Source: Apostichopus japonicus
Taxonomy: Eukaryota; Echinodermata; Holothuroidea; Aspidochirotida; Stichopodidae
Assembly: GCF_037975245.1 (NCBI RefSeq)
Contig: NC_092567.1
Coordinates: 12,414,876 to 12,478,875 of the forward strand
Length of the DNA: 64,000 bases
Direction of reading: 5' to 3'
Part shown: in pieces, positions 1-64,000 of the stretch
Position numbering within the stretch: position 1 is the first letter of the stretch
Layout of the letters: each line of letters starts with the position of its first letter
Program-made: the position numbers and the translations under genes
Notes under the pieces: model-generated
What the model was told of the DNA's origin: nothing
Seen by the model: only the letters and a program-made list of their open reading frames with translations
Databases searched by the model: none

Positions 1-1
1 A

Positions 2-2569
2 GCGCGAGAAAAATGCTTAGAGTTAATGGATTCACATAACCTTATTGATATCTGGAGAGAACGAAATCCTTTTGTTAAAAACTATACTTGGAGCTCCAAT
101 GTAACACCAGGTATACACTGCAGACTGGACTACTTCCTTATATCAAGACCGGAAAGTTATGCAGTGACTGATAATGTTTTCTCCCCTGGCCTTCAATCCG
201 ATCATTCATTCATCTGTCTATCAATCTCCACCCAATTAGTTAGCAGAGGCCCAGGCTATTGGAAATTAAACAATTCGCTTCTGCATGACCAAATCTATAT
301 TGATCTCATCAATGAACTAATTCGCAATGGGCTCGAGAAGGATACTGATCAGGATCCTACACGGCGATGGGAGATGTTAAAGTTTAACATTCGTAAGACT
401 AGCATGACTTTCTCGAAAGATCGGGCCAAAGAGAGACGAGCAAAAGAACATGATCTTATTAATAAAATTGCCGAGCTTGAACAACAATTATATCTTGAGG
501 AATCAGCAAATGTACGATCACGATTTAAGGAAGCCCACAACGAACTTATGTTACTTTATGACTATAAGCTCCGAGGTACCATCATCAGGTCTCGTGCACG
601 TTGGGTGGAAGAAGGAGAAAAAAACTCAAAATTCTTTTTAAATTTAGAAAGAAGGAACAAATCACTTAATTCGATTCAACGACTTGAGAAAAGTAACGGT
701 AGTATTGTTATGGACAAGGACCGTATTCTCGAGGAGATGAAGAATTTTTATAAGGAGCTCTACAGCTCAGATGGATGCATTCCTGACCCTTTCTTTAACG
801 GGCTACCAGACCAAAATATTGATGTACAGTCTTGTGAGGGTGTGCTCACTCTAGATGAATGCTACCAAGCTCTATCAGCGATGCATAACGACAAAGCCCC
901 AGGCAGTGACGGACTATCTGTGAACTTTTACAAAACTTTTTGGCCTTTAATAGGGCAATTGGTAATAGATTCGTTAAATTATGGGTATGAAAATGGGAGT
1001 CTGGCGGCGGAGCAGTCAAGAGGCATTGTGACATTAATTTTAAAACCTGAGAAGAGTCCTGCCTTTTTACAAGATTATCGGCCCATCACACTCCAGAATA
1101 CTGACTATAAAATTGGCGCGAAAGCGATAGCTTCTAGATTAAAATCTGTTATCCATAATATCATTGGTCCTCAGCAGACCGGTTTTTTGAAAAATAGATT
1201 TATTGGGGAAAACATTAGATTTGCCTTAGACTTAATAGAGTATTGCTCTCATCACGAAATCCCAGGGTTTTTGTTTCTTGTAGATTTCGAAAAAGCCTTC
1301 GATAAGTTAGAATGGTCGTTCGTTAAAACAACTCTTTCATATTTCAACTTTGGTATTAGTTTTAAAAAATGGATAGATGTTTTTTATAGTAACTGTCATA
1401 GTTGTATTTGTAACAATGGTTATTCGACGGGTTTCTTTCCACTTCAACGGGGAGTCCGTCAGGGATGCCCATTAAGCCCATATTTATTTATCTTGGTGGC
1501 CGAGGTATTTGCCATAAAAGTACAGAATAATGAGATCATTAAGGGTATTAGAATAAGTAACACAGAAGTAAAAATTATGCAATATGCCGACGACACCACA
1601 CTTTTTCTTGATGGCAGTGTGACCACGATTACGGAGATGATTCGTATTTTTAAACAGTTAAAAGAAGCTTCAGGTTTGTCTATGAATATGTCCAAGTCTA
1701 GTCTTTTTCCGCTGGGCCCATTTAGTAATCATATTCCAGCTGCAGTATATGACTTTAATATTACTATTACGCATGGACCAGTTCAGATGCTTGGGATCAC
1801 TTTTACGGGTGATGGCAACGATCTGTTCCGGCTGAATTATCAACCGAAACTTTCTAGACTGAAGAACACCTTGAGCTTATGGTCATCTAGAGATTTGACC
1901 CCTCTAGGGCGTAATATCATTGTGAAAACATTTGCTTTGTCGCAACTCGTTTTCCTATTTATGGTGTTGCCAAATCCCCCGAATAGTTTCGTAAAGGATT
2001 TAGAAAGTATTTTATTCGATTTTATATGGGCGGGAAACCCCGATAAAGTAAAGAGGCTGGTCATGATTAATACTATTGGCAACGGAGGATTAAAAGTCAC
2101 ACACATCATCAGTTTTATAAACAGTTTAAAGTGTACCTTGATTAGGCGATATACAAATGCTGTAAACGGTACTTGGAAAATGTTTTTTGATATATATTTG
2201 AAGCCGTTTGGGAAACAGGTTATTTTTCATTGTAACTGTGCTAAGAATGATGTGAATAGTATAAGAAATTCTTTCATTCGTCAAATAGTCTATGCTTGGT
2301 GTGATATTTCATTCTCTACTCCAACAGAAAATTTCGGTAACCAAGTCATTTGGAACAATTCTCATATTCGTATCGACAACAAAATTGTTATGAATCACAT
2401 TTTATTGGATAGAAATGTTATTTATGTTAGTGACCTGTTTGATGAGCATAATAAGCCGCTAACTTTTGTAAGGTTCAAACAGGTTTTTAATGCTGATATA
2501 CCTTTTACTTTGTACTGGGGTTTAATAAAGTGCAATTCCCCAGTGGTGGAAAAGGTCAGGTTGCCATAG
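2..2569 (+). CDS. LINE ORF2: endonuclease end and reverse transcriptase (partial, frameshifted)
   Basis: The frame is open from base 2; the first ATG is at 26, but this is internal to a longer protein. Numbering from that ATG, residues 58-60 (SDH) match the conserved end of the exonuclease/endonuclease/phosphatase fold. A linker with coiled-coil-like charge follows. The reverse transcriptase then shows the KAPGSDG block near residue 290, VDFEKAFD at 419-426 (first catalytic Asp), the RQGCPLSPYLF block, and YADD at 520-523 (catalytic Asp pair). The protein copies element RNA into DNA at a nicked chromosomal target. The frame closes at a TAG ending at 2569 because of a one-base shift near 2534; the adjacent +1 frame carries the expected continuation. 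I see no other break in this part. Confidence 0.9.
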   Translation, partial: AREKCLELMDSHNLIDIWRERNPFVKNYTWSSNVTPGIHCRLDYFLISRPESYAVTDNVFSPGLQSDHSFICLSISTQLVSRGPGYWKLNNSLLHDQIYIDLINELIRNGLEKDTDQDPTRRWEMLKFNIRKTSMTFSKDRAKERRAKEHDLINKIAELEQQLYLEESANVRSRFKEAHNELMLLYDYKLRGTIIRSRARWVEEGEKNSKFFLNLERRNKSLNSIQRLEKSNGSIVMDKDRILEEMKNFYKELYSSDGCIPDPFFNGLPDQNIDVQSCEGVLTLDECYQALSAMHNDKAPGSDGLSVNFYKTFWPLIGQLVIDSLNYGYENGSLAAEQSRGIVTLILKPEKSPAFLQDYRPITLQNTDYKIGAKAIASRLKSVIHNIIGPQQTGFLKNRFIGENIRFALDLIEYCSHHEIPGFLFLVDFEKAFDKLEWSFVKTTLSYFNFGISFKKWIDVFYSNCHSCICNNGYSTGFFPLQRGVRQGCPLSPYLFILVAEVFAIKVQNNEIIKGIRISNTEVKIMQYADDTTLFLDGSVTTITEMIRIFKQLKEASGLSMNMSKSSLFPLGPFSNHIPAAVYDFNITITHGPVQMLGITFTGDGNDLFRLNYQPKLSRLKNTLSLWSSRDLTPLGRNIIVKTFALSQLVFLFMVLPNPPNSFVKDLESILFDFIWAGNPDKVKRLVMINTIGNGGLKVTHIISFINSLKCTLIRRYTNAVNGTWKMFFDIYLKPFGKQVIFHCNCAKNDVNSIRNSFIRQIVYAWCDISFSTPTENFGNQVIWNNSHIRIDNKIVMNHILLDRNVIYVSDLFDEHNKPLTFVRFKQVFNADIPFTLYWGLIKCNSPVVEKVRLP

Positions 2570-2579
2570 TACTGATGTT

Positions 2580-3119
2580 ATGAACAACAATACTATCATG
2601 TATTTTAATGCCATTCGGGCTAGCTCAATCTCTCAGCATATCTATAAAATGTATTTACATCGTTTATCAAAAGTTCCGACTGCAAGAGAGAAATGGAGTT
2701 GCTCCTTTAAAGATCTGACCAAAAAAGACTGGGACAGGTTTTTTAAGATTCCATACTACACTGTATTAGATGCAAAGCTCCAATACTTTCAGTTTAAATT
2801 TTTACACCGTATTATTGCAACAAATAAACTTTTAGCGTTGATGGGTATAAATGATACAGAGGTCTGTTCCTTCTGTAACAGAGAAACTGAGAATATCGAA
2901 CATATATTTTGGGACTGTAATTTTACTGGATCTTTCATATTAGACGTAGAGAATCGGTTTTTAAAGCAACAATTCTTCTTTTCAAAACAAAATATTTTTT
3001 TCGGGTACGGAAATGGATATAGTCACCCATATAATTTTCTTATAATACACATGAAGTATTATATCTATGATTGTAAGCGAAATAAGAACTTACCAAACAT
3101 TTGCGATTTTTTTCTATAA
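2580..3119 (+). CDS. LINE ORF2 C-terminal segment after the frameshift
   Basis: This is the continuation of ORF2 in the next frame. The frame is open upstream to about 2535, where it overlaps the end of the preceding frame, so the ATG at 2580 is not a true start. The segment contains CSFCNRETENIEHIFWDC, a C-x2-C-x8-H-x4-C pattern like the zinc-binding module at the C-terminus of L1/Tx1-type reverse transcriptases. The stop at 3117-3119 lies about 245 bases before the AAT tail, a plausible 3' untranslated length. It would be translated only if the frame break were absent, so in this copy it is probably not expressed. Confidence 0.85.
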   Translation: MNNNTIMYFNAIRASSISQHIYKMYLHRLSKVPTAREKWSCSFKDLTKKDWDRFFKIPYYTVLDAKLQYFQFKFLHRIIATNKLLALMGINDTEVCSFCNRETENIEHIFWDCNFTGSFILDVENRFLKQQFFFSKQNIFFGYGNGYSHPYNFLIIHMKYYIYDCKRNKNLPNICDFFL

Positions 3120-3365
3120 ATTTAAGTTTGCAATTGATGTTGAACGTTATATCCATTCAAAATCAAGTAAGTGTAAGAAAGATAAAGTAAGTAATATTCA
3201 ATTACAACAGGCATTTTCTGAATGCCCAGAGTTGTTCCGTTCTTGAAATTTCATTTAAACATGTTCTATGCAAGAATTGTAAAAGGTGATTATAATTTAT
3301 AACAATATGTATATGCTATATTAAAAATATAAAATATGCTGAATAAATGGAGAAAAAAAAAAAAT

Positions 3366-4100
<735 letters not shown>

Positions 4101-4129
4101 ACCTGGAGATCAAGGATTGCGGCTCCGAT
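4101..4129 (+). CDS. Possible 29-nt exon upstream of the series
   Basis: Preceded by a pyrimidine-rich acceptor (atttttacag) and followed by gtaaat. Its 29 nt are open in the frame that leaves two bases (at), which join the first base of the next exon. It is too short to support alone; compatible phase is the only argument. Confidence 0.3.
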
Positions 4130-7100
4130 GTAAATTGTTATTGTTATATTTGATATATTACAATGTTTCGTAAACAGGACTTTTGTGACACTTCAAAATA
4201 AAATTGTTTTTTGTTTTTCATGTGTCTATGTTTACTAAAATTTGACCTCCAATGTCCTTTATCCGTCTTAATCTGATCCACAATATCATTCATATCCTAT
4301 TTTGAACATATATAGCCTATATGAGGCATTTTAAATTCTTCATTATATTAGATGGATAACACGCCAGTCTCATTAGAACCGTTACCATGATGTGATTCTT
4401 AACATTACTTGACAGGTTTGGTCACCCTAACGATTTTGGGTTTGGAGAAGGATATATTCTACCAGAGAATATTCCGGTCACATCGATCCCGTCATCATTG
4501 AAATCAAGAAATGTCAAAGGTAAAGAAATTACGTCAGTAAATTAAAAGTATTGTCATATAATATTAATTCATGGACTCTTTGAAAGTAGGTTGTTATAAA
4601 TAAAAACAAATTACACTATATGGAGCATATAAAGAATATGCTCTCTTCTATATTATTTAAATTATTATAGTCCTTCATTCCGAATATTGCATTAGGAGCA
4701 AGCTATCACAAAAAAAAATCACAAAGTAGGTAGGCAATCAGGACTGGAAATTATTCCGTATGTGGTGTGTAAAAGTTAATCAACAGACTAATATTCCAGA
4801 TACTGTATTAGAAAACGTTTACATAACCATATGCGTAGGAGGCGGGGGCTGGGGGCACGGGCAATATGCTGATAACTTTCTCGCACCTAATGGAAGAAAA
4901 ATTAATTGCAATGTGTTTTTCAAAGATTAAACTTATATTATTATTATTATCATTAGTATTGTAACAATATCCCCCAAAATGGTCGCTATTACGGGAGGGT
5001 TATTAAACCGCAAATGATTGTATGTAATTGACATGCGATGTCATAACCGATGCATGCCTATATGGTATGCACATTAAGATGATGACAAAATGTTGGTTAT
5101 ATTTTCGGATAAGTCGTCCCCCCCCCCCCCCTCCTCCCAATAAAAATCAAGTTGGGCTCCTACACCTGTGTACATAACACGTGTAAAAGCATCAATCCAG
5201 TTATTTAAATAAACGTCAAAATATGCTAAGGATATTCCACTCGTATTAATCGCCTTTTATTAACGTAACGTGTTAGGGATATTTAAGGCATCCATGGTCG
5301 TGTTTTATTTATTACGAGTGAAATAGGATCAAGTAATAAGTGCAATGATTTGTATATGAATGCTACTAAGTACGTCTGCTTACATCAAAGTTACAATAAT
5401 AGTTGGTAGTCTTACCATGTTTATTCAACAACAAATTAAGTAAGTGCTGAAATGCTAATTAGGCTACATATCGCAGGTTTTCCCTTGTTTCAAATAAATC
5501 GCTATAATAACATTTGATTGGGTGCTGTTTTGCGTCACCAATACCTAAACGCGTAATAAGCGTCACAGTAAGTACTCGAGCAGACATGCGCACAACAAGA
5601 TGCACCACCAAGTCAAATATATATATATATATCCATATTGAGGTAGCCTATATAGGGACACATCCACATCAAATCTCAGACTGGTTTGTACTACTGCTGT
5701 TGTACACTACTTTATTGCACTTCGGGGGAAGCCTTACATCTGACTCGAAATAATTTAGTAAGGACACAGAGCAACAAAATATTCTTTAATTTGAAGGTTA
5801 ACGGTCATTTGAGATCAGCAGAGGTCAAAGTCTGCAAACACTGTTAAACACAAATTCTCCAACGGGGGGGGGGGGGGGGGGCTGGGGGCGCCAGCCCCCC
5901 CAGTGAAACATATGGAGGGGCGGAAGTATCATTCCGCCCCCCCCCCCTCCCCCGCTTCGCAAGTCAGAAAACCCCTTTTTCATTTCCAAATGAGAAAAAA
6001 ATCTCATTTGGAGCACCAAATTGCATCTAAGGCCAGGTGAAAATGCAAAATTATATACAAAATGTAGTGGGTGGGTTGAAGTGTGCTATATTGCACCAAA
6101 TTACATCTGAGGCCACCTGGAATGCAAAAAAAAATCACACCCCCTCCCCTTAAACCCCTCCCCCAGGCCGCCTGTCAGTCTTCAGCCCCCACCCCACCCA
6201 CTCAAAAGTACCTTCCTACGCCACTGAAATTCTCAGGACAGTTTGGATCAATGTCAAACTTTGTACGATGATTTCGAGTCATAATACGTAATACATTAGC
6301 CTTATCGTTTTAGTTAACTTGGTTATTCAATGTCCTTTAAACAGAGATCTGTGGAAACTTTATAAAGGGTTATCTTCTGATTCCTAAAATATTTCACTAA
6401 GTACGTCACTGCATTTTCAATGCATTTGTCATCTTTCATTATTTACTATATAAGATAGGTTGCCAAGTAAGGTCAACTTTCAAGCATGTAACAAATTGCT
6501 CGAATGTTTGTTGATTACAAATGTTTCTATCTGAGAATAATGTTTGCTTGTCATTATATCCAGTTATATCTTAATAATCAATACTTCGATTAGTAATAAA
6601 AGAGCATAAATAGATGAAAGAAAAAACTACAGTGAATTTGTATGTAAATTAAAGTAGAAGTTAAATGTTGATCTATTTTATTAGATCGATAAAGTCACTG
6701 CTATAAGTCCAGGTTGTATTTGTACAAAATGTTAAATTCAATAAATGCTTCTTTAAATACCGGAGGCTCGTCACGTGACTGGACTACTTAGTCTAACACA
6801 CAGGTTATTAGGTCAGCTCCTGCAGATGCACCACATCATACAATAATTAATTAAAACAATACCTATGACGTCGCATGACATATCAAACTATTACAAATTT
6901 GTCATTGATTAATGATATTGTATGCCAGCTATTAATGAAAACCGTATATAAGTTGAGTCACAATAATTTTCAAAACTGTGGATAACATTTAACATTTATG
7001 TCTGCACTGAGAAGCCTACGTTATCATTTAATTTACCTTAAAAAGCATAGATTTAGCAAATTATAAAGCTGAACATCTTGATAACCGGGATAGCTTTACA

Positions 7101-10100
7101 AACATCACGAGTAATCAAATGTGTCATTTCCCTGCACAATAATAACACATGTATACTAAGATTCTACCTACATTATTTATTTAATTAATTAAGAGTAATG
7201 TAAATTCATACCAACCTCTCTTTCCCCACCCCTCAACATTATTTCTCAGACTCGTACACATTGTACGCTCGTGTATTGTTCTCTGTTTAAAGGACACATC
7301 GGGATTCCCATTGTTAATGGTGGAGTGACGTCACTGCTGCTGATGTCATCATTGATCAATCTCAAAGACATAAGTAGTTAGTGTAAACAACACATTTGCC
7401 CCGATCCAGTAAATATTTGACTATTTTAGACAGATGTGTGTATAATAGCTACCAAATCAAATTATCTCGTGATAACATATTAGAGAGAGATTCAGAGACG
7501 ATTCAGTCAAAGTCACATAAGTTAGTGCATTATTTAGAATTCTCGAAAACGTTAATATTTGGACGATTAACTAAGTGTATAAAACTTAAATTTATAATTT
7601 CACTTTCGGACACTCTCATAACGTATTCCTGCCCCCCGCCCCCCCCCCCCTTACCATTCTATCCACTTTGCAAAGAGGGGTACCGGTATCAGCTGTCACC
7701 TGCACCGTGTTCCTACACCTATTATATATTCTTGGTACAGTTTAAAGAACATTCAACCAGGGAGTTGTTATGGAACTTCCTGAATAAACAAAGGAACCCT
7801 GAGCGTAAAAAACAAATAACCTTCCTTTACCTGGAATGCTCTCAGATTCAGCAGTCCTCTTACATAGAGACTGGCTACGTGGTTATGAAAATGATTTGTT
7901 TATTATTTTAAATATATAAATTGACTTAATTTAGCTATTCAAACAAAAATCCCGTTTTCTTCTCTTTTTTTCCAATTTATTTGACACGGTGTTTAATTAT
8001 GGCTCTCGTGATACATGATGACGTCACTGATGTTGAGTGTTCTCTGATCCGTTCATCGTCTCATGGATTATTATTATTGATGTGAGCATCGAATAATCGA
8101 CTATCATGATTTGGTTTCTTAATTAAGTACAAGAGTTAGTCTTGTTTCTGTTTGAATGGGAACATATGCTTTCATTTAGGATAATTGTATAATTGATCAG
8201 ATATGTTAATGATATGATAACAATTGTAACCTGATTGGTTTTATAACTATATATTAGTTGTAAACTGATCAGGTATAAAACCGAGATGATAATGATAGTA
8301 AACTGATCGGTAATCTTACTGAGATGTAAAGATTGTAAACCGATCAACTATATTACTGATATGATCATGATAGTAAACTAATAAGATCAAAATCAAGGAA
8401 TCAACTAGATTGATTAATCAGCTAATATAAAGTTATCTTCGAGAGCCAAAATAAATCTCGTGAATATAATGTTTATGATTTCATTCCAGACCAACAAAAA
8501 ATAAGTGTGCACTTATCATTAACATATCTCTCTTTTGTGTTTTTCATCAGTTTGGAATCATATCGGCATTGACAATTATCATCGTCTGAATCTACAAACC
8601 GGTCAATGGCAGGTAAAGAGTTTGATCACCTTTCATTCAGCTATTGCTCATAATGCAAGTCTGGTCAGCTTGTTTGCGTTATGCTGCCCTAGCACTGTTT
8701 TCAGTTCCTAATAAGTGTAAATAAATCAATATAGTGATACATTATCTGTGAAATGTACGTGTTGCTATTAATATAAGAAGTTCCGATGTAAAGAAAGAAC
8801 TTTCAGACATCTTCCCGCTCCTACATGAAACGGTGGTGGGGGTGGAGAGAGCGGATGGAATATTGCGTGCGAACATGGTCTAAATGAATCTCATTAGTTC
8901 TATATTGACACACCCGTACAATGTCCATGTCAGTTTGATATTGCAAACATATCGTTATAGCTAATAGATTGACTTTTGGACAGGTTTGCTATATATGTAT
9001 TGTACAATCGTTTTTGACACATGCCGTTTTATTAATATTCGAGGTGGTGAATTTGCATCCAATAAACTTCACGTTTATTCTGAGATGAAACCGTAGAATG
9101 TTATAAATCATATTGAACGGGTCTGCTATTGTAATTTCTGTATAATTATTCATCATAACACATAACAACAGTCGTAACAGTCCGTTTAATCGACCATGTA
9201 TCTTACAGTACCAGCTCCCTGGTTTTAACTGGTCATGTTTAGGTTGTTAGTCGTTTCTGTTGGTGTGAGACGTGGCTCTTCCATGAAACATTATAACACT
9301 AACAGTTATATTACTTTAAATTGTTGGTCTTGGTTCAAGTAATTACTAATCAAATTAAATTTGCCCATTTCTATGGTACTTCGCGAATTAGTCAAATGCA
9401 CAGGATGGTGATGGGGAAATTTGGAATTTGGAACAGATGTATGTGGAATTTGACTCTAAACACTGATTTTAAGCTGATTTCTACACTTTCGTAGTTTTTA
9501 TCTCAAATAATGTTGAGAATGAAGTCACTGCGTAAACGTTTTAATAAAATTAAATAAAGCTGCATGCAACGTAATAGGTTATAACGTTGACCAATCCATA
9601 TAATATTCACACATAACTGGACACTCCTGCAATAAGAAATATCAATATGTTGTTCCAATCACATGACTGCTACTTATACTAGTGATGTATTTATCGTTTA
9701 ATCAGATTCAGACAATAGTTTGTCCCACAAAGTTATTGTCATGTTCTATTTGTATGTTTCCAAACCTTTAATATCTCAGCCTACTCTCATCTTTCCAATT
9801 GTGATTTTGGTGAAATAAAGTAACATTATGTTTTCAAGGTCCTTATCTTTCCTTTTACGGACAAGCTTGCTACCAGCAGATTGTAGCAAAAAAAGAAAAA
9901 AATACAAATTTCAATAATATGGTACTTTTCCTTAATGAAATCTTGCTAATTAATTAACTTTGTTCCTTAAAATTCTTCAGGAAATTCAAAGGATCACTTG
10001 CTTTAATTAGTATTTATCCATATTAGTGTATACGTCACTGACATACGTGTGTAAGTCCAAGTAGTCTCGGATATAATGAAAGGACGGTTCTGGTTATCTC

Positions 10101-13100
10101 AATACATTACATGTATAGAGATATTGTAACAGTAAGTGGGACTCTCTCTTCTCTTAAAAAAAAAGTTCAGCGTCTTCAAACAAAGTTCTTTTTTCTCTGG
10201 AATTTCCAGAGCAAGAATATATCATATAGACCAACAAAAGTTACTATTTTTTTAATCCAGAATTGTATCTCATTCTATGACTTTTTCACCGATTTGTATC
10301 CAAATCGGGCCAAATCGGGCTGAAAACACACTTTGGCAGACCTTTTTGCACACGCTCCAAAACTTGTTTGTAGGGAACTTTTGCCCACGTTTTCCTGCTC
10401 ATTTGTTAATATTATTCGATGTCTATGGTTTATTATGGGCACATGACATATCACTTCTCAGCGATTGGTTTGTTATCTGCGGTTTAATGTTTATGAAAGA
10501 GAATAGAATAGAATTGTCTTTCAACAGTGGTATCGTCTAAGATAGGGTCCTATGTATTATATATTTAACATAATAATAACATTTTAAACTTTCATTTGTT
10601 GTTTACAGGTAGGTATAAATAAGAATTGTACTAGCTGTGTATGACATTTTATGGCTTTTATTTGCTTTATTTGATGTTTAAATGATTTTTCTTAAAACAA
10701 CACTGAGCTGCCGCCCCTACTTTTAGTTAAAAGGTCCGTTTTTGATGATTAAGCCCCGCCTCCAAGTCTGTTTTGTAGCAGATTGGCTATGACTCATGAC
10801 AGCTACATGTTAGATATACGAAAATGGCTACCCTCGAGACCAATTATCTGTACTGTAGTTAGGTACGCGAGGTGTAGTGTATTGCATGCTAATTACATAT
10901 ACACACTGTGTACTGCTGAATTCTACGTAGTGCATTTAATTTATATTATGCCTTCGGTTTTGTAACATCCATTTAAGGATAGTACTGGTGTTCAGGTAGC
11001 TTTTCAGAGCAAGGGCCATGATAAGTTTGTTTGATTGCCATTCATGTATTTTTGTATAATTACGTATACACATTCTTGTACTTATGAAGGCTACTTAGGC
11101 CTAGTGCATTTAAAAAATATATATAGGCCTAGGCCTGTTAGGCTTTCAGTGATAGCCACATTAACATTGTACTGGTGTTCAGACAGCTTTTCCTAGGAAG
11201 GACCAGGGTAAGTTTGTTTTATGGGTACGTATAAAAGAGGAGCCGGCCATAGCATCACAACTTTTGTAAGACTATAAAAATTGTATAAGGTTATGTTTTA
11301 TTTATAAGGTTATAAGATGAATAAGGTTATAAGAAGTATGTTTAGCTTTCTTTTGAACCTGTGATGTTTGACATCAAATGTACAAAATATTAAAATAAAA
11401 TAACAAAATGGAGAGGAACTGAGGTGGCTATGAGGGGAGGAGGAAGCCACCCGTCACTTGCATATAAAAACTTGTAATCTTCTTTTACATTATTTTTCCA
11501 AGTAATAAATCCATGAAATCTTCATGTCAGAAAAGTTGAGATGGAAAAACGTCGGTTGTTTTGATACTTGGAAGTGGACACAGTTTTGATGGTAGTCACC
11601 ACTACAGTCTACAGTAACATACAGTAGGTCAATAGGCCTAGCTCTCAAGGCGGGCATCAAGAATATGGTCGAGTTGTTCGCCTCTTCTAATTTGGCCGTT
11701 GTCATTGAAGTCAAACTATATGACCAAAAAGTCAGACACGGAGACTGACCCAAGATGAAGGATACCACATAAAAAACAAGTTCTTAAATATTCTATGACA
11801 TTACTAAACCTTGCAACGTCGTTCTTTCGACAAACAGGCAATGGGCTCTAAAGGCAACACTCGCAGGATGAAGTGTAACCTGCAGAGACTATTCGTGGCA
11901 AAGTAGCATAAATGCAAGTTATATATTTGTTGTACCATGATTGATATTGATAATTGTAGAGACAGAGCAAAGATTTGAAATTAGGAATCAAAATTAAAAC
12001 TTCCAGTATTGAGATACTGCGTCATTGAGGCTCTTGTTTTTATTTGAAATCAATCAACTATGGTATAATCTTCTGAATGGTAATGCTTGCCATGGTCTTG
12101 GTCATTTGTATATTTGAAGGGAAGAGGAGCTATTTTTAATTTCTTGCATTGTAAGGGTTATAAGGGTCGGGGGGGGGGGGATTATTGTATTCTTTTAAAA
12201 TGGGAATAAATTAGAAAACAGAAACAAACTCTGTAGTATATGTTTGTAGCTCTACTAACCCGCTTCGTTGTTATCTTGTACGGATACCTTGGTAACCTAA
12301 ACATATACAATCACTTGATAAAATATTAATTTAAGACAAATATTCGTATTATTTCCCGCGTGTTTTGAACGACACAAAAATAGATACATTAGAGGATTTT
12401 GAAGGAGTCAGGATCCGGGTGGGCTAGGGCTTAGAGTGGAGTTGTTCCATCTACGGTATAGTTGGTGACTGTTAATCTGATTTAAATATTCATAATTTGT
12501 CATCGGCCAATTGTTTACCTTATTTTGATAATTATCTTCAAGTGTTAAGCCTCATTCATTACATTTTGTTATTGTTTAGGATTGGGTGGAGGTTTGAGGG
12601 CGCCAAATAATATAGGAACAACTTACGTAAACTTTTGTATCACGTTTATTCCAAACTTAGAAACAAGCTTATAACAATATGGATGTGAACAGAAATACAT
12701 ATCTTTAAAATATAGTTTTGAGATAAAAGTCTGTAAGTAAATCACGAGCATTGGTATGATAATTAACAACTAATCATATCATTTCAACATTGAGTAGAAC
12801 ACTAGTAGCTTGTATGACTTTGAAGCAACATAACTGACATAACCGTCGCTTCTTCACGTTTCCAACATACCACTATAAATCCTCGTGAAACATTGGTATT
12901 ATTCTTCTGAACCAAAACTCTGAAACCAAAGCTGTAGTAAAAATCAATGACATTAACGAATATCTTAATCAAATAATTTCTTCACCTAAATGAATATACT
13001 GAGCATATTTTTACGCTCCTGCTTTTACGTCACCATATCGATGTACATTAAATATGAAACCGTAGAATTTTGTTAATCATGCTGCACCGTTCTTGTTTAT

Positions 13101-16100
13101 GTTCATGTAATTTCCGGGCAAATGTTCATCATAGCACATACAACAGTCGTAACAACATTCAGTTTAGCCGACCATGTAGCTTACTGTAGCTGCCCTTGCA
13201 TATTTGTCTTTGTAGCAGGCTCGCTGGATTTCACTGGTTATGTTCATTTTCTTCGTTTTCTCTGGTGTTAGGAGAAGTTGGTCTTCCATTAAATAAAGCT
13301 GCCTATTACGTCATAGTTGAAAACACCTTCCTTAGAGATTCTAATGGGGGGGGGGGCTAGGTCCCCATACTGAAGTAACGAAAATTATAATTAAAGATAA
13401 ATATTTGCAATTGTCCAACGACGAGGAGTTATTTCTCCAGGATGTATATATGTATCGTACAATACACAATATACGTTACAAACCTTGTGACGAGGTTGGT
13501 ACAAATAAATGAAAACAAATGAAGTATCCCTTCCACGCTCGTAATCCAGCACTTTCGTCATATCTCCTAATTATTATTGTCCTTCTTTCTCCGCATGTAG
13601 ACTCCTATATGTGCTCTCCTTATAAAAATAATTGTCTTGTGAATGAATGAACATTCTCAATTTAAAAGTAGATAATATTCAGACAGATAAAAACATATAA
13701 AGCGAAATGAATCTATCGTGCCTCCAGTGTCTCTCTTCCACACCGTATGAGTAAAAAAAAAATGTTTTATTGGTGAAAATGTCTATGTGTACTTTTCATC
13801 TCTGGAATCTTTACCTCTGACGTCACTGCATGCAGCAATACAGCAATCATTAAATGTGACTCGGTTCTAGTAGTTTGAGTTGTAATGGGATTTGAGGGAT
13901 CCCTATTGATTATATTTCATTATTGATTTAGATTAATGTATATATACGTGACTGATATGAATATGTGGGTCCAATCAGGCTTATATATAAAAGAACGGAT
14001 CTGGGTTTAACTTGATACTAAGAAACAAATGAATTGTTTAGGTAGGTTTCTTCAACTTGATGTACTTTAACATACTAGGAAAATTAAAGGAGAGGTAAAT
14101 AGTTTAACAATTACAAAGTTTAACTAAAAGATTAAATTGAAGGTTTTTAATTCATTTTCAGGAAACGTCTTTTTATACCATCCTCTTTAAAATATTTGTC
14201 TTTTTCCTATCGTCTTTTGAATAACTGCTAAATAAAAGTTAAAAAAAAGGCAGTATCTCGAAGGAGCTCAGGCCCGAGTGGGAGGAGATGGGGAGGGGGG
14301 TGTTCAAAGTACCTAGTAATGTGGTTGATTTTGTAAAATTTACCACCGGGCAAATTGACTTTTGTATCTTCATAGTTATATTCAAGTGCTGACGATAATA
14401 TAATGCAACATCCGGGCCTTGTATCCTCACATGGTTCCTATTGTTATTTGTACTCTTGCCATCAGAGTCATTCACTATGTCTGTATATTATTAGATAAGA
14501 AACACTCTGATGTAGTAGAGTAAAATGATTCCTTATCTCGAGCCGAGTCCGAGACCTCTTGGTTCGAGTATGGTACTCTCGAATCCGAACATAGTTATAT
14601 AGAGTATATGAGCAACCCAAACCAAGTCCAGGCTAATATATAGAGACACAGCAATAACGAGCTCTCGCGGTCTTTGCCAATACTAGTCTTATAGACACAG
14701 ATGGCGTATCGGTTACACAAACCCAATATATTCCTTAATTTACAGACCGTCGCTTCCTGGTCTAAGTGTTCCTTGCCTAACGTTGAACAGAGAGTTTCAT
14801 CTATTGGAAAACTGATTATGTGCGCATGTGAAAACTTTCATTTAAACATACACACACACGGTAAATTTAGAAAGAAAAAATCTGTGCAGGGGTTTTATAT
14901 TTTATGATATTTTTAAAGGTTAACAGATCTACACTAGTCTATTTAATTCTAGCCTTGTGTCTCTTATTTTATTTGTTCATCATACAAGTACATTTCCTAA
15001 ACTGTCATGGTTATCTCTTCACGATCAACCAATACGATAGAAACATAATATCTAAGACGAAGGGGGAAGGGGCTACTCAATATTTTGCTTTATTTTTGCA
15101 TCATTACATCGATCCAACAACGATGTTCTGGGGTCTATCTTTGAATACTGTCATCTTTCCCTCCTTGTCATCTTCTCTGTCGTTCATGGTATTTATCTGA
15201 TCATCTTAGTGAGAAGCTCATCATTATGACGTCACTCAGTGTTTGATGACGTCACTCAGTCTTTATTGACGGGTTTAAAACTAACTATATCTTCCTTGTA
15301 AAGCTGATGTATATACTCATGTTATTAAGTCCGTGCATCTTACATTGACGAGTCCGTCTCCTGTATTGACTTTAGGGTGTTCAATGTAGATGTGCGTTTA
15401 CCTGCGAGGAATAGTTTACTGTGATATTTGTGAAAATATATCATTCTAATTTATAAATTTTTTGCTTCGCCATGATATATTTTCCTGAAATTCATTTTCA
15501 AAATCTCATGAATATAATATTTCTCTTCCTTTCAGGCCTGTGACAAAAGGGGCAATCTACCAGGAGAAAAGGTAAGAGAGACATAGATTAATGTTCCTGT
15601 TAATTAGTAACGGTAATTTTAATAACAGACAAAGAGGTATAAATTAATGTTGAACAAAGAAATAAGACAAAAGAGTATTAGACTTTGTTTTTCATCAGGA
15701 GGAAAAGATTTATAACTGTCGTGTATCGAACAGGGAATTCAGATAGGCCAGTTACAAGTTTATAACTCGTAATGATGATAGCACTGTTCTCAAAGTCAAG
15801 TTTAGATGCGGCTTAAATATTTTACTTCCGCACACACAAAGAAATGATAAACAAAGAAACGGATAGACTTTAAAATAAGTTTAGTCCGGTGTTATGGTGT
15901 GTTACAAGCCTCATACAATATTGGAAAATAACTTTTAAGCGGTCAATCCCCTCCCGCTGGTAGATGCTTCATGATTATTTTATTTCTCTCTGCTGATGTG
16001 CATATCATAATTCGTTATCAATACCAAAAGTATCAAAGAAGATATTTATAAATTTCTTGTAGAAAATTCTTTGTTTATTAATTTTTACGTGAATTTTTTT

Positions 16101-19100
16101 TCACAGTTTATTAACCATGAAAGGAACTGATAAAAAAAAAAACACACATTTGGAATTTCACTTTTATAGGGTAACAGTTTTCTCTACACACAAAGTGCTA
16201 ACTGTAGAAGTCTATACTCAAATCTCCCATAAATCTCTATTCCGGTATTTTTTAATATAATAAAATCATTCCCTTTGGTCGGGGAGGGGTTGGGGATTGT
16301 TTAGGAAGGTGTTCGTTGGGTAATAGCATCATGAATCATTGTGAAACGAGAGCATACACTGTGTCATAAAATCACTAACTCGGAGCGAACTGTTGTTATA
16401 TGACATATAAAGAAACTAGTAAAAGGGAAGGGTTGATGTTTAGTGACTGATTGATGACGTCATACCGTAATCCCTTACAGAGTGGATTAAATGGAGGAGG
16501 GGTGCATCAAGTAAGTTCCAGTTCGGGTCAGTTTATATAAAAGACATGATAGCAACGGCGTATGTAGCTAACGACACTATAGTGATTTGGATGAAGCTGC
16601 GTGCATGAGAGTTGACTCTCTTCCAACATAAACTTAAAAAATACATTTATTGATCAATATACTTCCCAAATGTGTGTCAGTTCAAAGCCTCAAGTAAGAT
16701 TTCGAGATGGTTTACGTTGGTTCATATCTCAATTATTTTACTATTTATTAGCACAACCCTGGTACAGTTAATTTTTTCACGGTGGTTTTTATATATATTT
16801 TTTTTTGCAATATGAAAGTTAATTTCTGAATATTGTACCAAACCTTCTAATGTTAGTCAAAATGAGCTGGCAATGAATTGCAATTATACATATTTTGACT
16901 TTTACACTATATTTTATTTTAAAAAAAAATAAATGAAAACATTGATCATTAACATGTCGTTGCCTAAACACATTTACAAACAGGTGACACATATAAAACA
17001 AACTAAGGAGTTCCATTTTGCTTTTTAATTCAATTTGTTACATTATATGTCTGCCTTATCCAGCTAACAAATAATGTTGTTATGGGCGTTTAGTATAATG
17101 TCAATGTTTGTTCAGAATGAACATAAAAGCTGATTTCAAGGTACGTGTTATCTTTCTTCGTAGGGCTCATTTTAATTACTTGCAAATACGACGTTACAGT
17201 ACAAGTGCAGCTAAGGTGTATTAATGCTACATTAGCATTGTATATAAATTGTACTAAGGGAAATTGTGTGTGTACTCACCATGCAGGCGACGGATGAGTT
17301 GACGTGATGAAGTATTTCTCCTGAAAGGCAGAAACTAGCCCCTCGTAGTTCCATTGTTTCAAGGCTATGGGAGGGAGGATTCGTCCGACTAAGTTGTTTA
17401 AAACTAGAGTATGTTAACCAAAGTTAGATGAAAAAGTTATATTAACACCACCTCATCCCTCTTCATGGACTTCTTTTATCCACCAACTTTCTTCGGCGAA
17501 GTTAAGAAGTCACCCATAGTCAAAATCGTTGTGATACATCTTGACATATGGGGTCTGTAGAAATATTGGGCCAAACGGTAAGGTGTTACCATGGAGATAC
17601 AGGAACAAAATTAATTAATTACCTAGATCTATAGCTATTTTCATGTTAATGCATAAAGGATGCAAATTGCCCTTGGATGTCGAACATTAACCCTGCAAAA
17701 CGTTAACAATACTTACATAAACATCGGTCAGACTAACCCTTCAACGTCCGGATTACCTTTCATTTTGAATTAGGAAACACTTACTGATACTGTATAGATA
17801 AACTAACAATATAGTAAGAAATAAAAAGTAGGTAACTCGTGTTTTACGAGACGTTCATTTTGAATAATTATGCGACGAATGTGGTTAACGCTGGATTAAC
17901 GTTCATTGTAAAGTTAAAACAATAGAGCGAAAATGAGCAAATAAAACATATATCTGTCAATAATTTGCATCACGTGACACCAAAAGTGTTTGCAATTCGT
18001 ATTTTCTACAATGTGTTACAGCTTCGAAGTATCTTTATATATAGTTCATCGTTCCGGACTTGTAAAAAAGTAATGTGGCTTTCAATTGCTTGTTTTGATA
18101 GGGTTTCATGTTGATCTTCTTTGTCCAAACTAAAAAATATTTGTCTCTTCTTAACTCATTATTTCTATCTCTCCCATTTCTCTCTCTCTCTCAAAAAAAA
18201 AAACGAGGTCAAGTCTAACTGTTACAATAGCCCTACTACCAGCAATCTAACATGTTCCTAGACAATGGTACCATGGTAACCAGAGATGCCCGGATGCTAC
18301 GGGAAGGGGACAGGAGTCTATTATGATCGCGAATTATTTTTTGGAACAGTGATTTTCTATCGCTATAGATGTGTATATTTTGGCATTGGGCTCCCGGGAT
18401 GCATCAAATACTTTTCAAACTTAATTTCAGGGGTGTTTAAGGCCTCGTAGGTAATATGTCTCCGGTTCCAGCTAGACCACTGACCATGGGTAATGAGCAA
18501 GCTCTTGACCGTGGAAATATTCACTGGGCAGCGCTTTCAGTACCCCTGAACATTGGTCTGGGTTCGCCACTCCCCCCCCCCCCACCTTCCACCGTTTATC
18601 TCTAACCTGGTGTTATTGAGACCGGTATTATAAGCATTTAACGCTTAATCTGTTAATAGTCTTTCGCACTATAATATGCATTTATAATTAACCCCTAAAC
18701 TGTTAATAGCATTCCAAATGAAGATCAAATATGCTAATTATAGCACAAGTTCCGTCAAACAAAACATAAAGCAGAACCCGGTCTAGACTGTTCAAGAGAA
18801 TCAACTAAAATAATTATCCCGTTAGATGTCAATAATGATCAATTCAGAGAATTTACTTATTAAAGGTACAACAGTATGAACGTCAGATAGTGATACGGCC
18901 TACCCAACATTTTACCAAGTTTGACTTAACTTATACACGAAATTATTCGATTGGTTTCAAAGTTCTAGAGGGAGAGGGGTGGGTCCCGCTGAAAATATAA
19001 AAACCACATGAATAGATCAAACTCAGTTTACCTTCAGAAGGAAGTACACTGGTCATTTTAACACACTAAGAATGCTGCACCCTTCACCAGCTCTTAAACT

Positions 19101-20763
19101 CTCACCTTTGTATTACATAATCACATTAGTCAATGTCCAATTTGATTGTCTCCTACATTTGTGAATTCTTAAGAAAATCACAGAATGGGAGATAGGTGAC
19201 CTGGATATGGTTCTGTAACGATGACATTAATGTTTCAAGGAATTGTCGAACTTTTATAATGATGAGAATGTTTAACCCTAAATCATACCAATGTGTGCTA
19301 AACGTAGTTGCAAATACTTTCACATATTTGCAATAAGACGATTGTCACTTTTATACACTGAAAAGAAGAAATAGCATCAACAACAAAAACAATTGCACAG
19401 ATAAAAACAGTGAAATTAAATGTTGACTATCAACCAGTGTATTACATTAAAAACACCACACACTCGATAAATTACAACAATGGTTATTCAGAGGTAAAAA
19501 TTTGAAACGTTAAGATCGTAACCTGTAGCTATTTAATGTACACTTGTATTAACAATATTTTCAAGTATTGTCAATTTGGTAGGCTAGCATCAGTAAAACC
19601 AGCAGATTTAACAAGACGAACACATATGTTGTTTACTAGACACACGTTTGCGTATTTTTTTGTCTTAAACTCTTAATTGAAGCATGGACTCACAAATTTG
19701 GTGGCCTGTCATATTTTAGTGCTGAAATTATACACATTCTTACAGACATATGTAACACAACAAGGAATAATTCCTTTTCAAGTGATCAGTACACCCTGAA
19801 AGATATGTATTTATGAAATAATTACATCAAAGATGAACTCCATTTAAATTGTTCAAATTTGACTTGAAAGCGATGAATTTTCTAAATGATGAAATCGTAA
19901 TTTAAAAATACATTACAATAAATAGCAAAGCTTTTAGCTGTGTCTGGTGCACCTTTCACAGTCAATCATCAATAGGCACAAAACTATATTTATGTTATAA
20001 CTTATTTGAGCTAAGTACTGGAGACTATGAGAGGTTCGCTTCGAAGGCACCAAACTCAAAGTTGTTTTAGGTGTTTTTTTTTCATTAACTTGGTAATGTT
20101 TTAGATTATTTGCACTACGTTCACCAGAAGATTATCAGAGGTTCGCCAGTGAACTCTTCAAAGGCAAAAAAAGTTAATACTGTTTAAAATTATTTGCACT
20201 GAGTTTACCAGAGGTCTATGAGAGGTACGCTAGGGAACCCTTCAAAGGCATAACAGTTAATACTGTTTTAGATTATTTGCACTTAGTTCACCAGTTCACC
20301 AGGACGGAACATTTCCATGCATCGCACCAATGTGTACATTGGGTTGCATTGATTGAGTCATCGTGATATCAAGGGAAAATCCCATGAACAGATCATTTGA
20401 TGATTACCGGGATGGAAGAAGAGTGTTGGGGAGATAGCTGAACTGATTCTTGTACAGGAATCCTGTTTAACACAGAAACAACTGTTATAGATTGGGAGAG
20501 GATTATATCATTGTGCTATAAGTCAATATGTGTTGACATATGCTATTAATTTTATTATTTATATACTTGTTTTCAATATTTCAAGCAAACAGATAACTTT
20601 TTATAGAATCCAGTCTTCACAAATTAGTCTTTCAATCACGGAATCAAAGCGACCACAGCATTAGTGACCTTGGTTTCATGGATTTAGCCTTGATGTGTAT
20701 ATCATTTTCATTACTAAAATATTGGCAGGACGTACTCGTTAGAAATCGTTTAAGTTATAACTG

Positions 20764-20802
<39 letters not shown>

Positions 20803-21743
20803 CAGGACACAAATTGTCAAGACATTTGAAAACATGCAAAATTAATTTAAAAGAAGTGAAATTAAATTGTATTATAAAATGATTATCTCTGAGATAACAC
20901 TTCATGTATGGCTGCATATGATGAATATTTACAACATTTAAATATACTGTGTTGTCTTTGTTTTTGTGTTATCTTATACGTTTTCACTACTTATTCTTTT
21001 TCCTCTTGTTTAGGGGTTCGATGAGTGGACTTACAAGATGAGCCTTTCAAAGTCCAAGTAACTGTAAGTCAATACAGCTGAATACTTTCTACCTTAGTAT
21101 TAACATTGTATTTATTAAGAGTGAATATGTCTGTTATTTTTAATTGTAAGATCTTAGCATATATACATAAATCTCAATCATTAGCCATATTTGTTTCCCT
21201 ATAGCTGTTATTTTCTAATCTTATCTGGTCACTAATATCAACTGTTTTAACTATAATTGTTTACTATATATTGTAATAACCAAGCTGATCCCTGATTAAA
21301 TGTATGGAAATGAGTGATAAGTTCCTTCCATTAACGGAAATATCGTTCGCTCGTTTCCAGTGTGGCGGTGTTTTGTTTAGCTGGTGGGTTAAATTACTTG
21401 TTGGCTCATGGTATTGCTGGCGCTTTTTTTCCGGGAGGGCGGGTTGGGAGGGTGGTTGTCTAGGTATTATTTCCCCATTATTCTACGAATAAGTATTTTC
21501 TTGACCCATTTATTATGATAACAATTTTACCTAATATATCTCATTTTATCTCTATCTTACAGCTCAATGCAAGATGCATGTTCATCTGGCGATGCCAATT
21601 ATCAGCAGGACTATGACGTCATTCACTCAATTCTCAAATTGATGGCAGAAATGTCAGTGAGGAAGGATCTAAGAAAGAGTCTAGGTTGTAAACTGTTAAT
21701 GTTTCCGAAATACTACAAACAGTACCACATAGAACTCCAGTAA
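4101..21743 (+). CDS. Candidate multi-exon gene, 5' end not found; weak exostosin-like similarity
   Basis: Read by eye as exons 4101-4129 (doubtful), 4416-4519, 8551-8612, 15536-15571, 16481-16510, 21014-21057 and 21563-21743. Every junction has AG before and GT after, and the phases join without a stop (1-nt, 0, 0, 0 and 2-nt splits). The joined frame from 4416 encodes about 150 residues and ends at TAA 21741-21743, with AATAAA signals about 150 bases on. The start codon is not identified. I recognise no family securely. The order WN..GI.N.H..NL.TG.W, GFD, YDV, LRK and L.MF.K.Y is collinear with part of the exostosin (GT47) domain, which builds heparan sulfate, but the rest of that domain is absent. 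It could be a truncated paralogue, an unrelated secreted protein, or in part a chance assembly. Confidence 0.45.
4416..4519 (+). CDS. Candidate exon A (104 nt)
   Basis: Acceptor cttgacag, donor aaag|gtaaag. One base, then 34 open codons, then one base. The encoded peptide includes FGFGEGYILPENIPVTSIPS and ends SLKSRNVK. It is rich in Gly/Pro and has no membrane segment. The single trailing base joins the two leading bases of the next exon to make a Val codon. No family is recognised. Confidence 0.5.
5864..6225 (-). mobile_element. MITE-like interspersed repeat, reverse orientation, one end clear
   Basis: The right border reads ccttcctacgccactg, which on the minus strand is CAGTGGCGTAGGAAGG, a terminus I associate with short hAT-like elements of marine invertebrates (recalled, not searched). 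Inside are two copies of a motif beginning caccaaattgcatct or caccaaattacatct (6014 and 6092), both followed by a/gaggcca, plus C-rich tracts. The other terminus is not identified, because the sequence runs into an 18-base G run. No coding capacity. Confidence 0.5.
8185..8390 (+). repeat. Degenerate minisatellite, ~45-50 bp unit
   Basis: Roughly four to five diverged units, each with a core close to gtaaactgatcggt followed by an AT-rich spacer ending in gat(g)ata. The clearest cores begin near 8260, 8299 and 8335. It lies just upstream of candidate exon B and has no open frame worth noting. Confidence 0.6.
8551..8612 (+). CDS. Candidate exon B (62 nt)
   Basis: Strong acceptor (gtttttcatcag) and donor (cag|gtaaag). 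After two bases completing a Val codon, 20 codons encode WNHIGIDNYHRLNLQTGQWQ. The spacing of W, N, G, N, H, N, L, G and W resembles the exostosin-domain segment of EXT1-type proteins, which is the main reason for that tentative comparison. The exon ends in phase 0. Confidence 0.55.
9040..10110 (+). repeat. Intronic segmental duplication, copy 1
   Basis: Diverged direct repeat of 13010-14020. Landmarks in the same order in both copies: gaaaccgtagaat (9087 / 13057), acaacagtcgtaaca (about 9165 / 13140), gaccatgta (about 9192 / 13170), a gtcttcca or ctcttcca segment, and a block near 10025 / 13935 beginning attagtgtata or attaatgtata and running to gaacgg or gacgg, tct, ggt. Offset is about 3.9-4.0 kb. 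Many indels indicate an old event. Confidence 0.65.
13010..14020 (+). repeat. Intronic segmental duplication, copy 2
   Basis: Partner of 9040-10110, with the same landmarks in the same order. It has gained a G10 run (13347-13356) absent from the other copy. Both copies lie in the same presumed intron, so the event lengthened the intron without touching an exon. Confidence 0.65.
15536..15571 (+). CDS. Candidate exon C (36 nt)
   Basis: Very good acceptor (ttctcttcctttcag) and donor (aaag|gtaaga). Twelve codons in phase 0: ACDKRGNLPGEK. It carries one of the few cysteines of the predicted protein. It is short but framed by the best splice sites of the series. Confidence 0.5.
15572..16480 (+). 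other. Presumed intron C-C2; nothing recognised
   Basis: AT-rich, with TGACGTCA at 16455 just before the next acceptor. No coding signal. Confidence 0.35.
16481..16510 (+). CDS. Candidate 30-nt microexon
   Basis: Acceptor tcccttacag and near-perfect donor caa|gtaagt flank exactly ten codons, SGLNGGGVHQ, in phase 0 on both sides. It could be skipped without changing the frame, so alternative splicing is possible. If it is included, the next exon makes HQ-GFDEW. Confidence 0.45.
20020..20295 (+). repeat. Three-copy tandem repeat, ~85-90 bp unit
   Basis: Each unit carries agaggttcgc or agaggtacgc, then ttc(a)aaggca, then gtttta(g)attatttgcact and gttcaccag. Copies begin near 20030, 20136 and 20220 and are moderately diverged; the last ends in a partial doubling of the gttcaccag motif. 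Confidence 0.7.
20767..20801. repeat. (AAT)n microsatellite
   Basis: Short uninterrupted run of about eleven AAT units. No LINE-like sequence is recognisable beside it. Confidence 0.9.
21014..21057 (+). CDS. Candidate exon D (44 nt)
   Basis: Acceptor cttgtttag. The donor is taken as aa|gtaact at 21058; a stronger-looking gtaagt eight bases on would follow an in-frame TAA and so would end the protein at SKSK. Fourteen codons encode GFDEWTYKMSLSKS plus two bases. The competing donor and in-frame stop offer a possible switch between a short and a long C-terminus. Confidence 0.45.
21058..21562 (+). other. Presumed intron D-E
   Basis: AT-rich, about 0.5 kb, ending in a good polypyrimidine tract (tctctatcttacag). 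An open frame at 21304-21492 has no recognisable motif. Confidence 0.4.
21563..21743 (+). CDS. Candidate terminal exon E
   Basis: One base completing an Asn codon, then 59 codons and TAA. The peptide starts SMQDACSSGDANYQQDYDVI and ends FPKYYKQYHIELQ. The middle is Lys/Arg/Leu-rich and helical-looking. A TGACGTCA octamer (21614) lies within the coding sequence. A decayed copy at 22690-22990 keeps the same YDV/ATGACGTCATT and AAATACTACAAA segments, which shows the exon was once duplicated in tandem. The family is unknown; DV....LRK....L.MF.K.Y could be aligned loosely to an exostosin domain. Confidence 0.55.
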
Positions 21744-21890
21744 AATACACATGCAACTAGTCCATTATGATTGTGACGTCATCAAATGCCTATATTCTCA
21801 AGACAATGGCATGGTGACTTGGTGAAGACTGTAACTTGTACATTTATTGTAAATGGATATTGTAGTGAGATTAGGTTGTTCAATAATATT

Positions 21891-21911
21891 AATAAATGCA
21901 TATCCAATAAA
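21891..21911 (+). terminator. Two AATAAA polyadenylation signals
   Basis: AATAAA at 21891-21896 and 21906-21911, about 150 bases after the stop of candidate exon E, in the expected position for 3' end formation of that gene. Confidence 0.55.
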
Positions 21912-22689
21912 TAAGTAAAATTTGAAAGATTACTGTTCAATTTACATTTTGTTTAAAGGATTACTTTATTCGGAATTTCAGTCTTTAAATGTTATAGTAC
22001 AAGAAAAAAAGGAGTGTTATTAAAGTTTCTTCAGCTTTTCTGGTTTGGTAAGATAAATGTCTGGAAAACTCCTTTAATGCTAACTCGATGATGACGTCAA
22101 CACCTTAGTACAGGCCTAAATATTCATGTCAATTATGTGATTTATACATTTGAATAACTCAACTAAATCAAGTTTTGTAATTTCGTTCTTACACCAAAGC
22201 ATAGTTAGATGATTTCAACAACATTTGTCCGTGTAGAATTTATACTTCAATGTTAACATGTTATTTGAGGACACAGAAGTCTCTCATCGCATTGTGTTTT
22301 GTGTTGTATTTGATGAACTGACATAACTGTCTCCGTATTATATTATATAGACCAGTTACCTTTAACTCAGTTGTTCAAATTAACTTGTCTCAAAATAAAA
22401 CAGAATGTTATAGCAAAAGGAACCTCGACTGAATGCCAGTGGTCTACGACATAAAAACATTAATGTTGAGCTTAAAGTCATCCTTTAATATGCTATATAA
22501 CTACTCAGTTTTTTGCTATAAAATGTAACCTTTTATGTTTTGGAAGTCACGTTGCTGTCGTTCGGGGGACTAGATGGGTAGGCGATGGGGAGTACATGTT
22601 ATCCTTTGACCATTTCTGGATATGATATATATGCTTCACTGATCACGATCTATCTTATATTGAGAGACAGCGCCCTCATTTTCGCCAAC
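21912..22689. other. No gene seen
   Basis: AT-rich spacer between candidate exon E and its decayed copy. It contains TGACGTCA at 22092 and no coding signal. Confidence 0.45.
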
Positions 22690-22990
22690 TACTTAAAAAG
22701 TATGATGACGTCATTGTTTATCAAGTTGAAGAAATAATTAACAAATTGACTACTTATGTCTTTTGAATTTAGCTGAATGAATTTAAAACAAAAAGATAAA
22801 AGCGAAGTACTTGTTAGAAAGAATGAGTAACTATGAGAATCTCGTGCACGATATTACTAACCTTTCAGACGGGGTTTAGTAGATTCCTACTCCATCCTAT
22901 CAAGAGATTAGGTTAACTTTGTAAACTGTTGATAACTCCAAATACTACAAAGAACTCCAATGAAAGATTCGATACATTGCATGCCATACA
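22690..22990 (+). pseudogene. Decayed tandem copy of candidate exon E
   Basis: The sequence around 22700 (ta, then tgatgacgtcattg) matches the exon E segment at 21611, and 22905-22990 matches its end (gtaaactgttgataact, then ccaaatactacaaa, then gaactccaatgaaa), in the same order. Indels and stops break the reading frame. About 1.1 kb separates the copies. The match supports exon E as a real ancestral unit rather than a chance frame. Confidence 0.55.
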
Positions 22991-25189
22991 GGCTACTTAG
23001 TATTGTAAAGTGTACAACAAGTCATTCCTTACGTTTTATTACCTACATTACTGTTCACATTTACTTTCTCTTCTAACTCTAAATGTGTTTGCTCTTCAAG
23101 CCAACATCAAATTACTAAGAACCAATCAAGGTTCTAATGACGTCATCCATCAACCACTACGTCATCAATACATGAGACTATACATCCCTATCGGGTATTG
23201 TAGGAGGGGATAAATGACGTACCCTCTACATTGGTGACCAATTAATTGTATATATAAGTCATTTGCATCACCACCAGCACGCTTATTGTATAATGGGAAT
23301 TAAACTGTAATGTGCATTATCTTTTAATTTAATTTCCCCCTAATATGTAACAAAGTCTTTGTTGCTTGCGTAACTGAAGAAAGAGGTTTCACTTACTCGT
23401 GTATCCCTGGTCACGTATTGCTGGTGACCTGTTCTCAGCCTCCATGCACTCATCGGTGCAGGGTATAACACCCTTCATTGATTCAATTGAGTGTAATGAT
23501 ATGATTCATCCCAACTCCAGACCCCTATCTTCGATCCCCACCCCCACCTCATTCCCCGATAAGCACTTTACTACTTAGAACATTAAATAAACGCCTAATT
23601 CTGTTAATACTTCTAAACTATTTTTAAGCAGACATGTTTGGAATGCTTTGGATAAAATCTGTACATACTGTATCCACATACACTCAGTAACTAGGATTGC
23701 GTGATTACACTTCTCTGTGGTTTTCTTCGTTGTTACTTTTACTAATTTTGATTTAAACTGTGACGTATCGGTTACGTAATGTCTTAAATCTCACACGAGT
23801 AGAGTCACATTAAGTGTGTCAATGTAAAGACTTAATGACAATCATTGGTTATCTACAATACCATTGTGTTATTAAAATCGATCTACGAGAACTTAGAGGT
23901 GATATTAATTAATATCTGTGATATGTTTGTTCTAAGCCAGCATTTCTTCATTTCTTTCAGTTCCAATGTTTTATCGTTGTTAACATGAAGACAATAGGAT
24001 GACGTGACAAATCTTAAAAGGAATTTATTTGACTAATCATATAATAAGCATCCAATTCCTAACTTGCATTTTGAGTTTTCGATAGCTGAAATTGTCACAA
24101 TTTGTAATATAAGTGAACTTGAAGCAAACAGGTGTGACGTCATAGTTACAGCACACTGATAGCAATGTTCTGTTTATTCCTATGTTTAATTCTCTTGATA
24201 TGATATTGGATTGTATAGGGTTACAACTTTGCTTTCGGGGATTTGAAGATATTAATACCCAAATGACTGTAGTATATTCATAATTTATTGAATCCTCATT
24301 GTGAAAAAGAAATATTGGATGTACATTTCCAACGGAGTAATGGATACTTTTCATAATTGCTTTATGTAGATGTTGTTTAGTAAGAAGGTGTGCCCTATTG
24401 TTTTGGCGTTGACCTTATGAATATTAATGAGATTATTGGATCAAATCTAAGGAGTTTTACATTAAAATAACTCAGCAACAAGAATTCAGATTGTAGCTGG
24501 ACTTGGTATACAGTTGTTGGTTAATAGCTGATACATGTAGGCAATCTAAGTCTCACAAAATTCCAGGCACATTTTTACGCTGACAGGGCCCAACTTTTAT
24601 TACCAACCCACATGCATTTTGGGACACATTATTTGGACCTGAATTTGTGAAGCCAAATATTTGTGGAACCATTTGAGCGCAACATTTTGTTGGCCCAATT
24701 TTTTGGGAGGTACCAATAATTAAAACTTGCAAATAATACCACAACCTTAAATCAGATCATATCCAAACTTGGAATATAATTTTGGTTAACCGCGGGTACA
24801 TGTTGGCATAAATATTATGATATTTGGGTGATGGTTACTACACTTTATTATTCCACTATTCAAGTAACCATAGTGACCGTTGGACTCTTGTTAGTATTTG
24901 ATCGTCTTTATTTACCTTCCGTTGTTATTATAGTCTCATTCATGTGTTGTCTGTTAAGACCATACGATCATGTGAGCTTACAAAATTTAAAAAAATTGAA
25001 TATGATTATAACGCTTATAATGTTCTGTTCATTAAGTAAACATTAATACAATGGTATGCTCTCCGTGTTTCATTATTTCTATTTTTATTATTTCCTTTTT
25101 TTCATTTTAATGAATCTTTTAAAGTGTCTATTTGTTTGTGAGACTAAAGTAGATTCAAACCCAACAATTTGTAAGGTAAACTATCGAAT
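22991..25189. other. Diverged duplicated block; no gene seen
   Basis: Contains TGACGTCA at 23138 and 24135. The part from about 23760 to 24400 is one of three diverged copies of a block also present near 27180-27560 and 33310-33500. Short frames at 23010, 24037 (minus), 24553 (minus) and 24828 show no recognisable family. Confidence 0.45.
23760..24400 (+). repeat. Diverged duplicated block, copy 1 of 3
   Basis: Shares gaagacaatagga (23985 / 27353), then gtgac, then tag(t)..., caa(t/c)g, then atgttctgtttatt (24165 / 27420) with the block near 27.3 kb. It also shares a (t)gacgt.tc.gttacgtaat segment (23761 / 33450) and aatcattggttatct or aatgattggctttct with the 33.3-kb block. Order is conserved and divergence is high. 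Confidence 0.5.
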
Positions 25190-26558
25190 ATTGTAATATT
25201 ATGTGATAGGTTAGCTATTGATGATATTTACTAAGATGTGATAGGTAAAGTATCGATCATATTTAGCCTACTATTATGTGATACCTAAGCTATCGATCAC
25301 TATCATAGTATGTAATAGGTAAGCTATCGATCATTTTAATAGTATGTGATATGTAAGCTATGGATCATATTAATATTACATGATAGGTAGGCTATCGATC
25401 ATTGTACTATCATGTGATAGGTAAGCTATCTATCATTGTAATATCATGTGATAGGTAAGCTATCGATATTATGTGATAGGTAAGCTATTGATCATTTTAA
25501 AATGCTGTGATATGTAAGCTATAGATCATTTTAATAGTCTATAGGTAAGCTATCGATCATTGTACTATCATGTGATAGGTAAGCTATCAATATTATGTGA
25601 TATGTAAGCTATCGATCATTTTAATATTATGTAATAGGTAAGCTCTTGATCATTTTAATATTATGTGATAGGTAATCTATCGATCATTTCATAAATATGT
25701 GATAGGTAAGCTATCGATCATATTTAATATTACATGATAGGTAAGCTATCGATCATTGTACTATCATGTGATAGGTAAGCGAGCGATCAATGTAATCTCA
25801 TGTGATAGTTAAGTTATCGATCATTTTAATAATATGTGATAGAACAGCAATCGATCATATTTAGTATTATGTGATAGGTAAGCTATCGCTCATATTTAAT
25901 ATTACATGATAGGTAAGCTATCGATCATTGTACTATCATGTGATAGGTAAGCTATCGATCTTTGTAATATCATCTGATAGGTAAGTTATCGATCATTTTA
26001 ATAATATGTGTTAGAAAAGCAATCGATCATATTTAATATTATATGATAGGTTAGCTTTCGATCATTGTAATGTTAAGTGATAGGGTAAGCCATTGATCAT
26101 ATTTAATATGATGTGATAGGTAAGCTATCGATCATTGTAATGTTATGTGATAGGTAAGCACTTTATCATATTTAATATGATGTGATATGTAAGCTATCGA
26201 TCATTTTAAAAGTATGTGATAGGTTAGCTATCGATAATTTTATTATGATTTGATAGGTAAGTAAATGAACATATTTATTATCATGTGATATGTAAGTTAC
26301 TGATCCTTTTAAAATGTTGTGATACGTAAATTATCGATCATATTAAATATCAATCATTGTAATATTATGTGATAGGTAAGTTATCGATCATTTTAATATT
26401 ACGTGATAGGTAGGCTATCGATCATTTTAATATAATGTGATAGGTAAGCTATCGATCATTATGATATTATGTGATAGGTAAGCTATCGGTCATTTTGATA
26501 TTACATGATAGGTAAGCTATCGATCATTTTAATATTATGTGAAAGGTAAGCTATCGAC
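25190..26558 (+). repeat. Satellite array, ~34-bp unit with a ClaI-type palindrome
   Basis: About 40 tandem copies of a unit close to tgtgataggtaagctatc + gatcattttaatatta. Every good unit contains AGCTATCGAT, whose ATCGAT core is palindromic. Unit lengths vary by a few bases and point changes are common, so the array is not freshly expanded. Groups of two or three units form a weak higher-order pattern: spacers alternate between ttttaatatta, tgtactatca and tatttaatatta types. No coding frame is kept. Confidence 0.95.
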
Positions 26559-28919
26559 GAACAAGTCATTTTAGGTCTCTTACGCATGAAAAAAAAAACA
26601 CATTTGATTTTGGTGGTATCGATTCTTGAATAGTTGTTAAGATACAAGACTCGTATATTTGAATAAGTTTAATTTTTTTTAACTTTGTCTTCAATAATTG
26701 CTTTATTATCAGTCTCTTTTAATAAGGTGTATAAGCAGAACGTTTTACAGTTATTGTTTTAGCATTACATAATTATGTCGTAGTAAAGCTGATAATATTA
26801 TGTATATATCAAGTAATCCTTAAAAACAAAGATCGGCTCTGTATTGTATATACTCTTCATTTTATTCTTTCATTGTTATTTTAATGCGTCTTAAAAATGA
26901 TTCTTCTGGTTTCATTTCATTTCATATCTTCTTTATTTATCTTTAGGCCTTTACTCCGATATTTTCCTTCGATTTAGAACAATTCTAAGACTATCTCTAA
27001 TACTTGCTCTAACTATTGCTATATTTAGTCATTAATTGTTAGATTGCATTCTACTTCATCCTTTCATTAATTTTACTTTCTTTAAAGATTGAGTTGCTTT
27101 CTTTCGTTCCTCCTTTTTCTATATTATTAATTAATCTTTGATATTACTCACGCGTAATACAGTGAATATTACAAGAATATTGTGAAATGTTATCATAATA
27201 ACAATGACTGGCTGTCTACCGTTATACCATTGATTGTGTTACTCAAAAGTATACTGAAACGTTTTCTTAGACATAAATTAATAACAATGACATGTTTTGT
27301 TTTTTAATCCAATTCTTTGTTCCTTTATTATGATCTCTAATGGTGTTTCTTTGAAGACAATAGGAACAAGTGACTTTGACGTATTATAGTAAGATTTTAA
27401 CATGATAGCAACGAAGATAATGTTCTGTTTATTTAACATGAACCTTAAATGCAATCATTGGCTCTCCATACACATTTTTTTCATCTTTTTGTATCGTTAA
27501 TTTGCTACTTCTTATTAATGATGCTGGTTGATGATTAATGGATATTCATGATCTCTTCATTGTAATTCAGTTTTTGTCGTATTTGCTTCAACCCAATTGG
27601 ATATTATGAAGCCATAACGTTTACCACTAAACCCAAGCCCTGTAACGCAAAACCGAACATATTTACATAACTACACACATATATTAACATATACATATGG
27701 AAGAAATCACTGCGTTGCGGTATCTGTTTATGATATTACATATTTCAAAGGATATAATTATCCCTTTATTTTGTAATTGTTTTTGGTATCTTCCGTATTT
27801 CTGCATGTAAGTACAAATATACAATGTTTGCAACAAACACACTTGTTCTTTTTGAGGCGATCCTGGTCTCTCATTGTGATACAATCACAACCGATTAATC
27901 CCGTGTATCTGTTACTATATCATAAGTTCGTATATTAGAATCTTATAATGAAATTTTTGATACGTATTGATGCTGTAATGTCAATGGAAGCAATAAAAGA
28001 AAAATAATCAGATATATATTGTCAACATTGTTATCTTTGTGCAACACGTAGTCTATGTACTAACTTGTAATTTCAACGTCTTGTGTGCCTTTTGAAAGAT
28101 TTTAAACGTCCAACGTATTACAAATATTCAAAAGTGTATAATCAAATGATCGTAAAGTATATTGCTCAATGTGGTGGCATCTGGTGACCATTATATGATT
28201 TTATAGCGTATTTTGGGCAAAATCTGAATCATCTAAAGGCAGGATTTTAACGGTTTTAAATTTTCCTTCTTTTTTTTTCTTGAAGAAATGAGTTTCACTC
28301 CTCGTCCCCACACGAGGATCTCTCCTTGTCAACATCCACTGTGTTGATCATTGACGTCTCTGCACGCGTGAGGGGATGGGGTGCGGGAGGGGTGTTCCTT
28401 ATAGATGTCCTTCATTATATTAACCTTAAATCGAGATGAACTTCCTCACTGATTTTCAGTTGGTAAATTAAAGATGAGTTAATAAACTGGTATATCAATT
28501 ATACCGATACCCTTGGCCACTATATATTCTTACTGAAATCAGTTCTCCCGTAAAATGTCCTTTCCCTTCCCCGTTCGTCCTCAACTGCACTGGATACCAC
28601 GTATGTCTGTTTCTATGTATTGAAAACGTCATAATGCTTATCACTATATGCTAACAATTTTTGGAGGCCTTTGTTATGTAATTCTTTGTCACGCCCGTCT
28701 GCAGGGTTTTCCTTAAACTGTTACCTAAAACGCAAACGAGAGTGTAAATTTGCTGGGAATGTTTATTAATTCTATTTTATTTTATGACGTTATGTCATGA
28801 AGTTGAAGGTTTGCTTCACAGACTTGTTTTCAACATTGATTTCAATCCTTTCTTGTTTTCACTCTCTTTGACTCAGTTTCTAAAGGTCGTAACATTGACC
28901 TATATTGATGTCTGGTAGT
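26559..28919. other. No gene seen; includes a duplicated block
   Basis: AT-rich, T-rich sequence. About 27180-27560 is copy 2 of the block described at 23760-24400. A minus-strand frame at 27684-27884 has no recognisable features. Confidence 0.45.
27180..27560 (+). repeat. Diverged duplicated block, copy 2 of 3
   Basis: See the block at 23760: gaagacaatagga, gtgac, and atgttctgtttatt occur in the same order here, preceded by caatgactggctgtct, which corresponds to aatcattggttatct at about 23840 and aatgattggctttct at about 33320. Confidence 0.5.
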
Positions 28920-29297
28920 AATATAAATGGCTTCTTTCATCCTTCATGGTGTGATTTTGTGGTCTGCAGTTAAAGAGATATATCGTCTCGTTTACACCGC
29001 GGTTTATGATATACCGCCAGCTGAAAGATTGTGGCAATTCATTCTAAGCAAGCAGTATTATCAGATTGATACAAAGTTCAATGATGGGGTAATGATTGTT
29101 CCTTGTTTAAGGTGTTTAATTAGTCAACGTACTGATAGTAATCATTATATTAGTAAACAAATCAAACAGACAGATTGGCTGGAAAACTGGACACATTAGC
29201 ACATATGACGTCATGATCTATTGTTGGAGCGTAAGATTTGCATCATCACATACATCATGACAAGACTGGACTGGAGGGGGAGGGTGAGGTTGGTGCC
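28920..29297 (+). repeat. Duplicated block, empty-site copy
   Basis: This 378-base block is clearly homologous to 36118-36208 joined to 40157-40455. Landmarks include gtgattttgtggt, gagatatat, cgcggtttatg, then attgtggcaattcat, cagattgatacaa, atgacgtcatgatctattgt and acatcatgacaagactggac. The other copy is interrupted by a 3.95-kb transposon exactly where this one is continuous, so this copy represents the pre-integration state. The 90-codon open frame here starting at ATG 28927 is not kept in the other copy. Confidence 0.88.
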
Positions 29298-30600
29298 TGT
29301 TATTCTGTATAGCAGGGATCTCTGTCAGTATGTGTAGCAGGTGATGCATGCTATTATGTGTAGCAGGGCTCTATGTCAGTAAGTGTAGCAGGTAATGCCT
29401 TTTATTCTATGTAGCAGGGATCTCCGTCAGTATTTGTAGCAGATGATGCATGCTATTTTTGGTAGCAGGGATCTCTGTCAGTATGTGTAACAGGTGATTC
29501 GTGTTATTCTATGTAGCAGGGATCTCCGTCAGTCTGTGTAGCAGGTGATGCCTGTTATTCTGTGTAGCAGGGATCTATGTCAGAATGTGTAGCAGGTGAT
29601 GCCTGTTATTCTATGTAGCAGGGATCTCCGTCAGTGTGGGTAGGTGATGCCTGTTATTCTGTGTAGCAGGGAACTCAGTAAGTATATGCAACAGTTTATA
29701 CCTGTTATTCTGTGTAGCAGGGATCTCTGTCAGTATGTGTAGCAGGTGATGCATCTTATTCTGTGTAGCAGGCATCTCTGTCAGTATGCGAAGCAGGTGA
29801 TGCCTGTTATTCTATGTAGCAGGGATCTATGTCAGTATGTGAAGCAGGTGATGCATGTTATTCTGTGTAGTAGGGATCTCTGTCAGTATGTGAAGCAGGT
29901 GATGCCTGTTATTCTGTGTAGCAGGGATCTCCGTCAGTCTCTGTAACAGGTGATGCCTGTTATTCTATGTAGCAGGGATCTCCGTCAGTGTGTGTAGGTG
30001 ATGCCTGTTATTCTGTGTAGCAGGGAACTCAGTTAGTATATATGCAACAGTTTATGCCTGTTATTCTGTGTAGCAGGCATCTCTGTCAGTCTGTGTAGCA
30101 GGTGATGCCTGTTTTTCTGTGTAGCAGTGATCTCCGTCAGTCTATCAGCTATCACCTGATAAGGTGATAGCTGTTACACGGTTTAACAGGTGATACATGT
30201 TATTCTATGTAGCAGGGATCTCCGTCAGTCTGTGTAGCAGGTGATGTCTGTTATTCTGTGTAGCAGGGATCTCCGTCAGTGTGTTTAGGTGATGCCTGTT
30301 ATTTTGTGTAGCAGGGAACTCAGTAAGTGTATGCAAAAGGTTATGCCTGTTATTCTGTGTAGCAGTGATCTCTCTCAGTATGTGTAGCAGGTGATGCCCG
30401 TTACTCTGTGTAGCAGGGATCTCCGTCAGTCTGTGTATGAGGTGATAAATGTTATGCTGTGTAACACAGGTGATAACTGTTATTCTATGTAGCAGGGATC
30501 TCTGTCAGTATGTGTATCAGGGGATGCCTCTTATTGTGTGTAGCAGGCATCTCCGCGATGTGTGTAGCAGGTGATGCATCTTATTCTGTCTAGCATGGCC
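29298..30600 (+). repeat. Minisatellite, ~51-bp unit
   Basis: About 25 units near tgcctgttattctgtgtagc + agggatctctgtcagtatgt + gtagcaggtga. The unit length is a multiple of three, so a 66-residue repetitive frame appears at 29746-29946 without being a gene. Variant units recur as sets (for example a shorter unit with gaactcagtaagtatatgca near 29670, 30025 and 30310), which implies amplification of multi-unit blocks of about 310-350 bp. The array starts exactly at the edge of the 28920-29297 duplication. Confidence 0.95.
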
Positions 30601-30700
30601 CCCGTGACTATAGTTGTTGTTTTCTTCATCCCTTCTTTAACTGCAACAGCTCGTGGAGGTGATAACACTTTTTAAAAGTAATAATTTTCTGTCTTTCTAG

Positions 30701-31035
30701 GTTACATATTTAATCTAGAGTTATCACCACGAGGAACAGCAGATTGTCTAACGTGTACTAGTCCAGAGACACAGACAAAGAGGTGGCGAGAGAAAGCGAG
30801 ACAACTTGGGTGGGGGTTCGAGAGGGGGATGCAGAGCGAGACAGCTGGACGGAGATGGTGGTGTGGAGAGAGAGCAGATAGTCTGACATTCTTCTCAGTA
30901 ATGTTTCTGGCGATGTCAATGCAGACTATTTTTATTCAGTTAACCGTCTTTTCCTTTCTGATTATTGATCTTATTTTGCTAGTAGGTATTAATTATCAAG
31001 GATTCTCGTTGTTTAACTTTGAATACAAATTTTAA
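30701..31035 (+). CDS. Possible exon or gene fragment with a hydrophobic C-terminus
   Basis: After a good acceptor (ctgtctttctag) the frame starting at 30703 stays open for 110 codons to TAA at 31033-31035. The first part is polar with four cysteines (two as CLTC) and is Arg-rich; the last 45 residues are strongly hydrophobic (for example TIFIQLTVFSFLIIDLILLV) and could span a membrane. No family is recognised. The purine-rich middle (gag/aga repeats) lowers the chance of stops, so this may be accidental. The internal ATG at 30829 could also start a 68-residue peptide. Confidence 0.25.
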
Positions 31036-31526
31036 AAATCTTGAGAGGACCTTACTTTTCCAATTCTGCTGAACTTACTATTTTCTACAGACACGTGTCT
31101 TATAGAAAGCATTAACTGATATTTCGTCATATAGCGATTGTTTAATCACGTGACATATGGAACGGCTTTACTGCTGTTTGATAACAAAGAGAATTCGTAA
31201 TCATTTTCTTAATCATATAGATTAAATGTCATTGCGTGATATCATAGTGATTGTAGGTTATGATCAGGTTAAGAATTTGCAATGGTTAACTAAAGCGTAA
31301 TAACATGTGGAATATGTTATTCCTTGTTACATTAAAAGGATGAACTACTGATATCTAATATAGTGAATGTATAATTTCTTGTAACATTAAACGGATTAAC
31401 TAATGGTAATTAATGTAGTGAATGTGTAATTGTATTCACATGCTGTACTAAAATGACTATCGGTTGTCACGTTGAAATGTAATATATGGTATTTTTACTG
31501 CATTTACTCAGAATAAAGTTCAACTT
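31036..31526. other. No gene seen
   Basis: AT-rich sequence with a loosely repeated pattern of ...aatgtag/tagtgaatgt(g/a)taat... near 31360 and 31420 leading into the 27-bp array. Confidence 0.4.
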
Positions 31527-31829
31527 ATGTTACGTAATGGTAATACCATACTGATGTTACGTAATGGTAATACCATACTGATGTTACGTAGTGATAGTAC
31601 CATACTGATGTTACGTAATGGTAATACTATACTGATGTTACGTAATGGTAATAGTATACTGATGTTACGTAATGGTAATACCATACTGATGTTACGTAAT
31701 GGTAATACCATACTGATGTTACGTAATGGTAATACCATACTGACTTTACGTAATGGAAGTACCATACTGATGTTACGTATTGGTAGTACCATACTGATGT
31801 TACGTAATGGTAAGACCAAACAGTTCTAA
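31527..31829. repeat. Minisatellite, 27-bp unit with two palindromes
   Basis: About eleven head-to-tail copies of atgttacgtaatggtaatac + catactg. Each unit holds the palindrome TTACGTAA and the near-perfect dyad TGGTAATACCA. The unit is 27 = 9 x 3 bases, so both strands are open for about 100 codons with 9-residue repeats (MLRNGNTIL on the plus strand). These frames are by-products of the repeat. Single units differ at one or two bases. Confidence 0.95.
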
Positions 31830-32203
31830 ATCAGAGGCAATGAGTGTTATTCTTGTCTCAGTTCTTGAATGTTTTTTTTTTTTTACGATGAATGTATAGC
31901 CAATCGTTAAACCACTCTTTACGCTACCACCAGATAATAGAAATGCCATGTTAACCCAAGATTCAGCAAAGTACACGTTGACCCTAAATATACAAATTTG
32001 TGGTTAAATCAAATAAACATGACATTTTTTTATCATGTATTATTATTATTACTATTAATTATTAATTCTTATATCTTTATCTATTCAAAATCTATAACCA
32101 GCTCAAATTTTGCCTCTTTTTCAGTTTTGTGTTACACTATATTGAAATGCTTGACTTTCCTACTTTGTCGTTCATTTCTAATTTTATGTGTATAAAAATG
32201 TAG
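31830..32203. other. No gene seen
   Basis: AT-rich with T12 and ATT-rich tracts. The frame at 31998-32195 is hydrophobic and T-driven and is not supported as a gene. Confidence 0.4.
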
Positions 32204-32582
32204 GAGGAACTGGAAAATATATAAAATGGAAACATTTAATACGATAGGCATAAGTACAGACAATATCCTTCAACATTTTGAGGCAGAAAAAGTAACAACA
32301 AACAAAACTGAGAAACAATTAGACGGCATAGAGCTTGACCTCCGCCCAACACCTGGGATCACCCTCTCCAAGCACTATGTCCACCTGATTCCTAATATAG
32401 AAGGCTCCTTACCCCTCACCAGAGCCAAGGCCTCCTCTCAGCTAATAAAGTCAAACTTGACAGAGGGAACTTTGAATTTGAATATCCCAATCGATTGGTC
32501 CCACCTAACTAACTTGAAGTTAGGAAATCCATGTTTCATACTTTTATCTAACGTTTTCAGCGTCCAAGACGGATCAGAATAA
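32204..32582 (+). CDS. Candidate terminal exon, product unknown
   Basis: A frame open from a possible acceptor (aaaaatgtag, weak pyrimidine tract) at 32204 to TAA at 32580-32582, about 125 codons; the first ATG at 32226 would give 118 residues. Base use is visibly richer in G+C than the flanks, with many third-position C, as in real coding sequence. The peptide is soluble, with two possible N-glycosylation sites and segments such as LDLRPTPGITLSKHYVHLIP and LTRAKASSQLIKSNLTEG. There is no signal peptide. AATAAA follows at 32687-32692. I do not recognise the family; it may be a last exon or the end of a decayed mobile element gene. Confidence 0.45.
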
Positions 32583-32686
32583 TCAATTTGAAAGTCGTGA
32601 ACCTTGGGGTGGGAGGGGGTGAGGGAGGGGTGAGGATTGATGTGTCTTCAGATCAATGTGATATCAATTGTATATCTTTGAGAGAG

Positions 32687-32692
32687 AATAAA
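32687..32692 (+). terminator. AATAAA polyadenylation signal
   Basis: Lies 105 bases after the stop of the 32204-32582 candidate exon, a normal distance for a short 3' UTR. Confidence 0.4.
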
Positions 32693-35600
32693 CCAAATGT
32701 GAAGATGGTTGTATAATCTACCAATGTAACTTCTCAGTGAAATGATTCAACCTCCTATGCTTACCTCTGTCATTTCGACAATTACAATTAAACTTATACG
32801 TATTTGTTTATTAACTTCGAAACCATTTAAAAATATTATTTTTTGTTTACTCTTTGCGATTTTACATAAAATGATCTTATTGGAATACATCAAATGTCTT
32901 GGAGACACTATGTCCTCTATCATAGGTCAGCCATTGCTTATTAATCTATGAGTGATCTGTTATATCGAAGTTTTGGTGTATATCGAGCTTCAAGACTTTT
33001 CCAGTTAAAATGACGTCATTTATTTAGGTTTTCTTTTCTCATTTAGCTTAAATATTTCCTGTAGCAGTTTGTTACAAGTAAGCACATTGTATGCATCATT
33101 TACATTCACTTACAGCTACTAATTTTATATTTGTTTTTGTTGGGGTGGTTTGTGCTACTTTTTTATTTTTGGCCTTTGTTCATTGTTAAATCCGTAATCT
33201 ATGGAATTTAAAGCCAACTATAGACGTAATATGTTGTATGGTTCACGATAACGTGTATATTACGTAATATAATGATCATTGCATAACATTCATATTTTTA
33301 AATCAGTTCACTTAAATATAATGATTGGCTTTCTATTGTACTATCTTTTATCTTATTACTACGCGGGCTATAGGCGTTTATATTCATGTATACTTTAGTT
33401 ATGCATCTTCCCTTAAGTTCCATTACAACCGATAAAAGACAATATAGTGACGTGTCTGTTACGTAATTCAATCATAATTCGAACAAGATGATAACAATCT
33501 GAACATTTTTTGTACTGAAGCTTGAAATCAATGATCGTACTTCCGTACTTCTGTATATGGTAGGTCTTGTAGTTAACTCATGGCTGAGACCAATAGTTGT
33601 TCAACAATCCAATGGAAACATTTGATCATAAGTTTTATAATGGCAAATTATTTTAGAATATTTTGCACATTGTTAGAATATCATGAAAATATCGTTGTTT
33701 TGTTAATTACACGTCATTGAGGTTTCTTATGTTTGGCTTTAATTGTCCAAGCTGTAAGACTATTGCAAGCACACGAACAGGTCCTATCATTTTATCACCT
33801 TATTGTGCACATATTATTGTAATTATTTCTGGGGTAATCTTCCACTAGCAAATTGCTAAAAAAAGAAAATTTAAAATTTACTCTAAATCGCCTTCATGAA
33901 TATTTGTTTTCTTTGTATATATTTTATCTGATATAACACATTGTTTATAAATGTTTCCTTAAATTTCGATTTTTCTATTGTTCTTCCTTTTTCTTTTGTC
34001 TTTTCCTGTTTTGCTTCTTATATCGTTTTTACCATTCATGTGATTAAACAAAGGTTATGAGAGATATGTTTGTTTAATGAACATAGGTAATGAGAGATAA
34101 GTTTGTTTAATGAACAAAGTTAATGAGAGATCTGTTGGTTTAATGAACATATGTAATGTGAAAGAATATAGTTGGTCAGCCATACAGTTCGTATTTGATT
34201 AGCTGTTTCACGTGATTAACTTGGAAAAGTCAATATCTGCTAATCGTACCGTCATCCTACTAGAGAGTATTAACACGGACCTTACACTATGTTTTGTTGT
34301 TTTCTTTGCAAAACACCTTACGTTGTAACATTCATGCATTATATTATGTCCTCCTAAAAAAAAAAAAAAAAAACCCATATCTAGTTTTTTTCAGCCTGGT
34401 ATCCATTTTGTATCTTATAATTGTACCAAATTATTACGTAACTTGCGACAACAATGACCATCAGAGATAAATTTGATATGATTATTTGTTATTAATTTGT
34501 GTGTGTGTTATGAATCGTATCGTGGTTTGAAAGGTACAACCGACATGTAGAACTACTGTGTCAGTACAGCACGACATCAGAATAAATACTGTATATATTT
34601 TTGTCAAGTTTCAGACGTTCAGGAAGTTGTCGAGTTGTTGCTTTGTAATAACCTTAACAGCACGTCAAACATATATGACTTTGTCGAGTTGATAAGCCAC
34701 GCTTACCTGTAAATTCTTGGAACAAGGAATGAAAAATTGTCTTGTTGTTTTGTTAATAGTAACAATATTTCAAACACGTAATATTTGTCGCGATGTCAAC
34801 TAAAACGATAACATTATATCTTGACAAAATGGATAAATTGTCGAGTTGCTGCGTTAGCCTATAGAGCTAAGTAACACATGACTAGGAAATATGTCAAAAT
34901 AATTAAATTATTTGAAATGTCAAGTAATAAAACAATTACAAAAAATATTGAATGATCAAGATGCCGTGCTGTATCTTAACTTTGTCAAAACTACGTTAAT
35001 TTAAGACTTACATTAACATTACACATTGACAATAAATATCAAATTGTTTGAATGTCGTGTTATATACTAAAGCAGCAAGTGTAAAAAATAAAACTTCAAA
35101 ACAAAGATGCTGTGATCCGTTTCCTTTCTTCGTCTGCTTTTTATATTCTAATTCAGTGTTGGAGCTAGTTCAGGTACTAACTTGAAGATATCATCTAACT
35201 ATTTTTAATGTCTACCAAAATCGTTTCCCAAACTTGGAGTTATCTAATATGTTTCTGTTGTCAAATTGTAAAGTTTATACACAAATGTCAATGCATTTAT
35301 AGCCGAGTGTCTTCAATCTGGTTACATGGAGCAGGCTCCTGCAATTATTTCCCTAAGTTTTATCATCGGTATTTGTTTTATTAATGTTGATCCTTGCTTG
35401 GAGGATGCTTAACATTTGTATTGCGGGGCCTATATACATACTTTCATCAGTAGTCCGGACTGTTTGGCGTTCCATGTAAATGCAACAATTGAGATGTTTG
35501 TGGTCGTCTTCAAAGACTATAAGAATATTCACTCAACCTGTAACCAGATGAATTTGTATATTTGTTATCTTGATTTGGAGGTAAATTACGACAAGTACGA

Positions 35601-36117
35601 AATGAAAATATTTTTAATGTAGGTGAATCAAGCGACATGTAGTTTAGTCATTTATTTTTGAAGAAAAAGTAAAGATTTTAAAAACAAGTTCATCCTACTC
35701 CAGCCAAACAACGTTTCACTGAAAATGAGCATAGTTTAGATCAGGGCCAACTTTGAGAGACATTTATCCACTGATAAATAGCAGTTTGCTACACAGATCT
35801 ACCCTCTTCTGGTCACCACTACATTTAATTTTTACCATATCATGGATTTTAGCTGGCTTTTCACAAACAAAGATCAATTTTTATTTAGTGCAGTAAATGT
35901 TTCTTCAGAAGTGTTTTGTTTTGTATAGAATAAAATGTTTACCAATTTCACATGACCTCATATGACCTTCGACAGAAATATCGAGTCACTGGTGGATATT
36001 CCGCTGTCACCAAATATGATTCTTGCCAAGCTTTGTAAGTTCAAAAATAGCTTGATGTCAATCAAATCCAGAACAGTTTGTGAATGGTCTGGTATAGTTT
36101 TTTTTTCTTAGACTGGG
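32693..36117. other. No gene seen; includes a third copy of the duplicated block
   Basis: AT-rich. About 33310-33500 shares segments with 23.8 and 27.2 kb. There is a three-copy tandem repeat at 34051-34160, an A17 run near 34357, and three occurrences of tgtcgagttg (34627, 34682, 34841). TGACGTCA is at 33011. Frames at 32742 and 35416 have no recognisable features; the latter lacks an ATG start. Confidence 0.4.
34051..34160 (+). repeat. Three-copy tandem repeat, ~34 bp
   Basis: Unit near taatgagagataagtttg + tttaatgaacata(g/a)g; three clear copies. Confidence 0.75.
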
Positions 36118-36208
36118 TGAATGGCTTATATCATCCTTTATGATGTGATTTTGTGGTTAGCAGTACAAGAGATATATTTCGTTTTCGTTAACAGCGCGGT
36201 TTATGGTA
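36118..36208 (+). repeat. Left part of the duplicated block, split by a transposon
   Basis: Matches 28925-29011 (gtgattttgtggt, gagatatat, gcgcggtttatg). It ends in the dinucleotide TA immediately before the transposon terminus CACTCTTAAAA; the match resumes after the element at 40157. Confidence 0.85.
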
Positions 36209-36471
36209 CACTCTTAAAACGACCTAGTCATTTTTCCGACCAGAAAGTCTAGTCAAAATAGTTTTGACTAGAAAAGGGTCGACTTGATTAGATATTCTCG
36301 TTACGGTCACTCTGATCTAGTTAATTTAACCAGTTTCGGATCATATCAGCTAACAAGTGACAAGGTACCCATAGTTACAGCTGAGTTTGCGCATTGCCTG
36401 TAGAATTCAGACGTTCGTCTTTGCATTCTTTTCGACGCGCAACCACCGCCCTAGACTACTTCTACACTAAG

Positions 36472-36550
36472 ATGGACGAAAACGAGGACGATTTTGTTTC
36501 AAAACCCATACGAAATGGGGGTTAACAAAAGAAAATCGACACATTTAAAG
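36472..36550 (+). pseudogene. Element 1 gene, candidate first exon (broken)
   Basis: ATG at 36472, then an acidic start (MDENEDDFVSK) corresponding to ADEFVSAV in element 2, and a good donor aaag|gtgagt at 36551. TAA at 36523-36525 interrupts the frame. The region after the stop still aligns loosely with the SAM-like segment of element 2 and ends in phase 1, matching the acceptor at 37933. Confidence 0.5.
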
Positions 36551-37932
36551 GTGAGTGCTACAATATGCTATAAAATGTGCTTAGTAAGTGCTTAGTATCC
36601 TGCAAAGGCAACATTCTGTGAACGTCCGTTCGTTCATGCAATGAGGATAGCCGGTATAACGTTGAAGTCATGTAGACTAGGCTTAACGTTACTAGGCAAT
36701 ATCAGTTCAAAGTTGTGTGCATTTTGTACCAGGTGTGTTTAGGCTACTGTCGTTTGGTTTACTAACGCACTAAGTGCCTACGCTGTCCGACTCGGCCTTA
36801 TACTGCTAGGCATAGTAAGTAGTAGGGTGCTCCAAAATTTCGTGAATTGAAGCCACGGATTTAATTGTAACCTCACGATTCTTTTACCTTATGCCATCGC
36901 AGTTCGCTCCTGGGATATATGGCTAATAAACTCACGATTTTGTATCAAATAACTCTTCTCTGTCAATCTGCGTCCACTAATACAGATGTCAGTAGTAGTA
37001 GCATGGTGGGCTCATAATTGACGCACTTAAGGATTTGATCAACGATGTCTATCAAGGAAAAATCCAAATCACTCAACTGTATGTGTTTTTTATATGTGTA
37101 GTACCTCAGAAATGTTATGATCTCAAAATATTTAAGGTTCTGTGCTTATGCACCGTACAATTGAGCAGAATTTGACCACAAAATGTCTGCCGTGTCAAGT
37201 TCTTTCATACCCCTAAATTGACACATTCGTCGATAAGCTAACTGTAGTGTAGGCCTTAGTATACATCCATTGACTTTAGATGCTGTTTGCTATGCTCTCA
37301 GCCTCTAAGCTCAGACAGGTTAGGTCCCAGAGAGTCGTGTTATCATATTAAGGTAATGTTGGTTATTTTTAGGATGTAAGATTTCCAAATGCCAAAAAAA
37401 CGTGCAAATCTGGGAGGGGGGGTGTTAAAAGCTTAAAAAATACCACAATTTGGTTAGCAAATAACTGAAATGGATTCAAACTCATGAAATGTGTAATTCT
37501 GCTTGACTGCAAAAAGTTTAGGTGGCCTGCCGTATCGTTGCTAGTAATAATTGAAGGTGCGTCAATTACGGGGGTGCGTCAATTATGAAGCCTTGACTAT
37601 ACTAGTACTAGGCTTAGTAGTACTGAGTTCTGAGTAGGCCTAGTACTACTACTAGTAAGCGCTTTGAAACGCTGTATTAAACGCGATATAAGTGTAATTT
37701 ATTATTATTATTAAGAATATAATTACTGCTGTTTTTGAAACAGTACAGAAGCTAGGTGTGTCAGTGCAATGTGACAGTGCTTCATGCACTGCACTATCTA
37801 TAGACACCCTATGTGTATGCCCGTGCTTTGAATTAACACTGCAATTTGAGTTAGTTTAAACAGTTGATAACATTTAACGTTGCATGTTTGAAGCTAACTA
37901 ACTTTGTATGTACTTTGTTTTGCAAATTCCAG
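36551..37932 (+). other. Element 1 intron
   Basis: No exon corresponding to element 2's 58533-58690 was found here; it is either lost or too diverged. The interval carries a LINE/SINE-like tail at 37658-37715. Confidence 0.5.
37658..37715 (+). mobile_element. LINE/SINE-like 3' tail with (ATT)n
   Basis: The segment agcgctttgaaacgctgta then acgcgatataagtgta then attattattatt resembles the common animal retroposon tail with GCGCTTTGA and GCGCTATATAA motifs ending in ATT repeats (recalled pattern, not searched). It sits in the intron of the element 1 gene, so it would be a later insertion; no 5' part is seen. Confidence 0.4.
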
Positions 37933-38072
37933 ACAAGAAGAAGCTTTCAGTGGCATTGCAAGTACTTCCACTTCTGTTTTCTGCGAAAACTTAGTGTGAT
38001 GTAGTCGGAAAGAAGAAGATGCTGAAAGCAACTTTAGCAGAGGCAATGCAGTATTTTGTGCAATGTGTACAG
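37933..38072 (+). pseudogene. Element 1 gene, middle exon (broken)
   Basis: Acceptor caaattccag, donor cag|gtaact. Two bases, then 46 codons in phase 0, with TAG at 37992-37994. The start (DKKKLSVALQVLPLLF) aligns with DEKKNLAFFLLPLRF in element 2, and the end (KATLAEAMQYFVQ) aligns with TTVTSCLQAFIDDHP. The alignment across two independent elements shows this is a genuine exon despite the stop. Confidence 0.7.
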
Positions 38073-38733
38073 GTAACTACATTAAACCACTTATCCCATT
38101 TTCTTAGAACTGGAACAAATAGTACATGTACTTGTGCGTTGAAAGATGTACTAGGGGTGACAGTAACCAATCAGAAGTACACTTCGAAGTTAAGGGAAGA
38201 AAATTTTGATGTGTGATTTGTGTGAATGTGTGTGTCCAAAACTACTCCCAAACTGAAACTTGGTCTGGAGATGCTCTATGATGGACTTTGTGTTAAGATA
38301 GATTTCCATGGATATTGTATTAAGAAGGAAAGGTTTTCATGAACTTGCAAAGTCCACAGGTATTTGGACCATCAATTTGGACCATCTGAATAAAAATTAT
38401 AGTTGTGACTGAAAGTCAAAAGGTTGAAAGTCAAATTGTCAAAACATGTTTTCTTGCTATAATTAAAAAAGATTTTTTTATTAAATACAAGTTTCAGTTG
38501 GTTTAGATTTGAAAATACTTCAAGCATACCTGAGATGAAAAAAGTGTGACTTGAAGTATCTACAGTATATAGGATATCTATTAATGGACTTACATTTCAG
38601 TTTCAAAAGTCAGTATATGAATTTAAAAATGGGATCAGATTTTCTTGCCTTCACCCTTTGCTTTGCATGTGAGAAAAATTCACAACTATCACTGCATATC
38701 TTGTTTATTGTTTTCACTATTTCATCACTGCAG
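38073..38733 (+). other. Element 1 intron
   Basis: AT-rich. The reading frame of the next exon happens to stay open upstream to 38551, but the strong acceptor tcatcactgcag at 38733 and the protein alignment place the exon start at 38734. Confidence 0.6.
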
Positions 38734-39072
38734 ATTGGAACCAACTTGCCAGAGTTCCTGGCTAAGGTTAGCCAAACGCAACCATTTATTCTAATCATTG
38801 GAGAGAACAGAAGGAACCCAGAACAACAGTTTGTGATAGTCGAAAGGATGGCAATACCAGCTAGTTCTCTTATCAAGGCAGTTGATCTATGTTTCAAAGT
38901 GTTTTATGTACTGGACCTTAACTACCCTTGGGAGCCTAATAACGTGTGGGATTTAATTCAAAAGAACATTTACGGGCTGGGCGAGGGGAAGGGGAGGCTA
39001 AGGTCAACACCAAGTGTCTTGGCCCTGAAGAATTTTGTATCATGCAGTGCAGAAACTTCAAATGAGATGTAA
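38734..39072 (+). CDS. Element 1 gene, C-terminal exon (intact): conserved module of the transposon protein
   Basis: 112 codons and TAA with no break. The key stretch is QPFILIIGENRRNPEQQFVI, then VERMAIPASSLIKAVDLCFK, then VFYVLDLNYPWEPNNVWDLI and IYGLG. Element 2 encodes the same pattern (QPFILCLGES, FFVIIER, SSLLTAVD, YVLDIN, VWEF, VYELG). I recall very similar C-terminal modules in numerous uncharacterised fish and invertebrate proteins that also start with a SAM-like domain, but I cannot search. The biochemical role is unknown. No metal-binding or DDE-type catalytic set is evident; the conserved residues are mainly Phe, Val, Asp and Leu, more like a structural or binding fold. Confidence 0.8.
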   Translation: MGTNLPEFLAKVSQTQPFILIIGENRRNPEQQFVIVERMAIPASSLIKAVDLCFKVFYVLDLNYPWEPNNVWDLIQKNIYGLGEGKGRLRSTPSVLALKNFVSCSAETSNEM

Positions 39073-40156
39073 AAAGAGTGTGCTTACGATCCATGTTTAT
39101 AGTATTGACTGAAAGCATTAATGTTGGAATGCTTACCTTATATTATTTGGGCCAGCATGAAATTTGTATGACTGAGTTTGCTCCAAATATATTTTTTTAT
39201 AAAGACTTTACAAAACCAAAATATAATTCTAATAGTGGAGCTGGTTAAGCCCTTTTTCTTTTCTTTTAATGATACCCAAGACCAAATACTTTACAGGCCA
39301 TCATACTTCAGAAACTCCACTTGGTTTTGACGAGCTTGGAATCGCCTAATATTTTAGAGGTTCATGTGATTTGTGCAATAATTTTAACTTAGTTATATAT
39401 GTTTGAAATAATATTAAGAAATGTTATATTAATGGAACAGTATTTCAAAATTGACCAACTGACCAAGAATCTTAATAAATTTTAAATGGTTTAGAAAATA
39501 TTGATTTCTGACTTGAAATGTTAAATTTGTTGTATGTGTACATAACCCATCATGTCGTAGCATTTTTGTGCCCCCCCCCCCTACCAGGACCGTTTGATAT
39601 GCAGCAGGCCATTAAACCTTGAGAGAAAAACCAAAAACATATAGTAACTATCACATTAAATGTAATGATAGTGTCTTTGCACGATGTATATATCTTACCA
39701 TAGATGACTGGAATCATGCGCCAACTGAAAATTGATCCACAAAATGTGCTTGTACGTTTTATGAACTTCATTCAACATTAATTCTGGATACAGTATAGTA
39801 TTTCATTTTAAATTCCAATAGCATTCAGAACGTCTGCAATGGTGGGTCTTGCTTTCCTTATATATAAATTCACCCGATTTTATATGTCTGCCCCTGACTA
39901 TTTTTTAGAATCAAATGAAAAACCACTGGCCTCGAAGGCCTATTTAAGAAGGCAATGATCTAGTCAATTTTGACTAGTATGTAGTCAAAATGATGAGATG
40001 TTTCTGGTCAATTTAGAACAAGGTTTTCTAGTCACTTAAAATGACCAGATGTCTCTAGTCAAAATGACGAGGATCTCATAAAGTCATATTTTACATGGTA
40101 ATCTGGTCAAATTTGACTAGATTCTAGTTAAAAATGACTAGGTATTTTTAAGAGTG

Positions 40157-40455
40157 TATAGCTGACATATTGTGGCAATTCATCATAAGCAAGCGATAGC
40201 ATCAGATTGATACAAGATTCTATGATGGGGTAATGATTATTCATAGTTTCAGGTGTTTCATTAGTCAACATTTTGATAACTATCATTAAATTAATAAACA
40301 AATAAAACAGAACACATCAAAGAGGGGGTGGCTGGAAATCTGGACACACTAGCATATATATGACGTCATGATCTATTGTTGGAGCGTAAGATATGCATCA
40401 TCGCATACATCATGACAAGACTGGACTGGAGGGGGAGGGGTGTGAGGTTGGCGTG
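40157..40455 (+). repeat. Right part of the duplicated block after the transposon
   Basis: Resumes the match to 29013-29297: attgtggcaattcat, cagattgatacaa, ggggtaatgatt, atgacgtcatgatctattgt, gacaagactggactggaggg. It stops matching at gaggttggcg, exactly where the 51-bp minisatellite begins in the other copy. It carries a TGACGTCA at 40361 equivalent to that at 29216. Confidence 0.87.
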
Positions 40456-40964
40456 GATAAATTACATTTTTTAGGTTGTACTGAGGTTACATGTTGTTCA
40501 ATATCTTACCATGAACATTGCCTTGCCAAAGTCAAATATAAATGAAGCATTTTTGACATCTATTTTGCCGGAAGTCATTGTTTTCAAACATGAATATATT
40601 ACGGTAAACAACAGTCGATCCACTCCAAGAGTGAGGCAAGAACGGGATATGTATGTAAGGATAATGTATCCGGAACGATAGTAAAACCTAATCATGTTTG
40701 GTTAGTGTACGGATGAAAATAATTCAACATTTAACGACACTTTAAGTAGAATGTTTGTGTGTAACTTTGTAATTTTCATCTGCCCCGACCAAGCCATGTA
40801 ATGTTAACTCCAGTTATAATATTAACAATAGATCTAACCATGTGAATATGGCCGTACAACTGCCGATAAGAAAATAAACTGATTGGACCAATAATACACG
40901 ATAAAATACATTTAGGTTATGTAAAATACAAATTGGGTGCAATATTTTACTTCTTCATTACAAG
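40456..40964. other. No gene seen
   Basis: AT-rich; a minus-strand frame at 40498-40695 has no recognisable features. Confidence 0.4.
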
Positions 40965-41142
40965 CTTCTATCTGCATACATATTTACATCACTTGAAGAA
41001 CTTATCTAAAGCAAACGTTACTTTCCACATCTGTGATGACAAGAAACATTTCTCCCCTTTGGTAAACTTTAAAGCAGCCGTAGTTTCGGCTCATCAAGAA
41101 TGTTACCAAAACCTTCAGACTTTACTCAAAATGAGATTGTAA
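40965..41142 (+). CDS. Candidate terminal exon, product unknown
   Basis: Acceptor ttcttcattacaag, one base, then 58 codons to TAA, followed by AATAAA within about 15 bases. The peptide (KANVTFHICDDKKHFSPLVN near the middle, CYQNLQTLLKMRL at the end) looks natural: one N-glycosylation site, two cysteines, and an amphipathic helix at the end. The one-base lead phase is the same as in the candidate terminal exons at 21563 and 32204. The frame also runs upstream to a non-ATG start, so its 5' boundary is uncertain. No family is recognised. Confidence 0.35.
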
Positions 41143-44100
41143 TTAATCAAATAAAGGCATATTGTTTTAAGTCGGTTAATGAGAGTATTTAATATAGTAC
41201 ATACAGCTTACACACTGTGGTCACCCAGATAAGCTGTTATCTAGATCTAGATCTAGAACATCTAACTCTAATTTACTGTTTGTTTGAATTACGCCTTACA
41301 ATGTTAACGAACAATTTTGCTACGGTATTTCTGAAGCAAATAACAGATTCATCAAAATCATCCGAAATATTTGCTTTAAATATACAAAGAATAATCTACT
41401 TAGCCTAAAACAAAATAGTCCAATGTTTCAGACTAGCATCTAATGTAAAAAAATACACTGAAGAAAATGTTGCAATCTATGTGAAACCATTTCTCTGTAC
41501 TAGTTTTAACAATATCAGCATTAATCGCCGCACAGTTCTCATTTCTCTTTGAATAAATCGTACTAGCGCCCTCTAAAATTAAAAAAAGTTTGCATCACCC
41601 AGCTGGAGATGAACACAACTATCTTCTGATTATAACCAAGTTACCGTAAGATGAAGACTGTGAAGTACGGTCAGGATAATCAGAGTGAGGTTGTAGGATT
41701 ATTTTGATCATCCATGTTTATTTGAGATTAGAAGGGCCGCCCTGACGTAAGTTAGTTGTTGATGTTCACAAGAATGAATATTCAAAAAAACATCACGATA
41801 AACATATATTAAAAATCAAGAGAAACAAAGGTGGAATCAGAGTAATGTACAGCTTACTACCGTAAAAGCTATTTCAATTCCTCGGAGGTTGGGGCGGGGA
41901 GTTTTGAGAGATTAAAACCAATTTGATTTCGTTAAACGTTGTGAATACAGTATACATTTACAGGCTAATCTTATCTATAGCTAAACCATTCGTTAGAACG
42001 ATATGTTTATGATGGGAGTTAAAGGCCAAACTTGTTTTTATGTACAGAACTTGAACAGGGTGGCTATCGAAATATTGCTCGTTATGGACATTTGGCATAT
42101 ATGGATACAAACAATTAATTAGTCCATAATCTAGCATTTTGAACGATAAGCCTGCATTGTTGGTCGAAAAACCTTGATTAACAATGATAAACTCCGATTA
42201 TTAACCAGACAAGCGGTCCAATGTTTAAAATGTTGATAATCCAGTTTTCTTGCCTATAAGCTTTCATTTTCAGTTGTAAAACCTGAAGTACCGGTTCAAG
42301 ACAAGACCGGCATTGAGCAATGATCCAATTATTCCGACATAATAAAACTGGAATATATCATTAGTGGGTAATTTGCTTTGCCATACATGTGATTCAGGAA
42401 TAATTTCGACATGCGAGTAAACATCCGATATTAGCATAACAATACGAGTAAAATCCGATTCTGAATGAGAACAAAACCGAAGGTGGCTTTAGCTTCGTGT
42501 AACATTCCAGGGACATATGTTCTGTTATTGATACAGTATTGTATTAAGATAGCTCGAATAGGCTCGTTGCTTGTGCATACAATCCAACATAAGCAATTGA
42601 ACGTACGGGGACTGCTGGTGATAGTTTAATCATTTGGTAATAATATTTACTTCAAAGGCATCTATTAAAGACACTGCAACCTTCTCATCGTGCCGTACGT
42701 TCATGGAAATGTTTGTGCAAATTATTTTCGTTGGATCAATATCCCAGGATTTTACCTTGTGAATATTTCGCAATGATTTCGTATTCCAAACTGCTGTACC
42801 ATAATTCAGGATCAACAGTTTTCAGAGACCTGCATCTTTTCGTGGGCTGAGAAAATGATTCCTTATGGAGGAAGATTAATTTTTCGAGAGGATCACTTTA
42901 GTTTTATACCGGGATACACTTTAAACTATAGCATAACGATAATTCTTATCAGGTGGTGAAGTTTGTACGCAATTTTGCCTATCTGACATCCCGAAAGTGT
43001 TGGAGATTTAACAGATGTTGGAAGACAAAGTATTGTCACGTTTATCACTCGTCATCTCATGTGAATACACATTCCAATGAAAATCTTTGCTAATATTAAT
43101 AAAATGGAATAAACGGCACACGAACAACAATTTACTTCTCAAATTTAAAGACCTATGTTATCGTCACATCAACAACCAGAAACACAACCCATTATTAAAT
43201 ACAAAATTGAACTTGGCCAGCCTGAATTTTCTTAAAAAATGAAGCAACTTATAATGACATTTGTTATAAGAAAGTTTAATAAATCAAATACCAGAATACG
43301 TAACCCCTGATGTAAACAATAACATGGCAGCTGTTTGAAGTTACTGTCAAAATAGGTCTGCAGTAGCTGTTAACTTTAAAAAGGATAGAGGATAAATTTC
43401 AATCGCCTTTCCTGATATATCGATCGGAGAGGAACAAACATGCCGCTGATACCGGTCAAAAAGTAAAATAGCGGCTTAACAATTAACAGGCTAAATTGTT
43501 ATGCTGCTAAAATAATGTTTTAACCATCCTCCGATGGTCAAGCACCACCTCAGCTTACCCCAATCCCCCCCCCCCCCCACCAAAACAAAGGTAGGTGCAT
43601 TGTGTGAGACAATAGTCCTTCACTTTCTTGATAGAGACGGAATTATTAAGTGCAGTCATTGTCTATCATTTGTGTTGAATACACAGAAACCAGAAAAATA
43701 CACCCATACCTGTGACTGATTCATTTGTGTAATTAAAGTAAATTAGTCATTATTTCCACACAAAAAAATGGTTTCTTGGAAACTAAATCAGAGCCAACCA
43801 AACCTAACTTGTTATTACAAACGATTCAAACTTTGTATCAAAGAAACCATGTCACGCTAATGCAATTAATCGCCGTTCAATGTTTTGCGTAATTCAAGGG
43901 CGTTAAGTAACTACCGTCAATAGTTTGGTCTAAATAATCTCTTCACTAATGGTATTAGCAAACTTTGTGCATGAAGATATAATGTCCAGGCTAGCACAAT
44001 TATTTTAGAGTTGATTTTACTTGATATATTTTAATTGATATGTTTAAAGCACCACTGTAGTTTATACCTACCTTTATTTTCCTTTTTCTCTTCAAATTTC

Positions 44101-47100
44101 TTGACCAACCTTCATAATTCCTTTAATTATCAGAATTGATTATGCCACCATTAAATATAAAATGCTGTCATGGTTAAAATATAGATCCCTCAGTTTGCAT
44201 TCAATAGTACCATTACAAAATAATTTATGATTTTGTTAATCCATTAACAGGGATCAAATAGCAACCATTAACGCATTCGCGAATTTAAGGACATTCCCTA
44301 CTTCTTTGCTCATACTGCTTCTTAAGAATTTGATATATTATTGATGTAATATGATCAAACCATCGATAATATGACGTTGTTGAAGTATCAGACTTATTTG
44401 CAAATCAGTATCAGAGAGATCCATATCAACATTGTCCCTATCAGCGTTATCTATAAACAGAACATACAGATCTAAAAGTCGCTGAGTTACCGTATCCCAG
44501 TATAGACATACATAAGCTTGTAACCACTGAATTTAGTTGAGAGTGGTAAATGACGAACGTCTTTTCCATTTTCATGATGACAAAAGTTAAAACGATTACT
44601 TCCTTTTAAGTTTAATTAATTTAAATTTACCTGTAAATTATGATATTATGATTGCTAGATATTAAACTCATGGTGTATCAAGCAAATGTAAGTTTCACAT
44701 CGTTGTAAATCCACGGAAAGTTCGTTCGAAGTCTTCTCGCTGTCTTCTCGTAACTCAATAAAATGACGGCTATTGCGAGCTCATCACCTCGACTCAAAGG
44801 AGGTGCAGCGCTTTAGGGTTGCGAACGTGACTGCTGGTAGAAGAGGATTGTATAGCTATCAATATTATTAGTTTGACGTCATATTAGCCGCAAACTTAAT
44901 AATGTTTGCTTCCGAATTATTTATTCCTGGATGAAGTTCGTACGTATTTTGTTTATTTTTGGGTATTTCTTGATAAATCGCGACACTCTAGAAGGGTCGT
45001 CAAACCACTGTCCCGTTGCCCTCCTCCTTATGTAAGTACACTCGTTAACTAAATTACTTTAAAAACAGTAAGTAATTAACTACAGGCTTCATACTTGAAA
45101 GAAATTGTTATTTTTTGAACTTTTCATTCTCATCCCAAATAGCGTAGGATTAATTGTGGACTGGTACATGGTATTGTCTAATAGACCTATATTGGTTGTA
45201 AGTAAAGTTTAACGACACTATTACTACTGTTACTACTAAAAGATAAAGCTATTTTCTCGGGTGTTTATTACAGCCAACACTGTGCAAAACAAAGTTCCTA
45301 AATACTCCGTAGATGTAAAAGCTAATTATATGTGTTATTGATGGTTTCATGATAAACACTAACGGAATAACGTAGGCGCATTTGCCACAAACATTGTCAA
45401 AGAAACGTAATATGATTCCATCCGCTGATGCGTGCGTAGTTTTGCAATGAAGCTATGTTGGATTTTATTATATTAACATAGTCTTGTATACGTAAAATAT
45501 CATTCAATTAACAGATTAGTGTTTTTGAACAGAGGAGGTGATTGACGCATTACAGTGACCCCCCCCCCCCACCCCCTCCTCCATCCTGTTTTATATAGAC
45601 ATGTTGTACAGTTGTTGATGTTATTTTAAAGCTTCGATGATATGCGACCACATTATATTGACAAAACTAATGTAACGTAATCATACAGTAAGACACTTGA
45701 CCGTAGTATCACAATGGACGCAACAATTCACATTATTTATTAAATATTGTTATTGAAAGCATTGTAAACATTCGATGTATATTTTTTTAATTTACGGAGA
45801 TTTAGACAGAAATTGTTAAATACACGTTATCAGGAACGATTCTACCTAAATGTAGCAGTTTGTGTTGAATTTATCACAATCAGTTAATTGGTAAATTTGC
45901 AGCTCATTTACAATTACAACAACGTATACAGTACCTGCATATCCTAATATATATATATATATATGATACTGCGATCATACTAAATGTTTTTGATAGGTTA
46001 TCTACCACTCAGGGGCTATTTTCTAATTTATTGGTCGCTGTTTAGCCGGAAATTTCAACAACTGTTCCAAAATGAATATAATTTTATAAAATAATTATAC
46101 CTTTCCTGGAAATCGTCTTAAATTATTTTAAGAATGTTAGGATTGTGGTACTTAAGAAGTGGAAATTTCGAAATAACAGGTCGATCTTTTCACTTTTAAT
46201 ATCAAATTGATTTAATCTCAAACTTTCAATATTATATTTCAAACTTTCGCCTATTTTCTCTAACTTTCGACTTTAAGATGGCAAGGTTAAAAAAAATATT
46301 TCTACTTAACATATTGGTGTTTGGTATTAGATAATACAGGGGTAAAGAAAGATCCACATGGATAAACTGTTGAAATTTCGACTTAGCTTGTCGAAAAATT
46401 AACCGATAATGAAATATGTAAGAAAAAGTTTTATGCATTGATATAGTGTCTTGAAGTAATTAATCTACTCGATTTAGGCCCCACATAGTATGGATGTTCT
46501 TATGCATATCCCTGGTACGAAAATGGCATTTGTGAGCAACATATTTAACAGGGCGGGCACAATGATTTACTGTGAGAGCAATTGCCTACCCAGTTAGTAT
46601 GTTATTTACTTCACTGGTGTCAGGTTCTGACCAAGTCATGTATATTACACATTATAGTATACACCTCGGTCTACCTAAGAGATCTGTGTGAACACAATCA
46701 TATGTCCGCTACGAGCTATAATCTTGTCATGCTTTATTCTCTGTTTTGAAAAACATAAATGGTCTTGTCTAATTTATTAATTCCTGATGTACTTTTCGTG
46801 ACATGTTAGATTTATTTTGCTCTAACGGAGGAGGATGGTACGCCCGATTGAAAAATATTGATAGGCGTGGGATGCAGGGGGTGGGGGGGGGGGTTGGTTT
46901 CATTTATAAATTATTTGATCAATCTATACCGCAAATTTTCTTGAGGATTTCAGAACGTAGTATAAGACCCTACTGTACCATAAACTGCAATTGTTAAGAA
47001 TAGATACAAGAAGAGTGAATGTAAATTGCTATTTCATTTGAAATAGTGTTTCTTACATACTAGACAGTACCGATGTACTTAATAAAACGTTTACATATAT

Positions 47101-50100
47101 TGTTACCGAGACAACGCTCAGTGATTGCTGAACAACGTAGTCGGAGGTTTTTTACACGTTTATTTTCACACGTGGTTCAACAGTACCACGGTTAAAACCA
47201 TAAAGTAAAAATACCAAAACATTAATATACAAACATTGGTGAACCAAACACATGAATTTGCACAAATCAATAATAACATAATACATAAAAGATTTCCTCT
47301 TATAAATAATGCACAAAAGGAAGAAGTATAGCAAATAACATTTGGTAACATGAAACACAAAGCATAGAGTAAGATTAACAACAATTACCTCCTTAATAAT
47401 AATAACGCTCAACTTACCATCGCTGACGGGCAAAACTAGCCGCACGACAAACTGCGACATACAGAGGCATTTAGCGGTTTACTGTGGCTTTTGGGGGTTT
47501 CAGCGGCTTTCTGGAGAATCATAGAATACCAATAAAAATAATAACCTCTCGAGAGATACTCCACGAAGATGATACTTTAACCCGAGATACTCTCACAAAT
47601 AAGCAACGCAATAAATACACGAAAAGGCGACAAAGATGGTACAAAGCATATAGCAAAATCACATTAAAAGCAAATCTCAAGAATGCGATATTAAAGAAGT
47701 ATACAATTAGGATATCTACCCCTTTAATGCCTTTATAAAACATATATAGAAAACATAGTACTTAGGATTTCACTATGAGAGCACATGCGACGCCACCCTG
47801 AACCAGGAGAGGAATGAAGCATGTAACTACGTAACACTCACATAATACGTAAGTATTCATCGATTACGTAAGTATGCGAAGCAAGGAGGTGGGTATGAAA
47901 AGTCACACCCTAACCACCTAAACACCATTGGGCTAGGGCAGCATTGACTTTTCCCCGATTTCGACCAAGCAGAAATTTCCCTTTAACCACGGTAAGGAAA
48001 TAACACATATCGGCAACGATGACATAGATCATTAATATGTTGCTTCCAGGATAAATTTTCTTCAATAATTAATCCTAAGTATTTTGTTAAATGTGGTTTA
48101 AAAATATGAAATACTCTCAAGTGAAAAAAATATCGTAACATTAATGACTATTATTACGAGCAAGGAAATTGTGTTGCTGGTTTGCTAAATATGTAAAATT
48201 AACTTGCTAGCGTCAAATTGCATCAATAAATTAACTAAACTATGACTCCTTATAGAATTTTTTTTTATATTTGTCTATTATCTTTATTTCCCCCAGGAGG
48301 GTGGTATTGCCAGGGTCGTAGTAGCCTTCCAGTAAAGTCAGCTTCGCCTTCTCTTAGTTTGGACTTTTTTTTCGGAAATGCTTCCATTCTGAAAATAATT
48401 TGCTTGTCTTTTCTTACGTTTACTGCATTGATTAAATACTGTTTATGTCTGTTTATCATCCGGAATGATTCTGCTAACAAGCAGGATTACGACTCGATAA
48501 GGTTTGCCCCCCCTCCTAACCAAGTAAATAATTTGGTATTTTAAAGAAACTATTGCCAATGACACTATAGCTTTGATCATTAATTCTGGTTGGAAGAGTA
48601 CTATAGTACGGTCGGATTCGTCCAATACGGCAACATACGTAAACGTTGTACTCAAAAACGAAGTCTTCTCTGTACAAACCCTTTGGCCAGCAACGGCAAA
48701 TCGTTATTTCTCATAAGGTTGCCTTTACAAACATCGTAGAGTCTGTATCGTTTGTAATTTTTTTTAACAAAAACAATCTACAGGGTAGATTAAAATTATC
48801 AAATGAACATTAAAATTCCGCTTGGTAATATGAAATTAGTAAATGTTAATAATTTTATGTAGTTAACATGTCGTTAAATGTTGTATAAATTACTGCTGAC
48901 ACGGCAGAAGACGCTGGGGAACAAACGTATGTATTATAAATAAGGTTTTCATTCGACTTCTCAACACATATATTACATGCCAACCTTAGGTATTACCAGT
49001 TGAATCCCTCTGTCAAATCTAACGAGGAACAGGTACGACCCTTGCAATGTCATCTGCGAATTTATAACGTAACACATCCGGAGACTGTGCAATCTAAGTT
49101 CTTCAATACCGCCCTCATTTCCATTTGGTTAACATTTCATAAACAATATAAAAACCACAGGCTGTCACATTGTAAGGATAGTTGGAAGCAACAGATAACA
49201 GTGTCTAACAGCTAAAGGTTTACCTTTTTAAAAAGAATTACACCCTCCTCTTTCATGATTGATATTGTTAGAAACTTTTGAGAAAATGGGTTGCACTCAA
49301 GTCAATCTCACACCTCCCACTATCCATAAAGTTTGCTCCTCCCCCCCCCCCTCCCCTTCCCCGATAACGCCATATTCTGCCATTGCTTACAAGAGTAGTA
49401 CTCCAAAGTCCTGAAAGTCAAAGACATAACATAACATATCGAGGGTAGTTTACACATATTCTGTTTGAAATCTTCCTTTACAGCAGGGAATAATCACGCT
49501 TTACTTCCTGAAGGAGCCGGCGAGTTGTAGTCACGTCAAATGATTTTATCGAGTTGACAATGCACATACTCATCTTTATATACTTGACAACTCTATCAAA
49601 ATCATATTTGACTTGTTGCCAAGTTACTTGAAACAGCAAACTTGATTTGTTTTATCATTTTCGTCAAGCGGTAACGTTAGCGTAACTCGTCGGCTCAACA
49701 AAAATAAACAACTTTAAAGTGTTTTGCAGAACTCGCCTGTCCCTTCAGAACCACTGTAGATTTGTCACCAGTGTCGTAAATATATGAGATTAGATGCGGC
49801 GGATATTTCATATTGTCAAAGCATTCTTACACGCACGCTTCTATAACGTGATCTGTATTTTTGAAAATCTACTTAACTTCTTTTGACCGAAGTCTCTGAC
49901 GAGAAAAGTATGTTTTGTCATGACGAGTAATTCCAGTAATCACCCGCTGTTTATTGAATTTCCAAATAGTCTGAAAAGTTCCATTGGAGGGACAGGGCGC
50001 GATTTTTTTCCCGAAAAGGTTTGCAAATACGGAGTTTTCATTTAATCAGATTGCTCTGAACGTCAGCATAAATAATGACCATCACTTGATAGACAGTTGG

Positions 50101-50868
50101 AAGACAAACACTGAATCAGAAGAATGATAAGGTACATGGGTCTTAAATGTCAAAACATGAATGAGTTCATTGATGTCACTGAAACATGATGCTTAAGCTG
50201 AACAGATAAAATGTTGTTGTTGATTGTCCTGTGACACTTAGTTAAGTCTACTTACGGGGTTACCTTCTAAACGCCCTAAGTTAACCTTTAATACTTGGAT
50301 CACATGTTGACCTTATTTATGATACATACGCTACATTGCAAGATTCGTGAGTCGTTCTATTGAAATCGGAATTCCTTCGTGCAATGGATACACTAAAATA
50401 GCAAGTCTTAAATGAATATACGCAAACATGACAACAGAAATAGTTTGAATCGGTACAATACGTGAGTGTATTGCGCGACTAGATTAGGACTACAGTAAGT
50501 CTGCAATTTTCCTGTCTAAAATTTGGGAAATGGTTTGCGAATAATCAATGCTTACTTTACACAACTTTTCTGTTAAATCATATGTATCTCCATTGGGTTA
50601 GATCATATATAGTGGAATATATTGAATATAGTACATATAGGACTGAACAGGATAGGCCGAAGCTCAGGTGAGGTGTGAAGAATGCTGGGTAATCGTCATC
50701 AATGACTGATATCCTTCGAAGAAATATTTTTAGTGGAGAGAAAGCTGGTCCTTTTTATTGAGTCAAAGCATAGACACAAGCTACTAATAAGCAATCCTGT
50801 CATCTCGACAAAAGTTCTGACCAATATTAAGAAGTGGTTCCAGAATGGGGAAGGGAGTTGGGTGGGGG
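41143..50868. other. Long stretch with no supported gene
   Basis: Nearly 10 kb of AT-rich sequence. I noted C/G runs at 43565-43578, 45559-45570, 46883-46893 and 49341-49351, a TA run at 45947-45963, a duplicated block at 43130-43470, and TGACGTCA at 44874. A somewhat GC-richer patch at 44690-44840 includes an ATG with 15 open codons and could be a promoter or first exon, but nothing confirms this. Frames at 47152 (minus), 47484, 48242 and 49000 have no recognisable motif. Confidence 0.4.
43130..43470 (+). repeat. Diverged duplicated block, partner of 56180-56600
   Basis: Shares in order aacaac(c)agaa-like, tcacatcaa(c)aac, acaaccca, gacttggactggcc / gaacttggccagcc, ttttctt, gtaaacaata / gtaaacagtta, agctgtttgaa, and tttcctgatatatcgatcgg / tttcctgaaatatcgatcgg followed by aaacaa. 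Distance is about 13.1 kb. Diverged, same orientation. Confidence 0.6.
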
Positions 50869-52628
50869 CAGGCGCGTATCCAGGGGGCGTTGGGGGCGCG
50901 CGCCCCCGGGTAAGAAAAATAGGAAAGAAAAAAAGAGAAGAAAAAAAGAGGGGAAAAAAGAGGAGGAGGAGAGGAAGGAAGGGAAAAGAAAAAGAAGAAA
51001 GAGAGAAAAAGGAGAAAAGGAGGGAGTAAAAGAAAAACGACAAGACACCGGGAAGAGAAAGAGGAACAGGGACATCATTACAGCGCTGATCCCTATTATA
51101 TACACAGGGTAGCCAGTGACGGATCAAGGATTTCGGAAGGGGCGTGTGCCTCACCCTACCCCTTACACCGACAACTCCATTTTTGACGTTTCCATTTTTC
51201 CTCTCTCACTCATGATCTATATATATACTATATATGGTCTATCATAACGCGTGTGTGTGTATATACGCCTTAAACAATTGTAGAAATGTGCTATGAAACC
51301 AACTGTGGCTGGTCTCGAACTCGACCGTGTCGACCGGGAACATGACGCATTTCGTGAAGGGGCGACCGCCCCCCCCCCCCCCTTATGCATATTTTTTGTT
51401 ATGATATTGCTCGTAATTTCAAAATAGAAAGTGCTTAGATGCAACTTACAAGGCCTGGAAAGTGTAATTTCCAGCGATCTGGGAGGCATTTTCGGCCAAA
51501 ATTTGCTTGTACGCTTCGCGCCAACTTATGGTGGCGCTACGCTTAGATAATTTGCCTACAGGCTTCGCCCCTCCCTTGGCAAATTCCTCACTACGCGCCT
51601 GTTCGAATTTGTAAAGCAAACAGCAGATATCACATTATATCAAAATGGCGTTCCAGGATGAACAGCTTCAAAACTGTCCGACTTGCCCTAAAAAAATAAC
51701 CAAAAAATTTCGCGAGCCCCGCGCGCGTTCAATAAGCTACTGTCAATATCATATATGCAAACATCGGTTATTACATCGCATGCCATCGTATACCGTGCGG
51801 TCCGTCAAAGTTGCGCAGTATACCGCGGGATGCTAATGTAAACAACGAAATGTCTTATGTAGATAGAGTAAAAGCATTGAGGTCCAATTATGTCAAAACT
51901 CTCTTTAACATTAGTAATGGCGAATTACAGGTTTCAGCCCCCCCCCCCCCGCGCCTCCTACGCCTATGTGTGTAGTGTTCGGTTTCGGAAATATCTGCTA
52001 TTTTTTCATTTCCTTCAACCAAGTTTTATAATAGCCGTTTTAAGAAGTTTTCATATTTGTACACCAATAAATTAACTGTGTCTGAATTTTCGAAAATATC
52101 TGACCAACATTCTTCATCACACTTCCTTCTACTCGTGCAATTTTTACCGGACTGTTAGGGGTTGAAGGAGGTTTTTCTATATTGGTTGTCCATAGATGAA
52201 ATTTTGTGCAACATTATGGGTATGTTTTGAAGTGAGTTTATTCACGAGAATGTGAATTTTCAAATTCTGAACAAATAATGGGCTTAGAACCTTCAAAAGT
52301 GGGGCTGACGGATATTGTGGGCCGCGACGTAGAATCACCTACAAAAGCAATGATCCACAGGACATGCGATGGGTCGAGCATGATGTGTGACTGGTGACAA
52401 TCTTCAAAAGGGTTATGGATGGAAAAAAACTATTGGGAAATACTTGGTTCTCAGGCAAAAAGTGTACATCTGGTTGGTCATTTACAAGCCCGAGAAGTGC
52501 CATTTCCGGTGATCTGGGTGGTATCAAAACCAGAAATTTTATTGTACGCTACGCGCCAACCGATGGTGGCGCTCCGATTAGATAGTAATTCGCGTCCCCC
52601 GGGTTAGAAAATCCTGGATACGCCCCTG
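50869..52628 (+). mobile_element. Nested MITE-like cluster with inverted ends
   Basis: The left border caggcgcgtatccaggggg and the right border tcctggatacgcccctg are inverted copies of a CAGG(G/C)GCGTATCCAGG terminus, a form I associate with hAT-like non-autonomous elements. The interior is purine-rich near 50910-51070 and otherwise non-coding. A second element (51114-51601) is nested inside. Both carry the same core near 51470-51535 and 52500-52585 (cgatctgg..gg, ttgtacgct.cgcgccaac, atggtggcgct). A target-site duplication is unclear because the flanks are G-rich. Confidence 0.55.
51114..51601 (+). mobile_element. Inner MITE-like element
   Basis: Begins cagtgacggatcaaggattt and ends cctcactacgcgcctg, which reads CAGGCGCGTAGTGAGG on the minus strand. 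The ends are only loosely inverted. The shared core with the outer element suggests related families. No open frame. Confidence 0.4.
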
Positions 52629-55397
52629 GGGGGGGGGTATTTAGAACTGAACTGTTTTTGCATCACAACACAGTTCTTAAATGTCCATACTGCTCATGTG
52701 TGATGCACCCTGTACACAACTGTTACGTGCATTGTGCTATGTTATCGATAAATGCCTTCACAGAAAACTTCGATCAAACATGGATATAGTTGATCATACA
52801 ATCTAACAAACTAGTGTGCTAAATATGTCTAAACCAATTCCAAAGATATCTACACATACTTACGAAAATATTCGGGTGATTTTGAACGGTTAAACCTTCG
52901 TTGCAATGAACTGATTCAGACATTTTGCTTACCGCGAAGTACCAGGTTTCTATGGTGATGACAAAACTTCCGACCAATCATGAGCGACTATTTACACACA
53001 ATTGCAAACCTGTCTGGGACAACAAAAAAACTCGACCTTGGTACGTTCCCATCCAGTTTTGTGGAAACTGGTTAAGAAAAGGCCTGAACCTTTCCATTTT
53101 TGTAATGTCGTTTTGTTGTTAAATTTTGAAATATGTCATTTGAAAGTGCCTCTTTTGTATAATTCCCACCCCCTCCCCCTTCGCAATCCCTTCCAAAAAA
53201 TAGATTATCGTAAATGAATGATGTTTGTATTTGGGAATACATGGTAAAATGACACACTATTTTAAGAAATTCATGCATTCACTTAAAAAGAAGAGGATAC
53301 GATATAAAGGAAACGGACACATCTATTGCAAACATATTTATTCTTGCACGAGAAATGATATATAAGAGATGTATTAGGGTATGAATGTATCTATTTGAGT
53401 TCCTCGTTAAAATGGTTTCGTTTGTTACATCACGATTGTAAGTCCATGATCCCGTCCGGATCGAATTACGATGGAGGTTGTTATATTAAAATATCGACTT
53501 CTGAAATCAACTGCTGCTGTTACTATGGTAACATTGGACGTGGTTTATAACCAGGAGCATACTGTTTTCATGACAGTTCGGTGGAATGGGTGTTGTGTGG
53601 ATTGGAAGTAGATCTTGGTGGGAACATTTGTGTGAAGGTGAGGTAAAATGTCATCATTGTCGGGGTTTGAATACATAAATAAAGACACAAAAAAATCGTA
53701 TATTATAGTACACTTTCGTATCACGAACGATACGTGAAAGAAGAGGCCTATGAAATTCTTGATTTGTTTTGTTCGATTTGCAATTTGGTCAACATTCCAG
53801 GACCATGTTGAAGTTATCAGCTGATTACATCTGTTATGTTAAGTTAGAATAGTATGAGGCCTTAGAGAGGTACTTCAAAGCGGTCTCATATAACGCCTCA
53901 TACTCTTCTTTTTTGACCAAACTGAGTAGACGGAATCTGGTTGATTGGTTAAAAAACGATGAAGTATTGTAAAGCAGTAAGTGATCATCAAATGACGTTT
54001 AAAAGTGGTAAGGCGCAGAGCATGACAATAACATCAATAAACAAACCAAATGTACGATTTTAACCCGTTTCTTCAGGTTGTAAGTTGAAATCGGTCACGT
54101 GATATATCCTCTGTACATTGAATGAGGAATTATCCCTGACTAACAATCATAGTCAGTTATCAGCGTGACAACTTCTTTTATCATTTTCATCAGAAGATGT
54201 CAGCATGACGTAAAAATACACGACCGTTTGCAATCTTCGTTGAAGGGTTGCTTAATAAATAACGTACTGTACATACAACACTGTTCATGTTGGATTTATT
54301 ACAAGATCATCAAGTAGATCTCAAACATGTCACACAGTCCTGTATTGTACCAAAAATAAAACAAGAAACATTTTCAAGGCGAATATTGACCACATTTATG
54401 ACATATGCCCATGAGCAAGAATTAACATGTTTCAATGAAACAATTAACCGGTTAACCGTCAACATTTAACCGGTTCGGTCTTATTTTACCTCGTAGTTGA
54501 AGACTACGTAGATTGAAAACAGTTAAGGGGCTAAGATAATAATAAAAAAAGTTATTGTGATCCGGAACAAGGTAGAAAACAAAAAAAATTTCTATATTAC
54601 GGAGTTCTATTTTTTCTGTCTCTGTTCAGACTCGTAAAACCGTATATTGTGCACGCGTCTTCTGTGTTTGGATATTTGAGGTCGACGAAATTTCAAACTG
54701 CCGTTAACTTATGATGAATCTAGAAGATTGTGTCAGTTGTAACGAAATTTTAATTGCATTTCATTATTCATAATGTAATCGTGGAGCAAACTCTGGCAAT
54801 TCGGAATTAATAGCGTGACCATTCAGCAAGCAAAAGGTCTAGCGCCCTCGAAAACGAAAGTTTTCGACAGCCTCTTGGAAAGGAGTTGGTTGAATCTGAA
54901 ATGGACGAGCGCCTCTCCCCCCTTCAATTTAGTCGAACTTTCATAATTTTTATTTGGAAGTACCGTAGCTTAGTGATCTATTCAAACCACTCACGATCTG
55001 TTGTTTTTTCCTTGATTATAATATATTAAAAAGCGTTAAATTATCATTCATTATTACTAAATGATCAGTTCAACGTAGCAGTTTGCGAATAAGATGATCC
55101 TAATAATAAAATAAAATAAAATATGTTCAATCAATTGCTGTTCAGTTTTGTCTTGGTTTGTCTAATAAATCCGATTGAAACACAAGATATTTTACTTTAA
55201 AATTACATTAATCAGTTCCTCATTAGTAAGTACGACTTAAAGAAGTTTTACCGTATCTGTGTTTTTCAATTTCGGGAGAGACTTGGTGTTTCCAAGGTAA
55301 TTTTTGTTTGTGTCTGTAGTTGAAATTTGTGCTAAGCACTAGTAGCCTAAAAATAAAAAAAACTAGTAAAATATTGTCAAGAAGCTATTTTCTAGTG

Positions 55398-56110
55398 ATG
55401 TGGTACTCGAAAAGCATGCACCCGGCACTCGAGTGGCATTCAAACATATGTTTCCAAATGTTCGGTACTCGCACTAGGTTAACAGTACTTGGTACTCATC
55501 CTTTCGCATCCGCACTCTAATGCCTAAGTACTCGATTCAAAGTGCTTGGTACTCGTTCGTGACGAGTAATGTAAAACAAACAGTTTCGTAATACTGACGT
55601 TACAGTAGGTAGTTATTATAAGTTATCGATGATTTTTATTACTCTGTAATGTCACCGTACTCATGTGTCTCTACTGCAGCAGAATAGCCGACTATATTAC
55701 CAAGTACAGTACATATAGCATAAACAAAGAAAGCATAAGTGATGTATATATGTTTCTAACATAAAACAATTTATAGCATGTTTGTAGTATTAACATGGCA
55801 CTTGTACCCCTATTAACCCATCATTTTGAGACATTTTCATTTGAAAATATGCCAAACAATAAAAAGACACGAACAATGTCTTCATATTCGACTGGTATAT
55901 ATCATTTACTTATAATCACCACCGGGAACAGTTATACATATAAGATTGTTCTATATTTCAAAAACCAAAATAGTATAATTCGTACTCGGTACTCGGCTTC
56001 TAAATTATTGTACTCGGAAATTGGTACTCGGTGCTCGGATCCTAAAAAGTAGTCATCGGACTATGATACCTGGTACTCGGAACTTCTTGTTTCCGAAGTA
56101 CTTGGTACCA
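55398..56110. repeat. Repeat with GTACTCGG-rich ends
   Basis: Two clusters of (g)gtactcg(g) words, 55398-55565 (about six copies) and 55980-56110 (about eight copies), bracket an AT-rich centre of about 400 bases. The layout, with motif clusters at both ends of a short non-coding middle, suggests a non-autonomous transposon with subterminal repeats. Exact termini and target duplication were not resolved. Confidence 0.5.
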
Positions 56111-56179
56111 GGATACATTTACCTGGCTACAACACTGTTGCTACTCTTTCAGTATTGTTTGATATCATTTTATTTGGTC

Positions 56180-56600
56180 AAATCTTCAACAACCAGAACA
56201 ATTCACTTCTTATAAGCCTATAGACTACTTTCACATCAAACAACAAAGTACAACCCACCATTAATTAACTTGGACTGGCCCATGATTTTTCTTCAATAAA
56301 CATAACTTGCATCATATAAACCATTATTATAAAAAATGACTTATAAATTATACTGGTGTAAACAGTTAAATAGTAGCTGTTTGAAATCCCTCAGATCATG
56401 GAAAATAGGAATTACGTGCAGCTGCTGATTGAATATTAATGAATGAATATTAATAATCATGCTAAATTTCAAATGTTTGTTTTGTCAACATCTTCAGCGA
56501 ACATAGGAGAAATCTTCATATCTTTACCACGAAACAAACAAAAAATGCCATAACATTTCCTGAAATATCGATCGGACTGGAGAAGAAACAAGCAAATCTT
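56180..56600 (+). repeat. Diverged duplicated block, partner of 43130-43470
   Basis: See 43130-43470 for the shared landmarks. It lies about 0.7 kb left of element 2. Confidence 0.6.
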
Positions 56601-57567
56601 AAAAAAAAGGCTAACAGTGGGACTGACTAAATTTTTCTTCTCATTGAAATTATGTATTCAAATTCTTCAAATTCAATTTTGGGTGATCAATCAATTTACC
56701 CATCAAAATAAATAATAATAATAATACTAAAAATAGTTTGTAGCCAGGGTCATTTTTTAGAAGTCACAAGTAGGAGTGGGGGGGGGGTAGGGGTGGGGGT
56801 TGGATCAATTTAACGAAAGCTGCCTTCAGACACGTTATAATATACAATTATCTCATGAAGTTCAACGTGACTGTCAAATCTTCAGCCCCCTTGCCCACAT
56901 TTGGAAAATGCAGACTGACAAATTTACAATAAATGGCCAACGTTTCCAGACAAGAGAGTGGAAATTTGAAAATAAGATGTCAAATTGTCGATTTATTGCT
57001 ATCCTTTCGACTTGATATATGACAAGCGTAAGCAAAAATATTAGCAGAATATAAAATTGGCAAGGAGATTTGTGTTGCTAAGGAACAACCAGTCCTGTCG
57101 TCTGCTGTTCGTGTCTATGTACATTTGTGTACAGTCTTGACTAGCTGCGTGAGTTCCAGCTGCAGTTCGATTGTTTGACAAAGTACTCACAATGAAAATG
57201 TTTTACTTAAAAATTGCGGTAAACAACGAGAAATGTACCACTTAGATTCCATTGTTCAGGTATAGCTTCAAAAGGAACGTGCACTCTAAAAACTGTTGGG
57301 CAAAACTGGTTGGGCAAACAAAGCATTGCCCAATATGAGTAAATATTAACCAACAACTGAGTAAAAGAAATTACACAACTGATATGGGTAAACTTTGTTG
57401 TGCAAAAATTAAGATGTAGTTTATTGTTACTTTCTGTTGGGCAAACAAGCTTGATTTGCCCAATGTTGTGCAAAAACCAGCATTTTTGCGCCATTACTAT
57501 ACTGGTACTCTGCGCGATGTGCATGCATCATGAGTAGATCGTGAAACGTGTTATAACTTACACAAGG

Positions 57568-57634
57568 GCTGACGAATTTGTTAGCGCAGTACTCAAGAGG
57601 TGGGAAATGCCAGAGTTATGTGCTACATTTGAAG
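57568..57634 (+). pseudogene. Element 2 gene, SAM-like first exon
   Basis: The frame reads ADEFVSAVLKRWEMPELCAT then FE, with donor gaag|gtgagc. VLKRW..PELC..FE looks like helix 1-2 of a SAM domain, a protein-interaction fold, and matches DDFVSK in element 1. No ATG lies in frame upstream before a TAG at 57535; the only in-frame ATG is inside the motif at 57607, so the original start may be lost. Confidence 0.6.
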
Positions 57635-58532
57635 GTGAGCGTAAAGAAAAACAATCCTCTGCTTGGTGTGTGCATCGAGCACTGCGATCTCTATATATCA
57701 GTGGTATCGAATGATCGTTCGTTCTCTCGGTGCTACATGTAGGCTATACCAGGCATACGTAAAGGCTACTAATACTAATTGTATTTCCAGCATAGTTGTA
57801 TTACGTTAGGCTAGCTTGTAGTGAAGCGATTGACAGGCGCCACAGGCGCGCCCGCAAGTGTGTAACTAGGCCTAAGTTACTCACATTGTATTAACGTTGC
57901 GAACGCCTGTGTAATGCAGATCCTTGTCAACTTACGGTAAGCTATGCGTATGCACCAGGTCTCTCTAGCCTATATCTTGGCTAGACAAGATTTCATTGTA
58001 GCACATTTTCGTTGTAAATCATAAATTGTACTCCTTTTTTTTCTTTTAAGTTTTATACGGCAAATGACCACATGAATATTAGCTTAACGTTAGACCTAGC
58101 CTGTCATAACTTAGACCTAATGTTAGACTTACACGTACGTTGTTAATGCTAGTAGTAGTAGTACGTACATACAGTAGTATAATAATGGACCCTTCGAAGT
58201 TCGAACACTTTAGCACTAAAATGCTCCAGAATTGTATCTGTTCACACTTCTTTTAAATGATACTATCGATGGCAGAAGAAACATTCTCGTTATAAAAAAA
58301 GTCGCTTCATAGGTTTCGTCAAATTGATCCTATTGTATTTGTGCCATGGTGAAATTATGCATTCGTTAGGGGTGTCCGAACTTCGAGGGTTTTTCAAACT
58401 TCAAAGTAGCCTAAGTTAGGCCTGGCATTTAATGAGTTCTAGGCTATAATAATATTAGTATAGCATAGAACATCAGCGCTAGTAATGTTATAAGCCTATA
58501 ATGCTGTTTGCATATTTTTCTCTTTCCTACAG
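57635..58532 (+). other. Element 2 intron
   Basis: No exon recognised, though the phase mismatch between the first and second exons suggests one or more exons could have been lost or missed here. Confidence 0.45.
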
Positions 58533-58690
58533 GTAGAACAGGACTTCGAATTATTACAAAAACCAACTGCTAACAAATTATACAACAGAGTGGAATATTT
58601 GACAATGGACATTTTGTGCTATACAGGCGATCATCCCAAACTGGCCGAACTTTTTGCATTTAGAGAAGACGTTGGATGCACTGACTGATG
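58533..58690 (+). pseudogene. Element 2 gene, second exon (frameshifted)
   Basis: Acceptor tctttcctacag, donor gatg|gtaagc. The first half reads VEQDFELLQKPTANKLYNRV in one frame; the last part reads WPNFLHLEKTLDALTD in another, ending in the phase required by the next exon. An indel therefore separates the halves. The EQDF.LL and (N)W.. segments agree with my memory of the middle region of the same uncharacterised protein family, which should be checked. Confidence 0.6.
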
Positions 58691-59774
58691 GTAAGCCTAA
58701 TTTATTGTATAGTCATGGCCTGTGAATTCATAGCTAGCTTCATTCAGAGCTTATGCCATGACAATATAGTTTCTCTTTCCAGTATATCTGTAAAGATGGG
58801 TCAATATTTGGATTAACCTTCAAAATATGTTTTTGGTGGTTTGTTACTTTTTAAAAATCTATCAAAATCAACTGATCTGAATGGACCAAATCAGGTTAAT
58901 GTCAATGGTGGCTTCTGAACCTTTCTCCAAACTTTCTCCAAACATTGCACTCAATATGATTAATTGGCTACTATTTTATTTGTAGTCGCGTTCGGGTTTG
59001 TGTGTGGTTGAAGTGAGACCCAGCCCTGTTATAATATTAACTCAATGACAGTCACTTGGACATGTATCAGTGTTGTTTGAAGGTTCCACATAGGGTTTGA
59101 ATAATTCCTGTTGATTTCTCAACAAGTGAAATGTTTTTTTGTCAGCAGGAGTAATGACTGAAAACCTCATTATTAGCCTTGTTTACTCACTTATGCTCAA
59201 TTGAATATAATATTTGGATTAATTCTACTGTCGATAAGCACAAACTTGAAAATGGCCAATGAGATGGATTCCTTATGTGTATACTTTTCCAATGCTGAGG
59301 AAAAGAAATTAGCTTGTTGTGTTGTGTACTCTTCTCAAGATGTTTTATGAGCAGGAAGATTAACATGTTAAAACGTCTAGAAGTTGATTTTTCCAAAAAT
59401 CTTTGGACAATTGTATTCAGATTTCAGTACAACAGTGTCAATGAAAGGTTAGCACATACTATGAGCTTTTTCATTTTTTTCCTTCAAAATCTTATAAAAT
59501 TTGGCTTGAAATTAGTGTGTAGGGTAGGTAATTAAGTCTTCTGATACAAATATGTAGGTCCCCTATGAGTACACATGCCACATTAACTTTCATGTTGCTG
59601 TTATTAATGTGTATGAGCATAAAGTTGTGGAGCACATTTAGGGCGGTGTAGATCCCTTGAATTTTATCCTCAGTCCTTGAAGTTTCATATGGTCAGACTA
59701 TAGTGTGCCTTATTAATGTTTTTGTCATTTATACCTGCAAGCATTCTCATTTCTTGCCTTAATCTCTTTTACAG
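58691..59774 (+). other. Element 2 intron
   Basis: AT-rich; overlapping short frames at 59187-59396 (minus) and 59314-59535 are not supported. Confidence 0.5.
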
Positions 59775-59890
59775 ATGAAAAGAAGAACTTAGCTTTCTTT
59801 CTGTTGCCATTGCGTTTTCGAGGACGGGCAAAGAAAAGCGGATCTACTACGGTGACTAGTTGCCTTCAAGCATTCATAGACGATCATCCA
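59775..59890 (+). pseudogene. Element 2 gene, third exon (open)
   Basis: Acceptor tcttttacag, donor cca|gtaagc, and no stop in 38 codons. It encodes EKKNLAFFLLPLRFRGRAKK then SGSTTVTSCLQAFIDDHP. The basic stretch RFRGRAKK is a plausible nuclear-localisation or DNA-contact segment. It aligns with 37933-38072 of element 1 at both ends. Confidence 0.7.
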
Positions 59891-60544
59891 GTAAGCAAAA
59901 TCATTAATTATATATTTTTTTTTGGGTATTCTTTTGGTGGTACACCATTTGGTTCATACCAGCTCAGCTGAAAGTTTGTTTAACCTCATAAACTTGGTGT
60001 GTTGTTGTTTGTAGTGAGCAGAAGAATGCTACTTATTGTGCTAGTGGTCAAAGGTCATTTGAGGTTAACAAGGGCCAAACACTTAAAACCTTGTAAATAT
60101 GCTAACTTAAAGAGTGAAAGTTAGATGAATCTCATATGTGATGCATATAGGTTTGCCAACATGAGTACATGAATCCCATTGATTATAGTAGAGGTCAGAG
60201 GTCATTAGAAGCCACCAGGGCAATTTTTTTTTAATTACACTAGTGATGAAATGGGGGATGGTTCAATAACTTTCATCGTCGGTATGTAAAACCTGGTCAT
60301 AATAATGAAGTGATCCGGTACTTGATAGTGCAAGGGAAAGGTCATTTGACATTAATGGGGTGGGCGTTACACTTTGAAAACCTTGTCAAGATAACTATGT
60401 TGACTTTCCTGACCTGTTTTTTCTTTTAATTATACTGGTCCACAGTATCATAGCATTGTGCAGAAGTCTTAAAACTCTGTCTATCCACCTGTTTTTGTTA
60501 CATTTTATTTGCAACTCGAGGAGTTTATTTTCTTTAATTTGCAG
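59891..60544 (+). other. Element 2 intron
   Basis: Loosely repetitive: ggtcatttga, ggtcagaggtcatt and similar words recur at about 60050, 60192 and 60348 with ~150-base spacing, suggesting an old internal tandem repeat. No exon. Confidence 0.5.
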
Positions 60545-60917
60545 TCGGTGACAAGTGTTAGAGGACTACTGCAAGACAATATCGAAGGATGAGCGACCAC
60601 AGCCATTCATTCTGTGCTTAGGAGAGAGCAAAGGTTCCCCTCAGCATTTTTTTGTGATAATTGAGAGACATCCAATAATGCAGTCCTCACTCCTAACGGC
60701 AGTAGACTATTTGTTTTAAAGTCATTATGTGTTGGACATTAACTTCCAAACTCAATGTAAGGGGGTTTGGGAGTTTTTCCATGCTAAGGTATATGAACTT
60801 GGTTTTATCAAAAGTCGTTCACTGAGTGCCTTTGGAGCTTTCGTAGCAAACAGAAGTGTTGAAGGGTCAAAGTGTCTTGCAACAAACTTTTCAAATGGTT
60901 TCTCGGTATTAACCTGA
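60545..60917 (+). pseudogene. Element 2 gene, C-terminal exon (frameshift and stop)
   Basis: Acceptor ttaatttgcag. The entry frame hits TGA at 60590-60592, while the family sequence continues in the next frame from 60585, so an indel lies near 60585. The continuing frame has QPFILCLGESKGSP, then FFVIIERHPIMQSSLLTAVD, then TAA at 60717-60719, then YVLDINF and VWEFFHAKVYELG, and stops at TGA 60915-60917. It mirrors the intact exon at 38734-39072. Two breaks in one exon show this copy cannot make the full protein. Confidence 0.75.
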
Positions 60918-61920
60918 CATGTTTACGTTTTAAGGTTGCTTTAGTTTCATATATATTTACATATTAAAGGGAAATAGTAACTGTTTGCCTTGGCAAACTG
61001 TACCTACAAAAAATCTGTATTTTTTTTGGGGGGGGGGGGGTGGGGGTAGATTTGTTATTGTATACAGTTGTGAAAGGTTGAGGCAGGGTTGGTATATCAA
61101 ACAAACATTTAATTTTGTGTGTTTAACAGATCAGGTGCCAGCAGTGTCCCTATGATCACTTATAATTGTGATCTTGAAACTGCTTTTATTTCTAGTATGT
61201 AGAATCAATGTGGGATGTGTAACCATTTGGCTTTTGTTTGAAAAGATGTTTAAATTTTACAGTTCATCAATCATCTAAGCACAATCAAAATGTTAGCAAA
61301 ATATGCCTTGGCTCCTTGTTAAAGCAATTGCAGATACAATGGTGTATCAATTTTTTTCGGTTTGTGTGTCCTTGTTTAAAACATAAAATGGTTAGCTTCA
61401 ATTGACTATATGTTAGAAATTATCAGTGATATTACATTCACTTATTAAAACCAGAGTTGCTTGAAAGAGACCAACATTAAGCTGTACATGATTGTGTGTT
61501 GCACCTGTACCTTGTGTAGTTGATGTCAACATACAGGAGGTCTTCTGTGGTCAACACATTTCAAGAACTGAATATAGTAAACAATGGCAAAATATGGATA
61601 GCTAATATTTTTAGCTTTAATATTGTTGATATGTGTTTATCCCCATTGTGAGTTTATGAAATTATTGCTTTGGATGGAAGTCACAGATCATTTAACTAGG
61701 TAAATAAAAGTCAAGCACTGAATGCTGTGAGAATTCATACTGGAGGAACAATCTGAAGTCGGCTAAGACCAGAAAAAATAAAAGTATGAAAAACATGTAT
61801 TACTTGTTTGTTCTTTATCATTCTCTGTTTAAGCTTTATAACCTATTAAATATACCCAGTTGTATGAAAAATGTTACAATCCAATGTTGGTATTGTATTA
61901 GTTAACCAACCACTATTATT
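60918..61920 (+). other. Element 2, 3' untranslated and spacer sequence
   Basis: No coding signal; a G13 run at 61028-61040. AATAAA-like signals occur near 61704 and 61776. Confidence 0.5.
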
Positions 61921-62207
61921 TTTAACTAGCTGTTGGGCAAGAATCATTGGGTAAAGAAAAATCCATTGGTAAAAGGTTTTAAACAACCATTGGGCAAATC
62001 GCTGACCAACATTGTTGGGTAAAGGCGTTGGGCAAAGGTGTTGGGCAAAGGTGTTGGGTATTTATTTAACCGTTTGCTGGGCAAAATCATTAACCAACTT
62101 AGTTGGGCACTTTTTTGCCCAATATCAACCAGGAGGCATACGGACCCAACGGTTGTGTAAATAATTGCCCAGGTTGGGCAATAATTTGCCCAACAATTTT
62201 AAGAGTG

Positions 62208-64000
62208 TGGTAGCTATAAGATCATGACTTCAGTTATTGTAGAATCATATACATTCAAGGCGAACCACTAGAGTCGAGTGTCAAAAGGGACAAGGGGTCA
62301 CAATGGTTAGTATACGTTTTTATGCGCGATTCCGCATTGACATATACGATCGAGGTTAATGTACACGCCTATTGTTGAGTAATTGTCGTGTGCCTCGTCG
62401 ACAAGAGGTTAGATTATTTTCGGGTTACCAATTAGAAACTAGTACTTGATCCAAGTTAGAACTTAGCTAGGCAAGGACTTCACAGTAGGGTGAATGTGAA
62501 TATCTTCTAAATAGAAAACGTTATAAGTTTGATTTAGGGAGAATTTCATTTGAACAGTCCCATATTCAAAGTGCGTGTAATAACCAAGCGCATTCGTAAA
62601 AGCCGTTACAAAGGCTTTCACGCCATCAGTGTATAAATTTAGTAACTGGTGTTTCCCTGCTATTGTATATAGTATGACCTCTGCCTCGGTTGAATAGATG
62701 TGAATAGATTTGTTATGTTACTGCGTTACCTGCAGAGATGACTCATATTTTAGTAAAGCTTTCAAATAAAAGTAAACACTAGAAAATGTGATACAATTAC
62801 TCAAATCAGAAAGTAAGGCACATCAGTTGTACGACAGGTTTTAAAACGGCGATCACGGTAATACACGAAGTAGTGGATGTGTTCCTCCAAATTACTTTGA
62901 AAATCGGATTGAAGTCTGCACAATTTGGACATATTGACTGGTTTTGTAATGGAATTCCGATGTTGTCACATTGACATTAGATTTAGAAAGGCTTGATCTA
63001 TTGCTATGGCATTGTATGTTCATCAAACCTTCCCCAACCAAACAGTTTGACATCACTTCCCATTCCAGGAACATTCGATACCGAAACCAATATCAAGGAT
63101 TGAACATAACAATGGAGGATTTCCATTTTATTGAAACTAAAGGTGATTGAGTCAACGATATTTACTCCAGAACAAAGGTCATTCAATTAAACTCTGATTA
63201 GGTAAGTAAGTAAGGTTAATAGATTGTACTTATAAATGGGGGAATTAAGGGAGGTAGGTATAGTGCAGGACCTGCTGACAAAGGGGGAATCCACCACTCC
63301 CCCTTCCCCCTACACACATACAAACACGCTAGACTTCATCTAGTGTCAATATGTATTCAAGTTATTCCATTTTGGAGTGAGTTTGTGTATGTGTGTTTTC
63401 CCTTTGTTGTTGATTTTGAACTCACCTATGTGGTTCACTTTCTTCTTTTTTTTCAACTACCTGCACTAATTCTGATCATTTCTTGCTCTACACGTAACCC
63501 GTTTGCATTCCCGTTGCAGAATAGAGATATTTTATTTTTTATTTGTGTCTAGAAACATATGGAAAAAAAGTTTCACAGGTCCCTTCGAGATTTAACGTTA
63601 CCCCCCCCCCCCCCCACCCCAACTCATCCGCCGTACATTATATAGGCCACGTGCATTTTGTTTGGTAAGGCACATATCAACAACTAACCCTGTACAACAA
63701 ACCCTGTACTTGTAAAAGTACCTTGGACTTTTATAAAGTTATTATATTGTACTAATCAATGAAGGAATTGAGGAAGGTACGGATAGTGCAAGACCTGATA
63801 GCCAGGCAAAAGACTTGTACCCCAGTACCCTCCCATCAAAATATATATATAGAAAAAAAAACATGTCATGGGTTTTATGGCTTGTTCAAGAAAATTTACT
63901 TTTCATCGAAGCGTATATTAAAACAGCAAGAACAACTATAAAGTGCCTAAACTCCGTAACGGTTGCCATGCTACAATTATTCCATCTGACGTCACTGTGT
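62208..64000. other. No gene seen at the right edge
   Basis: AT-rich. Two overlapping minus-strand frames (62892-63186) and plus-strand frames at 63343 and 63759 show no recognisable motif. A C15 run lies at 63601-63615, and TGACGTCA at 63987. Confidence 0.4.

Follow-up and report, generated by a model that had tools for sequence, protein, structure and literature searches.

What moves a transposon that seems to carry no transposase of its own? The question is raised by a window of 64,000 nucleotides (the whole stretch of DNA that was analysed) from the sea cucumber Apostichopus japonicus, in which two elements with terminal inverted repeats (TIRs) bear remnants of one and the same gene. A sequence-only reading had tentatively assigned them to an unfamiliar superfamily without a known transposase, with the shared gene as the mobilizing protein or as cargo kept for mobility. 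We consider it highly probable that both instead belong to an animal clade of the CACTA transposons (En/Spm, tnp2-type) and are non-autonomous, with the explanation set out below taken as a whole. They represent a familiar system in an unusual animal form and not a new one, because a transposase stands beside the same accessory gene in full-length relatives from this genome.

Ends, flanks, and copies of the two elements

The two elements and their 2-bp flanking repeats were confirmed as first described (Table 1). The arms of element 1 are 93% complementary over 29 nt, counting the flanking TA (36207-36235 and 40130-40158), and those of element 2 are 91% complementary over 23 nt. The limits of element 1 are exact, the same end bases being found in different TA-flanked surroundings in three other copies read at both ends. 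In all five families read (element 1, element 2, A, C, and G) the TIR opens with CACT, followed by C (CACTCT) or G (CACTGT), as opposed to the A of CACTA. TA lies on both sides of 11 of the 12 elements read at both ends, and TG in element 2; the flanks read beside the elements fit the short (2-3 bp) target duplications expected of CACTA. The terminal 11-mer CACTCTTAAAA is by itself no marker of the elements, with 402 forward and 392 reverse occurrences in the genome, while a control pattern gave 333 and 367.

Table 1. Features of the two elements, in window positions
Feature	Position	Strand	Remarks
Element 1	36209..40156	+	probable non-autonomous CACTA-type element, 3948 bp; transposase not detected
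Left TIR (CACTCTTAAAACGACCTAGTCATTTTT)	36209..36235	+	TA flank 36207-36208
Left subterminal repeat zone	36209..36558	.	TAGTCA/TGACTA
Exon 9 counterpart (basic) of SAM gene	37933..38072	+	broken by stop
Last exon (exon 10, C-module)	38734..39072	+	open in this copy
Right subterminal repeat zone	39807..40156	.	TAGTCA/TGACTA
Right TIR	40130..40156	-	TA flank 40157-40158
Element 2	57282..62207	+	probable non-autonomous CACTA-type element, 4926 bp
Left TIR (CACTCTAAAAACTGTTGGGCAAA)	57282..57304	+	TG flank 57280-57281
Left subterminal repeat zone	57282..57631	.	TGGGCA/TGCCCA
SAM exon 1 remnant	57571..57634	+	GCT where relatives have start ATG
Possible exon 8 counterpart (VEQDFELLQKPTANKLY...)	58533..58688	+	by-eye match to exon 8 of element A, without significant search match
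Exon 9 counterpart (basic exon)	59775..59890	+	
Exon 10 counterpart (C-module)	60545..60917	+	in-frame TAA at 60717-60719
Right subterminal repeat zone	61858..62207	.	TGGGCA/TGCCCA
Right TIR	62185..62207	-	TG flank 62208-62209

Family-specific subterminal repeats in both orientations, a trait of CACTA elements, were found in the elements tested. The 350-bp ends of element 1 jointly contain 11 copies of TAGTCA/TGACTA, compared with 0.22 per 700 bp in its interior; the figures for TGGGCA/TGCCCA in element 2 are 15 and 0. In all five elements tested, the most frequent 6-mer of both 350-bp ends is present in 11-17 copies versus 0-0.5 per 700 bp inside, although 200 random draws of paired interior windows yielded 6-mer counts as high as 14 in element 1 and 26 in elC8, above that of their ends.

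The family is large, as had been supposed: the last exon of element 1 matches at least 150 places in the genome (150 of 712 candidates scored). The 5' and 3' ends of element 2 were each found at at least 40 places, window included (40 of 52 and 40 of 45 candidates scored, respectively). A 3' end pairs with 33 of the 40 scored 5' ends, giving 33 paired full-length copies, 27 of which are 4.3-5.2 kb long.

A SAM-domain gene carried by the elements

The gene model, built from a family in which it is open in both copies, comprises 10 exons joined by nine GT-AG introns and predicts a protein of 506 amino acids. The spliced product scores 24.9 bits against SAM_1 (cut-off 23), and its last exon is the C-terminal module (C-module) noted at the outset. 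Its phmmer matches were two to SAM domains, both weak (E 0.09 and 0.36), and a third of another kind (0.79); Pfam reported no plant TNPA-type family in it at E up to 1, and none of any kind for five single window exons or pieces. A PDB profile search with the C-module returned no match.

The C-terminal exons of elements 1 and 2 are shared, as claimed (tblastx, 42.5% over 80 amino acids, E 1e-17), and the two elements are related through common exons of one gene family. That this gene belongs to mobile elements was borne out. Both window copies of it are broken, that of element 1 by a stop in the basic exon and that of element 2 by a stop in the C-module, with GCT in place of the start codon. 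No SAM exon was detected in element 1 by tblastn.

Full-length relatives encode a tnp2-type transposase

Elements of 10.8-13.5 kb in the same genome combine CACTCT(T/A)AAAA ends and TA flanks with the same gene and an intact transposase frame of 840-877 codons, of the CACTA/En-Spm (tnp2) type. Two 10.8-kb copies on two chromosomes, each with one TIR pair, are 98.95% identical; their homology begins with CACTCTAAAAAC immediately after a TA and stops with TTTTTTAGAGTG immediately before one, and each has the 877-codon frame intact. This frame matches Transposase_21 of Pfam at E 2e-5 and 24.3 bits, and the transposase of the second family matches it at 14.5 bits, both scores lying below the cut-off of 28.6 bits. 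It is, however, homologous to the frame at another place, L041 (blastp, E 5e-12, 475 amino acids, 23% identity), which scores 53.6 bits and so exceeds the cut-off. Residues D347, D441, C461, and C464 and the motif D523-x-M-H are invariant in all five aligned transposase frames, and an FE motif is kept in all four of these five that reach that site. The sister full-length elements therefore possess the tnp2/Transposase_21 DDE transposase expected of CACTA. A search of the PDB found no relative of the transposase core; its matches, at E 0.03 and worse, were to zinc fingers.

The transposase frame sits between exons 2 and 3 of the SAM gene in two families, which share 45% identity in the transposase. 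Exon 2 of element A ends at 1577 and exon 3 starts at 4169, and the transposase frame, with its predicted ATG after exon 2, ends at 4111. The second family, represented by the 13.5-kb elC21, has the same order of exons and transposase, with a phase-matching acceptor near nine of nine exon starts (a count without chance control), a weak match for exon 3 (E 0.14), and no donors for exons 7 and 8 found by the filter used. On these gene models, the transposase frame of element A and elC21 falls within an intron of the SAM gene, a second gene made of several exons. A literature search, thin on subscription papers and confined to titles and abstract openings, found no description of this layout. A further element, elC8, was rejected as a complete family member, comparison with elC21 showing it to be without exons 6-7; the idea that broken frames downstream of its transposase are piggyBac-like was dropped, Pfam reporting no family for the piece searched.

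The association of the two genes extends across the genome. Among the matches listed, the module lies downstream on the same strand, 4.5-11.7 kb away, at at least 25 of 53 transposase places, and upstream or on the other strand within 16 kb at none; random placement (n = 1000) gave a mean of 0.17 such pairs and a maximum of 2. The other 28 transposase places are without a module among the 192 merged module places listed.

The proposal of an unfamiliar superfamily thus fails, because a CACTA/En-Spm transposase is present in sister elements that resemble these two in the kind of termini, TA flanks, and order of exons. The sequence-only reading had named a recognized transposase in an intact copy of either element as grounds for its own rejection; the sister families come close to supplying this, and in the copies read of the two elements' own families none was found.

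Origin of the transposase-less elements

A full element of 10.8-13.5 kb, with CACTCT(T/A)AAAA TIRs, insertion at TA, and family-specific subterminal repeats, would have two products. One would be a DDE transposase, read from a single long frame and weakly resembling a zinc finger at its N terminus; the other would be an accessory protein with a SAM domain, assembled by splicing of 10 exons around that frame, 1-2 upstream and 3-10 downstream. The two products may arise by alternative splicing of a single unit, and the SAM protein may act on the subterminal repeats in the manner of TNPA. Internal deletions most likely removed the middle of elements 1 and 2 (exon 2, the transposase, and upstream accessory exons); the shortened elements would then have been mobilized in trans by relatives, the C-terminal module having been kept mostly through its closeness to the 3' end.

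That neither element contains a detectable transposase was confirmed with the 877-residue protein (tblastn, E up to 10). No transposase-bearing copy was found among those read of either family, the other paired copies of the element 2 family being assessed by length and not letter by letter, and it is for this reason that we infer the deletions from sister families. In one young sister family, the copies on C12 and C15 have two different internal deletions, each removing the transposase. Two unusually long copies were rejected as autonomous members, tblastn finding no transposase in either: a 12.6-kb copy of the element 1 family on C14, inflated by a minisatellite and a duplication, and a 10-kb copy of the element 2 family on C1, which contains a 5-kb insertion.

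Alternative explanations

Could the C-module gene itself supply the mobilizing protein, in a new superfamily independent of any DDE transposase? It is the sole recognizable gene in the transposase-less copies read, and few of the differences between element 1 and its relative L010 are replacements (4 of 12, P 0.001). We nevertheless regard this as very improbable, given that a DDE enzyme is encoded in sister elements whose ends are of the same kind, the full-length relatives in which a transposase ought then to be missing. The element 2 family, moreover, has 33 paired copies even though 12 of 13 modules among the matches listed contain a stop, the TAA having been read directly in a second copy too, and the exon 9 stop of element 1 is common to its sister insertion at C20:8151469-8155438. 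That the transposase and the SAM gene belong to two distinct transposons, nested or adjacent by chance, is scarcely credible: other insertions do occur in some copies, but whole 10.8-kb units within a single TIR pair are 99% identical on two chromosomes, gene order is the same in two families with such divergent transposases, and the same-strand downstream pairs have no counterpart in any other arrangement within 16 kb among the matches listed.

A third possibility, which we judge unlikely, is that transposase-less elements actively retain the module as a cargo or helper that raises mobility in cis. Codon changes in the element 1 family look constrained, with dN/dS of 0.13, 0.22, and 0.24 against L010, L011, and L012, all of transposase-less layout, and the module is kept in all five paired copies of that family (paired by eye), with frameshifts in the one on C20. 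Against the more decayed L013, however, dN/dS rises to 0.44, and the excess of silent changes is not seen between family G and its transposase-bearing relative L030 (11 of 16 replacements, P 0.27) or clearly between L030 and L038 (6 of 11, P 0.08). Multiplication of the element 2 family despite its stops also argues against active retention. Internal deletions spare the module because it lies near the 3' end, and its retention is over-sampled because most elements were found through it.

Implications

An apparently transposase-less superfamily thus becomes a testable animal counterpart of the two-protein En/Spm system, for which one genome offers open transposase frames and copies that are nearly identical. 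The hundreds of candidate copies of this SAM-domain gene family are a caution as well, for they are cargo of transposons and not a host gene expansion. It is possible, and we put it forward tentatively, that animal CACTA elements have a TNPA analogue of their own, a SAM protein unrelated in sequence to that of plants, which would assemble on family-specific subterminal repeats and work with an intron-encoded transposase. Were it to bind those repeats, several families within one genome would allow a study of how repeat and binder co-evolve, which has been raised as a question for soybean CACTA (PMC2613891). If the analogy holds, many uncharacterized SAM-type genes of this sort in animal annotations would belong to transposons, and an element without transposase could survive with the accessory part alone.

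Comparison with known systems

Among zebrafish repeats in Repbase, EnSpm and unclassified TA/TWA entries have CACTCTAAAAA / CACTGTAAAAA ends and TGGGTT subterminal repeats, a layout of termini and subterminal regions that we take to resemble that of element 2 and family G. Fish also have uncharacterized 'SAMD3-like' proteins in which a SAM domain is followed by AWYTPG..YLEERLRNVRKR and a C-terminal YVFD module, an order that would resemble that of the spliced 506-residue protein.

SmTRC1 and the animal TRC elements, as far as the accessible text describes them (PMC1636069), are likewise animal members of the CACTA superfamily with Transposase_21, a 2-bp target duplication, and alternative splicing, and SmTRC1-like sequences are reported there in S. 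purpuratus and D. rerio. Their TIRs begin with CCC, unlike those of the sea cucumber elements, and that text mentions no SAM accessory gene. The soybean CACTA element has a 3-bp duplication (PMC2613891, in part), as opposed to the TA flank seen here.

A close likeness is to maize En/Spm, from which the sea cucumber elements differ in the CACTCT/CACTGT start of their TIRs, as opposed to CACTA, and in the SAM domain of their second gene. According to the accessible parts of the sources, the tnpD frame of En/Spm lies in intron 1 of tnpA (PMC2613891), and the two systems have in common a tnp2 transposase frame that lies early in a second gene of several exons, within an intron (PMC2613891), subterminal repeats, and deletion derivatives, which in maize are moved in trans and in the sea cucumber probably so (PMC2613891, PMC1636069). 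By analogy with this arrangement, the SAM protein would be the counterpart of TNPA.

The elements of the window

Both TIR elements put forward by the sequence-only reading, which saw in them one shared gene, are real, as judged from their complementary arms, matching flanks and ends that recur in the genome (see table). Among independent copies of element 1, homology breaks off exactly at the TIR ends, with the TA kept and unrelated DNA outside. The genome searched comprised 671.6 Mb, and the 3' 360 bp and 5' 361 bp of element 2 were each found there in at least 40 places (40 of 45 and 40 of 52 candidates scored, respectively); 33 of the 40 listed 5' ends are paired with a 3' end, and 27 of these 33 paired elements measure 4.3-5.2 kb, the remainder 3.9-10.0 kb. 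The last exon common to both elements, here called the module, has at least 150 genome matches (150 of 712 candidates scored). The 11-base terminus alone is hardly enriched (402/392 against 333/367 for a control pattern).

Within element 1, a segment of about 205 bp has the opposite orientation to its counterpart in L010, L011 and L012, the three further full copies that were read; it adjoins an inverted repeat pair and about 400 bp that are unmatched in those copies. Element 1-like 5' ends and modules cluster inside 2.5 Mb of chromosome 16, which suggests local duplication rather than transposition. On chromosome 14, an element 1-family copy (L031/L057/L058) is enlarged by a long minisatellite, which can be translated throughout as repeats of IWPIYGKSISGP-like peptides, and part of the element is duplicated.

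Coordinates of the features discussed (C, chromosome)
Feature	Location	TIR arms	Flanks
Window	C7:12414876-12478875		
Element 1	window 36209-40156	29 nt, 93% complementary, counting TA flank	TA/TA
Element 2	window 57282-62207	23 nt, 91% complementary	TG/TG
Module, element 1 copy	window 38734-39072		
Inverted segment	window 37401-37605		
Inverted repeat pair	window 36991-37026 / 37574-37609		
Element 1-like cluster	C16:24.88-27.33 Mb		
Minisatellite-bearing copy	C14:3422644-3436900		
Exon 2 end	element A 1577		
Transposase frame end	element A 4111		
Exon 3 start	element A 4169		

A full-length element and its transposase

A genome search for Transposase_21 (CACTA family) returned 20 places, two of them, on different chromosomes, about 6 kb upstream of module matches on the same strand. 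Both loci read as elements of 10,789 and 10,839 bp (including TA flanks), 98.95% identical, in which homology starts with CACTCTAAAAAC directly after a TA and stops with TTTTTTAGAGTG directly before one. Each copy of this element A has an open frame of 877 codons, and a predicted start after SAM exon 2 would give a transposase of 830 aa, with an N terminus that is weakly zinc-finger-like (Pfam E 0.09; PDB YY1 E 0.03). Against Transposase_21 it reaches E 2e-5 and 24.3 bits, below the cut-off of 28.6, and the transposase of a second family reaches 14.5 bits; by blastp it aligns over 475 aa (E 5e-12, 23% identity) with the ORF at L041, a place that itself scores 53.6 bits. When five ORFs are aligned, D347, D441, C461, C464 and D523-x-M-H do not vary, and the four ORFs long enough to include the FE position all share it; we take the conserved D/E positions to be the DDE catalytic residues, after the CACTA pattern.

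Further Transposase_21 ORFs above the Pfam cut-off occur at L041-L043 and other places, and those that were read, at L041, L042 and L043, share 20-25% identity with the clade of the element A and second-family transposases. Another family, with nine copies (L014-L022) at least 99.88% identical over 3.3-kb loci on seven chromosomes, has probably been active very recently; six of the nine have a transposase match 5.0-11.7 kb upstream. In the chromosome 8 copy (L039, family C), the stretch from the transposase to exon 3 includes roughly 1 kb of disrupted reading frames; the one piece searched has no Pfam match.

Transposase and module are associated genome-wide. The listed transposase matches numbered 56 (54 of 421 candidates scored), or 53 after three were dropped as pieces of counted elements, and two module listings of 150 each merged into 192 places. 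For 25 of the 53 transposases, a listed module follows downstream at a distance of 4.5-11.7 kb, in the same orientation, and within 16 kb none lies upstream or on the opposite strand; 1000 random placements, with contigs of no known length set to 25 Mb, gave a mean of 0.17 and a maximum of 2. Among the matches listed, 28 of the 53 transposases are without a module and 167 of the 192 modules without a transposase. With exons 4-6 as the query, 18 matches (76 candidates) came back, and with the module at least 150 (697 candidates). Such an imbalance would be expected if deletion derivatives make up most of the module copies, although short, split exons are also more difficult to find.

The SAM-domain accessory gene

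Exons conserved across families assemble into a ten-exon gene, the splicing of which is predicted from this conservation and from splice-site sequence (GT-AG at nine of nine introns). The spliced model, open in both 10.8-kb copies, would encode 506 aa with an N-terminal SAM domain (SAM_1, 24.9 bits; cut-off 23), the only kind of domain to reach its Pfam cut-off; its final exon is the module. The transposase frame of element A ends between exons 2 and 3, and gene order is the same in the chromosome 21 copy of the second family (13,512 bp including TA flanks), whose transposase is about 45% identical. In that copy exon 3 gave a weak match (E 0.14), nine of nine exon starts have a nearby acceptor in the matching phase (counted without a chance control), and a filter found donors for exons 1-6 and 9 and none for exons 7 and 8.

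Origin and retention of the transposase-less elements

In a young family, the 6.2-kb chromosome 12 copy equals the chromosome 8 copy minus about 5.9 kb that include the transposase (99.6-99.8% identity), and the chromosome 15 copy is missing another stretch, again with the transposase. Both have lost SAM exon 2 and retain exon 1, exons 8-10 and the right end; at the left, the TIR was read on chromosome 12, and the chromosome 15 read stops short of the outermost 96 bases. Elements 1 and 2 match this pattern: they bear no transposase trace and retain the last exons, and element 2 also has a remnant of SAM exon 1. Internal deletion is our best inference for their origin rather than a demonstration, because a transposase was found in none of the copies read from their own families. 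Family G (3.67 kb, CACTGTAAAAA ends) has two copies 99.7% identical across the element, and the transposase is missing from both copies read.

Evidence on why the module is retained is mixed. We favor the view that transposase-less, module-bearing elements are passengers moved in trans, and we keep open a helper role of the module for its own element. Such a role would fit the few replacements in the element 1 module, which in pairs with three same-layout copies gives dN/dS of 0.13, 0.22 and 0.24 (4 of 12 changes are replacements versus L010, P 0.001; 8 of 17 versus L012, P 0.005). With the more decayed L013 the ratio is 0.44, and the pairs are not independent of one another. However, the comparisons of family G with L030 (dN/dS 0.62, P 0.27) and of L030 with L038 (0.33, P 0.08) count against such a role, and the element 2 family has multiplied despite one TAA in 12 of 13 listed modules, read directly in element 2 and in a chromosome 1 copy. 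The stop in exon 9 of element 1 is also present in its sister insertion on chromosome 20.

Comparison with known CACTA systems

In En/Spm, the tnpD ORF lies inside tnpA intron 1, TNPA binds subterminal repeats, both proteins are required, and deletion derivatives are mobilized in trans (PMC2613891). Among animals, CACTA elements that duplicate 2 bp of target and are alternatively spliced have been described from Schistosoma (PMC1636069). The sea cucumber elements resemble CACTA and En/Spm in transposase type, short duplication, subterminal repeats and layout. Their subterminal repeats consist of a family-specific 6-mer with 11-17 copies in the ends of all five elements tested, although in two of the five some random interior window pair exceeded the ends' count for a 6-mer. 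From the layout, the SAM protein may be assigned a TNPA-like function. The sea cucumber elements differ from these two systems in their CACTCT/CACTGT ends, TA flanks and SAM-domain second protein. Taken together, the common features and the differences make these elements, for which an unfamiliar superfamily had been proposed, a variant of the known CACTA type.
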